64,000 bases of DNA, taken from the NCBI RefSeq assembly GCF_000310205.1, contig NZ_AMXE01000001.1:1-64000 (forward strand), read 5' to 3'. How positions within the stretch are numbered: the stretch's first letter is position 1; every line of letters starts with the position of its first letter. The stretch is from Thauera linaloolentis 47Lol = DSM 12138 (lineage in GTDB: Bacteria > Pseudomonadota > Gammaproteobacteria > Burkholderiales > Rhodocyclaceae). The notes beneath the pieces were generated by a model. It worked only from the letters and a program-made list of their open reading frames with translations. It ran no database searches and was not told where the DNA came from. Below are positions 1-64,000 of the stretch, piece after piece. The position numbers and the translations under genes were made by a program.

Positions 1-865
1 CCGCCGCCGGCACGCGGCGCGGCCTGGCCGCCTCAGGCGCAGACCGCCTGGGCGGAACCTCCGCCTTCTGCGCCGATGCGGGGCGCGCAGCCACGGGCGC
101 CGGGCTCCCGGCCTTGCGCGGCTCCGCCGCAGCGCTCGGCGCCTCGCGCTCCAAGGTTTCCGGATCGGGCCTGGGGGGCCTGATGCGCGGCAGGGTCGGC
201 ACGATCGATGCCTGCGACGCATCGCCGGCGGAAGGCGCCGGCGCCGGCGGCACGTCCGCCGTACGGATCGGACGCACCGCGGTGTCGCGCGCCTCGATCG
301 GAGCCGGACGCGCCGTCTCCGCAGCCTGCCCGAACGCCGCCGGTGCTTGGGCCCCGGCGGGTGTGGCCGCGGGAGCAGCCTTCGCAGGCGCCGCCGCGGC
401 AGCGCCACCCGCAGGCTGCATGGCCGTGGCCAGCTTCTGGATTTCGCTCGCGACCTTCTGCACGTCGGCCGCGGACGGAGGACTGCACACCTCGCGCCAC
501 ATCCGCTCATCCACCGAATTGGGCGTGACGCGCAGCGGTGCCTGGTCCGCGACCGCCTCCTCGCGCAAGATGTTGTCGCCGATGTCGAGATAGACGCGCT
601 TGACCGTGACGAAAGTCCGGTTCTGGCAGTCGTAGCGGTTGAGCGCCTTGATCGTGGCATAGCCCGAAGATGCAGCTTCCGCGTTGCTCAGCACGACCCT
701 GCCCCACGACACCTTGGTGCCTCGGTCGGACGAAAAGATGCTGGCGCGATCGATTTCCACACGCCGGTCGCGGTCGCTCAGCACCAGTTGCCAATCGGCG
801 GCGAGCACCTCCTGCAAGGGCATGGCGATCAACATGGCCAGGACAGCCAGACGGGACGGTTTCAT
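1..865 (-). CDS. Secreted surface-adhesin E-like protein, C-terminus cut by window edge
   Basis: The reading frame starts at an ATG at 865 and stays open to base 1, so the C-terminus is missing. Residues 1-22 form a clear signal peptide (MKPSR, then a hydrophobic core ending near VLAAD). Residues 23-130 carry the pattern of the surface-adhesin protein E family: WQL, DRRVEID, SIFSSDRGTK, GYATIKALNRYDC, KRVYLDIG and a closing WREVC. The two cysteines probably form a disulphide. From about residue 150 it becomes a long low-complexity Ala/Pro/Arg tail that may span the periplasm or cell wall. The family is known from secreted proteins of proteobacteria, with no firm biochemical role. It is divergent from thiD and the two share a short upstream region. 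I infer an exported, possibly envelope-bound protein. Confidence 0.7.
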   Translation of the reverse strand, partial: MKPSRLAVLAMLIAMPLQEVLAADWQLVLSDRDRRVEIDRASIFSSDRGTKVSWGRVVLSNAEAASSGYATIKALNRYDCQNRTFVTVKRVYLDIGDNILREEAVADQAPLRVTPNSVDERMWREVCSPPSAADVQKVASEIQKLATAMQPAGGAAAAAPAKAAPAATPAGAQAPAAFGQAAETARPAPIEARDTAVRPIRTADVPPAPAPSAGDASQASIVPTLPRIRPPRPDPETLEREAPSAAAEPRKAGSPAPVAARPASAQKAEVPPRRSAPEAARPRRVPAA

Positions 866-963
866 CGAAGCAGCCGGATTCGGGATTGATGCAATGCTAA
901 ACGGCGGCAACGCGGAAATCTTGAGGGCCTTGCCACGCCTGGGTGCATACAGTATCGTCTGCC

Positions 964-1046
964 GTTCTCGTTGGGGGTGCCCGTGGCGCACGGGCTGAGA
1001 TACACCCTTGGAACCTGATCCGGCTCGCACCGGCGTAGGGAAACGT
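964..1046 (+). promoter_or_regulatory. TPP riboswitch (thi box)
   Basis: The leader of thiD contains the conserved TPP aptamer blocks in order: GGGGTGCCC, then GGGCTGAGA, then ACCCTTGGAACCTGATCCGG, and finally CCGGCGTAGGGAAACG just before the start codon. The CTGAGA and GAACCTGATC cores are the pyrimidine- and pyrophosphate-sensing parts of the aptamer. The aptamer ends only about 5 bases before the ATG, so the likely mode is control of translation initiation by hiding the ribosome site, rather than a separate terminator. It would shut down thiD and thiC when thiamine pyrophosphate is plentiful. Confidence 0.95.
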
Positions 1047-1050
1047 ACAC

Positions 1051-1950
1051 ATGAATCCATCCGCTTCAAGCGCTGCCGCCGCCGGCAGCGCATCCTCCGT
1101 TCCGTCCCGCATCCCGAACGTCGTCTCGATTGCGGGCATCGACCCGTCCGGCGGCGCCGGCGTCTTCGCCGACCTCAAGGCCTTTTCCGCGCTCGGCGCA
1201 TACGGCTGCGGCGTGGTGGCGGCACTGACCGCCCAGAACACACGGGCCGTCACCGGCGTGCATGTACCGCCCATCGATTTCCTGCGCCTGCAGATCGATA
1301 CCCTGTTCGCCGACGTCCAGTTGCATGCCACCAAGATCGGCATGCTCGGCAGCGCCGAGGTCACCGCCACGGTCGCGGACCGCCTCGCGCACTGGAAGGC
1401 CGTCAACGTCGTGCTCGACCCGGTGATGGTCGCCAAGAGCGGCGACAGCCTGCTGGCGAAGAACGCCATTGCGATGATGCGCGAAGCGCTGTTCCCGCAG
1501 GCCTTCATGATCACCCCCAACCTGCCTGAAGCCGGCGTGCTGCTCGAACAGCGCACGCCCGAATCGCTCAGGGAGATGTACCGTGCGGCGGAACGCCTGC
1601 GCGAACTGCTGCCGCTGTCTTCGGAACGCTGGGTATTGCTCAAGGGCGGCCATCTGCCCGGCAACGCGCTGACCGACTTGCTGTTCGACGGCGACCGCAT
1701 GGTCGAACTGCCCGCCCCCCGCATCCAGACCAGAAATACCCATGGCACGGGATGCACCCTGAGCTCGGCCATCGCCGCACTGCTGCCGCAGACGGCCGGC
1801 GACTTCCGGGCGGCCGAAGCGGCCGTGCGCCATGCGCGCCAATGGATGCTGAACGCGATCGCGCACGCGGACGAACTCGCGGTCGGCAACGGCCACGGAC
1901 CGGTCCACCACTTCCACGCGCTGTGGCGCCCCCAGGCCGCCCCGCGCTGA
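1051..1950 (+). CDS. thiD: Hydroxymethylpyrimidine / phosphomethylpyrimidine kinase
   Basis: ThiD phosphorylates hydroxymethylpyrimidine to HMP-P and then HMP-PP in the cytoplasm, supplying the pyrimidine half of thiamine. The ribokinase-like fold is shown by GIDPSGGAG at residues 29-37, the substrate-binding start of the family, and by HGTGC at 231-235, whose Cys235 sits in the anion-hole/ATP loop typical of HMP kinases. At 299 residues it is slightly longer than the usual 260-270 because of about 20 low-complexity Ala/Ser residues at the N-terminus. The ATG follows the TPP riboswitch directly, which fixes the start. It lies 111 bases upstream of thiC, on the same strand and probably in one transcript. 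No thiE domain is fused. Confidence 0.95.
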   Translation: MNPSASSAAAAGSASSVPSRIPNVVSIAGIDPSGGAGVFADLKAFSALGAYGCGVVAALTAQNTRAVTGVHVPPIDFLRLQIDTLFADVQLHATKIGMLGSAEVTATVADRLAHWKAVNVVLDPVMVAKSGDSLLAKNAIAMMREALFPQAFMITPNLPEAGVLLEQRTPESLREMYRAAERLRELLPLSSERWVLLKGGHLPGNALTDLLFDGDRMVELPAPRIQTRNTHGTGCTLSSAIAALLPQTAGDFRAAEAAVRHARQWMLNAIAHADELAVGNGHGPVHHFHALWRPQAAPR

Positions 1951-3978
<2,028 letters not shown>

Positions 3979-4000
3979 ACGCAACCGTGATCGGACAGGC

Positions 4001-4037
4001 AAACGCCCGCCGGGGACCGCCCCCCGGCGGGCGTTTT
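4001..4037. terminator. Bidirectional intrinsic terminator between thiC and the OmpA-like gene
   Basis: The sequence forms a long stem, AAACGCCCGCCGGGG on the left pairing with CCCCGGCGGGCGTTTT on the right, with a very short loop. The left arm is preceded by A residues and the right arm is followed by T residues, so it can end transcription from both sides. It sits 22 bases past the thiC stop and about 50 bases past the stop of the convergent OmpA-like gene, which is the expected place for a shared terminator. Confidence 0.85.
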
Positions 4038-4089
4038 CACTTTCAGGCCGGACGAAACCGCCGGCCGTGGGAACGGGGCGCGGGCGGCC

Positions 4090-4758
4090 TTACTGCTGCG
4101 CGGCCTCGGCGACGAAGATCTCGACGCGGCGGTTCACCGCACGGCCCGAAGCGGTCGAGTTGTCGGCGATCGGCTGGCGCGAGCCGCGGCCGTCGATGGC
4201 GATGCGCTGTGCCGACACGCCGAGCGCGGTCAGATAGTCGCGAACGGAAGCCGCACGGTTGACCGACAGCGGATTGTTGATCGCATCGCTGCCGGTGCTG
4301 TCGGTGTGGCCGATGATCGTGATCGTGGTGACCGGATGCTGGTTCAGGCCGCTCGCCAGCCTGTCGAGCACGGGGCGCATGTTCGGCTTGATGTCGTAGC
4401 GGCCGGTATCGAAGGAAATGTCGCTCGGGATGTCGACCTTGAGCTGGTTGTCGGCGGTCTGGCTGACGCCGATGCCGGTGCCCGCGGTCGCCTGCTCCAT
4501 CTCGGCCTTCTGCTTCTGCATGTGCTGCGACCACAGGTAGCCGCCCGCAGCGCCCACCGCGGCGCCCACCGCCGCGCCGGTGGTGGTGCTCTTGCTCTTG
4601 TTGCCGCCCGCCGTCGCCCGGCCGATGACGGCGCCCGCGACCGCACCGATGCCGGCGCCGACCCCCGTGTCGCGCTGGGTCTCGCTCATGTTGGCGCAAC
4701 CGACCAGCCCGCCGGCGGCGAAGGTGAATGCGGTCAGGGAAACGATGATCTTCTTCAT
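4090..4758 (-). CDS. OmpA-family outer-membrane lipoprotein with glycine-zipper segment
   Basis: This 222-residue protein starts with a lipoprotein signal whose lipobox LVGC places the lipidated cysteine at residue 21. Residues about 30-75 are Gly/Ala-rich with repeated GAxxGAxxG spacing, a glycine-zipper segment that could insert into or pack against the outer membrane. Residues about 105-218 are an OmpA-like peptidoglycan-binding domain, shown by FDTGRYDIKP, GHTDSTG and the final RAVNRRVEI. The arrangement matches the YiaD / YfiB type of small lipoproteins that tie the outer membrane to the cell wall. It stands alone, convergent with thiC, and has its own leader. The exact member of the family cannot be told from sequence alone. 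Confidence 0.88.
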   Translation of the reverse strand: MKKIIVSLTAFTFAAGGLVGCANMSETQRDTGVGAGIGAVAGAVIGRATAGGNKSKSTTTGAAVGAAVGAAGGYLWSQHMQKQKAEMEQATAGTGIGVSQTADNQLKVDIPSDISFDTGRYDIKPNMRPVLDRLASGLNQHPVTTITIIGHTDSTGSDAINNPLSVNRAASVRDYLTALGVSAQRIAIDGRGSRQPIADNSTASGRAVNRRVEIFVAEAAQQ

Positions 4759-4862
4759 GGTCTTGAGCCTCCGGATTTGTAACAGGCGGGGTGATTATCC
4801 ACGCGGAACACGGCGCGACGGCCCGCCCGGTGTGCAACAAAGCATGACCGGCACCGAGCCGA

Positions 4863-5252
4863 TCATCCCCTCAGCAGGTTGAAAATGGAATAGCCCGCCC
4901 AGGTCGCCAGGACAGAACCCAAGACATGCAGGACCAGGTGCAGCACCAGCCAGCCGAGGGCGCCACGCTGCAGCAGATGGAAAGCTTCGGCCGAGAAAGT
5001 GGAGAACGTCGTCAGCCCGCCCAGCAGCCCGGTCGTCAGCAACAGCTTGAGCGCCGGCGGCATCTCGGGCCAGGCCTGGACCAGGCCCAGCACGCCCCCC
5101 ATCAGCAGCCCGCCGACCAGGTTCACGACCAGGGTGCCGGGTGGCACGAGGGGAAACATCGGATTCAGCCATACACCCAGTCCCCAGCGCAGCCAGGTAC
5201 CGCAGGCCCCACCGATGCCGACCGCCGCAAAGGCGGCAAGACCCGTGCTCAT
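4863..5252 (-). CDS. crcB: Fluoride ion channel CrcB
   Basis: CrcB (Fluc) is a small dual-topology inner-membrane channel that lets fluoride leave the cell. The 129-residue product has four hydrophobic segments and the family motifs GTLVVNLVGG (with the conserved Asn) and GGLTTFSTFS, the phenylalanine- and threonine-lined fluoride path. The ATG overlaps the stop codon of the upstream mechanosensitive-channel gene in an ATGA arrangement, so the two are translationally coupled. I found no fluoride riboswitch in the leader of the pair. A larger open frame extends upstream, but the start at 5252 agrees with the normal length of the family. Confidence 0.93.
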   Translation of the reverse strand: MSTGLAAFAAVGIGGACGTWLRWGLGVWLNPMFPLVPPGTLVVNLVGGLLMGGVLGLVQAWPEMPPALKLLLTTGLLGGLTTFSTFSAEAFHLLQRGALGWLVLHLVLHVLGSVLATWAGYSIFNLLRG

Positions 5253-6559
5253 ACCTTGAACTCTCCCGCCACGCCTGCATGGCGGCCACGACCGCCCGGC
5301 GCCTCCGCCCCCCGCAGGCCGCTGCCCAAGGCCCGCATGTCGGCACCGCTGGGATGCTGGAACACGCGCAGGCCGAACTCCGGCAGGATCGCCAGCAGGT
5401 GGTCGAAGATGTCGGACTGGGTGCTCTCGTACTCGGCCCACACGATGGTGTTGGCGAAGCAGTACAGCTCCAGCGGCAAGCCGTCTGAAGTCGGTGCCAT
5501 CTGGCGCACCATCAGCATCATGCCCTGATGCACGCCCGGATGATGGCGCAGATAGCGATCGACGTAGGCACGGAAGGTGCCGATGTTGGTGACGCGGCGG
5601 CGATTGACGATGTCGCGCTCGCCGCGCGGCAGGGTCGTATTCCAGGCCTCCAGTTCGGCCTCCTTCGCCGGCAGGTAGCCGTCGAGCAGGGCGAAGCGGT
5701 CGAGGCGGTGGCGCTCCTCGTCGGTCAGGAAACGGATGCTGTGCTGATCGATGTACAGGCTGCGCTTGATCCGCCGCCCGCCCGACTCCCGCATGCCGCG
5801 CCAGTTGCGGAACGAATCCGAGATCAGGCGCTTGGTCGGGATGGTGGTGATGGTCTTGTCCCAATTCTGCACCTTCACCGTATGCAGCGCGATGTCGATG
5901 ACGTCGCCGTCGGCATTGAGCTGCGGCATCTCGATCCAGTCGCCGATGCGCACCATGTCGTTGGAACTGAGCTGCACGCTGGCGACGAGCGACAGCAAGG
6001 TGTCCTGGAAGATCAGCATCAGCACCGCCGCCATCGCCCCCAGACCCGACAGCAGGATCAGCGGTGAGCGGTCGATCAGGCTTGCCACCATCAGGATCGC
6101 GGCGACGAAGTAGATGACGATCTTCGATACCTCGACATATCCCTTGATCGGCCGCAGGCGCGCATCGGGGCGGCGCTGATAGAGCGCACTGAGGACGTTC
6201 AGGGTGCCGCTCAGCGCAAGCGCCACCGTCAGCACGATGAAGGCGCTGCACACGTTCTCGATCACCGTCACCAGCGCCGCCGGGAGATGCGGCACCGCAC
6301 CGACCCCGATCATCAGCACCAGCGCGGGTACGATGTGCGACAACCTCGACACCACACGCAGCGGCGTGACTTCGCCCCGCGCGGCGCCTTCCATGAGTAC
6401 GCGTGCGCCCAGCAGCCTGCGCAGGCCACGCAGCAGGACATGCCTGGTCAGCCAGTTCGCCAGCCAGGCAACGGCCACCAGCCCGCCGACGGCAACCAGG
6501 GTATAGAGCGGCGGATGCTGCTCCAGCAAGCCGATGGCGACACTGAGATCTTGTTCCAT
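5249..6559 (-). CDS. MscS-family mechanosensitive channel (YbdG-like)
   Basis: The 436-residue protein has about five membrane segments between residues 15 and 190, followed by the MscS pore and beta domain, seen in LILLSGLGAMAAVLMLIF and SSNDMVRIGDWIEMP. Its length, the long soluble C-terminal part and motifs such as TTIPTKRLI and FRNWRGMRESGGRRIKRS fit the YbdG/MscM-like branch rather than the 290-residue MscS. It would act as a tension-gated channel protecting the inner membrane during osmotic shock. The start at 6559 was chosen because GGAGAAGG lies just before the ATG; the longer frame upstream lacks this. It overlaps crcB by 4 bases. Confidence 0.88.
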   Translation of the reverse strand: MEQDLSVAIGLLEQHPPLYTLVAVGGLVAVAWLANWLTRHVLLRGLRRLLGARVLMEGAARGEVTPLRVVSRLSHIVPALVLMIGVGAVPHLPAALVTVIENVCSAFIVLTVALALSGTLNVLSALYQRRPDARLRPIKGYVEVSKIVIYFVAAILMVASLIDRSPLILLSGLGAMAAVLMLIFQDTLLSLVASVQLSSNDMVRIGDWIEMPQLNADGDVIDIALHTVKVQNWDKTITTIPTKRLISDSFRNWRGMRESGGRRIKRSLYIDQHSIRFLTDEERHRLDRFALLDGYLPAKEAELEAWNTTLPRGERDIVNRRRVTNIGTFRAYVDRYLRHHPGVHQGMMLMVRQMAPTSDGLPLELYCFANTIVWAEYESTQSDIFDHLLAILPEFGLRVFQHPSGADMRALGSGLRGAEAPGGRGRHAGVAGEFKV

Positions 6560-6582
6560 TCCTTCTCCAGAAAACTCCGCCG

Positions 6583-6634
6583 GGCCGGCAGTCCGGCCGT
6601 CATTTCCGCAGTGTTCCATTTGGCACAAATTATA
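6583..6634 (-). promoter_or_regulatory. Candidate promoter and leader hairpin of the mscS-like/crcB pair
   Basis: On the minus strand a perfect TATAAT lies at 6634-6629, about 70 bases before the mscS-like ATG. I see no convincing -35 box at the normal distance. Between the -10 box and the ribosome site a perfect GGCCGG/CCGGCC hairpin with a 4-base loop occupies 6598-6583 and would fold in the leader RNA. The assignment rests on consensus matching only. Confidence 0.4.
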
Positions 6635-6776
6635 GCCACACGGCCGCCACGCCCTCCGGGCGCCGGGGCGGACGGCCGAAGGGATCGGCCGATCGGCTAC
6701 AATCCACCCCGACCACAAGCATCCACGGGCCATGCCGACAGGCCGCCCCCAACCATACCGTCCATTCTTGAGCCCG

Positions 6777-8513
6777 ATGAATCACCCCGACAGGAAGACC
6801 GGCACCGACGCCGCCGCACCGAGCAATTTCATCCGTAACATCGTCGACGAAGACATCCGCCATGGCAAATGGGGCGGCCGCGTCGAAACGCGCTTCCCGC
6901 CCGAGCCGAACGGCTACCTGCACTACGGCCATGCCAAGTCGATCTGCCTGAACTTCGGCCTGGCCGAAGCCTATGGCGGCGTCTGCCACATGCGCTTCGA
7001 CGACACCAACCCCGAGAAGGAAGAGCAGGAATACGTCGACGCCATCGTCGAGTCGGTGCGCTGGCTCGGTTTCGAGTGGGGCGAGCATCTGTATTTCGCC
7101 TCGGACTACTTCGACACCATGCATGCCTGCGCGCTCAGTCTGATCAAGGCCGGCAAGGCCTACGTCGACTCGCAGTCGGCCGAGGAAATGCGCGCCAACC
7201 GCGGCACGCTCACCGAGCCCGGCAAGGACAGCCCGTGGCGCAACCGCAGCATCGACGAGAACCTCGGGCTCTTCGAGCGCATGCGCGCCGGAGAGTTCGC
7301 CGAGGGCAGCCACATCCTGCGCGCGAAGATCGACATGGCCAGCCCCAACATCAATCTGCGCGACCCGGCGATCTACCGTATCCGCCACGCCAGCCACCAT
7401 CGCAGCGGCGACAAGTGGTGCATCTACCCGATGTACACCTTCGCCCACCCGATCGAGGACGCGATCGAGAACATCACCCATTCGGTGTGCACGCTCGAAT
7501 TCGAGGACCAGCGCCCCTTCTACGACTGGCTGCTGGACGCGCTGGCGACCGAAGGCCACTTTCCGCGCCCGCTGCCGCAGCAGATCGAGTTCGCCCGCCT
7601 CAACCTGACCTACGTCGTGCTGTCGAAGCGCAAGCTCATCCAGCTCGTCAACGAAGGCCATGTCGCCGGCTGGGACGACCCGCGCCTGCCGACGCTGATC
7701 GGCGCCCGCCGCCGCGGCTTCACGCCTGCGGGTTTCCGCCGCTTTGCCGACCGCATCGGTGTCTCCAAGGCCGACTCGTGGATCGACATGAGCGTGCTCG
7801 AAGAATGCATGCGCGACGACCTCAACGAAACCGCCGAGCGCCGCGTCGCGGTGCTCGATCCGCTCAAGCTGGTCATCACCAACTACCCCGCAGGGCAATC
7901 CGAGCTGTGTCAGGCTCCCAACCATCCGCTCAAGCCTGAACTGGGCAAGCGCGACATGCCTTTCGGCCGCGAACTATGGATCGAGCGCGAGGACTTCATG
8001 GAAGAACCGGTCAAGGGCTTCCACCGCCTCTATCCGGGCAACACCGTGCGCCTGCGCTACGGCTTCGTCGTCAAATGCACCGGCTACGAGAAAGACGCAG
8101 CGGGCAAGGTCAGCGCAGTGCTTGCCGAATACATGCCCGACTCCAAGTCCGGCACGCCTGGCGCCGACAACTACAAGGTCAAGGGCAACCTGCACTGGGT
8201 ATCGGCCGCGCACGGTTACCAGGCCGAAGTGCGCCTCTACGACCGCCTTTTCGCCCATCCTCATCCCGGACAGCGCCGCGAAGGCGACGCCCCCGACGCC
8301 GAGCGCGACTTCCTTGACGACATCAACCCGGACAGCAAGCGCACCGTCGCCGCCTGGCTGGAGCCGGCACTGCAAGGCGCGCGGCCCGAAGAGCGTTTCC
8401 AGTTCGAACGCCACGGCTACTTCGTCGCCGACCGCGTCGACTCCAAGCCCGGCACACCGGTGTTCAACCGCACGGTCACGCTGAAGGACTCATGGGCCAA
8501 GGGCGGAAAATGA
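6777..8513 (+). CDS. glnS: Glutamine--tRNA ligase
   Basis: GlnRS charges tRNA-Gln with glutamine in the cytoplasm. The class I signature appears as PPEPNGYLHYGHAKS, with HYGH at residues 49-52, and the second ATP loop is VLSKRK at 281-286 (the KMSKS position). Residues about 340-560 form the two anticodon-binding beta-barrel domains that set GlnRS apart from GluRS. With the ATG at 6777 the product is 578 residues, close to the 554 of E. coli. An in-frame ATG at 6732 would add 15 residues without recognisable homology; neither start has a strong ribosome site. The gene is divergent from the mscS-like gene and stands alone. Confidence 0.96.
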   Translation: MNHPDRKTGTDAAAPSNFIRNIVDEDIRHGKWGGRVETRFPPEPNGYLHYGHAKSICLNFGLAEAYGGVCHMRFDDTNPEKEEQEYVDAIVESVRWLGFEWGEHLYFASDYFDTMHACALSLIKAGKAYVDSQSAEEMRANRGTLTEPGKDSPWRNRSIDENLGLFERMRAGEFAEGSHILRAKIDMASPNINLRDPAIYRIRHASHHRSGDKWCIYPMYTFAHPIEDAIENITHSVCTLEFEDQRPFYDWLLDALATEGHFPRPLPQQIEFARLNLTYVVLSKRKLIQLVNEGHVAGWDDPRLPTLIGARRRGFTPAGFRRFADRIGVSKADSWIDMSVLEECMRDDLNETAERRVAVLDPLKLVITNYPAGQSELCQAPNHPLKPELGKRDMPFGRELWIEREDFMEEPVKGFHRLYPGNTVRLRYGFVVKCTGYEKDAAGKVSAVLAEYMPDSKSGTPGADNYKVKGNLHWVSAAHGYQAEVRLYDRLFAHPHPGQRREGDAPDAERDFLDDINPDSKRTVAAWLEPALQGARPEERFQFERHGYFVADRVDSKPGTPVFNRTVTLKDSWAKGGK

Positions 8514-8608
8514 GTCACGCCCCGGATTCGCCGCTGGCCTGAAGCCCACGCAGGCCCCGCATGCCGAACGAAGCCCCGCACGCCTCTCCGGTTACGAGCA
8601 AGCCGGCC

Positions 8609-8896
8609 ATGAACCTGCGGCGGGGCCTTTTCGCCCTGGCCATGCTGCTGGCGGCATCGGCCGGCGCCGCCCCGGCGCCCTGGCATGTATGGCGCAGCAA
8701 GCTCGACGGCCGTGAGTTCTGCGCCCAGACCTCGCCCGGCCCCGGCTGGGAACCCGTGCGCGGCCCCTTCAGCGACCCGCACTGCAGCAAACGGGCGCAG
8801 GCTGCCCGTGACACCTCCACCGTTGCACCGCCTCAATCCATTGACTCAGGTCAATCTTCGTCCAGATCGCCCGGCAAGACGTCCGGGGCACACTAG
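8609..8896 (+). CDS. Small exported protein of unknown function
   Basis: The product has 95 residues from the ATG at 8609. Residues 1-19 are a typical signal peptide (MNLRRG followed by a Leu/Ala core) with likely cleavage after SAGA. The mature part has WHVWRSKLDGREFCAQ, then a PGPGWEPVRGPFSDPHC segment, so two cysteines that may bond. The C-terminal 35 residues are Ser/Pro/Gln-rich and probably disordered. An in-frame ATG at 8561 would place 16 more residues before the signal peptide, which is less likely. I do not recognise the family. It lies 95 bases after glnS on the same strand and could be read through from it. Confidence 0.6.
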   Translation: MNLRRGLFALAMLLAASAGAAPAPWHVWRSKLDGREFCAQTSPGPGWEPVRGPFSDPHCSKRAQAARDTSTVAPPQSIDSGQSSSRSPGKTSGAH

Positions 8897-9001
8897 ACTG
8901 GAATTGACCGAGGCTCGGTTTCGGTTCGATGCCGAGCTTCACGCAGAAAACAAGAAGGTTCCAAGCCTCCAGGATGATGGGCACGTTTGAAGGAGACTGT
9001 C

Positions 9002-9241
9002 ATGAGCATCATCGACTCCCCGATCGGCCGGTGCGAAGCCGTCCACGAGATGGTTCTACTCGATGAAACGCAACAAGAGTGCGCATGCGAACACGGCTGT
9101 CCGCCAGGCTTCGACTGCCCGCTGGCTGGCTGTTTCGCCGAGGTGAGCGGCTTGAGCGACGAGCACGCGGCTGCGCTCAAGCAGGCTGGCAAATGCATGA
9201 AGCAGCCTGGGGCGAGGAAACGCGTGCCTGCCCCCGCCTGA
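9002..9241 (+). CDS. Small cysteine-rich protein of unknown function
   Basis: This 79-residue protein has no signal peptide, so it is probably cytoplasmic. Seven cysteines stand at 11, 27, 29, 33, 39, 44 and 65; five of them lie in the 18-residue stretch from 27 to 44 (CxC-x3-C-x5-C-x4-C). This dense spacing suggests metal or Fe-S binding or a redox role, but I do not recognise a named family. A good ribosome site (AAGGAG, 6 bases before the ATG) supports the start. The pairs GFDCPLAGCF and GLSDEHAAALKQAGKCM look like real protein, with normal codon use. It is convergent with rluF and is separated from the previous gene by about 105 bases. Confidence 0.65.
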   Translation: MSIIDSPIGRCEAVHEMVLLDETQQECACEHGCPPGFDCPLAGCFAEVSGLSDEHAAALKQAGKCMKQPGARKRVPAPA

Positions 9242-9260
9242 GCGCTGGGCGGCGCGAGGA

Positions 9261-10376
9261 TCAGAACGATTCGTCCTCGCGCAGGTAGCGCCACTGCCCG
9301 AGCGGCAGCTCGCCGAGCTTCACCTCTCCGATGCGCACCCGCTTGAGGCCCACCACCTTCAGGCCGACCATTTCGCACATGCGGCGGATCTGGCGCTTGC
9401 GCCCCTCGCGCAGCCGGAAGCGCAGCTGATCGTCGTTCATCCACTCCACCCGGGCCGGTCGCAGCTGCACGCCGTCGAGTTCCAGGCCATGGCTCAGCAG
9501 CGCCAGTCCATCGGCCTGCAGGCTGCCTTCCACGCGCACGAGATATTCCTTTTCCACCTTGGAATCATCACCGATCAACTGGCGCGCGACGCGGCCATCC
9601 TGTGTCAGCACCAGCAGCCCGGTGGAGTCGATGTCGAGCCGCCCCGCCGGCGCAAGGTTCTTGAGCTGGCTGGGATGGAAGCGCTGCGCGGTATCGCGGT
9701 CGAACTGGTTGTCCGCGCCGATCAGGCTCACGGCCGGGACGTAGCCCGGCTCCGGCTGGCCGGATACGTAGCCGACCGGCTTGTGCAGCAGGATGGTCAC
9801 GCGCTGGCGCTGGGTGCGCGCGGCCTCGGGCGCGAGGTCGATGCGCGCATCGGGCTGGATGCGGATGCCGAGTTCGGACACCCGCTTGCCATCGACGAAG
9901 ACCCAGCCGCGCTCGATGAACTCGTCGGCCTCGCGGCGCGAGCAGATACCGCGCTCGGCCATGACCTTCGACAGGCGCACGCCTTCGGGCTTCGGCCCCG
10001 CCTCCACCGCCACCTGCCCGGACGGAGGCGGCACCTCTGTCCGGGCCGTGGTGTCCGCGCCGCGCTGCTTGCGCACGTCCGGCTCGGAACGGGACGCCGG
10101 CCGCCGCTCCGTCGCCTTGCCGCCAGGCCGTTTTCCGCCGGCGGGGGAGCGCCGGTCTGCAGGCGCGGGCTTGGCCGCCGCGGCGGGCCGGGCCGGAGGC
10201 GCAGGTTTCCTCTTCTCGACGGCGCCGTCACCGTGCTCATCGCCGTCGGCTGCCGCGGTATTGCGCGGGCGCAGCTTGAGCGTGCCACTGATATGCGAGG
10301 GCGCGGGTTCGGGGGGCTTTCGGCGGAAGGTGTTCAAGGCTGTTCCCGATGAGATAGGGCCAGCATTATCGCCCAC
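9261..10376 (-). CDS. rluF: 23S rRNA pseudouridine synthase, RluF-type
   Basis: The enzyme converts a uridine in 23S rRNA to pseudouridine. Residues 1-125 are a Pro/Ala/Lys/Arg-rich basic extension, common in betaproteobacterial members and probably disordered. An S4 RNA-binding domain follows ([21 protein letters not shown]), then the catalytic domain with [10 protein letters not shown] and [11 protein letters not shown], whose Asp is the catalytic residue. [10 protein letters not shown] and the ending LPLGQWRYL match RluF (E. coli U2604) better than RluB or RluE, which have RRMW or shorter tails. The substrate position is an inference from that similarity. It is divergent from the IclR-type regulator gene. 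Confidence 0.85.
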
Positions 10377-10431
10377 AATCAGACGGCGTGACGGCGCTGC
10401 TGGGCTGGAGGCGCCACGGACCGGGGCTTCG

Positions 10432-10446
10432 TTTCACTAGGCGAAA
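10432..10446. promoter_or_regulatory. Possible 15-bp operator upstream of the IclR-type gene
   Basis: TTTCAC-TAG-GCGAAA is an imperfect palindrome with one mismatch in six-base arms. Its 15-base length and its place in the 127-base region between the divergent iclR-type and rluF genes fit a regulator controlling its own promoter, as many IclR-family proteins do. This is a visual match only. Confidence 0.25.
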
Positions 10447-10503
10447 TCGGACCGGGCAGGTAAGATCCCCGTTCCTTATCGAATGCTCATATAGAGCGCC
10501 GCC

Positions 10504-11307
10504 GTGTCCGCCAAGAAGATCGATCCAGCACCCGCCGCCGAAGGCAAGAACTCCATTCAGGTCATCGAACGCATGATGAAACTCCTGGATGTTCTTGCCC
10601 AGCATGCCGACCCCGTCCCGCTCAAGCAGCTTGCGCTGGAAACCGGCCTCCATCCTTCGACCGCGCACCGCATCCTCGGCGCGATGACCCACAGCGGCTT
10701 CGTCGACCGCACGGACGCGGGCATCTATCGTCTCGGCATCCGCTTGCTGGAACTGGGCAGCCTGGTCAAATCGCGCATCTCGCTGCGCGACACCGCCATG
10801 CCGATGATGCTCAAGCTGCACGCGGCCACGGGCGAAAGCGTCAACCTCGGCATCCGCGCGGGCGACGAGATCGTCTACGTGGAACGGACATCGAGCGGCC
10901 GCTCTTCGGTGCGCGTGGTACACATCGTGGGTGCGCGCGCGCCGCTGCACACGACGGCGACGGGCAAGCTGTTCCTGGTGGAAGACGGCCTCGAACGCAT
11001 CCGCGACTATGCCCGCCGCACCGGGCTGCCGCCCTCGACCCCGGCCTCCATCACCAGCCTGCCCGCACTGGAAAAGGAACTCGAGCGCGTGCGCCGCCAT
11101 GGCGTGGGCTTCGACCTGGACGAAGTCGAAGCCGGCGTGCGCTGCATTGCAGCCGGCATCCGCAACGACGGCGGCGAGCTGGTTGCCGGCCTGTCGCTTT
11201 CCACCCCGTCGGAGCGCTTCAACCCCGACTGGGCGCCACTCGTGCGCGAGACGGCCGATGAAATCTCGCGTGCGCTGGGATACTCAGCTGCACGCGCGGC
11301 CCGCTAG
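10504..11307 (+). CDS. IclR-family transcriptional regulator
   Basis: The 267-residue protein has an N-terminal winged helix-turn-helix at about residues 18-75 (IQVIERMMKLLDVL, then HPSTAHRILGAM as recognition helix) and a C-terminal IclR effector domain from about 85 to 258, with GESVNLGIRAGDEIVYVER and GARAPLHTTATGKLFL typical of the family. The GTG at 10504 is the best start, with no nearby ATG in frame giving a full domain. IclR proteins usually sense small organic acids or aromatics and act on nearby genes, but no catabolic gene lies next to it here, so the target is unknown. A candidate 15-bp operator lies upstream. Confidence 0.9.
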   Translation: MSAKKIDPAPAAEGKNSIQVIERMMKLLDVLAQHADPVPLKQLALETGLHPSTAHRILGAMTHSGFVDRTDAGIYRLGIRLLELGSLVKSRISLRDTAMPMMLKLHAATGESVNLGIRAGDEIVYVERTSSGRSSVRVVHIVGARAPLHTTATGKLFLVEDGLERIRDYARRTGLPPSTPASITSLPALEKELERVRRHGVGFDLDEVEAGVRCIAAGIRNDGGELVAGLSLSTPSERFNPDWAPLVRETADEISRALGYSAARAAR

Positions 11308-11337
11308 CGTCCTTGCGGCCGGCGGCGGAGGCGTGCC

Positions 11338-12450
11338 TCAGCCCTCGCGCCGGATCGGCGCCGTAGCGATGCGCGGGGTTTCCACCTGCTCGAGCCACTT
11401 GCGTACACGCTTGGCGTCGGCCGTTCGCGTATAGCGGCCGTTGGAATCCATCAGCACCATGACGACCGGCTGCTGGTGCAGCCAGGCCTGCATGACCAGG
11501 CAACGGCCCGCCTCGGAGATATAGCCGGTCTTCGACACGCTGATCGACCATTCCGGGCTCTTCACCAGGCCGTTCGTATTGCCGAAACGGGTCATGCGGC
11601 CGCGCACGTCGACATAACGTTCGGGCGAAGTGGAGAATTCGCGGATCAGGGGATAGGAAGCCGACGCGGACACCATCTTGGCCAGGTCGCGCGGACTGGA
11701 GACGTTGGCCGGGTTCAGGCCCGTACTGTCATGAAAACGGGTGTTCCAGAGCCCGAGCAGCCGCGCCTTGACATTCATCGCCTCGATGAAGGCTGCCTCC
11801 CCGCCCGGATAATGGCGTGCGAGAGCGGATGCCGCGCGGTTCTCGGACGACATCAATGCAAGATGCAGCATTTCCTCGCGCGTCAGCGTGGTGCCGATGG
11901 CCAGGCGCGAGCCGGTGCCCTTGAGCGTGTCGATATCGGCGTTCGCGACGCTGATCGGTTCGGACAGGCCTTGCCCGGCATCAAGCACGACCATGGCGGT
12001 CATCAGCTTGGTGATTGAGGCGATCGGCACCACCGTGCTGGCATTGCGCTCGAGCAGCACTTCGCCATTGGCCGGGTTGACGATGTAGAAGGCGCTCGAA
12101 CCGAGCTGCGGCAGGCCATTGGCGTCGAGCGTCAGCGCGACATCGCTCTCCGCCATGGCCGGAGCCACCGCGGCCGCAGCAACCCCCGCGGCTGCCGGCG
12201 CCATGCGCACCGAAACGCGGCGCGTGTTCTTCGCCGCCGGCTTGGCCTTGGCATTCTTCACCGCCTTGCGGGCAGACGGTCTGGCCGCGGCTTTCTTCTT
12301 CTGGACGGCCGCCTTCGCGACCGGCTTCTTCGGCGCGGGCTTGACACTGGCCCGTGCTGCCTTGTTGGCGGCAGCCTCGGCAAGATTCGAAACCGGTTGC
12401 AACATGAACAGGCCGATGACGGCGGCGGCAAGCAGGGAGCGAGGTTTCAT
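11338..12450 (-). CDS. pbpG: D-alanyl-D-alanine endopeptidase (PBP7 type)
   Basis: This periplasmic serine peptidase of the peptidase S11 group cleaves D-Ala-meso-DAP cross-links in peptidoglycan. The signal peptide is at residues 1-27 (MKPRSLLAAAVIGLFML). Residues about 28-80 are a Lys/Ala/Pro-rich linker, as seen in many betaproteobacterial PBP7 homologues. The catalytic domain shows the three active-site motifs in order: SITK (SxxK), SEN (SxN) and KTG. There is no C-terminal beta-sandwich or amphipathic anchor, which separates it from the DacA/DacC carboxypeptidases. The ATG at 12450 directly precedes the signal peptide. It is convergent with the IclR-type gene. Confidence 0.88.
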   Translation of the reverse strand: MKPRSLLAAAVIGLFMLQPVSNLAEAAANKAARASVKPAPKKPVAKAAVQKKKAAARPSARKAVKNAKAKPAAKNTRRVSVRMAPAAAGVAAAAVAPAMAESDVALTLDANGLPQLGSSAFYIVNPANGEVLLERNASTVVPIASITKLMTAMVVLDAGQGLSEPISVANADIDTLKGTGSRLAIGTTLTREEMLHLALMSSENRAASALARHYPGGEAAFIEAMNVKARLLGLWNTRFHDSTGLNPANVSSPRDLAKMVSASASYPLIREFSTSPERYVDVRGRMTRFGNTNGLVKSPEWSISVSKTGYISEAGRCLVMQAWLHQQPVVMVLMDSNGRYTRTADAKRVRKWLEQVETPRIATAPIRREG

Positions 12451-12619
12451 GGCTGAAAGTGCAACTGGAAATTGCCTTGCTTGAATCTGTAGCAAAAATA
12501 AACAGATAGCAAGGTTTTTTGAAGCGAATTCGCGGAATGCCCGCAAATTGTCACACGAACCCGGAGTCCTGGCATCGCTTGATACAAAAAATGCCCCCCA
12601 CGCTCATCCGCTGCGCGGG

Positions 12620-13753
12620 CTAAAGGCGCAGGAAATCGCTCACTTCGCCGCGCCTTGCCATCACGTCCTCATAGCCCAGCTCGATCAGCGCACCGATGAA
12701 CGCCGGCTCGAACAGCAGGTAGGACAGCAGCGCCGACCCCTCGCTTCGCATCGCCCCCAAACTGCGCAGCACCATCCGCAGCATGCCCGGCAACGCCTCT
12801 CGATGGCGGCCGGCAATGGCATCGAGCCGGCGCGAGGGCAGCAGCACCAGGGCGTCGATCGGTTTCAGCCCTGCCGAGGCCCGCCGCTGCTCGGGTGTCA
12901 TCGCAGCCACGCTCCGGTTGATGCGATCGAGCCGTTCGAGGTCGACTGCGAGCGTATCCAGAAAAATGCTCGACAGCGCATGGCCCGCGATCTGGGCAGG
13001 CGACGGGTAGGTTTCCGTGCGCTGCCGCACTTCCTCGGCGAGACGCCCGGCACCGACCACGAGGATGCGGTCGGCACCGAGATGAATCGCCGGGCTGACC
13101 GGCGCCAGCTGGCGCATCGAACCATCGCCGAAGAACTCTCGGTGGATATGTACCGCCGGAAAGACGAAGGGCAGCGCACTGGTCGCCATCAGGTGATCGA
13201 CGCCGATGCACGCGCGCACCCCCATGCGATGCGTCCGCCGCCAGGGTTGAATGTCGGCTGCGGCTTCGAAGAAGGCGAGGCTTTCGCCCGAGGCATAGCC
13301 CGATGCCGTGATGCTGAGCGCGCGCAGATGGCCGCGCCGGATGCTGCGGCCGACCTGCGAAAAATCCAGCACCCTCGTCAACAGTCCGCGCAAGGGCGTG
13401 TTGTCGAGCAGGGAACGGGGCGTCTGGCGCACGGCCCAACCGGTCGTGAGCGCCAGCCCCCAGCGTCCGACGCTGCCGAGTATGGCTGCGGCATCGGCCC
13501 GATAGACGCAGTCGACGTGAAGATTGCGCCAGATGTGCTCGATCTGGCCCACGGCGTGGTTGAAGCTGCGCGAATATACCGCCAGCGCCGCGGCGTTGAT
13601 GCCGCCCGCGGAAGTACCGCAAAGGATGGGAAAGGGATTGCCCGAACGACGGCCGCGCAGCTCGCGGATCGCGGCCAGCACGCCGACCTGGTAGGCCGCT
13701 CGCGCGCCGCCGCCCGTCAATACCAGTGCCGTCTGCGGCCTCCCGTCCGTCAT
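12620..13753 (-). CDS. Patatin-like phospholipase
   Basis: The 377-residue protein has the full patatin catalytic layout: the oxyanion loop GGGARAAYQVGVL near residue 14, the nucleophile elbow GTSAGG near residue 46, and the Asp of DGSMRQLAP completing the Ser-Asp dyad near residue 210. It is therefore expected to hydrolyse acyl esters of lipids. No signal peptide is visible, so it probably works in the cytoplasm or at the inner membrane face, as bacterial RssA-like patatins do. The C-terminal third (SRRLDAIAGRH to the end) is characteristic of the longer proteobacterial patatins. It is upstream-adjacent to maeB on the same strand, 68 bases away, but no functional link is evident. Confidence 0.87.
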   Translation of the reverse strand: MTDGRPQTALVLTGGGARAAYQVGVLAAIRELRGRRSGNPFPILCGTSAGGINAAALAVYSRSFNHAVGQIEHIWRNLHVDCVYRADAAAILGSVGRWGLALTTGWAVRQTPRSLLDNTPLRGLLTRVLDFSQVGRSIRRGHLRALSITASGYASGESLAFFEAAADIQPWRRTHRMGVRACIGVDHLMATSALPFVFPAVHIHREFFGDGSMRQLAPVSPAIHLGADRILVVGAGRLAEEVRQRTETYPSPAQIAGHALSSIFLDTLAVDLERLDRINRSVAAMTPEQRRASAGLKPIDALVLLPSRRLDAIAGRHREALPGMLRMVLRSLGAMRSEGSALLSYLLFEPAFIGALIELGYEDVMARRGEVSDFLRL

Positions 13754-13821
13754 CGCTCATTGCACCCGCGCATTCCGATGTGCGGAGGATGAACGATGAG
13801 GGCGGGAACCGACAAGCGCCT

Positions 13822-16095
13822 TCAGTCCTCCTGGCCGGCCTCGACGACCGTCAATGCGGTCATGTTGATGATGCGGCGCACGGTGGCCGACGGCGTCAGG
13901 ATATGCACCGGCTTGGACGCGCCGAGCAGGATCGGCCCCACGGTCATGCCCTCGCCGGCCGCATTCTTCAGCAGGTTGAAGGCGATGTTGGCCGCATCCA
14001 GGGTCGGAAAGATCAGCAGGTTCGCGTCCTCGCGCATCTTCGCGTTGGGGAAGATCTGCAGGCGATGCGTAGCATCCAGGGCCGAGTCGCCATGCATTTC
14101 GCCCTCGACCGCGAGATCGGGATGCTGTTCGTGCAGCACGCGCAGCGCGGTGCGCATTTTTTCCGCCGTCGGCGAGTCGGCCGAACCGAAGGACGAATGC
14201 GACAGCAGCGCCACGCGCGGCTCGACGCCGAAGCGCTTCATCTCTTCCGCGGCCAGCAGCGTCATCTCGACGATCTGTTCCGGCGTGGGATCGTAATTGA
14301 CGTAGGTGTCGGCCAGGAACAACGTGCGGCCCGGCAAGCTCAGCAGATTGACCGTATAAAGATGATCGACCCCCTGGCGGCGGCCGAGCACCGACTCGAC
14401 GAATTCGCGGTGCAGGCGGTGCATGCCGTAGGTGCCGCAGATCAGTCCATCGCCATAGCCGAACTTGAGCAGCAAGGTGCCGATCAGCGTGGTGCGGCGA
14501 CGGACCTCCTTCTTGGCGTATTCCACCGACACGCCATGGCGCTCCATCAGCTCATGGTAGTGCTGCCACAACTGGTTGAAGCGCGGATCGGAGTCGGGGT
14601 TGACCAGTTCATAGTCGCGGTCGGCCACCATGCGCAGGCCGAAGCGCTCGATGTTGGCCGTCACGACGACCGGACGGCCGATCAGGATCGGGCGCGCCAG
14701 CCCTTCGTCCACCACCTGCTGCACCGCGCGCAGCACTTTTTCGGATTCTCCCTCGGCGAAGATGATGCGCTTCGGGCTCTTACGCGCGGCGGCGAACACC
14801 GGCTTCATGATCAGACCCGAATGCCACACGAAGTTGTTGAGCTGGGCGCGATAGGCGTCCCAGTCCGCGATCGGGCGCGTCGCCACACCGGAGGCCACCG
14901 CAGCTTCTGCCACCGCCGGCGCGATCTTGACGATCAGGCGGGGGTCGAAGGGGCGCGGAATGATGTACTCGGGGCCGAAACCGCCGACCTTCTCGCCATA
15001 GGCCGCGGCGACGATGTCGCTCTGCTCGACGCGCGCCAGTTCGGCGATCGCCTTCACCGCGGCAAGCTGCATCTCGTCGGTGATCGTGGTGGCACCGACG
15101 TCGAGCGCGCCGCGGAAGATGAACGGAAAGCACAGCACGTTGTTGACCTGGTTCGGATAGTCCGAACGGCCGGTGGCGATCAGGGCGTCGTCACGCACCG
15201 CCTTCACCTGCTCGGGCAGGATCTCGGGCGTCGGGTTCGCAAGCGCCAGGATCATCGGCCGGGGCGCCATCTTCGCCACCATTTCCGGCTTGAGCACGCC
15301 GCCCGCCGACAGGCCGAGGAACACGTCCGCCCCTTCGATGACCTCGCCCAGCGTCCGGGCATCGGTTTTCTTGGCGTAGTGCGCCTTGATCGGATCCATC
15401 AGCGTGGTACGGCCTTCATAGACCACGCCTTCGATATCGGAAACCCAGATGTTCTCGACCGGCACACCGAGCTTTTCGAGCAGGCCCAGGCAGGCCAGCG
15501 CCGCGGCGCCGGCGCCGGAGGTCACCACCTTGACCGTCTTGAGACCCTTGCCCTGCAGGTGCAGGCCGTTGAGGATGGCCGCGCCGACCACGATCGCGGT
15601 GCCGTGCTGGTCGTCGTGGAAGACCGGGATCTTCATGCGCTCGCGCAGCTTCTTCTCGATGTAGAAGCACTCGGGCGCCTTGATGTCCTCGAGGTTGATA
15701 CCGCCGAAAGTGGGCTCGAGCGCGGCAATCATGTCGATCAGTTTGTCGGCGTCGGGCTCGTCGACCTCGAGGTCGAAGACGTCGATGCCGGCGAACTTCT
15801 TGAACAGCACGCCCTTGCCTTCCATGACCGGCTTCGACGCCAGCGGGCCGATGTTGCCCAGGCCGAGCACCGCCGTGCCGTTGGTGACGACGCCGATCAG
15901 GTTCGAGCGCGCGGTGAGCTCGGCCGCCTGCGTGGGGTCCTCGACGATCGCGTCGCAGGCCGCTGCGACGCCGGGCGAATACGCCAGCGACAGATCCCGC
16001 TGGTTGGACAGCACTTTGGTCGGCATGACCGAAATCTTGCCCGGACGCGGATAGCGGTGATAGTCGAGGGCGGCGCTGCGGATCAGTTCATCCAT
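13822..16095 (-). CDS. maeB: NADP-dependent malic enzyme with C-terminal phosphotransacetylase-like domain
   Basis: The enzyme oxidatively decarboxylates malate to pyruvate, making NADPH. Residues 1-160 form the malic N-domain (LAYSPGVA with Tyr39 as a likely catalytic residue, [16 protein letters not shown]), and about 165-430 the NAD(P)-binding domain with [11 protein letters not shown]. From about 435 to the end the protein is homologous to phosphate acetyltransferase; in MaeB proteins this domain is regulatory and makes the enzyme sensitive to acetyl-CoA, without known transferase activity. The 757-residue length fits the family. It faces away from pckG over a 432-base region, so two enzymes of the malate/oxaloacetate-PEP-pyruvate node share one control region. 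Confidence 0.95.
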
Positions 16096-16527
16096 GGTCT
16101 CTTTCCTGTCTCATCTTCGGTGTGGAGTGCGCGGCACGCACCGCCGACCGCTCCCGACGACAGAGCAGGCCGAACGGCCCTTGCGCGAACACACGCAGGA
16201 TACCGCGAATCGTCATTTCTCGCATTACGAAAAACTGATTTGCGATATGAAAACAAGCGCCGCAACCCTCGATCCCATCATAGACGCCCCCAGGCATGCC
16301 GGTAGCTGCGGCGGCGTTCCGCGGCGACATTCCATCCATGTCCGGGTATCGGTCGTGGCATAATTATGAGCTTTCGCCGATAGCGGTCCATTTCCGGATG
16401 AACCGCTATCGGACATCGGGCGCCGCGACCTTGCGCCCACGCAGCCCGCCGGCCAGGCAGCAACACGCCTCGACGATGGCCGACCGACGGGAATGGTTTC
16501 GCATCACAGCACGGGAGAGCTGTACAT
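16096..16527. other. Divergent control region between maeB and pckG
   Basis: These 432 bases hold no convincing gene. On the maeB side an imperfect palindrome TTTCTCG-CATTA-CGAAAAA (one mismatch) lies at 16216-16234 in an AT-richer patch that could be the maeB promoter. On the pckG side CATAAT at 16359-16364 is a plausible -10 box with only a weak -35, and it is followed by the perfect inverted repeat listed separately. The ribosome site GGGAGAG lies about 8 bases before the pckG ATG. Confidence 0.5.
16377..16412. promoter_or_regulatory. Perfect 11-bp inverted repeat in the pckG leader
   Basis: CCGATAGCGGT at 16377-16387 is repeated as its exact reverse complement ACCGCTATCGG at 16402-16412, with a 14-base spacer. 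It begins about 13 bases after a candidate -10 box and ends 115 bases before the pckG ATG, so it would be either an operator just past the transcription start or a hairpin in the leader RNA. No T-run follows, so it is not an intrinsic terminator. Confidence 0.5.
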
Positions 16528-18387
16528 ATGTCTCAGAACCACGCCCAGGCGGCCATTGCCGCTGCCCCCGAATACGTCCGCCACGAAGGCCTCAAGCAGT
16601 GGGTCGGCGAGATCGCCGCCCTCACCGAGCCCGACAGCGTCGTCTGGTGTGACGGCTCACAAGAAGAATACGACCGCCTGTGCGTAGAAATGGTCGAGTC
16701 CGGCATGTTGATCAAGCTCAACCCGGAAAAGCGCAAGAATTCCTACCTCGCCTGGTCCGACCCGTCCGACGTCGCCCGCGTCGAAGACCGCACCTTCATC
16801 TGCTCCAACGACAAGGTCGACGCCGGCCCCACCAACAACTGGGAAGACCCCGCCGTGATGCGCGAGACCCTGAACGGGCTGTTCAAGGGTTCGATGCACG
16901 GCCGCACGATGTACGTGGTCCCGTTCTCGATGGGCCCGCTCGGCAGCCCGATCGCCCACATCGGCATCGAGATCTCCGACAGCCCCTACGTCGTCACCAA
17001 CATGCGCACCATGACGCGCATGGGCAAGGGTGCGCTCGACGTGCTCGGCACCGACGGCGAATTCGTCCCCTGCGTGCACTCGGTCGGCGCCCCGCTGGCG
17101 CACGGCGAGAAAGACAGCCGCTGGCCATGCAACCCGACCACCAAGTACATCGTGCATTTCCCCGAAACGCGCGAAATCTGGTCCTACGGCTCGGGCTATG
17201 GCGGCAACGCGCTGCTGGGCAAGAAGTGCTTCGCGCTGCGCATCGCCTCGACCATGGCGCGCGACGAAGGCTGGCTGGCCGAGCACATGCTGATCCTCGG
17301 CGTCGAGTCGCCCGAAGGCGAGAAGACCTATGTCGCCGCCGCCTTCCCCTCGGCCTGCGGCAAGACCAATTTCGCCATGCTGATCCCGCCCAAGAGCTTC
17401 GGCGGCTGGAAGATCACCACCGTGGGCGATGACATCGCCTGGATCAAGCCGCGCAAGGAAGCCGACGGCAGCACCCGCTTCTACGCCATCAACCCCGAAG
17501 CCGGCTTCTTCGGCGTCGCCCCCGGCACTTCCGAGAAGACCAACTTCAACGCCATGGCGACGCTGAAGGAAAACATCATCTTCACCAACGTCGCGCTGAC
17601 CGACGACGGCGACGTATGGTGGGAAGGCATGAGCAAGGAGGCACCCGCTCATCTGGTCGACTGGCAGGGCAAGGACTGGACGCCCGAGATCGCCAAGGAA
17701 ACCGGCCGCAAGGCGGCTCACCCGAACTCGCGCTTCACCGCGCCGGCAGGCCAGTGCCCGTCGATCGACGCGGCCTGGGAAGACCCCGCCGGCGTGCCGA
17801 TCTCGGCCTTCATCTTCGGCGGCCGCCGCGCCACCACCGTGCCGCTGGTGTACCAGGCCTTCAACTGGAACTTCGGCGTCTACATGGCCTCCACGCTGGG
17901 TTCGGAGACCACCGCCGCGGCCTTCGGCGCACAGGGCGTGGTACGCCGTGATCCGTTCGCCATGCTGCCCTTCTGCGGCTACCACATGGGCGACTACTTC
18001 AACCACTGGCTGCGGATGGGCCACGTCGTCGAAGACACCCCCAAGATCTTCTGCGTGAACTGGTTCCGCACCAACGAGAAAGGCGAATTCATGTGGCCCG
18101 GCTTCGGCGACAACATGCGTGTGCTGAAGTGGATCGTCGACCGCTGCAAGGGCAGAATCTCCGCCAAGGAAACCGCCCTCGGCTGGATGCCGCGCTTCGA
18201 GGATCTCGACTGGAACGGCACCGACATCAGCCGCGAAGAGTTCGAAGCCCTGACCCAGGTCGACGCCGAAGCCTGGCGCACCGAACTGAACTCGCACAAG
18301 GAGTGGTTCGACAAGCTGCAGGACCGCCTGCCGCGCCAGCTCGTGCTGAAGCGCGAACTGTTCGAACTGGCGCTGAACGCCGACTGA
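16528..18387 (+). CDS. pckG: Phosphoenolpyruvate carboxykinase (GTP)
   Basis: PEPCK converts oxaloacetate and GTP to PEP and CO2, the entry step of gluconeogenesis from organic acids. The 619-residue length and motifs mark the GTP-dependent family: ACGKTN at residues 276-281 is the P-loop with the reactive Cys277 specific to GTP enzymes, and FGGRR in the middle and FNWNFGVYM further on bind substrate and nucleotide. The ATG at 16528 has a ribosome site GGGAGAG at good distance. It is followed closely by a strong intrinsic terminator, so it is a single-gene transcript. Together with maeB next door it sets flow between C4 acids and C3 metabolism. Confidence 0.97.
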
Positions 18388-18408
18388 ACACCAGCCTGCT
18401 CCACACAC

Positions 18409-18437
18409 GAAAAAGCGCCGCAGGTCGGCGCTTTTTC
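18409..18437 (+). terminator. Intrinsic terminator after pckG
   Basis: A perfect 12-base stem, GAAAAAGCGCCG pairing with CGGCGCTTTTTC around a 5-base loop, lies 21 bases after the pckG stop. The right arm contains the T-run needed for release. Confidence 0.9.
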
Positions 18438-18497
18438 GCTTTTCGGGGATGATTCGGCTCCCCCTCCGCCACCACTCCTCGTCCGGACAATCAGGCC

Positions 18498-19667
18498 ATG
18501 CATCGCTCGACCCGCCTCAACGACATACAGCCCTTCCACGTCATGGAACTGCTGCGCCGCGCGCGCGAGCTGGAAGCACAGGGCCGCGACATCATCCACA
18601 TGGAAGTCGGCGAGCCTGATTTCCCGACACCGCGGCCGGTCATCGACGCCGCGGCCCGCTTCATCGCCAGTGGCGAGGTGCACTACACCGCGGGGCTGGG
18701 CCTACCGGCTTTGCGCGAAGCCATCGCCCGCTTCTACCACGACCGCTTCGGCGCCGACATCGCCCCTGAGCGCATCATCATCACCGCTGGCGCATCGGGC
18801 GCGCTGATGCTGGCCCTGGCGGCGGCGACCGAACCGGGAGACGAATGGCTGCTGCCCGACCCGGGCTATCCGTCCAACCGCCACCTTGTGCGCAGTTTCG
18901 AAGGAAAGGCGCAAGGACTGCCGGTGGACGCGGGGAGCCGCTACCAACCCACCCCCGCCCAGGTGGATGCCGCGTGGAACAGCCGCAGCCGCGGCCTGAT
19001 GGTGGCGACGCCCTCCAACCCCACCGGCACGCTGCTGCACGTCGATGAAATCGCCGCCCTGCATGCCGTGACGCACCGCCGCAGCGGCCTATTGATCGTC
19101 GATGAGATCTACCAGGGCCTGAGCTACGGCGTGGACGCCTCGACCGCCCTCTCCCACCCCGTGTTGAATACCGCCGACGACCTGTTCGTGGTCAACAGCT
19201 TCTCGAAATACTTCGGCATGACGGGCTGGCGCCTGGGTTGGCTGGTGGCACCAGCCGGCATCGTGCGGGACATCGAAAAGCTCGCGCAGCACTTCTTCAT
19301 CTCGCCGTCGACACCCGCACAGCACGCCGCGCTGGCAGCCTTCCGCCCGGAGACACGGGAGATTCTCGAAGCTCGCCGGCGCGAATTCGGCAACCGCCGC
19401 GACACCCTGCTACCGGCCCTGCGCAACCTCGGCTTCACGGTGGCAACGGAGCCGCAGGGCGCGTTCTACATTTATGCGGACATATCGAAAGTGGCGGACG
19501 ATGCCGAAACATTGGCACACCGTCTCATCGAGGAAGCTGGCGTAGCCGCCACGCCGGGGCTGGATTTCGGCCACCACCTGCCGCGCCGGCACCTGCGCAT
19601 CGCGTACACGACACGGCGCGAGCGCCTGCTGGAAGCCGTGGAACGCATCGCTCGCCTCAGGCTGTGA
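18498..19667 (+). CDS. Class I/II PLP-dependent aminotransferase
   Basis: This 389-residue protein is a fold-type I aminotransferase of the aspartate-aminotransferase superfamily. Typical motifs are EVGEPDFPTP near the N-terminus, SNPTG for the PLP-stacking loop, DEIYQGLSY, and SFSKYFGMTGWR with Lys237 as the PLP Schiff-base lysine; a late Arg in RIAYTTRRE would bind the substrate carboxylate. The substrate cannot be read from sequence; relatives include AlaC/YfdZ-like and aromatic or methionine aminotransferases. It follows the pckG terminator and is convergent with the lytic transglycosylase gene, so it appears to be transcribed alone. Confidence 0.9.
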   Translation: MHRSTRLNDIQPFHVMELLRRARELEAQGRDIIHMEVGEPDFPTPRPVIDAAARFIASGEVHYTAGLGLPALREAIARFYHDRFGADIAPERIIITAGASGALMLALAAATEPGDEWLLPDPGYPSNRHLVRSFEGKAQGLPVDAGSRYQPTPAQVDAAWNSRSRGLMVATPSNPTGTLLHVDEIAALHAVTHRRSGLLIVDEIYQGLSYGVDASTALSHPVLNTADDLFVVNSFSKYFGMTGWRLGWLVAPAGIVRDIEKLAQHFFISPSTPAQHAALAAFRPETREILEARRREFGNRRDTLLPALRNLGFTVATEPQGAFYIYADISKVADDAETLAHRLIEEAGVAATPGLDFGHHLPRRHLRIAYTTRRERLLEAVERIARLRL

Positions 19668-19719
19668 GCCACGCGCAATCAAGTACACGCCGAAGCATGG
19701 ACGAACTGCAGCGCGGACA

Positions 19720-20553
19720 TCAGCCTGCGGATGCCGACGTCTCGTTCTGAACCAGCGTTTCGCGGCCCGAAGCGGCCACGAGGCGTTTCTTGATCGCCAT
19801 GACCTTGCGCGTATAGCGTGCGTTCGGATCCTTGAGGGAACCGTTGTAATACTGCAGGGCACGCTGCATGCTGCCGTAGCGCTGCAAGCCTTCCTGCAGC
19901 ACCAGGGCACCCACACGCACATTGAGTCCGGGATCGAACAGAGCGTACTTGTCCCGCCCCTGGCCGATCTTGTCCTGATGGTAGCGCGGCATGACCTGCA
20001 TCAGGCCCTGGGCCCCCATGTTGCTGACGGCGCGCGGATTGAAACTGGATTCGACGGCCATGATCGCGACGATCAGCAGCGGGTCGAAACCATGCTCTTC
20101 GGCCGACTCTTCGGCAGCCATCAGCGCAGGCTCCAGCACCTCATCCGACACCCGGTAGGTATCGGAGATCCAGTCGCGTACCCGGGCCATTTCGGGCGAC
20201 AACCCATCGTCCCCGGTACTCAGGTCGAAGAGTGGCAGGCCGAGCGCGGCCAGCGCAGCCGACGGCTGCCTGGACGTCGATGCCGAAAACCCCTGCGCTG
20301 GCTTATGAGGCACGACCAGCCCCGGCTGGACGCGATGCGCATCCGCTAGTGCCATCGCCGCTTCACCCACGGTCGGCACAGCCCTGTCCTGCATGCGCAC
20401 GGCGGCATAGCCGACGGCCTGGGGTGCGGCACCGTCATGGGCGACGTAGGCCATGCCCGCAAGGCCAAAGGCGAGAACGGCGCCATGTGCGATACAGAGC
20501 ACGGCACCACTTGTCCGGCGCGCAAGCGCCTTGATTCGAGTTGCGCGTTCCAT
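19720..20553 (-). CDS. Lytic transglycosylase (SLT domain)
   Basis: The 277-residue protein has a membrane or signal segment at residues 15-38 and a C-terminal SLT (goose-type lysozyme-like) domain from about 150 to 255. The catalytic glutamate is E168 in MAVESSFNPRAVS, followed by GAQGLMQVMP and later LQYYNGSLKD, the standard soluble lytic transglycosylase motifs. It would cleave the MurNAc-GlcNAc bond in peptidoglycan with formation of 1,6-anhydro ends. The second ATG was chosen as start because GGAGG lies 5 bases before it. The middle region (40-130) is unlike known domains. ampD, which recycles the anhydro products, is the next gene upstream. Confidence 0.88.
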   Translation of the reverse strand: MERATRIKALARRTSGAVLCIAHGAVLAFGLAGMAYVAHDGAAPQAVGYAAVRMQDRAVPTVGEAAMALADAHRVQPGLVVPHKPAQGFSASTSRQPSAALAALGLPLFDLSTGDDGLSPEMARVRDWISDTYRVSDEVLEPALMAAEESAEEHGFDPLLIVAIMAVESSFNPRAVSNMGAQGLMQVMPRYHQDKIGQGRDKYALFDPGLNVRVGALVLQEGLQRYGSMQRALQYYNGSLKDPNARYTRKVMAIKKRLVAASGRETLVQNETSASAG

Positions 20554-20886
20554 GGTGTCCTCCATGCTGTGGCCTGAGGGACTGCGGGCGGATTGCCGCG
20601 ATGGGGCATCCGGGGCTTCCGCATGGTGTGCAGAAGCGGAGTCAGGTACGGCGGGTCAGCCGCGCCTGCATGCAGTCACGCTCGGTCGCCAGTAGGTGTT
20701 CAAGCCAGTCGCCGCAACCAGACGACGGGCCCCGCGGTGCGTGCGTCCATGAAACTGCGTCTCCCCTTGAGGAAGGCGCCGCACCGAAATCGGTCGATGA
20801 ATAAAATTGCTGCAAAGCAGCAGGGACCGAATTCTATTGTTGCGAAAACATTTTGTCAAAACTTGACACGTCTGCTGACACTTCGA
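20554..20886. other. Intergenic region between ampD and the lytic transglycosylase
   Basis: These 333 bases hold no convincing gene. The part near 20800-20870 is visibly AT-rich and contains a small GCTGC-AAA-GCAGC hairpin around 20810-20822. It probably carries the promoter of the transglycosylase gene, but I could not identify clear -35 and -10 boxes on the minus strand. Confidence 0.4.
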
Positions 20887-21498
20887 TCAAGTCTTCAGGG
20901 CCCGCACGCGACAATCCAGCCGCCGCCAATCGAAACACGGCCCTGGATCGGTCTTGCGGCCCGGCGCAATGTCCGAGTGCCCCACGACATCCTCGATCGG
21001 ATAGCGTTTCTGCAGTTCGACGATCAGATGGGCAAGCCGCTCGTACTGGGCATCCTCGAACGGAAAGGAGTCGCACCCTTCCAGCTCGATCCCGATCGAA
21101 AAATCGTTGCAGCGCTCCCGCCCCTTCCAGCTCGACGCGCCTGCATGCCAGGCGCGCAGGCGCGGATCGACGAAGCGGATCACCAGGCCGTCGCGGCGGA
21201 TGTAGTAATGCGCCGACACGCGCAAGTGCTGGATCGAAGCGTAGTACGGGTGCTCATCCGGATCGAGCGTATTGGTAAACAACTGCGCCACTCCCGGCCC
21301 TCCGAACTGATCGGGCGGCAGGCTGATCGCGTGCACAACGATCAGACGGACGGGCTCCCCTTCGGGACGCATGTCGAAATTGGGCGAAGGCAGGAAAAGA
21401 TTCACGGGGTTCACGGCGATCCTGGTCAAGAATGGCGGACGCTCTCCCGCCAACCCGTCCGCACAACGGAGCTTGCCGAAGCTAGCAGCAAACTCCAT
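20887..21498 (-). CDS. ampD: 1,6-anhydro-N-acetylmuramyl-L-alanine amidase
   Basis: AmpD removes the peptide from 1,6-anhydro-MurNAc in the cytoplasm during cell-wall recycling. The Amidase_2 fold is shown by RLIVVHAISLPP, HYYIRRDG, WHAGASSWKGRERCNDFSIG and GHSDIAPGRKTDPGPCFDW; the histidines in VVHA, WHAG/HSDI region and the late Asp supply the zinc site and catalytic residues. The ATG at 21498 gives 203 residues; a GTG at 21525 would add 9. E. coli AmpD has 183, so the first 20 residues are extra in either case. It neighbours a lytic transglycosylase that makes its substrate precursor, and is divergent from the exopolysaccharide block. Confidence 0.92.
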   Translation of the reverse strand: MEFAASFGKLRCADGLAGERPPFLTRIAVNPVNLFLPSPNFDMRPEGEPVRLIVVHAISLPPDQFGGPGVAQLFTNTLDPDEHPYYASIQHLRVSAHYYIRRDGLVIRFVDPRLRAWHAGASSWKGRERCNDFSIGIELEGCDSFPFEDAQYERLAHLIVELQKRYPIEDVVGHSDIAPGRKTDPGPCFDWRRLDCRVRALKT

Positions 21499-21590
21499 AG
21501 CGCGCCAGGCCACGCGTTGTGTCACCCATGCCGAGGCGCTAACCTAGCGCATTGCCTGAACACGCATCACTCTGCACGAATCGACCCGAC

Positions 21591-23171
21591 ATGAACCATA
21601 CCCATCTGCTGCACCAACTCATTCTCGCTTCCGCCCAACGCGATCCGGACGCCCCCGCCCTGACCTTCGGCAACGAGCATCGCAGCTATGCCCAGCTCGC
21701 AACCGACATTCATGCATTCGCTTCGGGCCTGCGCCAACTGGGCCTTGAACGCGGCGAACGCATCGGCATCTATCTGGACAAGCGCATCGAGACCGTCATC
21801 GGCATGTTCGGCGCCACCACGGCGGGCGGCGTGTTCGTGCCGGTGAACCCCATCCTCAAGGCCGAGCAGGTCGGCTACATCCTGCAGGACTGCAACGTGC
21901 GCGTGCTGCTGACCTCGCCCGAGCGCTTCACGGCGCTCGCCGGCACGCTGGCCAGTTGCCACGACCTGCGCCATGTCGTCCTGACCGGCATGCCTGCCGA
22001 GCTGCCGACGCTACCTGGCGCGTCGGTTCACCGCCTGACCGATCTCCTCGCCGCCACGGCGACACCCGGCCATCGCGTCATCGACGCCGACATGGCCGCC
22101 ATCCTCTATACCTCGGGCAGCACCGGCCGGCCGAAAGGCGTCGTGCTGTCCCATCGCAACATGGTCGCGGGCGCGAAGAGCGTCGCCCAGTATCTCGACA
22201 ACCATGCCGGCGACACGCTGCTGGCCGCGCTGCCACTGTCCTTCGACGCCGGCTTCTCGCAGTTGACCACCGCCTTTCACAGCGGTGCGCGCGTAGTGCT
22301 GCTCAACTACCTGATGCCACGCGACGTGCTCAAGGCGGTAGACAAGGAGAAGGTCACCGGCCTCACCGCCGTTCCGCCATTGTGGATCCAGCTCTCGCAA
22401 CTGCAATGGCCGGACACCATCACCGAACACCTGCGCTACATCGCCAACACCGGCGGACGCATGCCGCTGGAAACGCTGACCAAGCTGCGCGGCATGCTGC
22501 CGAAGACCAAGCCGTTCCTGATGTACGGCCTCACCGAGGCTTTCCGCGCGACCTACCTGCCGCCGGCAGAAGCCGACCGCCGGCCCGACTCCATCGGCAA
22601 GGCCATCCCCAATGCCGACGTGGTCGTACTGCGCGACGATGGCAGCGAATGCGCCCCCAACGAACCCGGCGAACTCGTCCAGCGCGGCGCACTGGTGGCA
22701 ATGGGCTACTGGAACGACCCCGAAAAAACCGCCGAGCGCTTCAAGCCGCTGCCCAGCCATGCGCCTGGCCGCCAGAGCGGCCTCGTGCTGCCCGAGCTGG
22801 CCGTGTTTTCCGGCGATACTGTGCGGCGTGACGACGAAGGCTTCCTGTACTTCATCGGACGCCGGGACGAGATGATCAAGACCTCCGGCTACCGCGTCAG
22901 CCCCACGGAAGTGGAAGAAATCCTCTACGCCACCAGGCTGGTCGGCGAATGCGCGGCCTTCGGCGTCGAGCATGACACGCTCGGGCAGAGCATCACCGTC
23001 ATCGCCACCCCGCCGCAGGGCGGCACGCTCGACGGCGCAGCGCTGCTCGCGGAATGCCGCCTGCGCATGCCGGCCTACATGGTCCCGCACCGCATCGAAG
23101 TGCGCGACGGGCCGCTGCCACGCAACCCCAACGGCAAAATCGACCGCAAGACCTTGTCGAGCGAAATCTGA
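21591..23171 (+). CDS. AMP-forming acyl-CoA ligase, exosortase A system-associated type
   Basis: The 526-residue enzyme belongs to the ANL superfamily. YTSGSTGRPKG at residues 173-183 is the AMP-binding P-loop, LMYGLTEAF the A5 motif, GDTVRRDDEGFLYFIGRRDEMIKTSGYRVSP the A7-A8 region (shown here only as family position), and K516 in NGKIDRK the catalytic A10 lysine. It resembles the ligase found specifically in XrtA loci (TIGR03098 type). Its substrate is unknown. The presence of a stand-alone acyl carrier protein and a PLP decarboxylase in the same island suggests it loads an acyl or aminoacyl group on that carrier; this is inference. The ATG at 21591 was preferred over one 39 bases upstream because homology starts there. 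First gene of a plus-strand run. Confidence 0.88.
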   Translation: MNHTHLLHQLILASAQRDPDAPALTFGNEHRSYAQLATDIHAFASGLRQLGLERGERIGIYLDKRIETVIGMFGATTAGGVFVPVNPILKAEQVGYILQDCNVRVLLTSPERFTALAGTLASCHDLRHVVLTGMPAELPTLPGASVHRLTDLLAATATPGHRVIDADMAAILYTSGSTGRPKGVVLSHRNMVAGAKSVAQYLDNHAGDTLLAALPLSFDAGFSQLTTAFHSGARVVLLNYLMPRDVLKAVDKEKVTGLTAVPPLWIQLSQLQWPDTITEHLRYIANTGGRMPLETLTKLRGMLPKTKPFLMYGLTEAFRATYLPPAEADRRPDSIGKAIPNADVVVLRDDGSECAPNEPGELVQRGALVAMGYWNDPEKTAERFKPLPSHAPGRQSGLVLPELAVFSGDTVRRDDEGFLYFIGRRDEMIKTSGYRVSPTEVEEILYATRLVGECAAFGVEHDTLGQSITVIATPPQGGTLDGAALLAECRLRMPAYMVPHRIEVRDGPLPRNPNGKIDRKTLSSEI

Positions 23172-23186
23172 AGCCTGCTCCTGGCC

Positions 23187-24404
23187 ATGCCCACCGACAA
23201 AGGAAGCGTCGCGCTATCTGCAGGCTTGCGAACCGGTTCCAGCAAGACTACCGCGCTCCGCGCCGGGCTGCTCGCCCTGGGTGCCGTCCTGTCTCTCGAC
23301 CTGGCCGCCGCGGTCCTCCGCGTCGGCCCCGGCGAGACGTTCGTGCGGATTGCCGATGCGGCGAAGTCCGCGCGCGACGGCGACATCGTCGAGATCATGC
23401 CCGGCGAATACCGTGGCGATGTCGCGGTCTGGAAGCAAGAACGTCTGCTCATCCGCGGCCTCGGCGAACGCCCGGTCCTGATCGCGGACGGCAGGGTCGC
23501 CGAAGGCAAGGCCATCTGGGTCATCCGTAACGGCGACATACAGGTCGAGAACATCGAATTTCGCGGCGCGCGAGCCGGCGACGGCAATGGCGCGGGTATC
23601 CGCTTCGAGCGCGGCCGCCTCGAAGTGCGCAACAGCACTTTCATCGACAACCAGATCGGCATCCTCACGGCGAATTTCGAGGATGCGGAACTCACGATCC
23701 ACGACAGCCTCTTCGCCCAGGCTCCACGCCAGGAGCGGCCACTTCCCCATCTGCTCTACGTGGGCCGCATCGCGCGCTTCGAGATCAGCGGCAGCCGTTT
23801 CCACCAGGGCTATCATGGCCATCTGCTCAAGTCGCGCGCGCGCTACAACGACATACGCTACAACCTGCTTTACGACGGGCCGCACGGCGAAGCCTCCTAC
23901 GAACTCGAACTGCCCAACGGCGGTGTGGCCTTCGTCGTGGGCAACATCATCGGCCAAAGCGCCAACACACAGAATCCGATCGTCATTGCCTACGGTGCCG
24001 AGGGCAATATCTGGCCCGACAGCGCCCTGTATCTGTCGCACAACACGCTGCTCAGCGACCGGCTGGCCGGCACGTGGTTTCTGCGAACCTTTTCCGACCA
24101 CTTGCCGCCCGATGCCGAAATCCTCGGCATCAACAACATCACGGCGGGTATCGGCGCATTCACGCTCACGGCCAGCGGCACATTCACGGGCAACGTTCCA
24201 CTTCCTCCCGGCGGCCTGCGCGACCCGGACACGCTCGACTTCCTCCCCCGCGGGAGCAGCCTGCTGCGCTGGGCCACGAAACCTGCCGGCAGCGTCCGCT
24301 CCATATCACTGGCCCCCGAAGCCGAATTCGCCTTGCCACGGGGAACCCGGCCTCTCCCGCCCCTGCGCCACTGGCTGCCCGGCGCACTGCAAAGCGGCGA
24401 CTGA
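23187..24404 (+). CDS. Right-handed parallel beta-helix protein, exported
   Basis: The 405-residue product has a hydrophobic segment at residues 26-42 after a 25-residue polar start, a late signal peptide or anchor. From about residue 45 to 300 it shows short repeated strands with ladders of I/V/F and N (GDIVEIMPGEYRG, IQVENIEFRGA, LEVRNSTFIDNQIGI, ARFEISGSRFHQG, FVVGNIIGQSA), typical of a right-handed parallel beta-helix as in polysaccharide lyases, pectin esterases and alginate epimerases. No catalytic motif is clear enough to name a reaction. It starts 15 bases after the acyl ligase and is surely in the same transcript. A role in trimming or modifying the exported polymer is an inference from fold and context. 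Confidence 0.75.
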   Translation: MPTDKGSVALSAGLRTGSSKTTALRAGLLALGAVLSLDLAAAVLRVGPGETFVRIADAAKSARDGDIVEIMPGEYRGDVAVWKQERLLIRGLGERPVLIADGRVAEGKAIWVIRNGDIQVENIEFRGARAGDGNGAGIRFERGRLEVRNSTFIDNQIGILTANFEDAELTIHDSLFAQAPRQERPLPHLLYVGRIARFEISGSRFHQGYHGHLLKSRARYNDIRYNLLYDGPHGEASYELELPNGGVAFVVGNIIGQSANTQNPIVIAYGAEGNIWPDSALYLSHNTLLSDRLAGTWFLRTFSDHLPPDAEILGINNITAGIGAFTLTASGTFTGNVPLPPGGLRDPDTLDFLPRGSSLLRWATKPAGSVRSISLAPEAEFALPRGTRPLPPLRHWLPGALQSGD

Positions 24405-24545
24405 TCGGCCTGGCTGCTCGAACCGGGCGAAAATCCGGCCTTCGCGTCATGATGAAGTGACACGTATCACTGACAATTCGTGTTCCATGCGGCATCATCC
24501 GCAGCGTTTCGTCTTTCTCGGCCCAGGTGGCCAACGGAGTTCTGT

Positions 24546-26342
24546 GTGCTAGAGCGGTTCTGTGGAGTACTTCACACGTCGGATGCAGCGACCGGCGCAA
24601 CCAACGGTTTCCCCGATCAACTGGCACGGGTCCAGTTTCCGCAAGGTGCAATCGGCTACCGAGCCGACGTAGCGGTGTTCCAGGAAGACGGGCGCCTCTG
24701 CCTCGCGCTCGGCACCCCCCGCTTCAAGGACGCCGCCCTGCAGCAGCTCCGGGAGCAGCGCGGCGTGGCCGCCGCCTGGGTACAGGCCTTCCGCACGCAC
24801 GGCGACGACGCCCTGAAACAGGCGAGCGGTCGTTTCAGCGTCATTCTGGTGGAGTCGGACGGACGGCAGGCACTGCTCGCCACCGACCGCTTCGGCACCT
24901 GGCCCGTGTGTTATGCCGAACATGATGGACGCCTGCATTTCTCCGACCGTGCCGACACCGTCCCCGGCGTTCGCCGGCAGGTTTCGCCACAGGCGGTGTT
25001 CGACTACCTTTTCTTCCACATGATTCCTGCGCCCACGACCATCTTCGAGGGCATCTACCGGCTGCCTCAGGGTCATCTGCTCAAGTGGCAGGACGGCAAG
25101 GCGGAATGCCGGCGCTGGTGGCAGCCGGTCTTCGAAGAAAGCACCAGCCCCGATCTCGAGCAATCCAAGGCGCGCTTCCTGCAGATCATCGAGGATGGCG
25201 TGCGCCACGAGGCCGAAGGCGTCGAAGTCGGCTGCTTCCTGTCCGGCGGCACCGACAGCTCCACGGTCACCGGCATGCTGTGCAAGGTGCTCGGCCAGCC
25301 TGCCCGCAGCTATTCGATCGGCTTCGATGCCAGCGGCTACGACGAGATGGAATATGCGCGCATCGCGGCCAGGCGCTTCGGCGCCGACCATCGGGAATAC
25401 TACGTCACGCCGGATGACCTGGTCGGTGGCATTCCGCTGGTAGCCACGCACTACGATCAGCCCTTCGGCAACTCCTCGGCCCTGCCGGGATGGATCTGCG
25501 CCACGCGCGCGCGCGAGGATGGCATCGACAAGATGCTCGCCGGCGATGGCGGCGACGAACTCTTCGGCGGCAACACCCGCTATGCCAAACAGCGCGTGTT
25601 CGGCTGGTACGAAGGCGTGCCCGGCCTGTTGCGCCGCGGCCTGCTCGAACCCACGCTGTCGCTGCCGGGCATGGATCGCATCCCGCTGGTGAAGAAGGGC
25701 GCGAGCTACGTCGAGCAGGCGCGCGTTCCGATGCCCGATCGCATCCACATGTACAACATGCTGGTGCGCCTCGGCATGGACACCGTATTCGAACCCGACT
25801 TCCTCGCCCGCATCGATCTCGAACAGCCGAAACGTGAACAGCGCGAAGTCTGGCAGGCGACCAACGCCCGCTCGCACATCAACCGCCTGCTCAACTATGA
25901 CTGGAAGTACACGCTCGCCGACAATGACCTGCCCAAGGTCATCGGCACCACGCAACTGGCCGGTGTCGATGTGGCCTTCCCGCTGCTCAGTGACGAACTC
26001 ACGGATTTCTCCACTACCCTGCCGCCGGAATGGAAGCTCAAGCGGCTGACCTTGCGCTGGTTCTTCAAGGAGGCCCTGCGCGGCTTCCTGCCCGACGAGA
26101 TCATCGCCAAGAAGAAGCATGGCTTCGGCCTGCCCTTCGGCGTGTGGGCCTGCCAGCATGCAGGCCTGAAGGCGCTTGCCACCGACGCCCTGGGCAGCTT
26201 CCGCAATCGCGGGATCGTCCGTCCGGCCTTCATCGATGCGCTCATTTCGACGCACCTTCCGGCCCACCCCGGCTACTATGGCGAGATGGTGTGGATCCTG
26301 ATGATGATGGAATTCTGGATGCGTGAGCACGTACCCGATTGA
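24546..26342 (+). CDS. Asparagine synthase-like protein with degenerate glutaminase domain
   Basis: The 598-residue protein has a C-terminal asparagine-synthase domain with the ATP pyrophosphatase loop SGGTDSS at residues 233-239, GDGGDELFGG and KKKHGFGLP. The N-terminal 180 residues hold the position of the class II glutaminase, but Cys6 is not next to the initiator, and the RGPD and NGEIYN motifs are absent. The glutaminase is therefore probably inactive, as in beta-lactam synthetase, where the synthase domain joins a carboxylate to an amine in the same substrate. The GTG at 24546 has CGGAG 6 bases before it; the longer GTG at 24480 lacks this. It is 34 bases from the PLP decarboxylase. True function is unknown; forming an amide within the island's decoration pathway is an inference. 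Confidence 0.85.
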   Translation: MLERFCGVLHTSDAATGATNGFPDQLARVQFPQGAIGYRADVAVFQEDGRLCLALGTPRFKDAALQQLREQRGVAAAWVQAFRTHGDDALKQASGRFSVILVESDGRQALLATDRFGTWPVCYAEHDGRLHFSDRADTVPGVRRQVSPQAVFDYLFFHMIPAPTTIFEGIYRLPQGHLLKWQDGKAECRRWWQPVFEESTSPDLEQSKARFLQIIEDGVRHEAEGVEVGCFLSGGTDSSTVTGMLCKVLGQPARSYSIGFDASGYDEMEYARIAARRFGADHREYYVTPDDLVGGIPLVATHYDQPFGNSSALPGWICATRAREDGIDKMLAGDGGDELFGGNTRYAKQRVFGWYEGVPGLLRRGLLEPTLSLPGMDRIPLVKKGASYVEQARVPMPDRIHMYNMLVRLGMDTVFEPDFLARIDLEQPKREQREVWQATNARSHINRLLNYDWKYTLADNDLPKVIGTTQLAGVDVAFPLLSDELTDFSTTLPPEWKLKRLTLRWFFKEALRGFLPDEIIAKKKHGFGLPFGVWACQHAGLKALATDALGSFRNRGIVRPAFIDALISTHLPAHPGYYGEMVWILMMMEFWMREHVPD

Positions 26343-26376
26343 TTTCCTGCCTCCCAGCAACGACACGAATGCCGAC

Positions 26377-27618
26377 ATGACCGAAGCCCGCCAAGCCCCC
26401 GTCCACACCCCGATGTCGCAGTTCCGGACCGAAGGGAACGAACTCCTCATCAACGGCCAGCCCATCAGCCGCATCGCCGCGCGCGTCGGACGCACGCCGT
26501 TCTACGCTTACGACCGCGGCCTGCTAGACGCCCGCGTGGCGCAACTGCGCGCCGCGCTGCCCAAGGCGGTCAAGCTGCACTACGCGATGAAGGCCAATCC
26601 CATGCCGGCGCTGGTGTGCCACATGGCAAAGCTGGTCGATGGCATCGACGTGGCCTCGGCGGGCGAACTGCTGGTTGCGCTGGATGCCGGCGCCGCCCCC
26701 CACGAAATCAGCTTCGCGGGCCCAGGCAAGACGGAAACCGAATTGCTTCAGGCCGTTGCCGCCGGCATCCTCATCAACATCGAATCCTTCCGCGAGTTGC
26801 CGCTCCTCGCCGCAGCCCAGCACGCACTGGGCCTGCCTGCGCGCGTCGCGGTGCGTGTCAACCCGGACTTCGAACTCAAGTCGTCGGGCATGAAGATGGG
26901 CGGTGGCCCCAAGCAGTTCGGCGTCGATGCCGAACAAGTGCCGGAACTGCTCGCCGCCATCGGCAGCGCCGGGCTGGCTTTCGAGGGCTTCCACCTGTTC
27001 GCCGGATCGCAGAACCTCAAACCCGAAGCCATCGTGGAAGCCCAGCAGAAGAGCTTTGCGCTCGCCTGCCGGCTGGCGGAGCACGCGCCCTCCCCGGTGA
27101 AATTCCTCAACCTCGGCGGTGGCTTCGGCATTCCCTACTTCCCCGGCGAGCAGCCGCTGGACCTCGCCCCCATCGGCGCCAACCTCGCCGCCATTGCCGA
27201 AGAAGCCCGCAGCGCCCTGCCCCAGGCAGAGATCGTCATCGAACTCGGCCGCTATCTCGTCGGCGAAGCCGGCCTGTACGTCGCCAGGGTGCTCGACAAG
27301 AAGATCTCGCGCGGCCATGTCTACCTCGTCACCAACGGCGGCCTGCACCATCACCTATCGGCATCGGGCAATTTCGGCCAGGTCATCCGCAAGAACTATC
27401 CCGCGGCAATCGCCAACCGGATGAATGCCGTGGTCCTGGAACCCGTTTCCGTGGTCGGCCCGCTGTGCACGCCGCTCGACCTGCTCGCCGACCGCATGAA
27501 CCTGCCGAGCGCCGAGCCAGGCGACCTGGTCGCCATCTACCAGTCAGGCGCCTATGGCGCCAGCGCCAGCCCGCAGCGCTTCCTGGGGCACCCGGCAGTG
27601 ACGGAAGTGCTCATCTGA
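26377..27618 (+). CDS. PLP-dependent decarboxylase, exosortase A system-associated type
   Basis: The 413-residue enzyme is a fold-type III alanine-racemase-like decarboxylase related to diaminopimelate decarboxylase. LHYAMKANP carries the PLP lysine, GGGFGIPYF the phosphate-binding glycine loop, and EPVSVVGPLCTPLD the catalytic cysteine region; ELGRYLVGEAG and SGAYGASASP are further family motifs. It matches the variant kept in XrtA loci (TIGR03099 type). DAP decarboxylase for lysine synthesis is normally elsewhere, so this copy is probably specialised. It would supply an amine or D-amino acid product to the adjacent ligases; the substrate is unknown. Start at 26377 is the likely ATG; a GTG at 26323 would overlap the previous gene by 20 bases. 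Confidence 0.88.
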   Translation: MTEARQAPVHTPMSQFRTEGNELLINGQPISRIAARVGRTPFYAYDRGLLDARVAQLRAALPKAVKLHYAMKANPMPALVCHMAKLVDGIDVASAGELLVALDAGAAPHEISFAGPGKTETELLQAVAAGILINIESFRELPLLAAAQHALGLPARVAVRVNPDFELKSSGMKMGGGPKQFGVDAEQVPELLAAIGSAGLAFEGFHLFAGSQNLKPEAIVEAQQKSFALACRLAEHAPSPVKFLNLGGGFGIPYFPGEQPLDLAPIGANLAAIAEEARSALPQAEIVIELGRYLVGEAGLYVARVLDKKISRGHVYLVTNGGLHHHLSASGNFGQVIRKNYPAAIANRMNAVVLEPVSVVGPLCTPLDLLADRMNLPSAEPGDLVAIYQSGAYGASASPQRFLGHPAVTEVLI

Positions 27619-27661
27619 AGCTCTGCCGGGCCAGGACACGGGACACAAGCGGACGACAGGG

Positions 27662-28810
27662 ATGCTGGCTCTCCTGATACTCATTTCCGTATTGATCGGC
27701 TATGGCTCGCTATATCCCTTCGATTTCTCCCTGGGCGAGAGGGGGCTGACCGAGGTCAGTACCTTCTTCACCCAGCCGGATCTACAGATGAGCCGCGGCG
27801 ATCTGGTCGGGAACCTACTTCTGTTCGCACCCTACGGCTTCGTAGCGGCGTCGATGGCCGGAACGCGCAAGCACCACCCTGCCTCAGCGCTCGCGGTCCT
27901 GCTTGGGCTTGGAGGATCGCTGGCACTGGCATTACAGATCGCCCAACTGTGGCTGCCAAGCCGCGTCCCTGCACTTGGCGACGTATTCGTCAACATCGCC
28001 GGCATGCTGCTTGGCGTCACCGCCGCGGGGCTGGCACGCCGCCTCATGCCGTCGCTGCCCGGCAACCGAAAACCCCTCATCCCCCTGGGGCTGGCGCTTT
28101 CGTGGCTCGCTTATCAGTGGTTCCCGTTCGTGCCGACGCTCGATCTGCAGAACATCACCAACGCGCTGAAGCCGCTGCTGCTTTCGCCACAGTTCGATGC
28201 ACCACGCACGCTGCATACAGCCGTCGCCTGGCTCGCGTTCTTCAAACTGTGGGACATCATTGCAGCCGGTAGAACATCCAGCCTGATGCTCGCCGCTGTG
28301 GGCGTATTCATTGTCGGCGCAAAAGTGCTCATCGTCGGTGCAGGCATCTCACTCAATAATGTCCTCGGGCTGGGGCTCGCCCTTGCCTTTCTGCGCTGGC
28401 GCAATGCGCCCTCGGCCCTGCCCGTGCTGCTCATCGCCATGCTGCTCAGCCTCTTTCTGTCAGGGCTGGCCCCCTTTGCCATCCAGAGCACACCCGAAGC
28501 ATTCCACTGGATTCCATTCACCGGCATGCTCGAAGGCGACATGGGCAACAACCTCATGAACCTGATCGAGAAGACGTACTTCTACGGCGCACTGATCCTG
28601 CTCATGGCCAGGCACGGCGCCCACCCGGTTCCGGCCTCCATCGCCGTTGCAGGCTGCCTCATCGCGGTCGAGGCGGCCCAGATCTTCATTGCAGGCAGAA
28701 CGGCGGAGACGACCGACCCGGTTCTCGCGCTCATCCTGGGGTTCGTGATTCAGCTTGGCATATCAAAGCGGTCGGCACACCACACACGACGCCCGCCGCA
28801 AAGCTACTGA
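27662..28810 (+). CDS. VanZ-family membrane protein
   Basis: This 382-residue protein is strongly hydrophobic with about ten membrane segments. The first 130 residues show the VanZ pattern: GYGSLYPFDF, GDLVGNLLLFAPYGF, LPSRVPALGDVFVNIAGMLLG; the second half repeats a similar pattern (NLMNLIEKTYFYGAL, FIAGRTAETTDPVLALILG), so it looks like a double VanZ unit. VanZ proteins occur in teicoplanin resistance and in many exopolysaccharide loci of the XrtA type; their activity is unknown. It lies between the PLP decarboxylase (43 bases) and the MBOAT gene (70 bases) on the same strand. I infer an accessory role in the membrane steps of polymer decoration. Confidence 0.85.
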   Translation: MLALLILISVLIGYGSLYPFDFSLGERGLTEVSTFFTQPDLQMSRGDLVGNLLLFAPYGFVAASMAGTRKHHPASALAVLLGLGGSLALALQIAQLWLPSRVPALGDVFVNIAGMLLGVTAAGLARRLMPSLPGNRKPLIPLGLALSWLAYQWFPFVPTLDLQNITNALKPLLLSPQFDAPRTLHTAVAWLAFFKLWDIIAAGRTSSLMLAAVGVFIVGAKVLIVGAGISLNNVLGLGLALAFLRWRNAPSALPVLLIAMLLSLFLSGLAPFAIQSTPEAFHWIPFTGMLEGDMGNNLMNLIEKTYFYGALILLMARHGAHPVPASIAVAGCLIAVEAAQIFIAGRTAETTDPVLALILGFVIQLGISKRSAHHTRRPPQSY

Positions 28811-28880
28811 CAAATAAATCCCCATCGGCGATCATCACCTGCCCACCACCCAAGTACGGTAACCATCGAGACACAGGCTG

Positions 28881-30467
28881 ATGCTGTTCAACTCCTACGA
28901 GTTTCTTTTCCTGTTCCTGCCTGTCACCTTCGCTGTCTATTTCTGGGTTGCGCGCAAAGGACGCGAGCCCGCCATCGTCTGGCTTGTTTTGGCATCTCTG
29001 TTTTTCTATGGATGGTGGAAGCCGGCCTATCTATTGCTGCTACTGGCATCAACGGCCGCCAACTTTGGCTTCGGCCTGATTCTGGGGCAATCTCACCGAC
29101 TTCGCAAACCCGCTGCGGGCAGATTCTGGCTGACCACTGGCGTCGTCTTCAACCTGGCATTACTGGGCTATTTCAAGTATGCAAATTTTGCCGTCGACAG
29201 CCTGAACGCTATTGCGAATACCCATTTCCATCTGGAAACAGTCATTCTGCCACTGGCAATATCATTTTTCACCTTTCAACAGATTGCATATCTCGTAGAC
29301 GCCTTCCAAGGCCAGGCACGAGAGTACCGTTTCGCTCACTACGCACTATTCGTCACATTCTTCCCCCAACTCATCGCCGGGCCAATCGTGCACCACCGCG
29401 ACATGCTCCCGCAATTCATGCAGCCCGGCGCACTCAGCCCACGGACCCAGCACATCGCGATCGGGCTCAGCATCTTCGCCCTAGGCCTGTTCAAGAAAAC
29501 CGTGCTGGCCGATGGTGTCGCCCAGTACGCTACTCCGGCCTTCAGTGCCGCCGCCGCAGGCGATTCGCTCACATTTTTCGAGGCATGGGGCGGCGCATTA
29601 GCCTACACATTGCAACTGTACTTTGACTTCTCCGGTTATTCCGACATGGCGATCGGCGCGGCTCGCTTATTCGGCATCGTGCTGCCGGTCAACTTTCATT
29701 CGCCCTATAAGGCAACCAACATCATCGAGTTCTGGCGTCGCTGGCACATGACGCTATCCACGTTTCTGCGCGATTACCTCTACGTCGCGCTCGGCGGCAA
29801 TCGCAGCGGCAAACTCAAGCGCTATCGCAATCTCATGCTTACTATGCTACTTGGCGGGCTATGGCACGGCGCGGGCTGGACTTTCATCGCCTGGGGAGCG
29901 CTCCATGGGCTCTACCTCTGTATCAATCACGCATGGCGGCACTTGGTCAGCCACATGTTTCCGGCTCCTCTATTACCCCGAATACTCTCGGCATCACTTT
30001 CATGGGCACTCACCTTCCTTGCCGTCGTCATCGGCTGGGTGTTCTTTCGCGCCGGCAGCGTCGATGCGGCGGCAGCGATACTCAAGGGTATGGCCGGCCT
30101 GAACGGCATCGCTCTTCCCAATGCCCTCGCAGCCCGGCTCGGTAGCATCTGGCCAGTCCTCGAGAGCCTAGGCATGCAGACTTACCTTGGTGGCGGCACA
30201 CACTTCATACTCAATTGGCTGTGGGTCCTCGCCCTACTCCCCATCGTGGTCGTCATGCCGAACACACAGGAAATCATGCGCGACTTCTTTCCAGGCATGC
30301 ACCTCCATCACGCAAGACCCGAGAATGAAGTCCATCCCCTGCCAGTAATCAAGAACCAGCTCATCTGGCGTCCCAACTCACGCTGGGCAGTCATCCTCGG
30401 CGTACTGGCGGGCCTCGGCGTACTTGCCATGACGAGCATTTCCGAATTCCTCTACTTCCAGTTCTGA
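28881..30467 (+). CDS. MBOAT-family O-acyltransferase (AlgI-like)
   Basis: The 528-residue integral membrane protein belongs to the membrane-bound O-acyltransferase family. It has at least ten hydrophobic segments, the MBOAT motif FWRRWHMTLSTFLRDYLY with His289, and GLWHGAGWTFIAWG with His329, the conserved catalytic histidine. AlgI and DltB-type relatives carry acyl groups across the inner membrane to acetylate alginate or alanylate teichoic acids. The next gene, 7 bases away, encodes an SGNH-like protein of the type that completes the transfer, so a two-part O-acylation machine is likely. The region is visibly richer in A and T than the housekeeping part of the window. Confidence 0.93.
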   Translation: MLFNSYEFLFLFLPVTFAVYFWVARKGREPAIVWLVLASLFFYGWWKPAYLLLLLASTAANFGFGLILGQSHRLRKPAAGRFWLTTGVVFNLALLGYFKYANFAVDSLNAIANTHFHLETVILPLAISFFTFQQIAYLVDAFQGQAREYRFAHYALFVTFFPQLIAGPIVHHRDMLPQFMQPGALSPRTQHIAIGLSIFALGLFKKTVLADGVAQYATPAFSAAAAGDSLTFFEAWGGALAYTLQLYFDFSGYSDMAIGAARLFGIVLPVNFHSPYKATNIIEFWRRWHMTLSTFLRDYLYVALGGNRSGKLKRYRNLMLTMLLGGLWHGAGWTFIAWGALHGLYLCINHAWRHLVSHMFPAPLLPRILSASLSWALTFLAVVIGWVFFRAGSVDAAAAILKGMAGLNGIALPNALAARLGSIWPVLESLGMQTYLGGGTHFILNWLWVLALLPIVVVMPNTQEIMRDFFPGMHLHHARPENEVHPLPVIKNQLIWRPNSRWAVILGVLAGLGVLAMTSISEFLYFQF

Positions 30468-30474
30468 AGCTGCC

Positions 30475-31707
30475 ATGGATCATGCACCTCAGTATCGCCG
30501 CTTCCTGACCTGGCTCATCGGCAGCTTCGTTGCCATCTGTTCCTTGGCTGCCGGGATCAACTACGTCATCGATCCCTATGGGCTATTCGGGACGGCCCGC
30601 ATCGACGGCCTGAACGCCCGAAAGCCCGCAGCAGGAGAGCGTGTTCGCACAACCAAACCCTACATGGCGACAGCCCTTGGCCCGATGACCGTCATCGCAG
30701 GCAATTCACGCCCGGAACTCGGCCTCGACCCCCAGAGCCCATGCTGGCAGGAAGACGACCAACCCGTCTTCAATACCGGCATCCCCGGCGCCAGCTTTTA
30801 TATGCAAACACAGTACGCCAAACACGCACTCTCGGCGGGCAGAGGAAAGAAAGTGCTACTTGGTGTTGATTTCCTCGATTTCCTCATTGACACCTCTACC
30901 CAGTCCTCCATGCCCCCGACAGACTGGGCGAGCCTGGCAACGAGCTATGCCGGCCGGCTCGACATTCCCAACGAAAGTGCAGGTGCCTGGCAAGAGATCA
31001 GTACCCAGGCACAGGACAAGCTGAGTGCCCTCTTTTCGCTCAACACTCTCGCCGACTCACTCTTCACCACCGTCCAACAGCGCGCTCCCTTCACAACCGA
31101 CCGCCGTGCCGACGGATTCAACCCCGGACATGACTACGAGGCAATCATCCGCAGCGAAGGGCAATACGTGCTGTTCCAGCAAAAAAACGCCGAACTCATT
31201 GCACGTCTAAGCAGACCGGGGCTCGGGCTCTTCATTGCCGGCCGAGCACACTCTGAGAGCCTGGAAGCGCTGAGAAACTTTCTCGCCTGGGCACAGCGCG
31301 AAGACGTTGAAGTAAGCCTGTTCATCAACCCCTATCACCTGGACTATCTGCGGACCATTCAGGCTGCGGGCCTATGGCCTGCATTCGATGACTGGAAACG
31401 GCACATCACCCGGATCGCCAACGAATTCGGCACCCCATTGTGGGATTTCAATAGCGTAGACGCCTATTCCAGCGAAACACCCCCAGGACGCGGCGAACGT
31501 GGCGCAAGCATCCACTGGTACTGGGAACCCGCCCACTACAAGCGCGAAATGGGGGAGTTAATGTTGGCGAAGTTGCTGGGAAGAAACTGTGCAACTGAAG
31601 ACCTCATGTCCTCTCCTGGCACGCGCCTGTCCGCCGAAGGGCTCGAACAGCATCTCGCCAGACTTCGTTCAGGCTGGCCAGATCCCCAGGCCTCCCCGGC
31701 ACGGTAG
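30475..31707 (+). CDS. SGNH-like protein, partner of the MBOAT acyltransferase
   Basis: The 410-residue protein has a single N-terminal membrane anchor at about residues 12-32 and a large periplasmic domain. IAGNSRPELGLD holds Ser78 in a GNSR motif, and WYWEPAHYK holds Glu351 and His354 in an E-x-x-H arrangement, which together match the Ser and Asp/His blocks of SGNH hydrolase-like O-acyltransferases such as AlgJ/AlgX and DltD-type partners. In those systems the SGNH protein takes the acyl group from the MBOAT protein and places it on the polymer. Overall similarity to named members is low, so the assignment rests on motif positions and the 7-base spacing to the MBOAT gene. Confidence 0.7.
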   Translation: MDHAPQYRRFLTWLIGSFVAICSLAAGINYVIDPYGLFGTARIDGLNARKPAAGERVRTTKPYMATALGPMTVIAGNSRPELGLDPQSPCWQEDDQPVFNTGIPGASFYMQTQYAKHALSAGRGKKVLLGVDFLDFLIDTSTQSSMPPTDWASLATSYAGRLDIPNESAGAWQEISTQAQDKLSALFSLNTLADSLFTTVQQRAPFTTDRRADGFNPGHDYEAIIRSEGQYVLFQQKNAELIARLSRPGLGLFIAGRAHSESLEALRNFLAWAQREDVEVSLFINPYHLDYLRTIQAAGLWPAFDDWKRHITRIANEFGTPLWDFNSVDAYSSETPPGRGERGASIHWYWEPAHYKREMGELMLAKLLGRNCATEDLMSSPGTRLSAEGLEQHLARLRSGWPDPQASPAR

Positions 31708-31839
31708 AGCTGAGTCAGTCCCCTGATGCGCCCACCAGGCACAGCATAGTTTTCTTCCACACCAGTTGAAGTCGCTCCGATCACGACACCCGTGACAGAA
31801 TAAGAGATACTCCACTCTGACTGATACCAACGGAAAAGC

Positions 31840-33009
31840 ATGTCGAATACCCACTCCCCCCCCGGCGCCATCGTTGTGGGCCTGTGCGCCCATGGCATTG
31901 GCATGGTTCGCAGCCTGCATCGTGCTGGAGTGCGCGTCATCGCACTAGAAGCAAATCCGACCTTGCCGGGCATGCGCACCCATTGCGCTGAAATACGCAT
32001 CGTTCCTGACATAAACAACGAAGGGCTTATCGATGCATTGGTCGCGCTAGCCAAGGACAAACCTGACAGCCAAGGCGACGTCCTGCTGCTCACAAACGAC
32101 AAAATGGTCGAAGTGGTCGGCAGACATGCAGAAGTTGTTTCTCGTCACTTCAAGTTGAGTTGGTGTCATGCCACGGCATCGCTTGTTCCCTTACTGGCAA
32201 AAGATCAAATCGAGGCCCGGTGCCACGACACGGGCCTGAACTACCCGGCGTCCATACTCCTGACTGATTTTGACGAGGCGCCGCAAAAACTGGCCAGCCT
32301 TGGATTTCCGGTCATTGCCAAACCCATCCGCCCCGTATCCGCCTTCAAGACACAGGTTTCCGACTCAACAGATGCTTTCATGAGCGCACGCACACGCATG
32401 GAAGCCAGCATGCCAATCATTGCGCAGGAGTTCATCGAAGGCGATGATACGACGATCCGTTTCGGAGCACTCTATCTCGATGCAGGGCGAATACTGGCGC
32501 GCTTTGAAGGCCGGAAGTTGCGCTCTCGCCCGATGGGCCATACTACGATCGCAGTCTCGGAGCCCAACGATGAAGTTCATTCTCTGGTTTGCAAATTCTT
32601 CGAGGGACTGAATTTATCCGGCCCAGTGTCACTGGAACTCAAGCGTGATCCTGCAGGCCAGTATTGGGTCATCGAACCTACAGTGGGGCGAACAGACTTC
32701 TGGGCAGGTTTGTGCGCGGCAAATGGTGTGGACCTCACACTACTTGAATACGCGTCCACTGCGAAGCTGCCGCTACCTGCAACAATGCAGCGCAAAACCC
32801 ACCTTTGGGTAAACGGCGAGCGCGACCCTGGAGCCTTATTCTGGCTATTATTCAAGGCTCCTCAATACCTTGTCGGCAAGAGGATAGAAGGAGTCTACTT
32901 CGACTTTCACGACAAAGGTCCATTTCTCATTTCAGCGTGGCGCTTCCTGGCGGACATCCCTAAACGGGCCATTCGTCGCTCATTACGCATACTCAGGAAT
33001 CCAGGGTGA
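31840..33009 (+). CDS. ATP-grasp ligase of unknown substrate
   Basis: The 389-residue cytoplasmic protein has the carbamoyl-phosphate-synthase-like ATP-grasp layout: an N-terminal nucleotide-fold part (VVGLCAHGIGMVRSL, VIALEANP), then LAKDQIEARC, PVIAKPIRP for the ATP-binding lysine, IAQEFIEGDDTTI, and LELKRDPAGQYWVIEP for the Mg-binding glutamates. Such ligases activate a carboxylate as acyl-phosphate and join it to an amine. Its substrate is not known. GC content is low for this window: 27 of 60 bases in both 32101-32160 and 32881-32940. Standing at the end of the plus-strand block after a 132-base gap, it may be a later acquisition, or belong to the amide-forming part of the decoration pathway. 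Confidence 0.82.
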   Translation: MSNTHSPPGAIVVGLCAHGIGMVRSLHRAGVRVIALEANPTLPGMRTHCAEIRIVPDINNEGLIDALVALAKDKPDSQGDVLLLTNDKMVEVVGRHAEVVSRHFKLSWCHATASLVPLLAKDQIEARCHDTGLNYPASILLTDFDEAPQKLASLGFPVIAKPIRPVSAFKTQVSDSTDAFMSARTRMEASMPIIAQEFIEGDDTTIRFGALYLDAGRILARFEGRKLRSRPMGHTTIAVSEPNDEVHSLVCKFFEGLNLSGPVSLELKRDPAGQYWVIEPTVGRTDFWAGLCAANGVDLTLLEYASTAKLPLPATMQRKTHLWVNGERDPGALFWLLFKAPQYLVGKRIEGVYFDFHDKGPFLISAWRFLADIPKRAIRRSLRILRNPG

Positions 33010-33076
33010 GCCGAATGCAATGCGCACGCCTGTGAGTCCGAGCACCCCGGGCAGACAAGCAAAACGCCTGACACCC

Positions 33077-33109
33077 GCGGGAAGCCCGGATATTCATTGA
33101 GCTTCCCGC
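33077..33109. terminator. Hairpin between convergent ATP-grasp and TPR genes
   Basis: GCGGGAAGC at 33077-33085 pairs exactly with GCTTCCCGC at 33101-33109 around a 15-base loop. It lies where two convergent transcripts meet and overlaps the last codons of the TPR gene. No T-run follows in either direction, so it is at best a weak or factor-assisted terminator. Confidence 0.3.
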
Positions 33110-33729
33110 CACTTGCCCATGCGCTTTAACTTATCCCTTAGTCCTAGCAGCGGAAAACCCGCCGCATAGGCACGGTGCGCGCTTTGCAGCGCCTTCTCGT
33201 GCTGCCCGGCATCCAAGTAAGCAAGCCCAAGATTGTACTGAATATTTGCATCGCTCTCATCGAGAGCAGCACCCTGCTCGAGCTTTGCAATGGCCTCTCC
33301 GCTCTTACCGCTTCTTAGCAGGAAGATTCCATGCAGCACCTTGACCATTGCATCATCCGGCCTAAAAACCTCGGCGCGTTGAAACCAGCATGAAATCGAA
33401 TAGCGAGACCCTGCTGGAGTGCTTCTCTTTTCCTTTCTGCCCAAGTCCATCATCGCTTTCAATGCACGATGGTGATTTGGCGAGGCACGCAGTGTGTAAT
33501 CGATGTCGCCCCCAGCAGTCGTACTCGTCCGGCCACGTTCCAGACTCTCGATTTGAGGCGTGAAGTGCACTCTTTCAACGATCACCAATTCGCGGGTCTG
33601 AGTACGATAGTCGAACGGCCCGTACGCATTCGCAAGCTCGCCGCATTCGGGCGAAAGCATCTGCCCATAGGCGACCGGACATGAGACACAAAGCACAAGC
33701 GCCAAAGGCATCGCCAAACCGTACTTCAT
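33094..33729 (-). CDS. Exported TPR-repeat protein
   Basis: The product has 211 residues from the ATG at 33729. Residues 1-22 are a signal peptide (MKYGLAMPLALVLCVSCPVAYG). The first half contains CGELANAYGPFDYR and a block rich in charged residues; the second half (about 110-200) holds two to three tetratricopeptide-like helical pairs, such as VLHGIFLLRSGKSGEAIAKLEQGAALDESDAN (described by position 130-160) followed by NLGLAYLDAGQHEKALQSAHRAY. TPR domains bind other proteins. It is the last gene of the minus-strand run ACP - hydrolase 2 - hydrolase 1 - TPR and lies 28 bases after hydrolase 1. A role in periplasmic complex assembly is an inference. Confidence 0.78.
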   Translation of the reverse strand: MKYGLAMPLALVLCVSCPVAYGQMLSPECGELANAYGPFDYRTQTRELVIVERVHFTPQIESLERGRTSTTAGGDIDYTLRASPNHHRALKAMMDLGRKEKRSTPAGSRYSISCWFQRAEVFRPDDAMVKVLHGIFLLRSGKSGEAIAKLEQGAALDESDANIQYNLGLAYLDAGQHEKALQSAHRAYAAGFPLLGLRDKLKRMGKWREAQ

Positions 33730-33757
33730 TTCAGTCCATCTCCCATTCGAACGACAA

Positions 33758-34612
33758 TCAGAACTGTCCGGCGATCCTGCCGCACCAATCAGCCGACAGG
33801 TCGGCCACTTGCCCCCTGTACTCTGCGCTGGAGAAAGTGTGATCGGCTTCCGCAAGATGCTTGACCGTGTTCGCATCGAGCAGTTGCGCCCATATAGCAT
33901 CGCCACGCCATACCTGCTCGAACTCGCGGGCCACATAATCCCTCCCGCTCAGCACGAACAGCACCGATAACCCAGCCTGCCGCAGCCCTGCCAACATCCG
34001 TTGGGGCAAATCACCTCCCGCGGCTCCGTCTGCGTCACCAGACGCACGCGCCCGCCCCAGCGCCGCCGACAGGCTCGCAGCCGACTGCCCGACACGAACG
34101 CCACCACTCAGCAGCTTGAGCCAAAAGGCGCGGGAGAAGAGCCGCTTCAGGTAGTAGTGCTTGAGATAGGTTTGAGCCTCACCCTGGGCTGTCCTCACCC
34201 AAGGATTCAACAGCACCAACCCGCGGACACGCTCATCGGTCGGAGCATAGAAGCATGCCGCACTGGCACCATCACACAGCCCCCATAGGACTACGCCGCG
34301 CAATTCGGGCACCTGGCGGCAGAACCCATCCACCGCTGCACGCACATCGTCATTCAGCGCTTCAAAACTGCTGGGGGCACCGGAGGCGTCACCCATTCCT
34401 CGGTAATCGAAGCGCATGCAGGCCATCCCATGCCCTGCAAGAGCACGCGCCAGCAAAGTGAACTGGCGATGGCTTCCCACCCGATACTGCGGGCCGCCAA
34501 CGATCACGAGTACCCCGAGCGGCCCAGCCTCCCCCTCGGGCCGCGATACCACGCCCACGAGTTCATCCTTGCCGCATTCGAAGAGGAAAGCCTCATCACG
34601 TACCGCTGTCAT
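33758..34612 (-). CDS. Alpha/beta hydrolase 1, exosortase A system-associated type
   Basis: The 284-residue protein has the alpha/beta hydrolase fold: VLVIVGGPQYRVGSHRQ as oxyanion region, CMRFDYRGMGDASG, the nucleophile elbow WGLCDGAS and the late ADHTFSSAEYR with the catalytic His. The elbow has Cys113 where serine is normal, giving a Cys-His type as in dienelactone hydrolase. It matches the first of two hydrolases kept together in XrtA loci (TIGR03100 type). It overlaps hydrolase 2 by 4 bases (ATGA), so the two are translationally coupled. The substrate is unknown; releasing or moving an acyl group from the neighbouring carrier protein is a reasonable inference. Confidence 0.88.
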   Translation of the reverse strand: MTAVRDEAFLFECGKDELVGVVSRPEGEAGPLGVLVIVGGPQYRVGSHRQFTLLARALAGHGMACMRFDYRGMGDASGAPSSFEALNDDVRAAVDGFCRQVPELRGVVLWGLCDGASAACFYAPTDERVRGLVLLNPWVRTAQGEAQTYLKHYYLKRLFSRAFWLKLLSGGVRVGQSAASLSAALGRARASGDADGAAGGDLPQRMLAGLRQAGLSVLFVLSGRDYVAREFEQVWRGDAIWAQLLDANTVKHLAEADHTFSSAEYRGQVADLSADWCGRIAGQF

Positions 34613-35445
34613 ACGAACCGCTCCAAAGCCACTAGTGAACGTTCGATCAGCGCGGGGACTTCTTCGATTTCCTGCGTCTGCCAGAAAGCGCTTCCTTCGA
34701 CCACGTCGGCCGTCACATCCGCGCCGGCCTGCACTCCGCTTTCGACCAGGCGTGCAAGCCCGGGCGACACAGCCTGTCGGTCACCACTTACTACTTCCAG
34801 TAGCACAACTGGCTCAGCGATGGCAGCAGCATTCAGGCACACTGCCGCTCGCTCCATGCCTGCCACAAGGCCGGAGGCAAGTGCATAACCAGCCACTTCC
34901 ACCGTCTCACCGCGCTGCATTGCATCGCGCAGTGCGGCCATCGCAGCACGGGCATCGGATTCGGCCAACATCTCGCTCGCGGCCTTCAGGCGCAGAAACT
35001 GGGTGAGATGCTGCTTGCCATTGGTCACCGGCTGCCATCCCAACCAGGCTGCGCGCGTTCCACTCGACGCAAGCCAATCACTCACCAGCAGGCTTCCGGC
35101 CCTCAGGCTCCACAAAGCCGGCATCAAGCCAAACCGCTCCTTCAGCCAGCCGTATCCCAACCCGACGTCGTTCACCCAGGCCTGCCACGAAGCGTCGCCG
35201 AAATCCCCCGCGCTATCTCCACACCCTAAGCAATCGAGTTGCAGCACGGCCCAACCGCTCTCGGCGAAAGCACGCGTGGCAAGCGCTACCATACGGCGTG
35301 ATTTGTTCAGCTCTTCGGCAAACGGATGCACAAACAAAAGAGCCCCACGCGGCGCCCTCGACGGCATGGTCAGCAAGCAGAAACGGCCACCGCCCGGAGC
35401 GGGCATGAAGAATGCATCGCGCCGAAGCGCAGCAAGCCCCGTCAA
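34609..35445 (-). CDS. Alpha/beta hydrolase 2, exosortase A system-associated type, nucleophile replaced
   Basis: The 278-residue protein has the alpha/beta hydrolase fold (GALLFVHPFAEELNKSRR, VLQLDCLGCGDSAGD). The nucleophile elbow reads WSLRAGS, so the central residue is Arg115 rather than Ser or Cys, and no clear catalytic His is seen near the C-terminus, where EGSAFWQTQEIEEVPAL stands. This matches the second hydrolase of XrtA loci (TIGR03101 type), whose members share this odd elbow to my knowledge. It may therefore bind an acyl group rather than cleave it. It overlaps both the ACP gene and hydrolase 1 by 4 bases, a tight operon of carrier and two hydrolase-fold proteins. Confidence 0.86.
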   Translation of the reverse strand: MTGLAALRRDAFFMPAPGGGRFCLLTMPSRAPRGALLFVHPFAEELNKSRRMVALATRAFAESGWAVLQLDCLGCGDSAGDFGDASWQAWVNDVGLGYGWLKERFGLMPALWSLRAGSLLVSDWLASSGTRAAWLGWQPVTNGKQHLTQFLRLKAASEMLAESDARAAMAALRDAMQRGETVEVAGYALASGLVAGMERAAVCLNAAAIAEPVVLLEVVSGDRQAVSPGLARLVESGVQAGADVTADVVEGSAFWQTQEIEEVPALIERSLVALERFV

Positions 35446-35690
35446 GCCAGCTTGCCCTCGACGAAATCCACCAGGGTGCCAACGGTGGCAAACGACGAAC
35501 CATCGATCTCGTCATCCTCGACGATGAAGCCAAAACGCTCCTCGAGCATGTTGATGACCCCGACCACCGCCATCGAGTCGAGCTCGGGCACTGCCCCCAG
35601 CAGAGGGGTGTCGCGATCGTACGCGAGCGCCCGCCCGCCGAGACTCAAGACTTCGTCGATGACTGCCAGAACCTCTTTACTGATATCCAA
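35442..35690 (-). CDS. Acyl carrier protein of the exopolysaccharide locus
   Basis: This 82-residue acidic, helical protein is a stand-alone acyl carrier protein. The phosphopantetheine site is the serine in PELDSMAVVGVI, near residue 38, and LEERFGFIVEDDEIDG forms the next helix and loop. It is shorter and divergent from the fatty-acid AcpP, which would be elsewhere next to fab genes. Being first in an operon with two alpha/beta hydrolase-fold proteins, and in an island with an AMP-forming ligase, it probably carries an acyl or aminoacyl group as thioester for decoration of the polymer. The carrier assignment is firm; the cargo is unknown. Confidence 0.9.
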   Translation of the reverse strand: MDISKEVLAVIDEVLSLGGRALAYDRDTPLLGAVPELDSMAVVGVINMLEERFGFIVEDDEIDGSSFATVGTLVDFVEGKLA

Positions 35691-35846
35691 AACTCTCTCC
35701 TGCCATATGCCTCATAGGCGACGAGGGTGACGGAATCGACATCACCGCCCCTCAACGGATTGCTATTATAGGGGCTTACCCCTAATCCACGGTGGGCGAA
35801 AGTCTAAGCCACCACCGGGGCCATACTTTATTACGGATGTCACACG
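35691..35846. other. Divergent promoter region between the ACP operon and the glycosyltransferase gene
   Basis: These 156 bases separate two divergent operons. TAGGGG-CTTA-CCCCTA forms a 6-base inverted repeat with a 4-base loop at 35769-35784, overlapping a TATTAT/TATAGG stretch that could be a -10 box for the plus strand. No gene is seen. The repeat could be an operator acting on both directions, but evidence is limited to its position. Confidence 0.35.
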
Positions 35847-37094
35847 ATGAAGCGCTTGTTGATGATCGCCTTCCACTTTCCCCCTCTTGCGGGAAGCAGC
35901 GGCATCCAACGCACCCTGCGCTTCGCCCGCTACCTGCCCGACAATGGCTGGGAGCCCATCATCCTCAGCGCCCATCCGCGCGCCTATGAGCGCACCAGCG
36001 ACGACCAGCTCCAGGACATGGCGCCAGGCCTGCGAGTGGTACGCGCCCAAGCCTGGGATACCGCCCGCCACTTCGCCATCGGCGGCCGCTACATCGGCGC
36101 CCTCGCCCGCCCCGATCGCTGGCTGAGCTGGAAGTACGACGCCGTACGCCAAGGCATGCGCCTCATCCGCGAACTGCGGCCGGACGCCATCTGGTCCACC
36201 TACCCGATCGCAACCGCCCATCTCATCGGCCTCGCGCTTCATCGGCGCAGCGGCCTGCCCTGGGTGGCCGATTTTCGCGACCCGATGGCCCAGGACGGCT
36301 ATCCGAAAGACCCCGCCACGTGGCACAGCTTCGCACGGATCGAATCGCAGGCTCTCACCGCGGCCACAGCCAGCACGTTTACGACACCTTCCGCCCTTGC
36401 TCTTTATAGGCAGCGCTATCCACAACTCGTCAACAGCACACATCTGCTCGAGAACGGTTACGACGAGGAAACCTTCTCGGCAACAAGTGGGCAAGCTAGC
36501 GGTGTGCTGAACCCAGGCAGGCTCACCCTGCTTCACAGCGGGATCGTCTATCCCAGCGAACGTGATCCCAGAACGCTTTTTGCTGCGCTTGAATGGCTCA
36601 AGCAATCCGACCTTGAAACCTATGCCCAGCTGCGAATCCGCTTCCGCGCCCCAGTGCACGATGCTCTTCTGCATGAGCTCGCACGTCACCACGGCGTGGA
36701 AGACGCAATCGAAGTTTTTCCCGCGATCCCTTATCGTGAGGCCCTCGCCGAGATGTTGCAGGCCGATGCGCTGCTCATCCTGCAAGCAGGCAATTGCAAC
36801 GCGCAGATCCCCGCCAAGCTTTACGAATACATGCGGGCTAGACGACCAATGCTCGCACTGACCGATCCTGCTGGAGATACCGGGATCACTTGCCGCAATG
36901 CGGGCATCGATGCCATTGCGCCACTCGACGACAGGCATGCCATTGCCGCACTGTTGACACGCTTCTACAAGAACCCAAACTCGGGAACACATGCATCCGA
37001 GGCTGCAATAATCAATGCGTCACGCCAAGGACGTACACAGGAACTGGCTCGCATTCTGCATGCTGCGAGCAACGTATCCGACAAGAACGCGTGA
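35847..37094 (+). CDS. Glycosyltransferase, GT4-like
   Basis: The 415-residue protein shows the GT-B fold: an N-terminal acceptor domain starting MIAFHFPPLAGSSGIQR with the glycine-rich loop, VADFRDPMAQDGY in the middle, and a C-terminal nucleotide-sugar domain where AKLYEYMRARRPMLAL occupies the conserved E-x7-E-like position. It has no signal peptide and would act on the cytoplasmic face of the inner membrane, adding one sugar to the lipid-linked repeat unit. Donor and acceptor are unknown. It overlaps the next gene by 4 bases (GTGA), forming a short plus-strand run with a GNAT-like protein and the flippase. Confidence 0.87.
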   Translation: MKRLLMIAFHFPPLAGSSGIQRTLRFARYLPDNGWEPIILSAHPRAYERTSDDQLQDMAPGLRVVRAQAWDTARHFAIGGRYIGALARPDRWLSWKYDAVRQGMRLIRELRPDAIWSTYPIATAHLIGLALHRRSGLPWVADFRDPMAQDGYPKDPATWHSFARIESQALTAATASTFTTPSALALYRQRYPQLVNSTHLLENGYDEETFSATSGQASGVLNPGRLTLLHSGIVYPSERDPRTLFAALEWLKQSDLETYAQLRIRFRAPVHDALLHELARHHGVEDAIEVFPAIPYREALAEMLQADALLILQAGNCNAQIPAKLYEYMRARRPMLALTDPAGDTGITCRNAGIDAIAPLDDRHAIAALLTRFYKNPNSGTHASEAAIINASRQGRTQELARILHAASNVSDKNA

Positions 37095-37798
37095 GCCCAT
37101 CTAGCGTATGCAAGACGCTGAGTACCCTGGGCGTCGCAAACGGCTTGCTCTATCTGGTGAATCGTACTCTTCAGAAAGCCAGCGGCAACCGCGCGCTCAT
37201 CGCGCGTTATCATTTTTTTGCCCAGCCTGTCCGGGCCCATACGGAGCCTGCCGTCCGTGCTTCGTCGAAGTCGCTGGTGCGTGCGATCAATCTGGATGAC
37301 CCCATCGTAAAGGCTTTTCCGCGCCCCCCCCATGTAATCGTCCAGCGCTTCCGAAACGGTGCGACCTGTTTCACAGCAGAGCATGACGGACAGTTTTCCG
37401 GTTTCCTGTGGCTAGCACGCAACGCTTACGATGAAGACGAAGTGCGCTGCCGTTATGAACTCGAACCACAAGCGTCGTGCGCATGGGATTACGATATTTA
37501 CGTGGAGCCCCGATACAGAATCGGCCGCACCTTCGCACGCCTCTGGGATGCTGCAAACGCTCATCTCGCCGAGCAAGGCGTGCGTTGGAGCCTGTCCCGC
37601 ATTTCCTCGTTCAATGTCGCATCCATTGCCGCGCACAAGCGTCTTGGGATAACGAAACTCTGTTCTGCCACTTTCGTGGTGGTCGGCAGGCTGCAAGTCT
37701 CGTTTCTGCCTGCACCGCCCTACATCCACGTCAGTGCTGATGGCGCCAAAACCCCGGTAATACGACTCCAGGCTCCCTCCCGTTCAGAGGCGACATGA
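37091..37798 (+). CDS. GNAT-like acyltransferase of the exopolysaccharide locus
   Basis: The 235-residue product starts at a GTG that overlaps the stop of the glycosyltransferase gene; a longer open frame upstream lies inside that gene and is not used. The C-terminal half resembles the GCN5-type N-acyltransferase fold: CFTAEHDGQFSGFLWLARN, YDIYVEPRYRIGRTFARLWDAANAHL (acetyl-CoA-binding loop region around 145-165) and SSFNVASIAAHKRLGI, the typical GNAT ending. The first 70 residues are unlike anything I know. It may acylate an amino sugar of the repeat unit or of a precursor. Codon use here is more AT-rich than in the core genes. Confidence 0.65.
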   Translation: MSPSSVCKTLSTLGVANGLLYLVNRTLQKASGNRALIARYHFFAQPVRAHTEPAVRASSKSLVRAINLDDPIVKAFPRPPHVIVQRFRNGATCFTAEHDGQFSGFLWLARNAYDEDEVRCRYELEPQASCAWDYDIYVEPRYRIGRTFARLWDAANAHLAEQGVRWSLSRISSFNVASIAAHKRLGITKLCSATFVVVGRLQVSFLPAPPYIHVSADGAKTPVIRLQAPSRSEAT

Positions 37799-37879
37799 TT
37801 TTTTCGGCGAAATCACCCATCGTCCTCCGGCAAGTGGCTGCCCTCCTCTGCCCCATCACCTAGATACCCCATCATCACC

Positions 37880-39364
37880 ATGCCACCAGTACCCGGCCAG
37901 ACAACCGTATTCAAGGGCGCAATGCTCTCCGTAGCAATGCGCTGGACAGACCGGCTCATTGGCCTGGTCAGCACCCTGATCCTTGCCCGACTGCTGGCCC
38001 CCGAGGATTTCGGGATCATCGCCATGGCCTCCCTGGCCATCGGCCTCCTGGACGTCCTGCTCGATCTCGGCGTAAACGTCGCCCTGATCCAGAATCCCAA
38101 GGCGACATCCGCACACTACGACACTGCATGGACGCTCCGGTTGCTGCAGTCAGCCGTCGCCGCCAGCATCATTTTTCTCGGTGCCCCCCTGGCGGGCGAG
38201 TACTTCGGCGACGCCCGCGTGATTCCCGTCATGCAGGTTCTTTCGGCAAGCATCATCATCGCCGGCCTGGAGAACATCGGCATCATCGAGTTCCAGAAGA
38301 AGATGCAATTCGGACTGGATTTCCGGTTCATGTTCCTGAAACGCATCGTCGGCTTCATCGCGACGATCAGCGCCGCTTTCCTGATGCAAAGCTATTGGGC
38401 TCTGGTCATCGGCACCTTGACAGGCAGAGTGATCGGCATGCTGGTCAGCTACCGCATGCACCCGATGCGGCCGCGTATCAGCGTGGAGAAGTTCGGCGAG
38501 ATCTTTGCTGTATCGCAGTGGATGCTGGTACGCAGCAGCGGCCAGTATCTGGACACCAATCTGCACAAGATCCTCGTCGGACGGCGCGCGGACAGCGCGG
38601 TGCTGGGCGGCTACACCCTGGCGGACGAGATTTCTGCCATGCCCTCCACGGAGTTGCTCGCGCCCATCAACCGGGCATTGTTCCCAGCCTTCGTCGCGGC
38701 GAAGGAGAACATCGCCGAACTGAAGCGCCTCTTCCTGATGGCACAAGGCGTGCAGACGCTGATCGGCATACCTGCCGGCATCGGGCTTGCAATGGTCGCC
38801 CCCGAGATAGTCGGCCTGCTCCTCGGCGAAAAATGGTTGCCCGCGGTGCCATTCGTCCAGATTCTCGCTCTGGTCGGTTCCATCCAGGCCATCACGACCA
38901 GCGGCGGCTACGTCTTGATCACACTCGGCCGTGTCCGCCAGATTGCCCTGATCTCCTGGGCGCAGATCGGCGTTTTCGTGATTGGCGCATTCACAATCCT
39001 GCCGGACGCGGGCGCATCCGCCCTGGCCATGATGAGGCTCGCAACGGTGACCATTGGACTTTTCACGATCTTCTGGCTGCTGACACGTGCTCTCGAGAGT
39101 CTGTCCGCAATCGACATGGCCGCAACGATCAGCCGTCCCATCTTTGGCGCAGCAGCAATGGCGGGTGCCCTGCACCTTCTGGACGAATCTCTCTCCGCGG
39201 GCGCTCTACCGCTGCTGATCACGAAGTTGGTGGTTGGTGTCGTCGTCTACACGCTGACGGTCCTGGCACTCTGGGCCCTGTTCGGCCGCGGCCGTGGAGC
39301 CGAAGCCTATGTGCTCGAGAAGATCAGGGCCCTGATTGCGGCCCGGCGCAAATCCGCCTCCTGA
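37880..39364 (+). CDS. Oligosaccharide flippase (Wzx type)
   Basis: The 494-residue membrane protein has about 12 to 14 hydrophobic segments and belongs to the MOP superfamily, polysaccharide transporter branch. Typical features are the N-terminal GAMLSVAMRWTDRLIGLVSTLILARLLAPEDFG region (residues 13-45), the SQWMLVRSSGQYLDTNLHKILVG block and TELLAPINRALFPAF. It would move the lipid-linked repeat unit across the inner membrane so that it can be polymerised outside. It follows the GNAT-like gene by 81 bases and is convergent with the deacetylase that ends block D. Confidence 0.9.
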   Translation: MPPVPGQTTVFKGAMLSVAMRWTDRLIGLVSTLILARLLAPEDFGIIAMASLAIGLLDVLLDLGVNVALIQNPKATSAHYDTAWTLRLLQSAVAASIIFLGAPLAGEYFGDARVIPVMQVLSASIIIAGLENIGIIEFQKKMQFGLDFRFMFLKRIVGFIATISAAFLMQSYWALVIGTLTGRVIGMLVSYRMHPMRPRISVEKFGEIFAVSQWMLVRSSGQYLDTNLHKILVGRRADSAVLGGYTLADEISAMPSTELLAPINRALFPAFVAAKENIAELKRLFLMAQGVQTLIGIPAGIGLAMVAPEIVGLLLGEKWLPAVPFVQILALVGSIQAITTSGGYVLITLGRVRQIALISWAQIGVFVIGAFTILPDAGASALAMMRLATVTIGLFTIFWLLTRALESLSAIDMAATISRPIFGAAAMAGALHLLDESLSAGALPLLITKLVVGVVVYTLTVLALWALFGRGRGAEAYVLEKIRALIAARRKSAS

Positions 39365-39390
39365 CGAGCGGCAGGGACACACCTACGGCA

Positions 39391-40341
39391 TCATCCACGG
39401 CTGGCAGCATTGCGTACCAACCTCATCCCGAACCGGCTCCGCCTTTGATCCCAGGGCGTGAAGCGCCGCAGCTGAAACATGTCGGCGCCCATGCTGCTCG
39501 TCCCCCAATGCGTGGAAACGGCCGCATCGAAGCCGATGGAACGGGCCATTTCGACATGCTCCGGAAGATAGTCCTGACCAGGCTTGCCATTGGGATAGGC
39601 AAAGAGGCCGATGCGCTCGTTGAGCAGTCCTTGCAGGATGTCACGACTCTCGGCCATCTCCCGACACGCCGACGACGCATCGAGCCGCGCAAGAATCGGG
39701 TGGCTGACCGTATGTGCGCCCACCCCCATGCCTGCCGCGCGAAGCTCACGCAACTGTGCGGAGGTAAGCATGAGATCGTCCGGAAGCGCTGCCTTACAGG
39801 CTTCCGCCACGTACGCGACGGACTCTGCCCGCTGGGTAGCCGGCATGTGTTTGATGGCAGGAATCGATGCCTCGAGTACAGCCCGCTTGTCCGCCACCGA
39901 AACCAGCGGCCGAAGCCCCAGCCCGAGCCAGGACAGATCGATCTGCTGCACGGCGGCATGACGCACCGACTCGATCAGGGTGTCGTTCCACATCCTCCCC
40001 CCGTCTAGAAAGCCGGTAGCGATGAAGAAGGTCGCATGCAGACCGTGCTGCTGCAGGATGGGCACGGCATTGAGCCAGTTGTCCGCATAACCGTCATCGA
40101 AAGTAATCGCCGCAGCACGTGCGGGCAGTTCTCCCCGTTCGAGACGCCCGACGGCCTCATCGAGCGGCAGGACATTGAACCAGCCGGCAACCCAACGCAT
40201 CAGTTCGTCGAAACGCTGGCGGTCGACTTCACCGGGAAACAATGGATCCGGTTCGGTCAGCACGCGATGGAAGATCAGGATGGAGAGGCGTGCTCTCCGA
40301 CCGGCGGGCGACACTGCGGATAGGACGGTACGGATCAACAT
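39391..40341 (-). CDS. Polysaccharide deacetylase (NodB domain)
   Basis: The 316-residue protein has a NodB-homology carbohydrate esterase family 4 domain. ITFDDGYADN at 79-88 supplies the catalytic base and metal-binding Asp82/Asp83, and GAHTVSHP gives the metal-binding histidines His210 and His214. FAYPNGKPGQDY is the following substrate-groove motif. ILIFHRVL near residue 21 and an insertion between 115 and 195 are common in exosortase-linked members. It would remove N-acetyl or O-acetyl groups from sugars. No signal peptide is apparent, so it could act on precursors in the cytoplasm. It is the last gene of the 17-gene minus-strand block and lies 6 bases after the ligase gene. Confidence 0.9.
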   Translation of the reverse strand: MLIRTVLSAVSPAGRRARLSILIFHRVLTEPDPLFPGEVDRQRFDELMRWVAGWFNVLPLDEAVGRLERGELPARAAAITFDDGYADNWLNAVPILQQHGLHATFFIATGFLDGGRMWNDTLIESVRHAAVQQIDLSWLGLGLRPLVSVADKRAVLEASIPAIKHMPATQRAESVAYVAEACKAALPDDLMLTSAQLRELRAAGMGVGAHTVSHPILARLDASSACREMAESRDILQGLLNERIGLFAYPNGKPGQDYLPEHVEMARSIGFDAAVSTHWGTSSMGADMFQLRRFTPWDQRRSRFGMRLVRNAASRG

Positions 40342-40347
40342 CTGGAT

Positions 40348-41694
40348 TCACCTCACACCATCGTGAGCCGGATCGGTGCCCGGCTGCCTCGCCCCAGCCG
40401 GCGCTTTGGCAGGCTTCCGCAGGCCGATGTACTCAAGCCACGGTACCTGTGGATCACGCTCCCAGCCGCGGGTCTGGACCCATTTTTTCGCAGCGACGAC
40501 GAGAATCATCATGTTGTAGGGCAAATCGAAATACGACAGGCTGAGGAAGGCCCCGCCAACCGCGTAGCCGACCAGGCTGACCTGGACCATCGCCCCCAGG
40601 TCAGCAGCCCATCTCGTTTCTTCCTGGCTTCGGGCATTGCTGCGCAGCCATCCTGCCACCCGGTAGGTCGAGAACCAGATCATGAGAAAGAGGAACAGCC
40701 CGGGGAAACCATGGTTGCCAAGCACCTGGAAATAGATGCTATGCGCAGCGCGCACGATGGTTTCGTGCTGGCCGTACAGCAGGAAGAACACCTCGTGCTG
40801 GTAGGTCATCCCCCCCCCAAAGAAGTTGTGCTTGGCAACGCCATAGGCGACATGCCAGGCATTGATGCGGCCCATCGCCGACCCATCCTCCTGGTAATCG
40901 CTGATGGTGTTCATGCGCTCCCACCAATGCTCGGGCATCATCGGCAGGGCGATCAGCACGGCAAACAACAGCATTCCCCCGATGAGCCCCTTGCGGCTGC
41001 TCCGCCACCAGAACATGAGCGACATGGCGCCGATAGCGAGGAACCCCCCGCGCGAATGCGTTCCGATGGCCGCGGCGGCGCAAAACAGCATGGCAGCTGA
41101 AAGGCCATGCTTCATCCACGCCGACTTGACCTGCAATTGCAGGAAGTGCAGCAGCGGAATCGTCATGATCAGGGACAGCGCGAACTCATTGTTGTCGTAG
41201 ATGAACGACCCCGGTGGCCCCCATACCCGAAAATTGCCCCCGGTAAGCACAGTGAATATGCCCCCCTTCACGCCCAGGATGGCCATCGACCCCACCGTGA
41301 CCCAGGCAAAGGCCATGATGTGCATCTTGTTGATGATCAGCATTCCCGCAACGAAGGTCATGAAATAGATCTTCATGACCTTGTTCCATTGCGTGTAATC
41401 CCCACCAGGATCCATCCCGAAGAACCAGGAAAGGGTAATCCAGCAGGCAAACAGGAAGAACCAGACGATCGGTGGCCCCTGAAACGGACTCTGGCGCTCC
41501 TTCGTCGTCATCAGGCCGACCAGCGTGACACCGGCAGCAATGGCCGCAAGCGGCGCCGAATAGGCAATCCCCCAGCTGAAGCGGTGTGGATTCATCAGGC
41601 TGAGCCAGGTCCACAGCATCACGCCAACCCAGGGGCGGCGCAAAGCGAGAACCGCAGCAACACCGACAATGGCAAGGATCAGCAGATCACGCAT
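40348..41694 (-). CDS. O-antigen-ligase/polymerase-like protein, exosortase A system-associated type
   Basis: The 448-residue membrane protein has about ten membrane segments and the Wzy_C/O-antigen ligase signature around THSRGGFLAIGAMS, followed by the long periplasmic loop with GSAMGRINAWHVA and HSIYFQVLGNHG. It matches the putative O-glycosylation ligase kept in XrtA loci (TIGR03097 type). Depending on acceptor it would polymerise repeat units or join glycan to protein or lipid; the sequence cannot decide. The initial part LALRRPWVGVMLWTWLSLMNPHRFSWG is highly typical. It sits between the deacetylase and the CapK-like ligase in block D. Confidence 0.88.
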   Translation of the reverse strand: MRDLLILAIVGVAAVLALRRPWVGVMLWTWLSLMNPHRFSWGIAYSAPLAAIAAGVTLVGLMTTKERQSPFQGPPIVWFFLFACWITLSWFFGMDPGGDYTQWNKVMKIYFMTFVAGMLIINKMHIMAFAWVTVGSMAILGVKGGIFTVLTGGNFRVWGPPGSFIYDNNEFALSLIMTIPLLHFLQLQVKSAWMKHGLSAAMLFCAAAAIGTHSRGGFLAIGAMSLMFWWRSSRKGLIGGMLLFAVLIALPMMPEHWWERMNTISDYQEDGSAMGRINAWHVAYGVAKHNFFGGGMTYQHEVFFLLYGQHETIVRAAHSIYFQVLGNHGFPGLFLFLMIWFSTYRVAGWLRSNARSQEETRWAADLGAMVQVSLVGYAVGGAFLSLSYFDLPYNMMILVVAAKKWVQTRGWERDPQVPWLEYIGLRKPAKAPAGARQPGTDPAHDGVR

Positions 41695-41708
41695 CGCTTA
41701 CGCCTCGC

Positions 41709-43067
41709 TCAACGCACCGCTACATGGCTGACCACGTAGCGGAACTTGCCCGACTTCTCGGCCGGAATGCTCTCGACGAACTCCACCGCCACGTCCACCC
41801 CTGCCCCCAACCTGCGCCGGAAGCCCTCAATGACGATGGCATCCATGCCCGCGGTATTCGCTCCGGCCTCGGGCACGAGCAGCACCCGTGTAAGGGAGCG
41901 GCTTTCCTGCACGATCTTGAAAGCGCGCACGCCGGTCAGGTCACGCACCACGTAGATGAGCGATAGACCATGCAGCACGGTGCCATCCTCGGCGACGACG
42001 AAATCGGTACTGCGCCCCTGGATGTCCTTGAGTATGGGGAGCCCGCGTCCGCAGGGGCAGGCTTCGTCGCCGAGAGTGCCAATATCGCCGGTCCGGTAGC
42101 GGATGAAAGGATAGTCCCGCGTGGCGAGATGGGTGACGACGATCTCTCCGGACTGCCCATGCGGCAGCACGCGGCCTGCCTCGTCGATGATTTCGACGAC
42201 GATGTCTTCGGCCGTGACGTGCATGTTGCCGCTCGGGCACTCATGCGCGATGAAACCGGCGTCCCGTCCACCATAGCCGTTGGCCACCGGGCAGCCGAAC
42301 AGGCGGGTGATCGTCTCGCGCTGGTGGTCATAGAGCCGCTCGGACGTGCAGAACACCACCTTGATCCCGAGGTCGTCGAGCCTCACTCCGCGCTGCTCGG
42401 CGCGTAGCGCGATGTGGCTGATGGCGGAAGGGTAACCGAAAAGCATCCTTGGACGGCGCTCGCGGATACGGGCAATGAAGCCATCGACTTTTTCGTCCGA
42501 CATTTCGAAGGCTGGCAGTAACTCGGTCCGCATCAACGCATCGCGTATCAGCCGGACGCGGTCCTGGGTGCCGAGTTCGATCGGCGATCCCCACACGACG
42601 ATCTCACGGTCGCCGATATCGACATCCCACCAACGCGTGGCACGCCATTTGGCGGCAACGTCGTGGCTGACACGCTCGGTGCCGATGAAGAAGATCAACG
42701 GTTCGCCGCTCGACCCGCCCGTATTGAAACGGGCAAGGCCGACGGCATTGTCAGCGCGCAGTGCATCGCTGTTGGCACGGATGTCGGCCTTGGTCAGGAA
42801 AGGCAGTGACTGCAGGTCGGCCACGCTTCGCACCTTGGCCGGATCGAAGCCAGTTTGCGCAAACAGCCCGCGATAATAGGGCACATGCGCGTCTGCATAC
42901 TTCAGCAGCGCCTGCAGGCGCTGCAGTTGCAACGCGAGAATACGTTCGCGCGGCCACCATTGCGAGGCATCCATCTGACGATGCACGCGCGCGGTATCGT
43001 GTTTCTTCAGCCGCTCCTGCAGGGGAAACAGAACATCGGAAACGATGCGAGTGTAGAAATCGGACAT
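41709..43067 (-). CDS. CapK/phenylacetate-CoA ligase-like protein
   Basis: The 452-residue protein belongs to the adenylate-forming superfamily, CapK branch. NTGGSSGEPLIFF is the ATP-binding loop near residue 115, YGGRDAGFIAHEC the position of the acid-base motif, and YPFIRYRTGDIG the following ANL motif; CPCGRGLP recalls phenylacetate-CoA ligases. CapK proteins are common in capsule and exopolysaccharide loci, where they are thought to activate a carboxylic acid, but no member of this branch has an assigned reaction known to me. It is the second adenylate-forming enzyme of the island and sits among glycosyltransferases, 15 bases from the one upstream. Confidence 0.87.
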   Translation of the reverse strand: MSDFYTRIVSDVLFPLQERLKKHDTARVHRQMDASQWWPRERILALQLQRLQALLKYADAHVPYYRGLFAQTGFDPAKVRSVADLQSLPFLTKADIRANSDALRADNAVGLARFNTGGSSGEPLIFFIGTERVSHDVAAKWRATRWWDVDIGDREIVVWGSPIELGTQDRVRLIRDALMRTELLPAFEMSDEKVDGFIARIRERRPRMLFGYPSAISHIALRAEQRGVRLDDLGIKVVFCTSERLYDHQRETITRLFGCPVANGYGGRDAGFIAHECPSGNMHVTAEDIVVEIIDEAGRVLPHGQSGEIVVTHLATRDYPFIRYRTGDIGTLGDEACPCGRGLPILKDIQGRSTDFVVAEDGTVLHGLSLIYVVRDLTGVRAFKIVQESRSLTRVLLVPEAGANTAGMDAIVIEGFRRRLGAGVDVAVEFVESIPAEKSGKFRYVVSHVAVR

Positions 43068-43081
43068 GGCAAGGTACTCGA

Positions 43082-44194
43082 TCAGGCCGCAGGGCCGGTC
43101 AATGGCGCGGACGCAGGTAGCGCATCACGATAGGCTGCCAGTAGCACATCCCTGACGGCCTCCCAGCGATAATGCTGCACTTCGGCAAGCCCGGCCGTCC
43201 GCAGGCGCGTGGCGCACATGGCATCGGTAAGGATACGCAACGCAGCCTGCCCCATGGCGACATGGTCGCGCGCAGGAACCAGCAGCGCCGTGCGTTCGTT
43301 GTCGACGATGAACGGCACCCCCCCCACGTTGGTGCTGACGACCGGCACACCGCATGCCAACGACTCCAGAACGGAATTGGGCATGTTGTCGACATGGCTG
43401 GGATTTAGACTGAGATCCGCTTCGCGATAGAGGGCGGCCATCTGGTCACGGTCCAAGCGCCCTGTGAAGCTCACCTTGGCGGCGATGCCCAATGCCACCG
43501 CCAGTTCGCCAAGCTCCTCGCGCAAGGGGCCGCTGCCCGCCACCGACATACGCGCCGCAGGCACCTGCTCGGCCACCACGGCGAAGGCGCGCAGAGCGAC
43601 ATCGATCCCGTAGATCGGTTCGAGGTTGCGTGCGACAACGATATGCGGGCCAGCGGATCGCGGTGGATAGACCTCCGCAGGATGGAAGCGCTGCAGGTCG
43701 ACAATATTGGGTACAACCCTGCCCTTCATGCCGTGGGACGCGAAAACTTCAAGCAGAAAGCCCGAGGGCAGAAGCAGCCCAGCACCAAGGCGCATCGTAC
43801 GGCGCACACTGGCAGCCGCCGTCCGGAGGAAAGAGCCGGCTTCACCCCCACGGTAGTTGACGAGTGCGGACTTCCCCCGAAGGGCAGCAATCCGGATGGC
43901 TGGCGCGGCGAAAAGATGCCACGACCAGCCCGAGTTGGCCATCACATGCACGATGTCCGCACGCCCGCACGCCTGCCACAACCGGCCCAGATAGGGAAGC
44001 AGGCGAAACACCGCACGTATTCCTTTGAGCCGCTCCGCCCAGGCAGGTCGATAAGGTGCGTTGACCTGCACCACTTCGACCGTGGCACCTTCGCCGCGCA
44101 ACAGTTCGGCAAGCTGGCGCGTCTGATTCGCCATGCCGCCAGCGGGCGGCGGCAGGGGGCCGACAAGCACGATGCGCAACCCGTCGAATGTCAT
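43082..44194 (-). CDS. Glycosyltransferase family 4 protein
   Basis: The 370-residue GT-B enzyme begins with VGPLPPPAGGMANQTRQL, the N-terminal glycine loop, and has VARNLEPIYGIDVALRAF at the domain junction, FTGRLDRDQMAALY, and NSVLESLACGVPVVSTNVGG with the GT4 E-x7-E motif binding the nucleotide-sugar. It is soluble or loosely membrane-bound and would add one sugar to the lipid-linked unit. The gene overlaps the next upstream glycosyltransferase by 4 bases (ATGA), so the two are made together. Donor sugar is unknown. Confidence 0.9.
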   Translation of the reverse strand: MTFDGLRIVLVGPLPPPAGGMANQTRQLAELLRGEGATVEVVQVNAPYRPAWAERLKGIRAVFRLLPYLGRLWQACGRADIVHVMANSGWSWHLFAAPAIRIAALRGKSALVNYRGGEAGSFLRTAAASVRRTMRLGAGLLLPSGFLLEVFASHGMKGRVVPNIVDLQRFHPAEVYPPRSAGPHIVVARNLEPIYGIDVALRAFAVVAEQVPAARMSVAGSGPLREELGELAVALGIAAKVSFTGRLDRDQMAALYREADLSLNPSHVDNMPNSVLESLACGVPVVSTNVGGVPFIVDNERTALLVPARDHVAMGQAALRILTDAMCATRLRTAGLAEVQHYRWEAVRDVLLAAYRDALPASAPLTGPAA

Positions 44195-45396
44195 GCGCCT
44201 TTCCGTTGCGTGAGTGCCTGATAGACAGGCACATAGTTGGCAACACTGTTTTTCCAGTTGCGAACCTTCTCCACGAAGGTCCGCCCCGCGGCGCGCATCT
44301 CCGGCCAGCGCTCGCGATGCGCCAGCATTTCGTCGATCGCAGAAGCGAGCGCATCGGCACTGCCGGCCTTGAACAGCTTGCCGGTCTCACCGTCTCTGAT
44401 AAGTTCCTTGTGCCCACCGACATCGGACGCCACGAACAACCTCCCCTGCGCCATCGCCTCCAGCGGCTTGAGCGGAGTAACGAGTTCGGTGAGGCGCATC
44501 GAATGGCGCGGATAGGCCAGCAGGTCGATCTGATCGTAATAGCGGCTGACTTCACCATGCGGCACACGGCCGGTGAAGACGACCTTGTCGGCCACACCGA
44601 GCCGCTGTGCCTGAGCCTTGAGATTGGCATCCTGTGGCCCACCGCCGACCAGCAGCAAACGCAGATCGGGGCGCTTCTGCAACAGCGCGGGAAAAGCATC
44701 CAGCAGCAGATCGAGGCCTTCGTAGGCATAGAAGGAGCCGACGAAGCCTACCGTGGTGCAGCCTTCCAGGCCGAGTTCATGCCGCAGCCCGGTATCGGCT
44801 TCGCCGGACAGCTGAAACCCGTCGACATCGACCGCGTTGGGAATGACGGTTACCTTGGTCGGGGAAATACCCCGCGCCACGATGTCCGCGCGCAAGCCCT
44901 CGCAGATGGTGAACGCATGGTCGATGCGCTTGAGTGCCCAGGTCTCCATCGCGCGCGTGGCGCGATAGCGCAGGCTGCCTTCCGCGGTCGTGCCGTGGTC
45001 GACGGCAGCGTCTTCCCAGAATGCCCGGATCTCGTACACCACCGGAATGCCCAGACGCCTGCCGACACGAATCACGGGAATGGCGTTGAGCACGGGCGAA
45101 TGGGCATGCAGGACGTCGGGCTTGAGTTCGCGAGCGAGCTGCTCGAGGCGGGTTTCGGTGGCACGCATCAACCTCAGTTCGTTGATGCCTGCCGGGCCCG
45201 TTTCAGGCACCGGGCTACGGTAGAAGCGTAGACCGTCGACATCTTCGATATCGGCCGCGGTCGCCCCCTGCTTGGGCGATGTGAGGTGGAAAGTATCCCA
45301 GCCCAGCGCCCGCTGCCCACGCAGAATCGCCGCGGTACGGAAAGTGTAGCCGCTGTGGAGAGGAATGGAATGGTCGAGAATATGGAGGATACGCAT
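44191..45396 (-). CDS. Glycosyltransferase, PEP-CTERM/XrtA system type (TIGR04063-like)
   Basis: The 401-residue GT4 enzyme starts MRILHILDHSIPLHSGYTFR, a beginning that is characteristic of the XrtA-locus glycosyltransferase group TIGR04063. VYEIRAFWEDAAVDHG, VIPNAVDVDGF, FVGSFYAYEGLDLLLDA and PLKPLEAMAQGRLFVASDVGGH with the donor-site glutamates follow. Two adjacent ATG codons stand at 45399 and 45396; the second fits family starts. The stop codon of the upstream acyltransferase directly abuts the first ATG. It is one of four glycosyltransferases in block D and one of the genes that mark the locus as exosortase A linked. Confidence 0.92.
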   Translation of the reverse strand: MRILHILDHSIPLHSGYTFRTAAILRGQRALGWDTFHLTSPKQGATAADIEDVDGLRFYRSPVPETGPAGINELRLMRATETRLEQLARELKPDVLHAHSPVLNAIPVIRVGRRLGIPVVYEIRAFWEDAAVDHGTTAEGSLRYRATRAMETWALKRIDHAFTICEGLRADIVARGISPTKVTVIPNAVDVDGFQLSGEADTGLRHELGLEGCTTVGFVGSFYAYEGLDLLLDAFPALLQKRPDLRLLLVGGGPQDANLKAQAQRLGVADKVVFTGRVPHGEVSRYYDQIDLLAYPRHSMRLTELVTPLKPLEAMAQGRLFVASDVGGHKELIRDGETGKLFKAGSADALASAIDEMLAHRERWPEMRAAGRTFVEKVRNWKNSVANYVPVYQALTQRKGA

Positions 45397-45399
45397 CAT

Positions 45400-46434
45400 T
45401 CAGGCGCCTATGAACATACGGCTATTCTTTCCAAGGATGCGCTTCGCCAGCCAGATCGCAGAAACGGTAAGAACGATGACAAGGGCGGCATAAAGACCGA
45501 AAGTCAAGAGATTTCCGGGAATTTCTTCAGCCCCCTGGCCGTCGTAGACCTTTCCGTAAAGCACATACACAGTCGCGACCTTGATGGCCGAAATGAAATA
45601 AGCATGAATGAAGAAAATGCCGAAACTGACCTCGGCAATGTAGTCGAGGCGATGGCCGAAGAGGTGATGGTAGCGGTACAACTGCCAGGTCATGATCAGC
45701 GCCAGGCTCGCCTTCATCGGCATCTGCCAGTACGGCGGCGAGGACCAACCGAGCACCACGCCCGCGATCGACACCGACGCGACGACAAGCAGGACAAACC
45801 ACCATCGCATCACCAGAGACATGGCCTGCTGCTTGAAGCGTGAAAACGCCATGCCCATCAGATAGACAGGAAAAAGGTAGATCGCCTTGTCGATCGGCCC
45901 ATAGGGTCCATCGCGCCCGAGGTAGGTCGAAAGGACGAGAAGCGGAACGATCAGCCAATAGCCTTCTGGCCGCTTGCGGTCCATCCAGATCAGCAGCGGA
46001 GCGAACAAGTAGAAAAGAGCAATGGTCGGCACGAACCAGAGCGGAGCAAGATGCTTCCCTGTCAGCATGAACAGAACCAGTTGCTGCCAGATTTCGAGAT
46101 CATAGAACCAGTGCCACATTCCCGTGCGTTGCGTGAGCACGGTAAACACAAAAAGCGCCGGAATGGACAGCAGGATGTAGGGAAGGATGACCGTCTTGAA
46201 TTTCTGCTTGAGGTACTTCGAAAAGGAGAAGCGGGCGCTCAGGTGCTGAAAGAGATAGCCTGCAATAAAAAAGAAGAAGATCGAGCTCTGGTTTGCGATC
46301 GCGTCGATCACTCTGCCGGTCAACGGCCAGCCACTCCAGTCAAGCGAGGGGATGGTGTGAGCAAAGACGATGAAGATGATCGCAACGCCACGAAAGACAT
46401 GGATGTGTTGTTGGTATTCGTTCTGATGCTTCAT
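45400..46434 (-). CDS. Membrane acyltransferase (acyltransferase 3 family)
   Basis: The 344-residue integral membrane protein starts MKHQNEYQQHIHVFRGVAI, the acyltransferase_3 pattern with a catalytic His-x-Arg-like start (HVFRG) in the first helix, and has about ten membrane segments; FFFIAGYLF, LWFVPTIALFY and FGIFFIHAYF are typical of the group (OafA, WecH, NolL). It would O-acetylate a sugar of the repeat unit. The ATG at 46434 was chosen over one 54 bases upstream because the membrane protein homology starts there. Composition is more AT-rich than its neighbours. A 210-base gap to the upstream asparagine synthase contains a perfect CCGCCGC-TAT-GCGGCGG hairpin at 46492-46508. Confidence 0.86.
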   Translation of the reverse strand: MKHQNEYQQHIHVFRGVAIIFIVFAHTIPSLDWSGWPLTGRVIDAIANQSSIFFFFIAGYLFQHLSARFSFSKYLKQKFKTVILPYILLSIPALFVFTVLTQRTGMWHWFYDLEIWQQLVLFMLTGKHLAPLWFVPTIALFYLFAPLLIWMDRKRPEGYWLIVPLLVLSTYLGRDGPYGPIDKAIYLFPVYLMGMAFSRFKQQAMSLVMRWWFVLLVVASVSIAGVVLGWSSPPYWQMPMKASLALIMTWQLYRYHHLFGHRLDYIAEVSFGIFFIHAYFISAIKVATVYVLYGKVYDGQGAEEIPGNLLTFGLYAALVIVLTVSAIWLAKRILGKNSRMFIGA

Positions 46435-46644
46435 GAAAATGCTCTCTATGATGCACAAGCTCTGTACAGCAATACCGTAATTCAGCACATACCGCCGCTA
46501 TGCGGCGGATTAGGCCGACCAAGGACGGGAGGATGCGAATCGAGTAGTCTCAGACATCCGGGGGAAATGCAGAAGCCCGGCGGGAAACTGTCGGCCATCG
46601 GCCAAATCGTCCGAGCAGCCCCTCACCATATGAATATCACCCAA

Positions 46645-48585
46645 TCAAACGAGCGCTGCGGCATCAGGCTCAACAGATGGCACAAGCACTCCATTACCAT
46701 TCAGGTTCCGCATGAACGCTTCGAACATCAGCAATGTCCACAGCGGCGCACTATAGTCACGCGCACCGGACTGGTGGGCATCGACCAGATGCTGCAGGTA
46801 CTCGCGGTTGAATATACCGGTAGATGCCAGCGTATCTCCCAGCACTGCGTCACGGACGCGCTGCTTGAGCGGGCCGCGGAACCAGCGCGCAAGCGGCACG
46901 GCAAACCCCATCTTCGGCCGGTAGAGCACGTCATTGGGCAGCAAGGGCTCCAAGGCCTTCTTGAACAGGTACTTGCCCTCGTTGCCCTGGATCTTGAGCC
47001 CGGACGGCAGCGTGGCGAGCCACTCGACGAGCTTGTGGTCCATCAACGGCTCGCGCACTTCCAGCGAATGGGCCATGCTGGCACGGTCGACCTTGGTGTT
47101 GATGTCGCCGACGAGATAGGTCTTGAGATCCAGGTATTGGATCAGCGCCAGCGCATCATCGGTGTCGGCCTTGGCCGCGTGGCGGCGGAAGACGTCGAGC
47201 GCATCGTAGCCGCCAAGCTTGCGATGGAAATCGGCACTGAAGAGCTTGCTGCGCATGTCGCCGCGCAAGATCGACACACTGTGGAAATAGGCCTCGACCG
47301 AATCGCGCGCCATGGCCTGGAAGGTTGTTTTGGCACGGAGCACGCGTGGCGCCCAGTCGGCCTTCGGATAGACGCGGCCCAGCAGGCCGAACAGCGGCTG
47401 GCGCAAGCCCTGCGGCAGCGCCGAGCGCATGCGCTCTTCCATCAGGTGCATGCGATAGCGGCGGTAACCGCCGAAGCTCTCGTCGCCGCCATCCCCTGAC
47501 AGCGCCACCGTGACCTTCTTGCGCGCAAGCTGGCACACGCGATAAGTCGGGATGGCGGAGCTGTCAGCATAGGGTTCGTCGTACAGTGCCGCCAGCGTGT
47601 CGATGAGATCGAAGTCGTCCGACTTGACGGTCTCGACGAAATGATTGGTTCGGTAACGGTCCGCAACCATCTTCGCGAACGCGGACTCGTTGAACTTGGG
47701 ATCGTCGAAGGCGATGGAACAGGTGTTGACCGGCTCGTCCGACAAACCGGCCATGGTCGCGACCACGGCGCTGGAATCGACCCCGCCCGACAGGAAGGCC
47801 CCCAGCGGCACCTCGGAGATCATGCGCAGACGCACGGATTCGCGCAGGCGCTCGTTGAGCTCGGCAGTGGCATCGACCAGGCCGATGTCGTTGTCGAGCG
47901 AGAAACGGACATCCCAGTACTGCTTGGGCTCGGGAATCGGCTGCCCACGGCGGATGCAGAGCGATTCACCCGGCCCGAGCTTCTTCGCCCCCAGGAAGAT
48001 GGTGCGCGGTTCGGCGACATAGCCCAAGGCGAAATACTCTTCCACGCCCAGTGGATCGATGCGGCGATCGAGCCCGGGGTGCTGCATCAGCACCTTCAGT
48101 TCCGAGCCGAAGGCAAGGGTGCCGTCATCCAGTAGCGCATAGAACATCGGCTTAACCGCCAGGCGGTCACGTGCCATGAAGAATGTGTCACGCTTGCGGT
48201 CGTGCAAACCGAAGGCGAACATGCCGCGAAAGCGCTGCACGCAATCCTCGCCCCAAGCCTGCCAGGCATGGACGATGACCTCGGTATCGCTGCGGGTGCG
48301 GAACACGTAGCCGAGCGCTTCAAGCTCGGGCACGAGTTCCTGGAAATTGTAGATTTCACCGTTGAACACGACGCCGACCGAGCCGTCCTCGTTGAACAGC
48401 GGCTGCTGGCCGGTGGCGATATCGATGATGGACAGGCGGCGATGCGCGAGCGCGACGCCCGGTTCGAAGTGGTAGCCCCCCTCGTCCGGACCGCGGTGGT
48501 GCTGGATGTCGTTCATGCGCTGCATCAGCATACGGTCGAAGTCACGCTTGCCACGGGTATCAAAAAGGCCGGCAATGCCGCACAT
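46645..48585 (-). CDS. Asparagine synthase (glutamine-hydrolysing), XrtA-associated amidotransferase
   Basis: The 646-residue protein is a complete class B asparagine synthase. Cys2 after the initiator is the glutaminase nucleophile (MCGIAGLFDT), followed by HHRGPDEGG and FNGEIYNF, then the synthase loop SGGVDSS at 266-272 and GDGGDESFGGYRRYR. It matches the amidotransferase group found in XrtA loci (TIGR03108 type). Such enzymes in exopolysaccharide loci are thought to amidate a carboxyl group of a sugar or amino acid rather than only making free asparagine; in Zoogloea an asparagine synthase gene of this kind of cluster is reported to be needed for flocs. It lies 16 bases after the upstream glycosyltransferase gene. 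Confidence 0.93.
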   Translation of the reverse strand: MCGIAGLFDTRGKRDFDRMLMQRMNDIQHHRGPDEGGYHFEPGVALAHRRLSIIDIATGQQPLFNEDGSVGVVFNGEIYNFQELVPELEALGYVFRTRSDTEVIVHAWQAWGEDCVQRFRGMFAFGLHDRKRDTFFMARDRLAVKPMFYALLDDGTLAFGSELKVLMQHPGLDRRIDPLGVEEYFALGYVAEPRTIFLGAKKLGPGESLCIRRGQPIPEPKQYWDVRFSLDNDIGLVDATAELNERLRESVRLRMISEVPLGAFLSGGVDSSAVVATMAGLSDEPVNTCSIAFDDPKFNESAFAKMVADRYRTNHFVETVKSDDFDLIDTLAALYDEPYADSSAIPTYRVCQLARKKVTVALSGDGGDESFGGYRRYRMHLMEERMRSALPQGLRQPLFGLLGRVYPKADWAPRVLRAKTTFQAMARDSVEAYFHSVSILRGDMRSKLFSADFHRKLGGYDALDVFRRHAAKADTDDALALIQYLDLKTYLVGDINTKVDRASMAHSLEVREPLMDHKLVEWLATLPSGLKIQGNEGKYLFKKALEPLLPNDVLYRPKMGFAVPLARWFRGPLKQRVRDAVLGDTLASTGIFNREYLQHLVDAHQSGARDYSAPLWTLLMFEAFMRNLNGNGVLVPSVEPDAAALV

Positions 48586-48601
48586 GGTCAATAATCCTTG
48601 A

Positions 48602-49780
48602 TCAGTTTGAGCCCTGCCGCAGCAAGCGCTCGTACAGGTCGGTGTAGCGCGCCACCATGCCACCGAGGCTGAAACCCTGCTCGACCCTGTGGCGGCCGGC
48701 CAGCCCGTGCGAATGCCGCAGCGCAGCATTGGAAGCGTAGCACATCAGCGCCTCCGCCATCGCGGCAGGGTTCTCGGACGGCACCAGAACGCCCGTTCTG
48801 CCCGCCTCGACCAGTTCTCCGTTGCCGCCGACATCGGTCGCCACGACCGGTAGCCCGGTGGCCATCGCTTCCAGGATGGTGTTGGAGATGCCTTCCGCCC
48901 TGGACGGCAGCACAAAGACATCGAGGCTGCGCATCACTTCGGGCACGTCCTTGCGCTCACCCGCCAGCCATGCCACATCTTCCAGTTCGAGCCGCCGGAT
49001 TTCGTCTTCGACCATGGGCCTGAGCGGGCCGTCGCCGGCGATGACGAGGCGAAGGCACGAAGCGGCCTCCCCCCCATTCCGGCGCGCAATGCCGAAAGCA
49101 CGGACGAGATTGATCTGGTCCTTGACCGCCTGCAGACGGCCAACGGTGCCCACCACGAGCATCTCGGCGGCATTGAACGGAGAGCCGGGGAGGGACCGTC
49201 GCGCATCGGGGTGGAACCGCGTCGTGTCCACACCGTTGCAGATACGCTCCACGCGCCGCGACGACACACCGACACGCTCGACCAGGTAGCGCTCGATCTG
49301 CCCTGACAAGGCAACGTAGCGCGCGACGAAGGGACTGTAAGCGCGGCGTATGAGCTGATACTTGCGCGACATGCCGCCGGGATCCGAGACGTCCCAGCCA
49401 TGCTCGCCATGCACTCGCCCCGGCACGCCCGCCGCCCACGCGGGGGCCGCAGCCTCCAGCGCTGCAAGGTTTCTCGTATGCACGATCGCCGGCCGGTACT
49501 CGCGAAACAGCCGGTAGAGACGCGGATACAGCTTGATGCCATGACCGGGCGATTTGTGCAGGGAGATGAACGGGACGTCGTCGCGCTGCACACGCTTGCA
49601 GAAGCCGTCTGCGCAATGGCTCAGTGCGACGACCGCATGCCGGAAACGCTCCGCCGGCATACAGTTAATGATGTTCACCACCCCATTCTCGAGCCCGCCA
49701 ACGTCGAAGCTGTACAGCACGTGCATCACCAATGGACGCGGATCTCCCCCCGGCGGTTTCGAATCAGACCCCATGATCAT
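48602..49780 (-). CDS. Glycosyltransferase, PEP-CTERM/XrtA system type (TIGR03088-like)
   Basis: The 392-residue GT4 enzyme contains VMHVLYSFDVGGLENGVVN as N-terminal loop, GEHGWDVSDPGG, ICNGVDTTRFHP, GTVGRLQAVKDQINLVRAF, and EGISNTILEAMATGLPVVATDVGG with the GT4 donor motif. The HGEHGWD and VGGLENG patterns are typical of the XrtA-locus group TIGR03088. The gene overlaps the exosortase gene by 4 bases (ATGA), so the two proteins are made in step. It would build part of the polymer repeat unit on the cytoplasmic side. Confidence 0.92.
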   Translation of the reverse strand: MIMGSDSKPPGGDPRPLVMHVLYSFDVGGLENGVVNIINCMPAERFRHAVVALSHCADGFCKRVQRDDVPFISLHKSPGHGIKLYPRLYRLFREYRPAIVHTRNLAALEAAAPAWAAGVPGRVHGEHGWDVSDPGGMSRKYQLIRRAYSPFVARYVALSGQIERYLVERVGVSSRRVERICNGVDTTRFHPDARRSLPGSPFNAAEMLVVGTVGRLQAVKDQINLVRAFGIARRNGGEAASCLRLVIAGDGPLRPMVEDEIRRLELEDVAWLAGERKDVPEVMRSLDVFVLPSRAEGISNTILEAMATGLPVVATDVGGNGELVEAGRTGVLVPSENPAAMAEALMCYASNAALRHSHGLAGRHRVEQGFSLGGMVARYTDLYERLLRQGSN

Positions 49781-51309
49781 TGCGGAATGCTCTGCGACGC
49801 CCGATCGACCCCCTGTTCGATGGCGGACAAGTGGGCGCGGAGAAAATCGTCAAGCCGCCGCGCCGCGCGGGCGGCATCGTCCCCCGCCGGCGTCATCAGG
49901 ACGATGGCGGCCGAGGCATCTTCCCTGCCGAAAAGCCGCTCGATGGCGAGCTGGATCTTCACTTCGCTGTCGCGGTAAACGTTGCGGCCATCCAGGCGAT
50001 AGACATGCCACACCAGCAATTGCCCCTGTGGCGAAGTCATCAGCGACTGCACCAGCGTGACGCCGCTCGATGCCGTATGCACCTCGCGACGAAGGACATC
50101 GATGCCCTGCTCCCGTAGCGGCACCGGGCCATTGCCCCAGCTCAGCATCTCGCTGTCGTCGCGCTGCGCGTAATACCAAGCAGCGAACAGTCCGACGGGC
50201 GGCGTCCCGCCCCCTTCCGCATACGCTTCGAAGGCTTCCGCCCGAGCCCCGGCATAGACCGGCCGATAGGCGATGGCCGCCCTGTCCACCGCATCCCAGC
50301 CTTGCGCAGGCGCCGGCATCGCAAGCGAGACGGGGAAGGCAGCAACCGGTACGTCCAGCGCCCGCAGAAGCGGAGGAAACGGAAGCACGGCGAAGGCCAG
50401 GACCAGCCCCGCCCCCAGCGCCCTGGCCCGTGCGGGCGCAGCCTCCACCACCGCGGCCGGCGCAGGATGGAACGGCTCCTCGTGCCAGCGGGCCCCGATC
50501 CAGAACAGCAGGAAGATGACCACACCGAAGAACACCCACCCATAGAGCAGGTGATCGACGCCGACCGCCAGCGTATTGTCGGAGAGATAGCCGATCATCA
50601 CGATCATGTAGGCCCGCAGCCAGTTGGCGAGGATGGGTACGATGGCCGCAACCAGCATGAAAAGCAGTCGCCGCCGCAAGCTGCGGTAGTTGAGATAGGC
50701 GTAAAGCGCTCCGACCATCAACGAGGCAATCAGATAGCGGCTGCCACTGCATGCCTCGACGACCGACCACCGTCCGTTCGGCACCACGAAATGCAGCCCC
50801 TCCTGGTACACCGGGACACCGGATAGGCGCAGCGCCCAGACGGTGAACTCCGCCGTGTAGTGCATCAGCGTCGGCAGCATGAAGTCGCCGATCGGCACGC
50901 CAAAGAACAGGAAGAGCAGAGGGAACAACAGGATCCGCCCCAGCTTCCAGCCCAGGCATCCGACGAGGACGCAGAACAGCATCGCCACGAGCGCGAAATG
51001 CTGAGCGGCGGCAACGCTCACCAGACCGCCGACCAGCCAGAGCAGCCCGGCCATTGCCGCCGGCAAGGCCAGCCAGGCCACCGGCTGCGGTTGCAGGCCG
51101 CCCATGCGATCACGGGCACGCCAGATGAGCCAGACAAAGATCGGCAGTACGGCAAGGCCATGCGCATAGGTATCGGACCGCCACCAGATGCCGGCCATTT
51201 CCTGTGCTGTCTGCCAATACCACCCGACGGTCCAGACCAAGCCCAGGAAGATCGTCAGCATCACGGCCGGGAAACCCGAACGGGGGCTCACGGAAACACT
51301 CGTACTCAT
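49777..51309 (-). CDS. xrtA: Exosortase A with fused C-terminal EpsI domain
   Basis: Exosortase A (EpsH) is a polytopic inner-membrane cysteine transpeptidase-like protein that recognises PEP-CTERM tails. The N-terminal 280 residues hold eight to nine membrane segments and the catalytic triad: Cys187 in EACSGSRYL, Arg232 in NWLRAYM and His253 in VDHLLYGW. Residues about 300-500 form an EpsI/DUF3485 domain facing the periplasm (AYRPVYAGARAEAFEAYAEGG, GVTLVQSLMTSPQGQ), fused as in most XrtA proteins. The 510-residue length is normal for this fusion. It overlaps glycosyltransferase genes at both ends by 4 bases. No PEP-CTERM substrate was found in the window, so its clients must be encoded elsewhere. 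Confidence 0.96.
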   Translation of the reverse strand: MSTSVSVSPRSGFPAVMLTIFLGLVWTVGWYWQTAQEMAGIWWRSDTYAHGLAVLPIFVWLIWRARDRMGGLQPQPVAWLALPAAMAGLLWLVGGLVSVAAAQHFALVAMLFCVLVGCLGWKLGRILLFPLLFLFFGVPIGDFMLPTLMHYTAEFTVWALRLSGVPVYQEGLHFVVPNGRWSVVEACSGSRYLIASLMVGALYAYLNYRSLRRRLLFMLVAAIVPILANWLRAYMIVMIGYLSDNTLAVGVDHLLYGWVFFGVVIFLLFWIGARWHEEPFHPAPAAVVEAAPARARALGAGLVLAFAVLPFPPLLRALDVPVAAFPVSLAMPAPAQGWDAVDRAAIAYRPVYAGARAEAFEAYAEGGGTPPVGLFAAWYYAQRDDSEMLSWGNGPVPLREQGIDVLRREVHTASSGVTLVQSLMTSPQGQLLVWHVYRLDGRNVYRDSEVKIQLAIERLFGREDASAAIVLMTPAGDDAARAARRLDDFLRAHLSAIEQGVDRASQSIPQ

Positions 51310-52547
51310 GCTGCGCCCCCATCCAATCCTCGGGCAGGTGCCAGCAAGCGGTCAAGCTGACGCAAGTGGGCCTCCCAACTATATTCATTCACGACCCGCG
51401 CACGCGCCGCCACGCTCATTGCGGCACGGCGCTGCGGATCGCGCAGCAGGTCCGTCACCACGTGGACGACCTCGGCACCATCGCGCGTGATCTCACACTC
51501 GTGGCCGGGCTCGGCCTTGAGCCCGGCGGCAGAGTCGGCCGACACCACGACGGGCCGCGCCATCGCCATGGCTTCGAGAACCTTGTTCTGGATGCCGCGC
51601 GCGATGCGCAATGGCGCCACGACCACATCGGCGTGCGCAAGGTAGGGCCGCACGTCCGGCACCGTGCCGGTGACATGGATGCGCTCCCCCGCCAGCGCAA
51701 GAACAGCCGGAGCCGGATTCATGCCGACGATCCAGAAGCGCAGTTCCGGAACATGGCGCCGGATCTGCGGCAGGAGTTCTTCTGCAAACCAGGTCACCGC
51801 ATCGATGTTCGGCCAGTAGTCCATCGCCCCGCTGAAGACCACGACCGGCCCCCCCGCAGGATAGGGCGAATCCGGCGCATTCTCGGGCGCGAAGAAGCCG
51901 GCATCGACGCCGTTCTGCATGACATGCGTGCGCCCGACCGCCTCGGGTGCGGCACGCGTAAACAAAGCCGCTTCGGCCTCGGTGACGAACAGACTGGCAT
52001 CACTCGCCATCGCCGCCTTGCGCTCGAAAGCCAGCAGGCGCTCGCCTTCCCTTCGATAAAGCCAGGACATCGGCCAGCGACGGTCGGCTGCATACTGCGT
52101 CCATTTGGCCGAATCGACGTCGCAGAAATCGATGACCCGATTCTGCAGTCCCGGGGCATCGAGGTATTGGGCCATCGGACCGGAGAACGCAAGCGCCCGG
52201 GTGATGCCCTGGTCCGCGACGGTGGAACGTACCCAGCTCGCAAGCCGGGTACTGCGGTAATACGGCAGGCTCAGCGCCTCACCGCTCAGCAGACCGCGCA
52301 GGCTTCCAATGCGGCCACGGCGCGGATCGAGATCGATGGCGCAGACGTCCTCGCACCATTCGGCGAGCCCGCCCACATGCTGGCGGTCGTCCGGATGATC
52401 CACGAAAGTGCCCAGGAACACCCGATGAGTACGCGCGAGATGACGCAGAATGTTGAACGAGCGCACCTTGTCGCCCTTGTTGGGCGGATATGGAATACGG
52501 TGCGCCAAATACAGGACGGGTGGCAGAAGCGCCTTCGAATCCGCCAC
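51306..52547 (-). CDS. Glycosyltransferase, PEP-CTERM/XrtA system type (TIGR03087-like)
   Basis: The 413-residue protein begins VADSKALLPPVLYLAHRIPY with PPNKGDKVRS, the hallmark start of the XrtA-locus sugar transferase group TIGR03087. FCDVDSAKWTQYA, NGVDAGFFAP, GAMDYWPNIDAV and RGIQNKVLEAMAMARPVV follow; the last is the donor-binding motif. The GTG at 52547 was chosen because the previous gene stops 4 bases before it and homology begins there; the longer frame with an ATG at 52634 lies within the FemAB-like gene. It overlaps xrtA by 4 bases. Confidence 0.92.
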   Translation of the reverse strand: MADSKALLPPVLYLAHRIPYPPNKGDKVRSFNILRHLARTHRVFLGTFVDHPDDRQHVGGLAEWCEDVCAIDLDPRRGRIGSLRGLLSGEALSLPYYRSTRLASWVRSTVADQGITRALAFSGPMAQYLDAPGLQNRVIDFCDVDSAKWTQYAADRRWPMSWLYRREGERLLAFERKAAMASDASLFVTEAEAALFTRAAPEAVGRTHVMQNGVDAGFFAPENAPDSPYPAGGPVVVFSGAMDYWPNIDAVTWFAEELLPQIRRHVPELRFWIVGMNPAPAVLALAGERIHVTGTVPDVRPYLAHADVVVAPLRIARGIQNKVLEAMAMARPVVVSADSAAGLKAEPGHECEITRDGAEVVHVVTDLLRDPQRRAAMSVAARARVVNEYSWEAHLRQLDRLLAPARGLDGGAA

Positions 52548-52551
52548 GCGC

Positions 52552-53601
52552 CTACCCCAGGTTGCGCACGATGTGCGGGCCGATGGCGTTTGCCACACCC
52601 ACCGGCAGACGCTTCCACAGAGCGATGAAGGCACGGTACTTGGGGTTCATCGGATTGTTCTGCGGCACGCTGTCACGCTTGTAGAGACGGTACTCGTAGG
52701 ACAAGGACTGCGGCTCGAAACCCCAGTTCTTCTTGAAGCTGTACGGGCCGGTACCGATCTTGCTGCGGCCATAGTCGAACACCTTGCAACCTCGTTCGCA
52801 GGCACGGCGCATCAGCTCCCAGTACTTGAAATCGTTGGCGGCGAGATCCCGTGCGGCGGTGTCGTCGCCAGCGTAATAAGGCAGCACTTCGTCACGGAAG
52901 TAGAAACTGAGCACGCTCGACAGCAGCCTGCCGTCGGCATCGGTCACCGTCAGCACCTCGCAGTCGTCGCCGAAAGTGTCCTTCAGGCGCTGGAAGAACT
53001 TCTTCGGCATCGCAGGCGTGCCATGGCGCAATACGTTATCGGCATACAACGCAAAGAAACGATCGACGCCCGGATCGATGTGGCTGACGAGTCCGTTCTT
53101 GATGCCCTTGCGCACCATGGCGCGCTGCTTGCGCGGAATGGCAAGCATGTTGGCTTCGGCATCGGGCAGGATTTCCTTGCGGAAGGTCACGTAGAGATCC
53201 TGCCGTGGCCAGTCTTCATGCCGGAGTTCGAGGTTGCGATACTCCAGGTGCTGCACACCAAGTTGCCGCGCCAGCGTGTCGGCCTCCTGCTCGAGCAGCG
53301 CAATGACCTCTTCGCCCGCGCCCTCGTCCGCGGCAATGCCGCCATACACACAGAACGGCAACGACGTCAGCGCGTGGCCGAACAGGCGGCTCTTGACCTC
53401 GGCCAACGGCAGCACGGCGACGATCTGTCCGTCGCGCTCGGCGAACAGGAAGAAGGTGCGATGGCGAAACACCGTGCGCACGATGTCCTGCCACGCCGAC
53501 AGGTGGAAGAAGGTCGCCTGCGGACAGGCACGCACGAAGGCATCCCAGCGGGTGGCGTGTTCAGGCGAAAGCGGCTTGATCTTGATTGGCATGCGATGCA
53601 T
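52552..53601 (-). CDS. FemAB-like protein, XrtA/PEP-CTERM system-associated
   Basis: The 349-residue protein has two GNAT-like halves of the FemAB fold (FFHLSAWQDIVRTVF near the start; VLTVTDADGRLLSSVLSFY and FDYGRSKIGTGPYSFKKNWGFEP later). Fem proteins transfer amino acids from aminoacyl-tRNA to peptidoglycan bridges; the XrtA-locus branch (TIGR03019 type) has no proven activity. Given the neighbouring amide-forming enzymes, transfer of an amino acid to a sugar or to a lipid-linked unit is an attractive inference. AGGA stands just before the ATG at 53601; a second ATG 9 bases on is possible. Confidence 0.92.
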   Translation of the reverse strand: MHRMPIKIKPLSPEHATRWDAFVRACPQATFFHLSAWQDIVRTVFRHRTFFLFAERDGQIVAVLPLAEVKSRLFGHALTSLPFCVYGGIAADEGAGEEVIALLEQEADTLARQLGVQHLEYRNLELRHEDWPRQDLYVTFRKEILPDAEANMLAIPRKQRAMVRKGIKNGLVSHIDPGVDRFFALYADNVLRHGTPAMPKKFFQRLKDTFGDDCEVLTVTDADGRLLSSVLSFYFRDEVLPYYAGDDTAARDLAANDFKYWELMRRACERGCKVFDYGRSKIGTGPYSFKKNWGFEPQSLSYEYRLYKRDSVPQNNPMNPKYRAFIALWKRLPVGVANAIGPHIVRNLG

Positions 53602-53619
53602 CGGTCCTGGTGCGGGCCA

Positions 53620-54459
53620 TCAGGCCGCGTCACGGAAAACTTCGTCCGCGCGCCCCCAGGCGAAGTCGGACAACAAACGATCGAGACGCTCGGCCGTGCG
53701 CTCGAGATTCACGTAGTGGCGGAAGCGGGTCTTGGCGCTGGCTTCCTGAACACGAGGCTGCTCGGGATCGATTTCCCACGGATGGAAATAGAAGATCGCC
53801 GGGCGCTTGTCGTCGGCATTGACGCGTGCGATCTGCCAGCGCGACACCGAGTACGGCAGCAGGCGGAAGAAGCCGCCGCCGCCCGCCGGCCAGTTGCGGC
53901 CGAACGCTCGCACCGTGGTCACGGGCACTTCCACCAAACCATTGTCGAGCCGCCACGGAAAGCGCGGTGCGTCGGGAATGCCATAGTGGTCGTGCTTGAC
54001 CGGGTAGACACTGGAACTGTAGCCATAGCCAGCCTCGGCGATGCAGTCGTGCGCCCACAGGTTGGCGGTGCCGATGGAAAAGCTCGGCGCGCGGTAGCCG
54101 CTGACGTTCTTGCCCGTGATGTCCTCGAGCACCGCCTTGGCCAGACGGATGTCGGCCAGGAAAGCCTCAGGGGTCATCGCGCTGGCACGCTCGTGGCCAT
54201 AGCCGTGGCTGGCCACCTCGTGCCCGTTGTCGGCAATGCGTCGGATGAGTTGCGGAAAACGCTCGGCGATCCATCCCAGCGTGAAGAAAGTCCCGCACGC
54301 ATCATGGCCATCCAGCATTTCGAGGATGCGGTCCACGTTGCGCTCGATCCTGCAGGGCACGGCATCCCAGCCTTCGCGCGGGAAGTGGGGCGCCAGCGCG
54401 GAGACCTGGAAATAGTCTTCGACGTCACAAGTAAAGGCGTTGGTGATGCGGGTGTTCAT
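53620..54459 (-). CDS. XrtA-system polysaccharide deacetylase (DUF3473)
   Basis: The 279-residue protein has a carbohydrate esterase 4 domain: FTCDVEDYFQ with the metal-binding and catalytic aspartates near residue 12, GTFFTLGWIAERFP, VASHGYGHERAS with metal-binding histidines, and YRAPSFS. The last 80 residues (FFRLLPYSVSRWQ, FYFHPWEIDPEQPR) are the DUF3473 extension found only in exosortase-linked deacetylases (TIGR03006 type). It has no signal peptide. It is the second deacetylase of the island. The start at 54459 follows family length; the longer frame upstream adds 25 unrelated residues. Confidence 0.94.
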   Translation of the reverse strand: MNTRITNAFTCDVEDYFQVSALAPHFPREGWDAVPCRIERNVDRILEMLDGHDACGTFFTLGWIAERFPQLIRRIADNGHEVASHGYGHERASAMTPEAFLADIRLAKAVLEDITGKNVSGYRAPSFSIGTANLWAHDCIAEAGYGYSSSVYPVKHDHYGIPDAPRFPWRLDNGLVEVPVTTVRAFGRNWPAGGGGFFRLLPYSVSRWQIARVNADDKRPAIFYFHPWEIDPEQPRVQEASAKTRFRHYVNLERTAERLDRLLSDFAWGRADEVFRDAA

Positions 54460-54567
54460 GTCAGGCATTCCGGAAGGATGGCGTGACGATGTTCCGCCCC
54501 GCCGGCTCACCATGCAGAGGAAGGGCCGCGGCACGGATGAGGAGCACGGCGGAGGGGGCCGGAACGG

Positions 54568-55638
54568 TCATGGAGCTTTCTCTTCGGCGGGCGCATCGCG
54601 GCGCGCCGCCTGCAGTAATTGATTGAGTACGTTCAAGGTCGCGGAAACGGATTGCTCCAGGCTGGTCAGCCGCGCCTCGATGCGCTGGACATCGACTCCA
54701 GCCGCCAGCCCGGCAACCTGGTTCGCAAGTTCGGGCGAGACCTGCAGGCGCTCCAGCGCAAGCTGGTCGAGCACCAGTCCACTGGCGGGCTGCACGCGCC
54801 CCTCCCCATTCACCGAACGCGACGTCGCGAACTCTTCCTTCAGTTCGTCGATGGTCTCGCGCACGTCCGTCTCGCTGACGGTGTAGCGCTCGGACAGGTA
54901 AGCCCCGAGCAGCAGCCTGTCGCACAAGGTGTTGATCTTGCGCGGAATGCCGCCGGTATGACCATAGATGGCCGTGTAGGCCCCAGGCTCGAAGATCGGA
55001 TCGCCGTTCCAGCCGACATGGCCGAGGCGGTGCTCGATATAGCCGCGCGTTTCCTGCGAATCGAGCGGACCAAGATGGTAGGACGCAATCACGCGCTGGC
55101 GCAACTGCTGCATCTCGCCGCGCTGCATGATGTCGCGGAACTCGGGCTGGCCCACGAGAAAGCTCTGCAGCAGGGCGTGGTCTTCGAGCTGGAAGTTGGA
55201 CAGCATGCGCAGTTCCTCGACCGCGGCCGGCGTCAGGTTCTGCGCCTCGTCGACGATCAGCAGCGCACGCTTGCCGGACGCAGCGACCGAAACGAGGAAG
55301 GTCTCCAGCGCGAGCAGCAGCCCAGCCTTGTCGAGGTTGCGGCCCGGCACGCCGAATGCCGCGGCGACCATGCGCAGCATGTCGCTGGCGTCGATCTGGG
55401 TACTGACGAGGTTGGCCGCGATGACGTGGCTGGGATCGAGCTGCTCGAGCAGGCTGCGTACGATCGTGGTCTTGCCGGCACCGATTTCGCCGGTGATGAC
55501 GATGAAACCTTCGCTCTGATGCAGGCCGTATTCCAGGTAGGCCATCGCGCGCTTGTGCCCGCGGCTACCGTAGAAGAAGGTCGGATCGGGATTGAGCTGG
55601 AAGGGCTTGCCCTTGAACTTGAAGAATGATTCGTACAT
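54568..55638 (-). CDS. XrtA-system AAA ATPase
   Basis: The 356-residue protein is an AAA ATPase of the ExeA/GspA-like group. GEIGAGKTT at residues 50-58 is Walker A, LLIVDEAQN at 126-134 Walker B, followed by sensor motifs (LVGQPEFRDIM, GIPRKINTLCDR). The start MYESFFKFKGKPFQLNPDP is typical of the XrtA-locus type (TIGR03015). A C-terminal coiled-coil-like segment (about 310-345) extends beyond the ATPase. Unlike ExeA it lacks an evident membrane anchor and peptidoglycan-binding domain. Its role in polymer export or protein sorting is not established. 12 bases separate it from the outer-membrane protein gene upstream. Confidence 0.93.
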   Translation of the reverse strand: MYESFFKFKGKPFQLNPDPTFFYGSRGHKRAMAYLEYGLHQSEGFIVITGEIGAGKTTIVRSLLEQLDPSHVIAANLVSTQIDASDMLRMVAAAFGVPGRNLDKAGLLLALETFLVSVAASGKRALLIVDEAQNLTPAAVEELRMLSNFQLEDHALLQSFLVGQPEFRDIMQRGEMQQLRQRVIASYHLGPLDSQETRGYIEHRLGHVGWNGDPIFEPGAYTAIYGHTGGIPRKINTLCDRLLLGAYLSERYTVSETDVRETIDELKEEFATSRSVNGEGRVQPASGLVLDQLALERLQVSPELANQVAGLAAGVDVQRIEARLTSLEQSVSATLNVLNQLLQAARRDAPAEEKAP

Positions 55639-55649
55639 CTCGGGTCCGC

Positions 55650-57137
55650 TCAGAAACGCATGCCGAGCGTGGCGCTGACGGCGTTTTCGGTGTAGTCGTC
55701 CGACCCCTCGGCCTTCTGGTACCGGTAGTTGAGACCGGCAGTCGTGTCCGGGCTGAGCCTGCGGGTCACTCCGATGCTGAAAACCGTGCGGTCTATGTCG
55801 CGGCTGCTGGTCCCCCGCCCCTCGGACTTCGATCGCATGACCGTACTGTTCAGCGTCGACAGACCCGAAAGCCGATGGGTAAACGCGACCGATGCCGAGC
55901 GGGTCTCGGTGTAATCGAACTCAGCGAAATCGCCTACCAGGACACCCGACATCGTATTGAGGCGCTCACGTTCGGTATTCCTCAAGAGGAACGTCAACGT
56001 GTTACGGGCGCCAGTCAGAGTAAGGCCGGCACTAATCGCTCGCTGCAGATAATATTCGTTGGTTCGGATACCGAAACCTCCGGCGCGGTCATATGCCTCC
56101 TGCGCCAGCCGTCTCCACTCCGACTCCGTGCCGCCCGGATAAATGGTCTTATAGAGGTCATACAACCCTCCCAGCCAATCCATTCCATCGTTGCCAAACT
56201 CATCGAGGTTGGAAGAGATGTCACGGCTAGCGGAGAAACTCCATGTCGACCTGGCCATACGGTGACGGAACAGGACGTCGTAACCGGTACCAAACACCCG
56301 GTCCTCACCTGTGGCGGAAATGCTGGTGCGTTCGGTCGGATACCAGTCGAAACCCGCCCCCCAGATCGCCCCTTCTTCTCCATCAACCAGGCTGTAATCG
56401 TTGGATTCATAACCGCCGATCAGCCTCACCCGGAACTGCGGATCGACGTTAACGAACAGCGTGGCACGGCCGATTTCCTGGGTGACCTCCCGACCCAAAC
56501 CTTGTTCGAAGGTCGTGTCGGTGCGTGCCAGATCGATGCCCCATCCGAAAAGACGCAAGGCACCCGGATCGGATACCGCCAGCGTCCAGCGTCCCTGCCG
56601 AGTATCTGCCAGCGTTCCGCTGCCGCCCTGCAGCCAGCGGGATTCGTAGCCCAGGCTGCCTGTACCCCCATCGCCGAACCTGAACTGGTAACGCGGCGCA
56701 ATCGACCACATGCGCGTTTCGTCAGCCTTGTCCGCGCTGAGCGAGTCGCCTCCGCCGCGGCGGCTGAATGCCGAAGTATCGGTACGGCTGATCGAGCCCG
56801 CCAGCGCGATGAACACCGCGTCCTCGATGGCCTCGAATTCACCATTGCCGCGAAAGGCCAGATACGTCTCGTTCTCGTCGGTTTCCTGGGCATGAACCAG
56901 GTTGCGCAGACTGGCATTCAAGTAGCCGCGAAACCGTCCGGACTCCCGCGACACTCCGATTCCAGGCGATATTTCGGCGACCCAGTCCTTCTGGGGATCG
57001 TCATCCGAGGTATCGACATTGTCCGTCCATGTCAGACGGGTATCCAGCCTGGGCGTCACGATCACCGTCTGCGCAGCCACCGGCGCGGCCGTAAGCACGG
57101 CGAGCGCGAGCAGCGACAGCGCCGGCATCGTCCTCAT
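55650..57137 (-). CDS. PEP-CTERM-system-associated outer-membrane beta-barrel protein
   Basis: The 495-residue protein has a signal peptide ending near VAAQT (residues 1-22) and then a long series of amphipathic strands with alternating aromatic and polar residues, ending in GMRF, the C-terminal phenylalanine typical of outer-membrane barrels. It matches the XrtA-locus outer-membrane family TIGR03016. It could be the outer-membrane pore for the polymer, since the locus has a short Wza-like protein but no separate BcsC/AlgE-type porin; this is an inference. The start at 57137 gives a proper signal peptide. 13 bases separate it from the kinase gene. Confidence 0.9.
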   Translation of the reverse strand: MRTMPALSLLALAVLTAAPVAAQTVIVTPRLDTRLTWTDNVDTSDDDPQKDWVAEISPGIGVSRESGRFRGYLNASLRNLVHAQETDENETYLAFRGNGEFEAIEDAVFIALAGSISRTDTSAFSRRGGGDSLSADKADETRMWSIAPRYQFRFGDGGTGSLGYESRWLQGGSGTLADTRQGRWTLAVSDPGALRLFGWGIDLARTDTTFEQGLGREVTQEIGRATLFVNVDPQFRVRLIGGYESNDYSLVDGEEGAIWGAGFDWYPTERTSISATGEDRVFGTGYDVLFRHRMARSTWSFSASRDISSNLDEFGNDGMDWLGGLYDLYKTIYPGGTESEWRRLAQEAYDRAGGFGIRTNEYYLQRAISAGLTLTGARNTLTFLLRNTERERLNTMSGVLVGDFAEFDYTETRSASVAFTHRLSGLSTLNSTVMRSKSEGRGTSSRDIDRTVFSIGVTRRLSPDTTAGLNYRYQKAEGSDDYTENAVSATLGMRF

Positions 57138-57150
57138 GCGTACGTACACC

Positions 57151-58086
57151 TCAGGCCGCCTGTTCGCGCGGGGCGTCGCCATAACCATAGCCATAGCCGT
57201 AATACGAGCCTGGACCTTGTCCGCGGGATTTGTTCAGCACCATGAGCTTGATGGGGCAACTCTCGATGGTGGCAAGCGCCTGCCTGACGATGGCGTGCGT
57301 CGTGCGCTCGGCCTCCACGACCATGACGATCTGCCCCATGTGGGTGGCCACGACGCGGGACTCGGTGGTCACCAGCAAAGGCGGCGAGTCGAAGATGATG
57401 ATGCGGTCCGGATAGCGGCTCGCCATCTGCTCGAGCAGGCGCGTCATGCTCTCGGAGGCCAGCAGTTCCGTCGCCCGCTGATGCGGCATACCTGCGGGCA
57501 GGATAGAGAGCTTCTCGATATTGGTCCGCAGCAGAACCTCGCTGAGGTCGGTCACGTCGCCCGCAAGCACGTCCATCAGCCCTTTTTCCGGCGGCAGTCC
57601 GAGCTGCCTGAGCACGGAGGGGCGCGACACGTCGGCATCCACGAGCAGGACGGTGTAATCGAGTTCCATCGCCATGCTGATGGCAAGATTGACCGCATTG
57701 AAGGTCTTGCCCTCGCCCGGCAAGGCGCTGGTCACCATGATCAGGTTGCCGTCGTCCACCTTGGCCGCACCGGTCGCCGTGGCATTGCGCAGCAAGGGGC
57801 GCTTGATGACCCGGTACTCCTCGGCCGTCGAACTGCGGGGCCGGTCCGGCGTGACCATGCCCAGCGCATCCAGCCGCTGCAGGTCGATCTGTGCGACACG
57901 CGACACGACACGGCTGAAGGTGTGGCCACCCGCCTTGGGCACTTCGGACGACTGGTTTGCAGCCAGCCCCACCGGCTCGGCGGCAGGTGTGGCGGCACCA
58001 GGTTGTACTACCGGCTCATCCGCGGGCTCACCCGACGCCTGCTTCAACTGGTCGAGGCGCTGTGCAGCTTTTTCGATAAGGCTCAT
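57151..58086 (-). CDS. XrtA-associated tyrosine autokinase (BY-kinase)
   Basis: The 311-residue protein is a stand-alone bacterial tyrosine kinase of the CpsD/CapB type. Walker A is LPGEGKTF (122-129), Walker A' is LLVDADVSRP with Asp150 and Asp152, and FDSPPLLV is Walker B. The C-terminal tail has five tyrosines (295, 296, 298, 300, 302) in a YYGYGYGYG cluster, the autophosphorylation site that sets assembly of the kinase ring and chain length. It matches the XrtA-locus family TIGR03018. Its partner, the chain-length protein, is encoded 14 bases upstream. Confidence 0.95.
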   Translation of the reverse strand: MSLIEKAAQRLDQLKQASGEPADEPVVQPGAATPAAEPVGLAANQSSEVPKAGGHTFSRVVSRVAQIDLQRLDALGMVTPDRPRSSTAEEYRVIKRPLLRNATATGAAKVDDGNLIMVTSALPGEGKTFNAVNLAISMAMELDYTVLLVDADVSRPSVLRQLGLPPEKGLMDVLAGDVTDLSEVLLRTNIEKLSILPAGMPHQRATELLASESMTRLLEQMASRYPDRIIIFDSPPLLVTTESRVVATHMGQIVMVVEAERTTHAIVRQALATIESCPIKLMVLNKSRGQGPGSYYGYGYGYGDAPREQAA

Positions 58087-58100
58087 CGTATCGTTCCCCT

Positions 58101-59648
58101 TCAGCCCTGGATCAGTTTGAGCACGACGACAGCAGCGGCGAAACTCGCGGCATACGCCACCACTCCGCTACCGAAGGCCAGCAAGCCACGCCGCCGCTTG
58201 CTCTTGCGCTCATCCGTCTGCAGCATCGATACCGTTCCCAGGACCGGAAGGCCGGTGACTTCACGCAGGCTGCGCCCGTCCGCAAATGCAGGACGCAACT
58301 GGCTGATCAGGAAGGTCAGCGCGAAACCGGCCGCCAAGCCCGCCAACGCGGCGAGGGGCAGCAGCAGAATGCGGTTGGGCGCCGATGGCGCGGTGGGCAG
58401 CGTGGGCGGGTCGATCACGCGGAAATCCGCGACCCCGCCCTGCGCATCCATCTCGACCGACATCGTGGCCGACTCGCGCCGGGCGACGAGACTATCGTAG
58501 TTCGCCTTATGGACATCGTAGTCGCGGTTGAGTTGTGCCATCTCCGCCTCGATTTCGGGCACCTGCTTGGCGATTTCCTTCAGAGACTCCAGACGGGCCT
58601 GGTATTCACCGGCACGGGCGCGCATGGACGCGACACGCGATTCCGACTCTGCGAGCGCGAGCTTCATCTGCTGGAAGACCGGGTTGGAATTCAGCGCCCC
58701 GAACTGGGAGCCGCCCCCCATGGCGCGCATTTCTTCGATCTGCTGGCGCTTCTGCGCTTCGAGCTCCTCGATCACACGCCTTGTACCGACGACATCCGGA
58801 TGCTGCTCGGTATACCCCTGCAGCAAGGCATCGAGATTGCGCTTGAGCGTATCGATACGGCCATCGATCTCGGGAATGGATACCGCCGAATTGGGCGGCG
58901 TCTGCGGCAGCAGTACGGGCTCCTCGCCGACAAGCTGGCGCTGCATGGCATCACGTGCATTTTCCGCTTCGCGCAGTTCGAGCTGGGCCTGCTGGAGCTG
59001 GGCCGTCACCTGTGCGATCTGCGTAACGTAATCCCGGCCACCATCACCGAGCAGCCCCATGTTGCGCAAGCGGAACTCCTTGACACGGTTTTCGGCCTCG
59101 ACCAGCTTCTGCTCGTAATTGCGGATCTGCTCTTCGATGAAGCGCCGGGCGGCATCGGAGTCCTGCCGCTTGCTGCCCAGGCCGGATTCGACGAACAGCG
59201 ACACCAGGGATTGCACGACACGCTGCGCACGCTCCGGCCGCGTATCCGCATAGGCCAGCGTGAACAGGTTCGTACGCTCCGCAGAACGTATCTGCAGACC
59301 CTTCGTAAGGCTCCCGATGAGCGCCTCGCGCTGCTCGGGCGTACGCACATCGAGATCGAGATCGGCCATCGTGATCAGCTTCTCGACATTGGGCCGGCTG
59401 ATCAGCGTACGGCTCAGCATCGCAATCTGCTGATCGATGTTGGGCTGCACGGCCAGACCGGACATCAACGGCCTCAGGACCGACTGCGTATCGACGTGGA
59501 TACGTGCCGTCGACTCGTAGCGGTCGGGCATCAGGTAGATGACGACACCGGCGGCGAGCCCGACGATCCAGGCAAATGCGAGCCCCCACCAGCGGAAACG
59601 CCACATGCCGCGCAGGTAGCCTACGATCTGTGTTACGAGTTCTTCCAT
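58101..59648 (-). CDS. XrtA-system polysaccharide chain-length determinant (Wzz/PCP-2 type)
   Basis: The 515-residue inner-membrane protein has membrane segments at about 20-40 and 425-447 and a third near 490-512. Between the first two is a long periplasmic coiled-coil region (about 160-410, rich in Q, E, R, A heptads), as in Wzc/GumC-type co-polymerases. It matches the XrtA-locus family TIGR03007. With the tyrosine kinase it makes a split Wzc, in which the membrane and kinase parts are separate proteins. PTAPSAPNRI just before the second segment is the conserved proline-rich motif of the family. It would control polymer length and couple to the export protein. Confidence 0.94.
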   Translation of the reverse strand: MEELVTQIVGYLRGMWRFRWWGLAFAWIVGLAAGVVIYLMPDRYESTARIHVDTQSVLRPLMSGLAVQPNIDQQIAMLSRTLISRPNVEKLITMADLDLDVRTPEQREALIGSLTKGLQIRSAERTNLFTLAYADTRPERAQRVVQSLVSLFVESGLGSKRQDSDAARRFIEEQIRNYEQKLVEAENRVKEFRLRNMGLLGDGGRDYVTQIAQVTAQLQQAQLELREAENARDAMQRQLVGEEPVLLPQTPPNSAVSIPEIDGRIDTLKRNLDALLQGYTEQHPDVVGTRRVIEELEAQKRQQIEEMRAMGGGSQFGALNSNPVFQQMKLALAESESRVASMRARAGEYQARLESLKEIAKQVPEIEAEMAQLNRDYDVHKANYDSLVARRESATMSVEMDAQGGVADFRVIDPPTLPTAPSAPNRILLLPLAALAGLAAGFALTFLISQLRPAFADGRSLREVTGLPVLGTVSMLQTDERKSKRRRGLLAFGSGVVAYAASFAAAVVVLKLIQG

Positions 59649-59729
59649 CAGGCTTCTTCAATCGACACGGAACTCATCGTCGTGCGCAGACGCGCCCGAA
59701 CGAGTCCCGGAGGTTGGCGGGCTGGCGAA

Positions 59730-60359
59730 TCAGAACCAGCTTTGCGGAATGATCAGGACATCACCGGGGCGCATCTCGACATTTGCCGAAACGTCACCGC
59801 GCTTGACCAGGTCACGGATGCGGACGCTGTACTGCTTGTTGCCCTCCGCGGTGCGCAGGATGGTCGCACCATTGCCGTCGGCGAACTCCGTCATGCCACC
59901 CACCGCGATCATGACATCGAGCAGCGTCATCTTCTGGTGATAGGGAAGAATCTTCGGTTCCGACGCTTCACCGACCACGCGGATCTGCTCGCTGTACGGC
60001 CCCACGAAGCCGGTGACGATGACCGTCACCACCGGCTCGCGGATGAACTTGCCGAGTGCCTGCTCGATATCGCGTGCCAGCGTCGTCGCGTCCTTGCCCA
60101 TGGCCGGCAGGTCCTCGACCAGCGGTGTGGTGATCTTGCCGTCCGGCCGGACCGGCACCGACATCGACAACTCCGGATTGCGCCAGACGACGATATTGAC
60201 GTTGTCACCCGGCCCGATCACGTAGTTGTACTCGGAGTCGGCCGCCGAAGCAGGCGCCGGCGGATAGGAGCTTGCGCACGCGGAAAGCAGCGCTCCGGCC
60301 GCCAGCACAGCCATTGCGCGCCACAGCATGCTGCACATTCTTGAAGACTTTTGGATCAT
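59730..60359 (-). CDS. XrtA-system exopolysaccharide export lipoprotein (Wza-like)
   Basis: The 209-residue protein begins with a lipoprotein signal; LLSAC puts the lipidated cysteine at residue 28. YVIGPGDNVNIVVWRNPELS starts the Poly_export domain, and a SLBB-like beta-grasp domain follows (GEASEPKILPYHQKMTLLDVMIAVGG). It matches the short export protein of XrtA loci (TIGR03027), which lacks the Wza C-terminal helix that spans the outer membrane; another protein, perhaps the nearby beta-barrel, must provide the pore. GAGGA lies about 8 bases before the ATG at 60359. It is the first gene of the 17-gene minus-strand block. Confidence 0.94.
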   Translation of the reverse strand: MIQKSSRMCSMLWRAMAVLAAGALLSACASSYPPAPASAADSEYNYVIGPGDNVNIVVWRNPELSMSVPVRPDGKITTPLVEDLPAMGKDATTLARDIEQALGKFIREPVVTVIVTGFVGPYSEQIRVVGEASEPKILPYHQKMTLLDVMIAVGGMTEFADGNGATILRTAEGNKQYSVRIRDLVKRGDVSANVEMRPGDVLIIPQSWF

Positions 60360-60877
60360 GTTCCAATTCCTCTCAGGATTCGTAGCCCGTCATGATACGA
60401 CGACAAGCTACGGTGGAATGCTAAGAAGCTGTTTAATATGGTCCGAGGAACAAATGCACACACTTGCAGACATCCTGGCATGCACAGGGTGAGCAGCGTT
60501 CCATATTTTTGTTGCAGCACAGCATTGTAACCTGCAGCGCTGCCCGACAAGAACATCATCGAAGGGCCGGATCCGGCTCACCCGGGCCATGCCCGTCTAG
60601 CGAGGCCGCGCCATAACCACAACCATAACCCGGATATCCGCCCGCGGGAGAGCACGCCAGCGCCACCTCGATCTCGTGTGCCGATGCGGACAAGAATCTC
60701 TTGCCGGACTGTAACTCGACAAAATCGACCCGGAGCGGAAACCCGGCAGCCGTGTGTGCGGGATTGCACGCTTGGCCATGGATCACGAGCACTGCGTCCG
60801 GTCCGCAATACCGGCGCCCCACCCCGGACCACCTCCACTGATGTGCAGACAATGGCCATGCGCGCATGCCAGGCAGG
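60360..60877. other. Intergenic region upstream of the exopolysaccharide export operon
   Basis: These 518 bases separate pilR from the first gene of block D. On the minus strand TACAAT at 60529-60524 with TTGTCG 15 bases upstream is a possible sigma-70-type promoter giving a leader of about 165 bases; the spacing is short, so the call is weak. I looked for a sigma-54 -24/-12 box (TGGCAC-N5-TTGC) and saw none. A doubtful reading frame at 60556-60867 is listed separately. The part from 60420 to 60540 is more AT-rich than its surroundings. Confidence 0.35.
60556..60867 (-). CDS. Doubtful small hypothetical protein downstream of pilR
   Basis: An open frame of 103 codons starts with ATG 10 bases after the pilR stop. 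It contains a plausible protein-like stretch, FPLRVDFVELQSGKRFLSAS followed by AHEIEVALAC, and ends in a Gly/Tyr-rich GYPGYGCGYG part. There is no good ribosome site, codon use is mixed, and I know no family. It could be a third gene of the pil operon, a decayed remnant, or chance. It has no ribosomal or membrane signature. Confidence 0.25.
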   Translation of the reverse strand: MRAWPLSAHQWRWSGVGRRYCGPDAVLVIHGQACNPAHTAAGFPLRVDFVELQSGKRFLSASAHEIEVALACSPAGGYPGYGCGYGAASLDGHGPGEPDPALR

Positions 60878-62262
<1,385 letters not shown>

Positions 62263-62266
<4 letters not shown>

Positions 62267-63831
62267 GGTTTCTGGCGCCCGCTGAGGATGAAATCCGCGC
62301 CCGGACCGGCCATCGCGAGTTCGAGCGTGGCATCGTTGGCTTCGGCCAGCTCGCGCGCGATGTAGAGCCCCAGGCCGGTGCCCTTGGCATGCGTCGTGAA
62401 GAAGGGTTCGAACAGGTGGAGACGCGTGGCCTCGTCCAGTCCGGGGCCATCGTCGCGCACGTGCAGGGCAATGCGCTCGCCGGCCAGCGGCACCGCATTC
62501 AGCGCCACCGCCGATGGTCTGCCCGAGCAATAGCGCCGCGCATTGGCCAGCAGATTATCCAGGATCTGGTGCAGGTGGGCGCGATCGATGGCGAAACTCA
62601 GCGACGGGTCGATGTCGACGGCGTACAGATCGCGCTCGACCGGATCGCTGAACACGCGCGCATCGATCACCTCGGCCACGAATTGCGCCAGCGGCAGCGC
62701 CTCGGGCAAGGCCTGTTCGCGCCGCCCCAGCGCCAGCACGTCGCGGATCATGCGTTCGATGCGCTGGGCATTGTCGTTGATGATGCGCGCCAACCGGGCC
62801 TGCATCTCGCCGCGCTTCTCCTCGCGCAGCAGTTCCGCCGCCTGGGACACGGCGGACAGCGGATTGCGGATCTCGTGCGCCATGCTGGCCGTCAGCCGGC
62901 CGAGCGCAGCCAGCTTGACCTGCTGCAGGTTGCGCTGGATGTCCTCGAAATCGGTCAGGTAGATCAGCGTGTCGCCCGCCGCCGCGCTGCCGGGCTCGCC
63001 GCACACCACGCGGCAACGCAGCAACCGGCCACCCGGACCGATGCGCAGCAGGCGATCGTCGATGCCGTGCTGGTACAGGACCTCGTCGAAGGCGGGATCG
63101 ATGTCGGCCAGGCGCAGGCCCTCGAGCAGGCCAGAACCGCAGCCATCCATGCCCAGCAGCACCGCGGCCTGTGGATTGGACTGCAGCACGAAGCCATTGC
63201 CGCTGGCGACGATGACGCCATCCTGCATGTCCCGGATGATGCGCTCGTTGACCGCCTGCTGCTTGGCCAGCGCCTCGCCCCGCTCCGCCGCCAGCGACGC
63301 ATTCGCCTGCGCCCGCGAGGCCAGCAAGCGGGCGACGAGCGCAATGCCGAAGAAGCCGGTGCAGAAGATGCCGACCTGCAGGAAATCGACCGGCAAGCCC
63401 CCCACCGCCAGCCGCCAGACGTTCTCGATCAGCACGGCGATGGTCGCCAGCGCAGCGAAGAACAGCACCATGCGCCCCTCGGCGACCAGGCCGGCCCCGG
63501 CCAGCATCACCATGATCAGAACCGGGATGCCGCTGCTGTAGCCGCCGCTCGCCCACATCATCAGCGACAGCGCGGCCACGTCGATGACGACCTGCAGCGC
63601 GGTCACCCGGGACTCGCCCAGGTACCCGGCCACCTCCTGGAAGCCGAGCCCGAGCGCGCCTGCCAGATAGGCAAAGGCGACGAAGCGGAACACCACCGGC
63701 GCCTCGTCGCCCAGGCCGAGTTCGCGCCCGGCAACGACGAACAGGCCTGCCAGCACGAGCCGGAACAGGTTGAAGAAGCGCAGCGAAGCGCGGCGCGAGC
63801 GCTCGCTGGCGATCGACGCGGCGGCGCTCAT
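62263..63831 (-). CDS. pilS: Sensor histidine kinase PilS
   Basis: The 522-residue protein has six membrane segments in residues about 20-175 without a large periplasmic domain, then a PAS domain (about 190-290, IRDMQDGVIVASGNGFVLQ), and a HisKA/HATPase core: phospho-accepting His319 in ASMAHEIRNPLSAVSQ, and ATP-binding boxes with LDNLLANARRY, DDGPGLD and GTGLGLYIARELA. This is the layout of PilS of Pseudomonas and other type IV pilus systems, which senses pilin level in the membrane. The ATG at 63831 lies one base after the upstream stop codon; a longer frame starting at 63903 would run inside the upstream gene. Confidence 0.93.
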
Positions 63832-63832
63832 T

Positions 63833-64000
63833 TCAATCCGCGCGCGGCCCGGCAAGCCGATGTGCAGCGCTGCAGTAGAAGCGCTCGCCGTCACGCACGC
63901 CATCGGACTCGGGCACGTTGACCCCGCAATGCGCGCATTCCAGCATGCGCTCAGGCGTGTCAGCCGCCTTGCCGCCCTTACCCTTGCCCCTGCTGCGGGC
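63833..64000 (-). CDS. PP0621-type zinc-ribbon protein, N-terminus cut by window edge
   Basis: The last 55 codons of a gene run in from the right edge and stop one base before the pilS ATG. The visible part starts with a basic stretch (RSRGKGKGGK), then MLECAHCGVNVPESDGV and FYCSAAHRLAG, a short zinc ribbon of CxxC followed by C-x3-H. This ending and its place before pilS match the PP0621 family of small membrane-anchored proteins found next to pilS in beta- and gammaproteobacteria; the expected N-terminal membrane helix lies outside the window. Its function is unknown. The overlap-tight spacing suggests one transcript with pilS and pilR. Confidence 0.8.
   Translation of the reverse strand, partial: ARSRGKGKGGKAADTPERMLECAHCGVNVPESDGVRDGERFYCSAAHRLAGPRAD

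Follow-up and report, generated by a model that had tools for sequence, protein, structure and literature searches.

The window, a stretch of 64,000 nucleotides from Thauera linaloolentis 47Lol = DSM 12138 (contig NZ_AMXE01000001.1, positions 1-64,000), holds a module region at 21591-35690 and, in the same island, the gene for exosortase A (Table 1). The genes named in an earlier, sequence-only reading of this DNA occur at the stated positions, their family scores greatly exceed what chance would give, and its exosortase A was borne out. Most of its other calls hold; those of the ATP-grasp protein (44 bits, none in Pfam) and of the SGNH-like protein, which has no match in Pfam or NCBIfam, are weaker. 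The beta-helix, VanZ-like, and GNAT-fold genes were not on its list. All four XrtA-associated NCBIfam families, TIGR03098-TIGR03101, score over their cut-offs in the window. The genes for the acyl carrier protein (ACP), hydrolase 2, and hydrolase 1 follow one another with overlapping ends and starts. The true start of the decarboxylase may be the ATG at 26377.

Table 1. Genes of the module region and of the surrounding exosortase A island in the window.
Feature	Position	Strand	Basis of assignment
Ligase, TIGR03098	21591-23171	+	821 bits, cut-off 592
Right-handed beta-helix protein	23187-24404	+	weak PF13229 and NosD-type matches
Asparagine-synthase-like protein	24480-26342	+	glutaminase motifs absent
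PLP decarboxylase, TIGR03099, BtrK-like	26323-27618	+	637 bits, cut-off 478
VanZ-like membrane protein	27662-28810	+	PF04892, 49 bits
MBOAT O-acyltransferase	28881-30467	+	PF03062, 132 bits
SGNH-like protein	30475-31707	+	position after MBOAT, GNSR-like motif by eye
ATP-grasp protein	31840-33009	+	NCBIfam PRK12767-type models, at most 44 bits (weak)
Hydrolase 1, TIGR03100	33758-34612	-	315 bits, cut-off 168
Hydrolase 2, TIGR03101	34609-35445	-	258 bits, cut-off 203
Stand-alone ACP	35442-35690	-	solved match 2lki, Asp-Ser site
GNAT-fold protein, near ACP	about 37037-37798	+	PF00583, 24.9 bits, cut-off 20.7
Exosortase A	49777-51309	-	TIGR03109, 342 bits
XrtA-system polysaccharide deacetylase	53620-54534	-	TIGR03006, 448 bits

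We find that the ligase, the decarboxylase, the ACP, and hydrolase 1 travel with exosortase A across a sample of 219 genomes of the phylum Pseudomonadota. Of the genes on the earlier list, these four make up the conserved module; the MBOAT, SGNH, and ATP-grasp families are not conserved with it. The decarboxylase occurs in all 17 genomes with a ligase over the cut-off, and an ACP lies near the ligase or the decarboxylase in all 18 decarboxylase genomes (here, as for the FemAB-like protein and the beta-helix protein of G205 below, the neighborhood maps show best non-overlapping matches). This co-occurrence supports the suggestion that ligase, ACP, and decarboxylase form one pathway kept with exosortase A, and is the opposite of the outcome that the sequence-only reading had named as its refutation. 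The module is missing from 3 of 19 exosortase A genomes.

Gene order was read from 80 ligase loci of named genomes, Zoogloea and Accumulibacter among them; 26 loci shorter than 20 kb do not enter the long-locus counts, leaving 54. Of the 51 long loci that have both a ligase and a decarboxylase, 50 place the two frames no more than 500 bp apart, and all 51 have them on the same strand; an ACP was detected in 41 of the 54. In one relative (G014), a methylaspartate mutase sits between ligase and decarboxylase. The trio of ligase, ACP, and decarboxylase also occurs in a polysaccharide context where no exosortase A was found: in a Nocardioides locus (L180) with a GNAT protein, a deacetylase-like protein, and, by eye, a flippase and glycosyltransferases, and in genome G105 with a weak GNAT match and a polysaccharide deacetylase. 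Hydrolase 1 had no match in G105 or G135.

The protein annotated as an “acyl-CoA ligase” resembles enzymes that adenylate amino acids and seems to have the beta-carboxyl pocket of VinN. In a search with an alignment of 11 module ligases over the pocket region, VinN is the best solved match at 83 bits, compared with 60 bits for the next protein and 46 bits for DltA. Asp220, Thr288, and Arg320 of the ligase align with Asp230, Ser299, and Arg331 of VinN, in which, according to a passage of PMC11253843, Asp230 holds the beta-amino group and a short loop bears Lys330/Arg331. Asp220 and Arg320 are each present in all 27 ligases of the module kind, the window's included. At position 288, 26 of these 27 have Ser or Thr; the G014 ligase linked to the mutase has Ala there. 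Asp and Arg occur together in 79 of the 80 ligases of named genomes, the exception (L228) being without the Asp. Among 22 control ligases (30, less 6 unrecognized by the strand rule and 2 family members), four have the Asp and none the Arg. The beta13-beta14 loop is shortened, aligning without gaps to VinN and running 1-2 residues shorter than that of LgrA A2; only Asp and Arg discriminate, since a short loop is common to many control acyl-CoA ligases. We predict that the ligase attaches aspartate to the ACP through the beta-carboxyl. The previous view of it as the loader of an unspecified acid is not supported, as its pocket resembles those of beta-carboxyl activators of 3-methylaspartate or aspartate.

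The best solved relatives of the decarboxylase are BtrK structures (7ru7/2j66) at 280 bits, compared with 162 bits for the best diaminopimelate (DAP) decarboxylase, and a profile of the family scores BtrK at 366 bits versus 235 for a DAP decarboxylase. Its motif GPLCTPLD resembles GPLCTPED of BtrK, whereas DAP decarboxylases have CE(S/T)xD. CTPLD is found in 18 of 18 family decarboxylases, and LysA of T. linaloolentis itself has CESGD. Among 69 decarboxylases of the named loci, 61 have CTP and 2 CTS, while 3 were unread and 3 gave other letters, perhaps misread. A role as LysA was rejected (TIGR01048, 241 bits against a cut-off of 298; motif CTPLD). An IQ-TREE tree did not place the TIGR03099 family with BtrK: BtrK clustered with L100, L102, and L103 (66% support), PDB 6knh fell together with the family and its relatives (93%), and support for uniting the 18 family members was just 56%. 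The likeness to BtrK rests on scores and motif, because the deep branches of this tree are poorly supported. The substrate of BtrK is BtrI-S-glutamate, as given in part of PMC7857480, and an excerpt of PMC11284099 describes decarboxylation by VinO as requiring prior thioester formation. Because the decarboxylase is BtrK-like, its expected substrate is an amino acid already attached to a carrier (aspartyl-ACP), and it should make no free amine. The sequence-only reading had cast it as a separate maker of free amine, which is at odds with a closest solved relative that decarboxylates a carrier-bound amino acid.

The ACP has the phosphopantetheine Asp-Ser site in 18 of 18 cases, and its best solved match reaches 64 bits. 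Hydrolase 1 has an alpha/beta-hydrolase fold with a Cys113-Asp225-His258 triad whose residues are invariant (16/16). In a predicted model (pLDDT 89.6), Cys113 lies between strand and helix, forming a nucleophile elbow, and the nearest folds are esterases. The Ser nucleophile of serine alpha/beta hydrolases was not found in any of the 16 sequences, all of which have the Cys; among 30 hydrolase 1 proteins of named loci, 27 have Cys, none was read as Ser, and 3 were missed by the motif rule. Hydrolase 1 is a possible acyltransferase or thioesterase. Hydrolase 2 has Arg at the nucleophile place in all 16 rows compared (6 from the window or a tblastn hit, 9 identified by their place between the ACP and hydrolase 1 genes, and 1 excised from a fused frame), and in genome G119 the two hydrolases read as one open frame. 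Its nucleophile has apparently been lost, and it is a probable noncatalytic partner of hydrolase 1. The two proteins had been taken as an enzyme pair; hydrolase 1 has a nucleophilic Cys, and hydrolase 2 appears to lack a nucleophile.

Several other genes of the region are not conserved with the module. MBOAT, SGNH, and ATP-grasp matches are absent from all 54 long ligase loci, and MBOAT occurs in 3 of the 80 loci overall, short ones included. MBOAT was rejected as a module part on these counts and probably serves a separate decoration. The exception is a Methylomonas contig, where MBOAT and SGNH lie among ligase, decarboxylase, ACP, and both hydrolases within 11.8 kb and are accompanied by a match to exosortase A; this contig aside for MBOAT/SGNH, the lack of conservation speaks against MBOAT/SGNH and ATP-grasp as parts of the route to which they had been assigned. 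The SGNH-like protein had no relative beyond T. linaloolentis itself (1 of 37 genomes searched). Distant relatives of the ATP-grasp protein (E up to 1e-5) occur in 4 of 36 other genomes (G119, G019, G192, and G205), and those of G119 and G019 are close to module or exosortase genes. The asparagine-synthase-like protein has lost its glutaminase, as previously noted: N-terminal Met-Cys, RGPD, and NGEIYN are absent in all three proteins compared, while SGGTDSS is kept. It was rejected as a joining enzyme, with matches in 8 of 54 long loci, or 7 without L193, whose protein fits the canonical kind better; it may be an accessory amide former without a working glutaminase. The best reading is that the ATP-grasp, MBOAT/SGNH, and asparagine-synthase-like proteins are lineage-specific additions. 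The beta-helix and VanZ-like proteins are also accessory; relatives of the former lie near the module in G205 and L163.

The GNAT-fold protein near the ACP gene may be relevant to the route, as a candidate N-acyltransferase. Other genomes likewise have GNATs, of the window's type or of other types, in the neighborhood of the module. A GNAT belonging to any of four types occurs in 29 of the 54 long loci and hydrolase 1 in 27, which suggests that the transferase differs between lineages. A FemAB-like protein was rejected as the transferase: it is not module-tied, being also present in G203 and G015 loci without a ligase over the cut-off.

We judge it moderately probable that the core of ligase, ACP, and decarboxylase makes a beta-amino-acyl-ACP whose acyl group is moved to exopolysaccharide. 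As the pocket residues suggest, the ligase would adenylate the beta-carboxyl of L-aspartate and load it on the ACP. The PLP decarboxylase, by its family, would then strip the free alpha-carboxyl of aspartyl-S-ACP to give beta-alanyl-S-ACP. In the third and weakest step, to which the gene neighbors point, a GNAT or hydrolase 1 (with hydrolase 2 as its partner) might hand the beta-alanyl group over from the ACP to an amine of the exopolysaccharide or of a precursor of it. This acceptor would probably belong to an amino sugar that a deacetylase has unmasked, and the XrtA-system polysaccharide deacetylase could expose such an amine. Besides the pocket and the decarboxylase family, the close spacing of ligase and decarboxylase, the mutase of G014, and the polysaccharide setting of the trio in L180 and G105 favor this reading. 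Points against it are the decarboxylase tree, the one ligase that lacks the Asp, the exosortase A genomes without the module, the long loci in which no ACP was detected, and a transferase that varies among lineages. The gene families, the residues, and the co-occurrence are observed; substrate, product, acceptor, and transferase are all inferred from sequence.

Several parts of this proposed route have counterparts in known systems. The vicenistatin/fluvirucin systems (VinN/VinL/VinO) likewise combine a stand-alone adenylating enzyme, an ACP, and a PLP decarboxylase; the module ligase shares the pocket residues of VinN, and decarboxylation after thioester formation, described for vicenistatin in part of PMC11284099, is what we propose for the module. 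FlvN of the fluvirucin system recognizes Asp. The module differs from both in lying in or near Proteobacteria exopolysaccharide loci, in no polyketide cluster, with hydrolases 1 and 2 or a GNAT as neighbors. The butirosin locus (BtrI/BtrJ/BtrK) also has a carrier protein, its BtrK is the closest solved relative of the module decarboxylase, and its acyl group ends on a sugar-linked amine. Its carrier is loaded by an ATP-grasp enzyme, whereas loading in the module is predicted to be by an adenylating ligase. The acyl-CoA ligase, decarboxylase, and hydrolases that NCBIfam names are here read as one carrier-bound route.

A variant of this route would have the same trio start from glutamate and yield 4-aminobutyryl-ACP, as in butirosin. 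BtrK, the best solved decarboxylase relative, uses glutamyl-ACP, and the residue at 288 differs from the Ser of VinN, being Thr in the window and Ala in G014. However, the module ligase shares both Asp and Arg with VinN, an aspartate-type beta-amino-acid ligase, and a methylaspartate mutase accompanies one relative, so that we consider glutamate rather unlikely. A supply role, in which hydrolase 1 frees beta-alanine from beta-alanyl-ACP for pantothenate and CoA without PanD, is unlikely too. The gene panD is absent from all 18 module genomes, whereas 106 of the remaining 201 genomes have it (Fisher p 3e-6, uncorrected for kinship), and panC is present in all 24 genomes tested, 18 of them with the module. 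The absence of panD fits another source of beta-alanyl groups and also fits a supply role. Yet the 95 other genomes without panD also have no decarboxylase over the cut-off, and none of the sampled genomes in four of the six module families has panD, a pattern for which kinship may account. The module genes, moreover, travel with exosortase A, G105 and G135 have no hydrolase 1 match, and the carrier itself needs CoA, from which its prosthetic group derives.

The remaining alternatives draw on the genes around the module. The sequence-only reading had an acid loaded on the ACP, a free amine made by the decarboxylase, the two joined by the ATP-grasp and asparagine-synthase-like proteins, and the product exported by MBOAT/SGNH. 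All of these genes do share one island, and the Methylomonas set includes MBOAT and SGNH, but the counts above show the joining and export genes not to be conserved, the decarboxylase is closest to a carrier-dependent enzyme, and the ligase pocket suits amino acids; we rejected this very unlikely route. A scheme like DltABCD D-alanylation, in which the ACP receives an amino acid from the ligase, and MBOAT and SGNH carry that residue across the membrane, accounts for finding ligase, small carrier, MBOAT (best solved relative DltB, 115 bits), and SGNH-like partner close together, as DltA-D are. It has no place for the decarboxylase, MBOAT/SGNH are not conserved with the ligase and ACP, and the pocket is nearer to VinN than to DltA. 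We rejected it as highly improbable.

Searches of the open-licence literature found no paper for TIGR03098, TIGR03099, ligase_PEP_1, or the exosortase-A-associated protein names; none for exosortase together with decarboxylase, exopolysaccharide, and acyl carrier protein; and none combining beta-alanine, exopolysaccharide, amide-linked, and amino sugar. The terms ligase, decarboxylase, hydrolase, and acyl carrier are absent from Haft 2006 (PMC1569441). Thus, four families kept with exosortase A have names, but their chemistry was not found in this literature. If the proposed route from aspartate is right, they would make up a single short route to a defined product, beta-alanine from aspartate placed on exopolysaccharide, and the standing “acyl-CoA ligase” annotation would be corrected. 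A starter step of the kind used for antibiotics would then be placed in envelope polysaccharide assembly. A more speculative idea, to which we give very little credence, is that the amine of a beta-alanyl group bound to the polymer or to its lipid-linked precursor is the exosortase A acceptor for the cleaved C-termini of PEP-CTERM proteins. This would explain why a maker of carrier-bound beta-alanine travels with exosortase A. The amine could be only one of several acceptors, because some exosortase A genomes are without the module and the trio occurs in G105 and L180, for which no exosortase A match was obtained. The route, if true, would be relevant to bacteria that build flocs and biofilms, Zoogloea and Accumulibacter among them. 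The charge and cross-linking of the polymer would change if it bore a free amine, and the question of the exosortase acceptor would become testable.

The ligase (TIGR03098), the decarboxylase (TIGR03099) and hydrolase 1 (TIGR03100) co-occur with exosortase A. We ran five family searches on one sample of 219 genomes of the phylum. Exosortase A scores above its cut-off in 19 of these and gives some match in 46. The counts above cut-off are 17 genomes for the ligase, 18 for the decarboxylase, 15 for hydrolase 1 and 4 for hydrolase 2 (TIGR03101). Exosortase A genomes hold 15 of the 17 ligases, 16 of the 18 decarboxylases and all 15 hydrolases 1 (Fisher test, P = 8e-18, 2e-19 and 6e-20, respectively, uncorrected for kinship, 11 of the 19 exosortase A genomes belonging to one family, f38). 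One further hydrolase 1, slightly below cut-off, also lies in an exosortase A genome. Two genomes, G105 and G135, have the decarboxylase and no exosortase A above cut-off; in both, ligase, decarboxylase and ACP are found together. An ACP is encoded near the ligase or decarboxylase in all 18 decarboxylase genomes, including one (G101) where it adjoins the decarboxylase while the ligase is distant. Three genomes of a single family (G203, G015 and G007) have exosortase A but, at the thresholds used, gave neither ligase nor decarboxylase. Weaker ligase relatives are more widespread: with E allowed up to 1e-120, 35 of the 219 genomes have one.

A second set comprised 80 loci of named genomes, of which 54 measure 20 kb or more. 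Among these long loci, the decarboxylase is present in 51, the ACP in 41, hydrolase 1 in 27 and hydrolase 2 in 26; the asparagine-synthase-like protein is matched in 8, one of which better fits the canonical kind. Loci from Zoogloea (L149) and Accumulibacter (L190) have the ligase, decarboxylase, ACP and both hydrolases. Ligase/ACP-like/decarboxylase operons also occur in genomes without exosortase A above cut-off (L097, L098 and L099), apparently a different use of the trio. A 6.5-kb contig of Micromonospora craterilacus (L173), possibly a contaminant, encodes a ligase of 57% identity, along with a decarboxylase, an ACP and a GNAT. In a Streptomyces locus (L211), a ligase with a carrier-protein match adjoins genes that by eye look like those for ABC transporters, a polyketide synthase and a protein of FkbH type.

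Features with coordinates in the window and in related loci
Feature	Location	Strand	Remark
Ligase, beta-helix protein, asparagine-synthase-like protein, PLP decarboxylase, VanZ-like protein, MBOAT, SGNH-like protein, ATP-grasp protein (in this order)	Window, within 21591-35690	+	
TPR protein, hydrolase 1, hydrolase 2, ACP (in this order)	Window, within 21591-35690	-	
Canonical TIGR03108 protein	Window, 46645-48729		Family search
Second AMP-forming ligase, PaaK-like	Window, 41709-43067		NF045666, 164 bits, below cut-off (300); three more exosortase A loci (L106, L109, L112) have it conserved at 54-67%
Protein without NCBIfam match	Window, 45400-46488		34% relative near the module in genome G119 (L093, 935-1915)
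TPP riboswitch	Window, 963-1058		70 bits
Fused B12-binding and methylaspartate mutase E protein	Genome G014, L104, 8448-10376		Between ligase and decarboxylase relatives
Ligase locus of Streptomyces sp. NBRC 109706	L211, 8299-19719		Ligase 53% identical

Family searches on the window bore out the gene list of the sequence-only reading (TIGR03098, 821 bits; TIGR03099, 637; TIGR03100, 315; TIGR03101, 258; all above cut-off; MBOAT through PF03062), except that the SGNH-like protein had no match and the ATP-grasp protein weak matches only. The asparagine-synthase-like protein scores 244 bits against TIGR03108, far below the cut-off of 817. Beyond the region, the exosortase A locus encodes XrtA, which carries an EpsI-type domain, together with FemAB-like, deacetylase, ATPase, kinase and chain-length proteins.

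That reading had also included MBOAT, SGNH and ATP-grasp proteins in the decorating module. The finding is real, and the module has fewer members: each of the three was found in 0 of the 54 long loci, and a tblastn map covering 36 loci, each of 20 kb, shows none of them. Across all 80 loci, MBOAT occurs in 3 and SGNH in 1, and the SGNH protein was found in 1 of 37 whole genomes searched, its own. The exception is an 11.8-kb contig from a Methylomonas MAG (L174) holding ligase, decarboxylase, SGNH, MBOAT, both hydrolases and ACP, as well as a partial GNAT and an exosortase A match.

The ligase pocket resembles that of VinN, the beta-amino-acid adenylating enzyme of vicenistatin. Its own family apart, the ligase scores almost as high against amino-acid adenylation domains (TIGR01733, 271 bits) as against fatty acyl ligases (300 bits). 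Linear gramicidin synthase leads among solved structures when domains are summed; VinN (290 bits) exceeds either gramicidin synthase domain singly (260 and 208) and is top outright over the pocket region (83 bits vs 60 for the next protein). VinN chain residues 246, 315 and 347 are Asp230, Ser299 and Arg331 in paper numbering, and this offset of 16 agrees with the Asp230, Phe231, Ser299, Lys330 and Arg331 named in an excerpt of PMC11253843. In the alignment, which has no gap around the loop, these three lie opposite Asp220, Thr288 and Arg320. The Arg, whose VinN counterpart (Arg331) we take to bind the alpha-carboxylate, is present in 27 of 27 family ligases and relatives (the window's counted), as is the Asp, with Ser/Thr in 26; Asp and Arg occur together in 79 of 80 named loci. 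Among 22 other AMP-forming ligases from three genomes, many of which have the short loop too, Asp occurs in 4 and Arg in none. The substrates are 3-methylaspartate for VinN and aspartate for FlvN, its fluvirucin counterpart, according to a portion of PMC11284099.

For the decarboxylase, the butirosin enzyme BtrK ranks first among solved structures (280 bits single, 366 profile), compared with 162 and 235 for the best DAP decarboxylase. The motif GPLCTPLD resembles GPLCTPED in BtrK; both DAP decarboxylases compared, including the genome's own, have CE(S/T)xD instead. The phylogeny is not decisive on the BtrK relationship. PLP-dependent removal of the alpha-carboxyl from a carrier-bound amino acid needs attachment via the side-chain carboxyl, which would be consistent with a VinN-type ligase. 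An excerpt of PMC7857480 places BtrK and SbnH in a decarboxylase group not involved in polyamine metabolism, with several members that use amino acids with a large group, and gives BtrI-S-glutamate as the BtrK substrate.

An independent hint of the substrate comes from the mutase protein of G014 (E chain, 472 bits; B12-binding stretch, 31.8, slightly below the cut-off of 32.1), whose neighbors include an ACP and a deacetylase of PIG-L type; the ligase relative there has Ala at 288, not Ser/Thr. In vicenistatin biosynthesis, 3-methylaspartate is formed by glutamate mutase (available part of PMC11284099). We consider it probable that an acidic amino acid is decarboxylated while carrier-bound, and the most likely chemistry of the module is formation of carrier-bound beta-alanine.

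The usual source of beta-alanine is aspartate decarboxylase (panD), found in 106 of the 219 genomes: 106 of 201 without the module vs 0 of 18 with it (G000 and 17 others; P = 3e-6). panC was present in 24 of 24 genomes tested. The module spans six families, of which two only include a panD genome in the sample, and kinship is therefore a serious confounder. The pattern fits beta-alanine as the product and fits equally well a supply role, in which the trio and hydrolase 1 would furnish free beta-alanine for pantothenate and CoA.

If carrier-bound beta-alanine is instead passed on, candidate transferases lie nearby. In hydrolase 1, Gly-x-Cys-Asp, Asp225 and His258 are invariant (16 of 16), and the predicted structure (pLDDT 89.6) places Cys113 between strand and helix, as a nucleophile elbow; the nearest folds are feruloyl and other esterases. 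Cys nucleophiles are known in both acyltransferases (PhaC) and hydrolases (dienelactone hydrolase), so hydrolase 1 may be of either kind. Hydrolase 2 has, by motif, Arg at the expected nucleophile position (16 of 16), and in G119 the two hydrolases share one open frame.

In several f38 genomes, GNAT-fold proteins (PF13480) are encoded between the ACP and the ligase, and in G019 hydrolase 1 is followed by an exosortase-associated acyltransferase (TIGR03694, plus a weak autoinducer-synthase match). GNAT-like proteins with weaker matches are encoded close to the ACP of the window (PF00583, above cut-off) and in G204 and G105 (below cut-off). At least one of four GNAT types is present in 41 of the 80 loci; for the long loci the figure is 29 of 54, and 23 of 27 where hydrolase 1 is present. 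These are raw counts for a generally common fold. A Nocardioides locus (L180) combines the trio with a GNAT, a deacetylase-like protein and, by eye, a flippase and glycosyltransferases; the locus gave no match to hydrolase 1 or exosortase A. Because this locus has trio and GNAT without a hydrolase 1 match, we regard a GNAT as the first candidate for the transfer step.

The polysaccharide setting of the Nocardioides trio, without an exosortase A match, likewise favors a role in polysaccharide over one in the exosortase itself. An excerpt of PMC4784049 describes a Thauera exopolysaccharide containing N-acetylglucosamine and N-acetylfucosamine, with possible non-sugar substituents, and a floc mutant with altered deacetylation. 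On balance, we lean slightly toward the whole route, in which the carrier-bound product would reach the polysaccharide.
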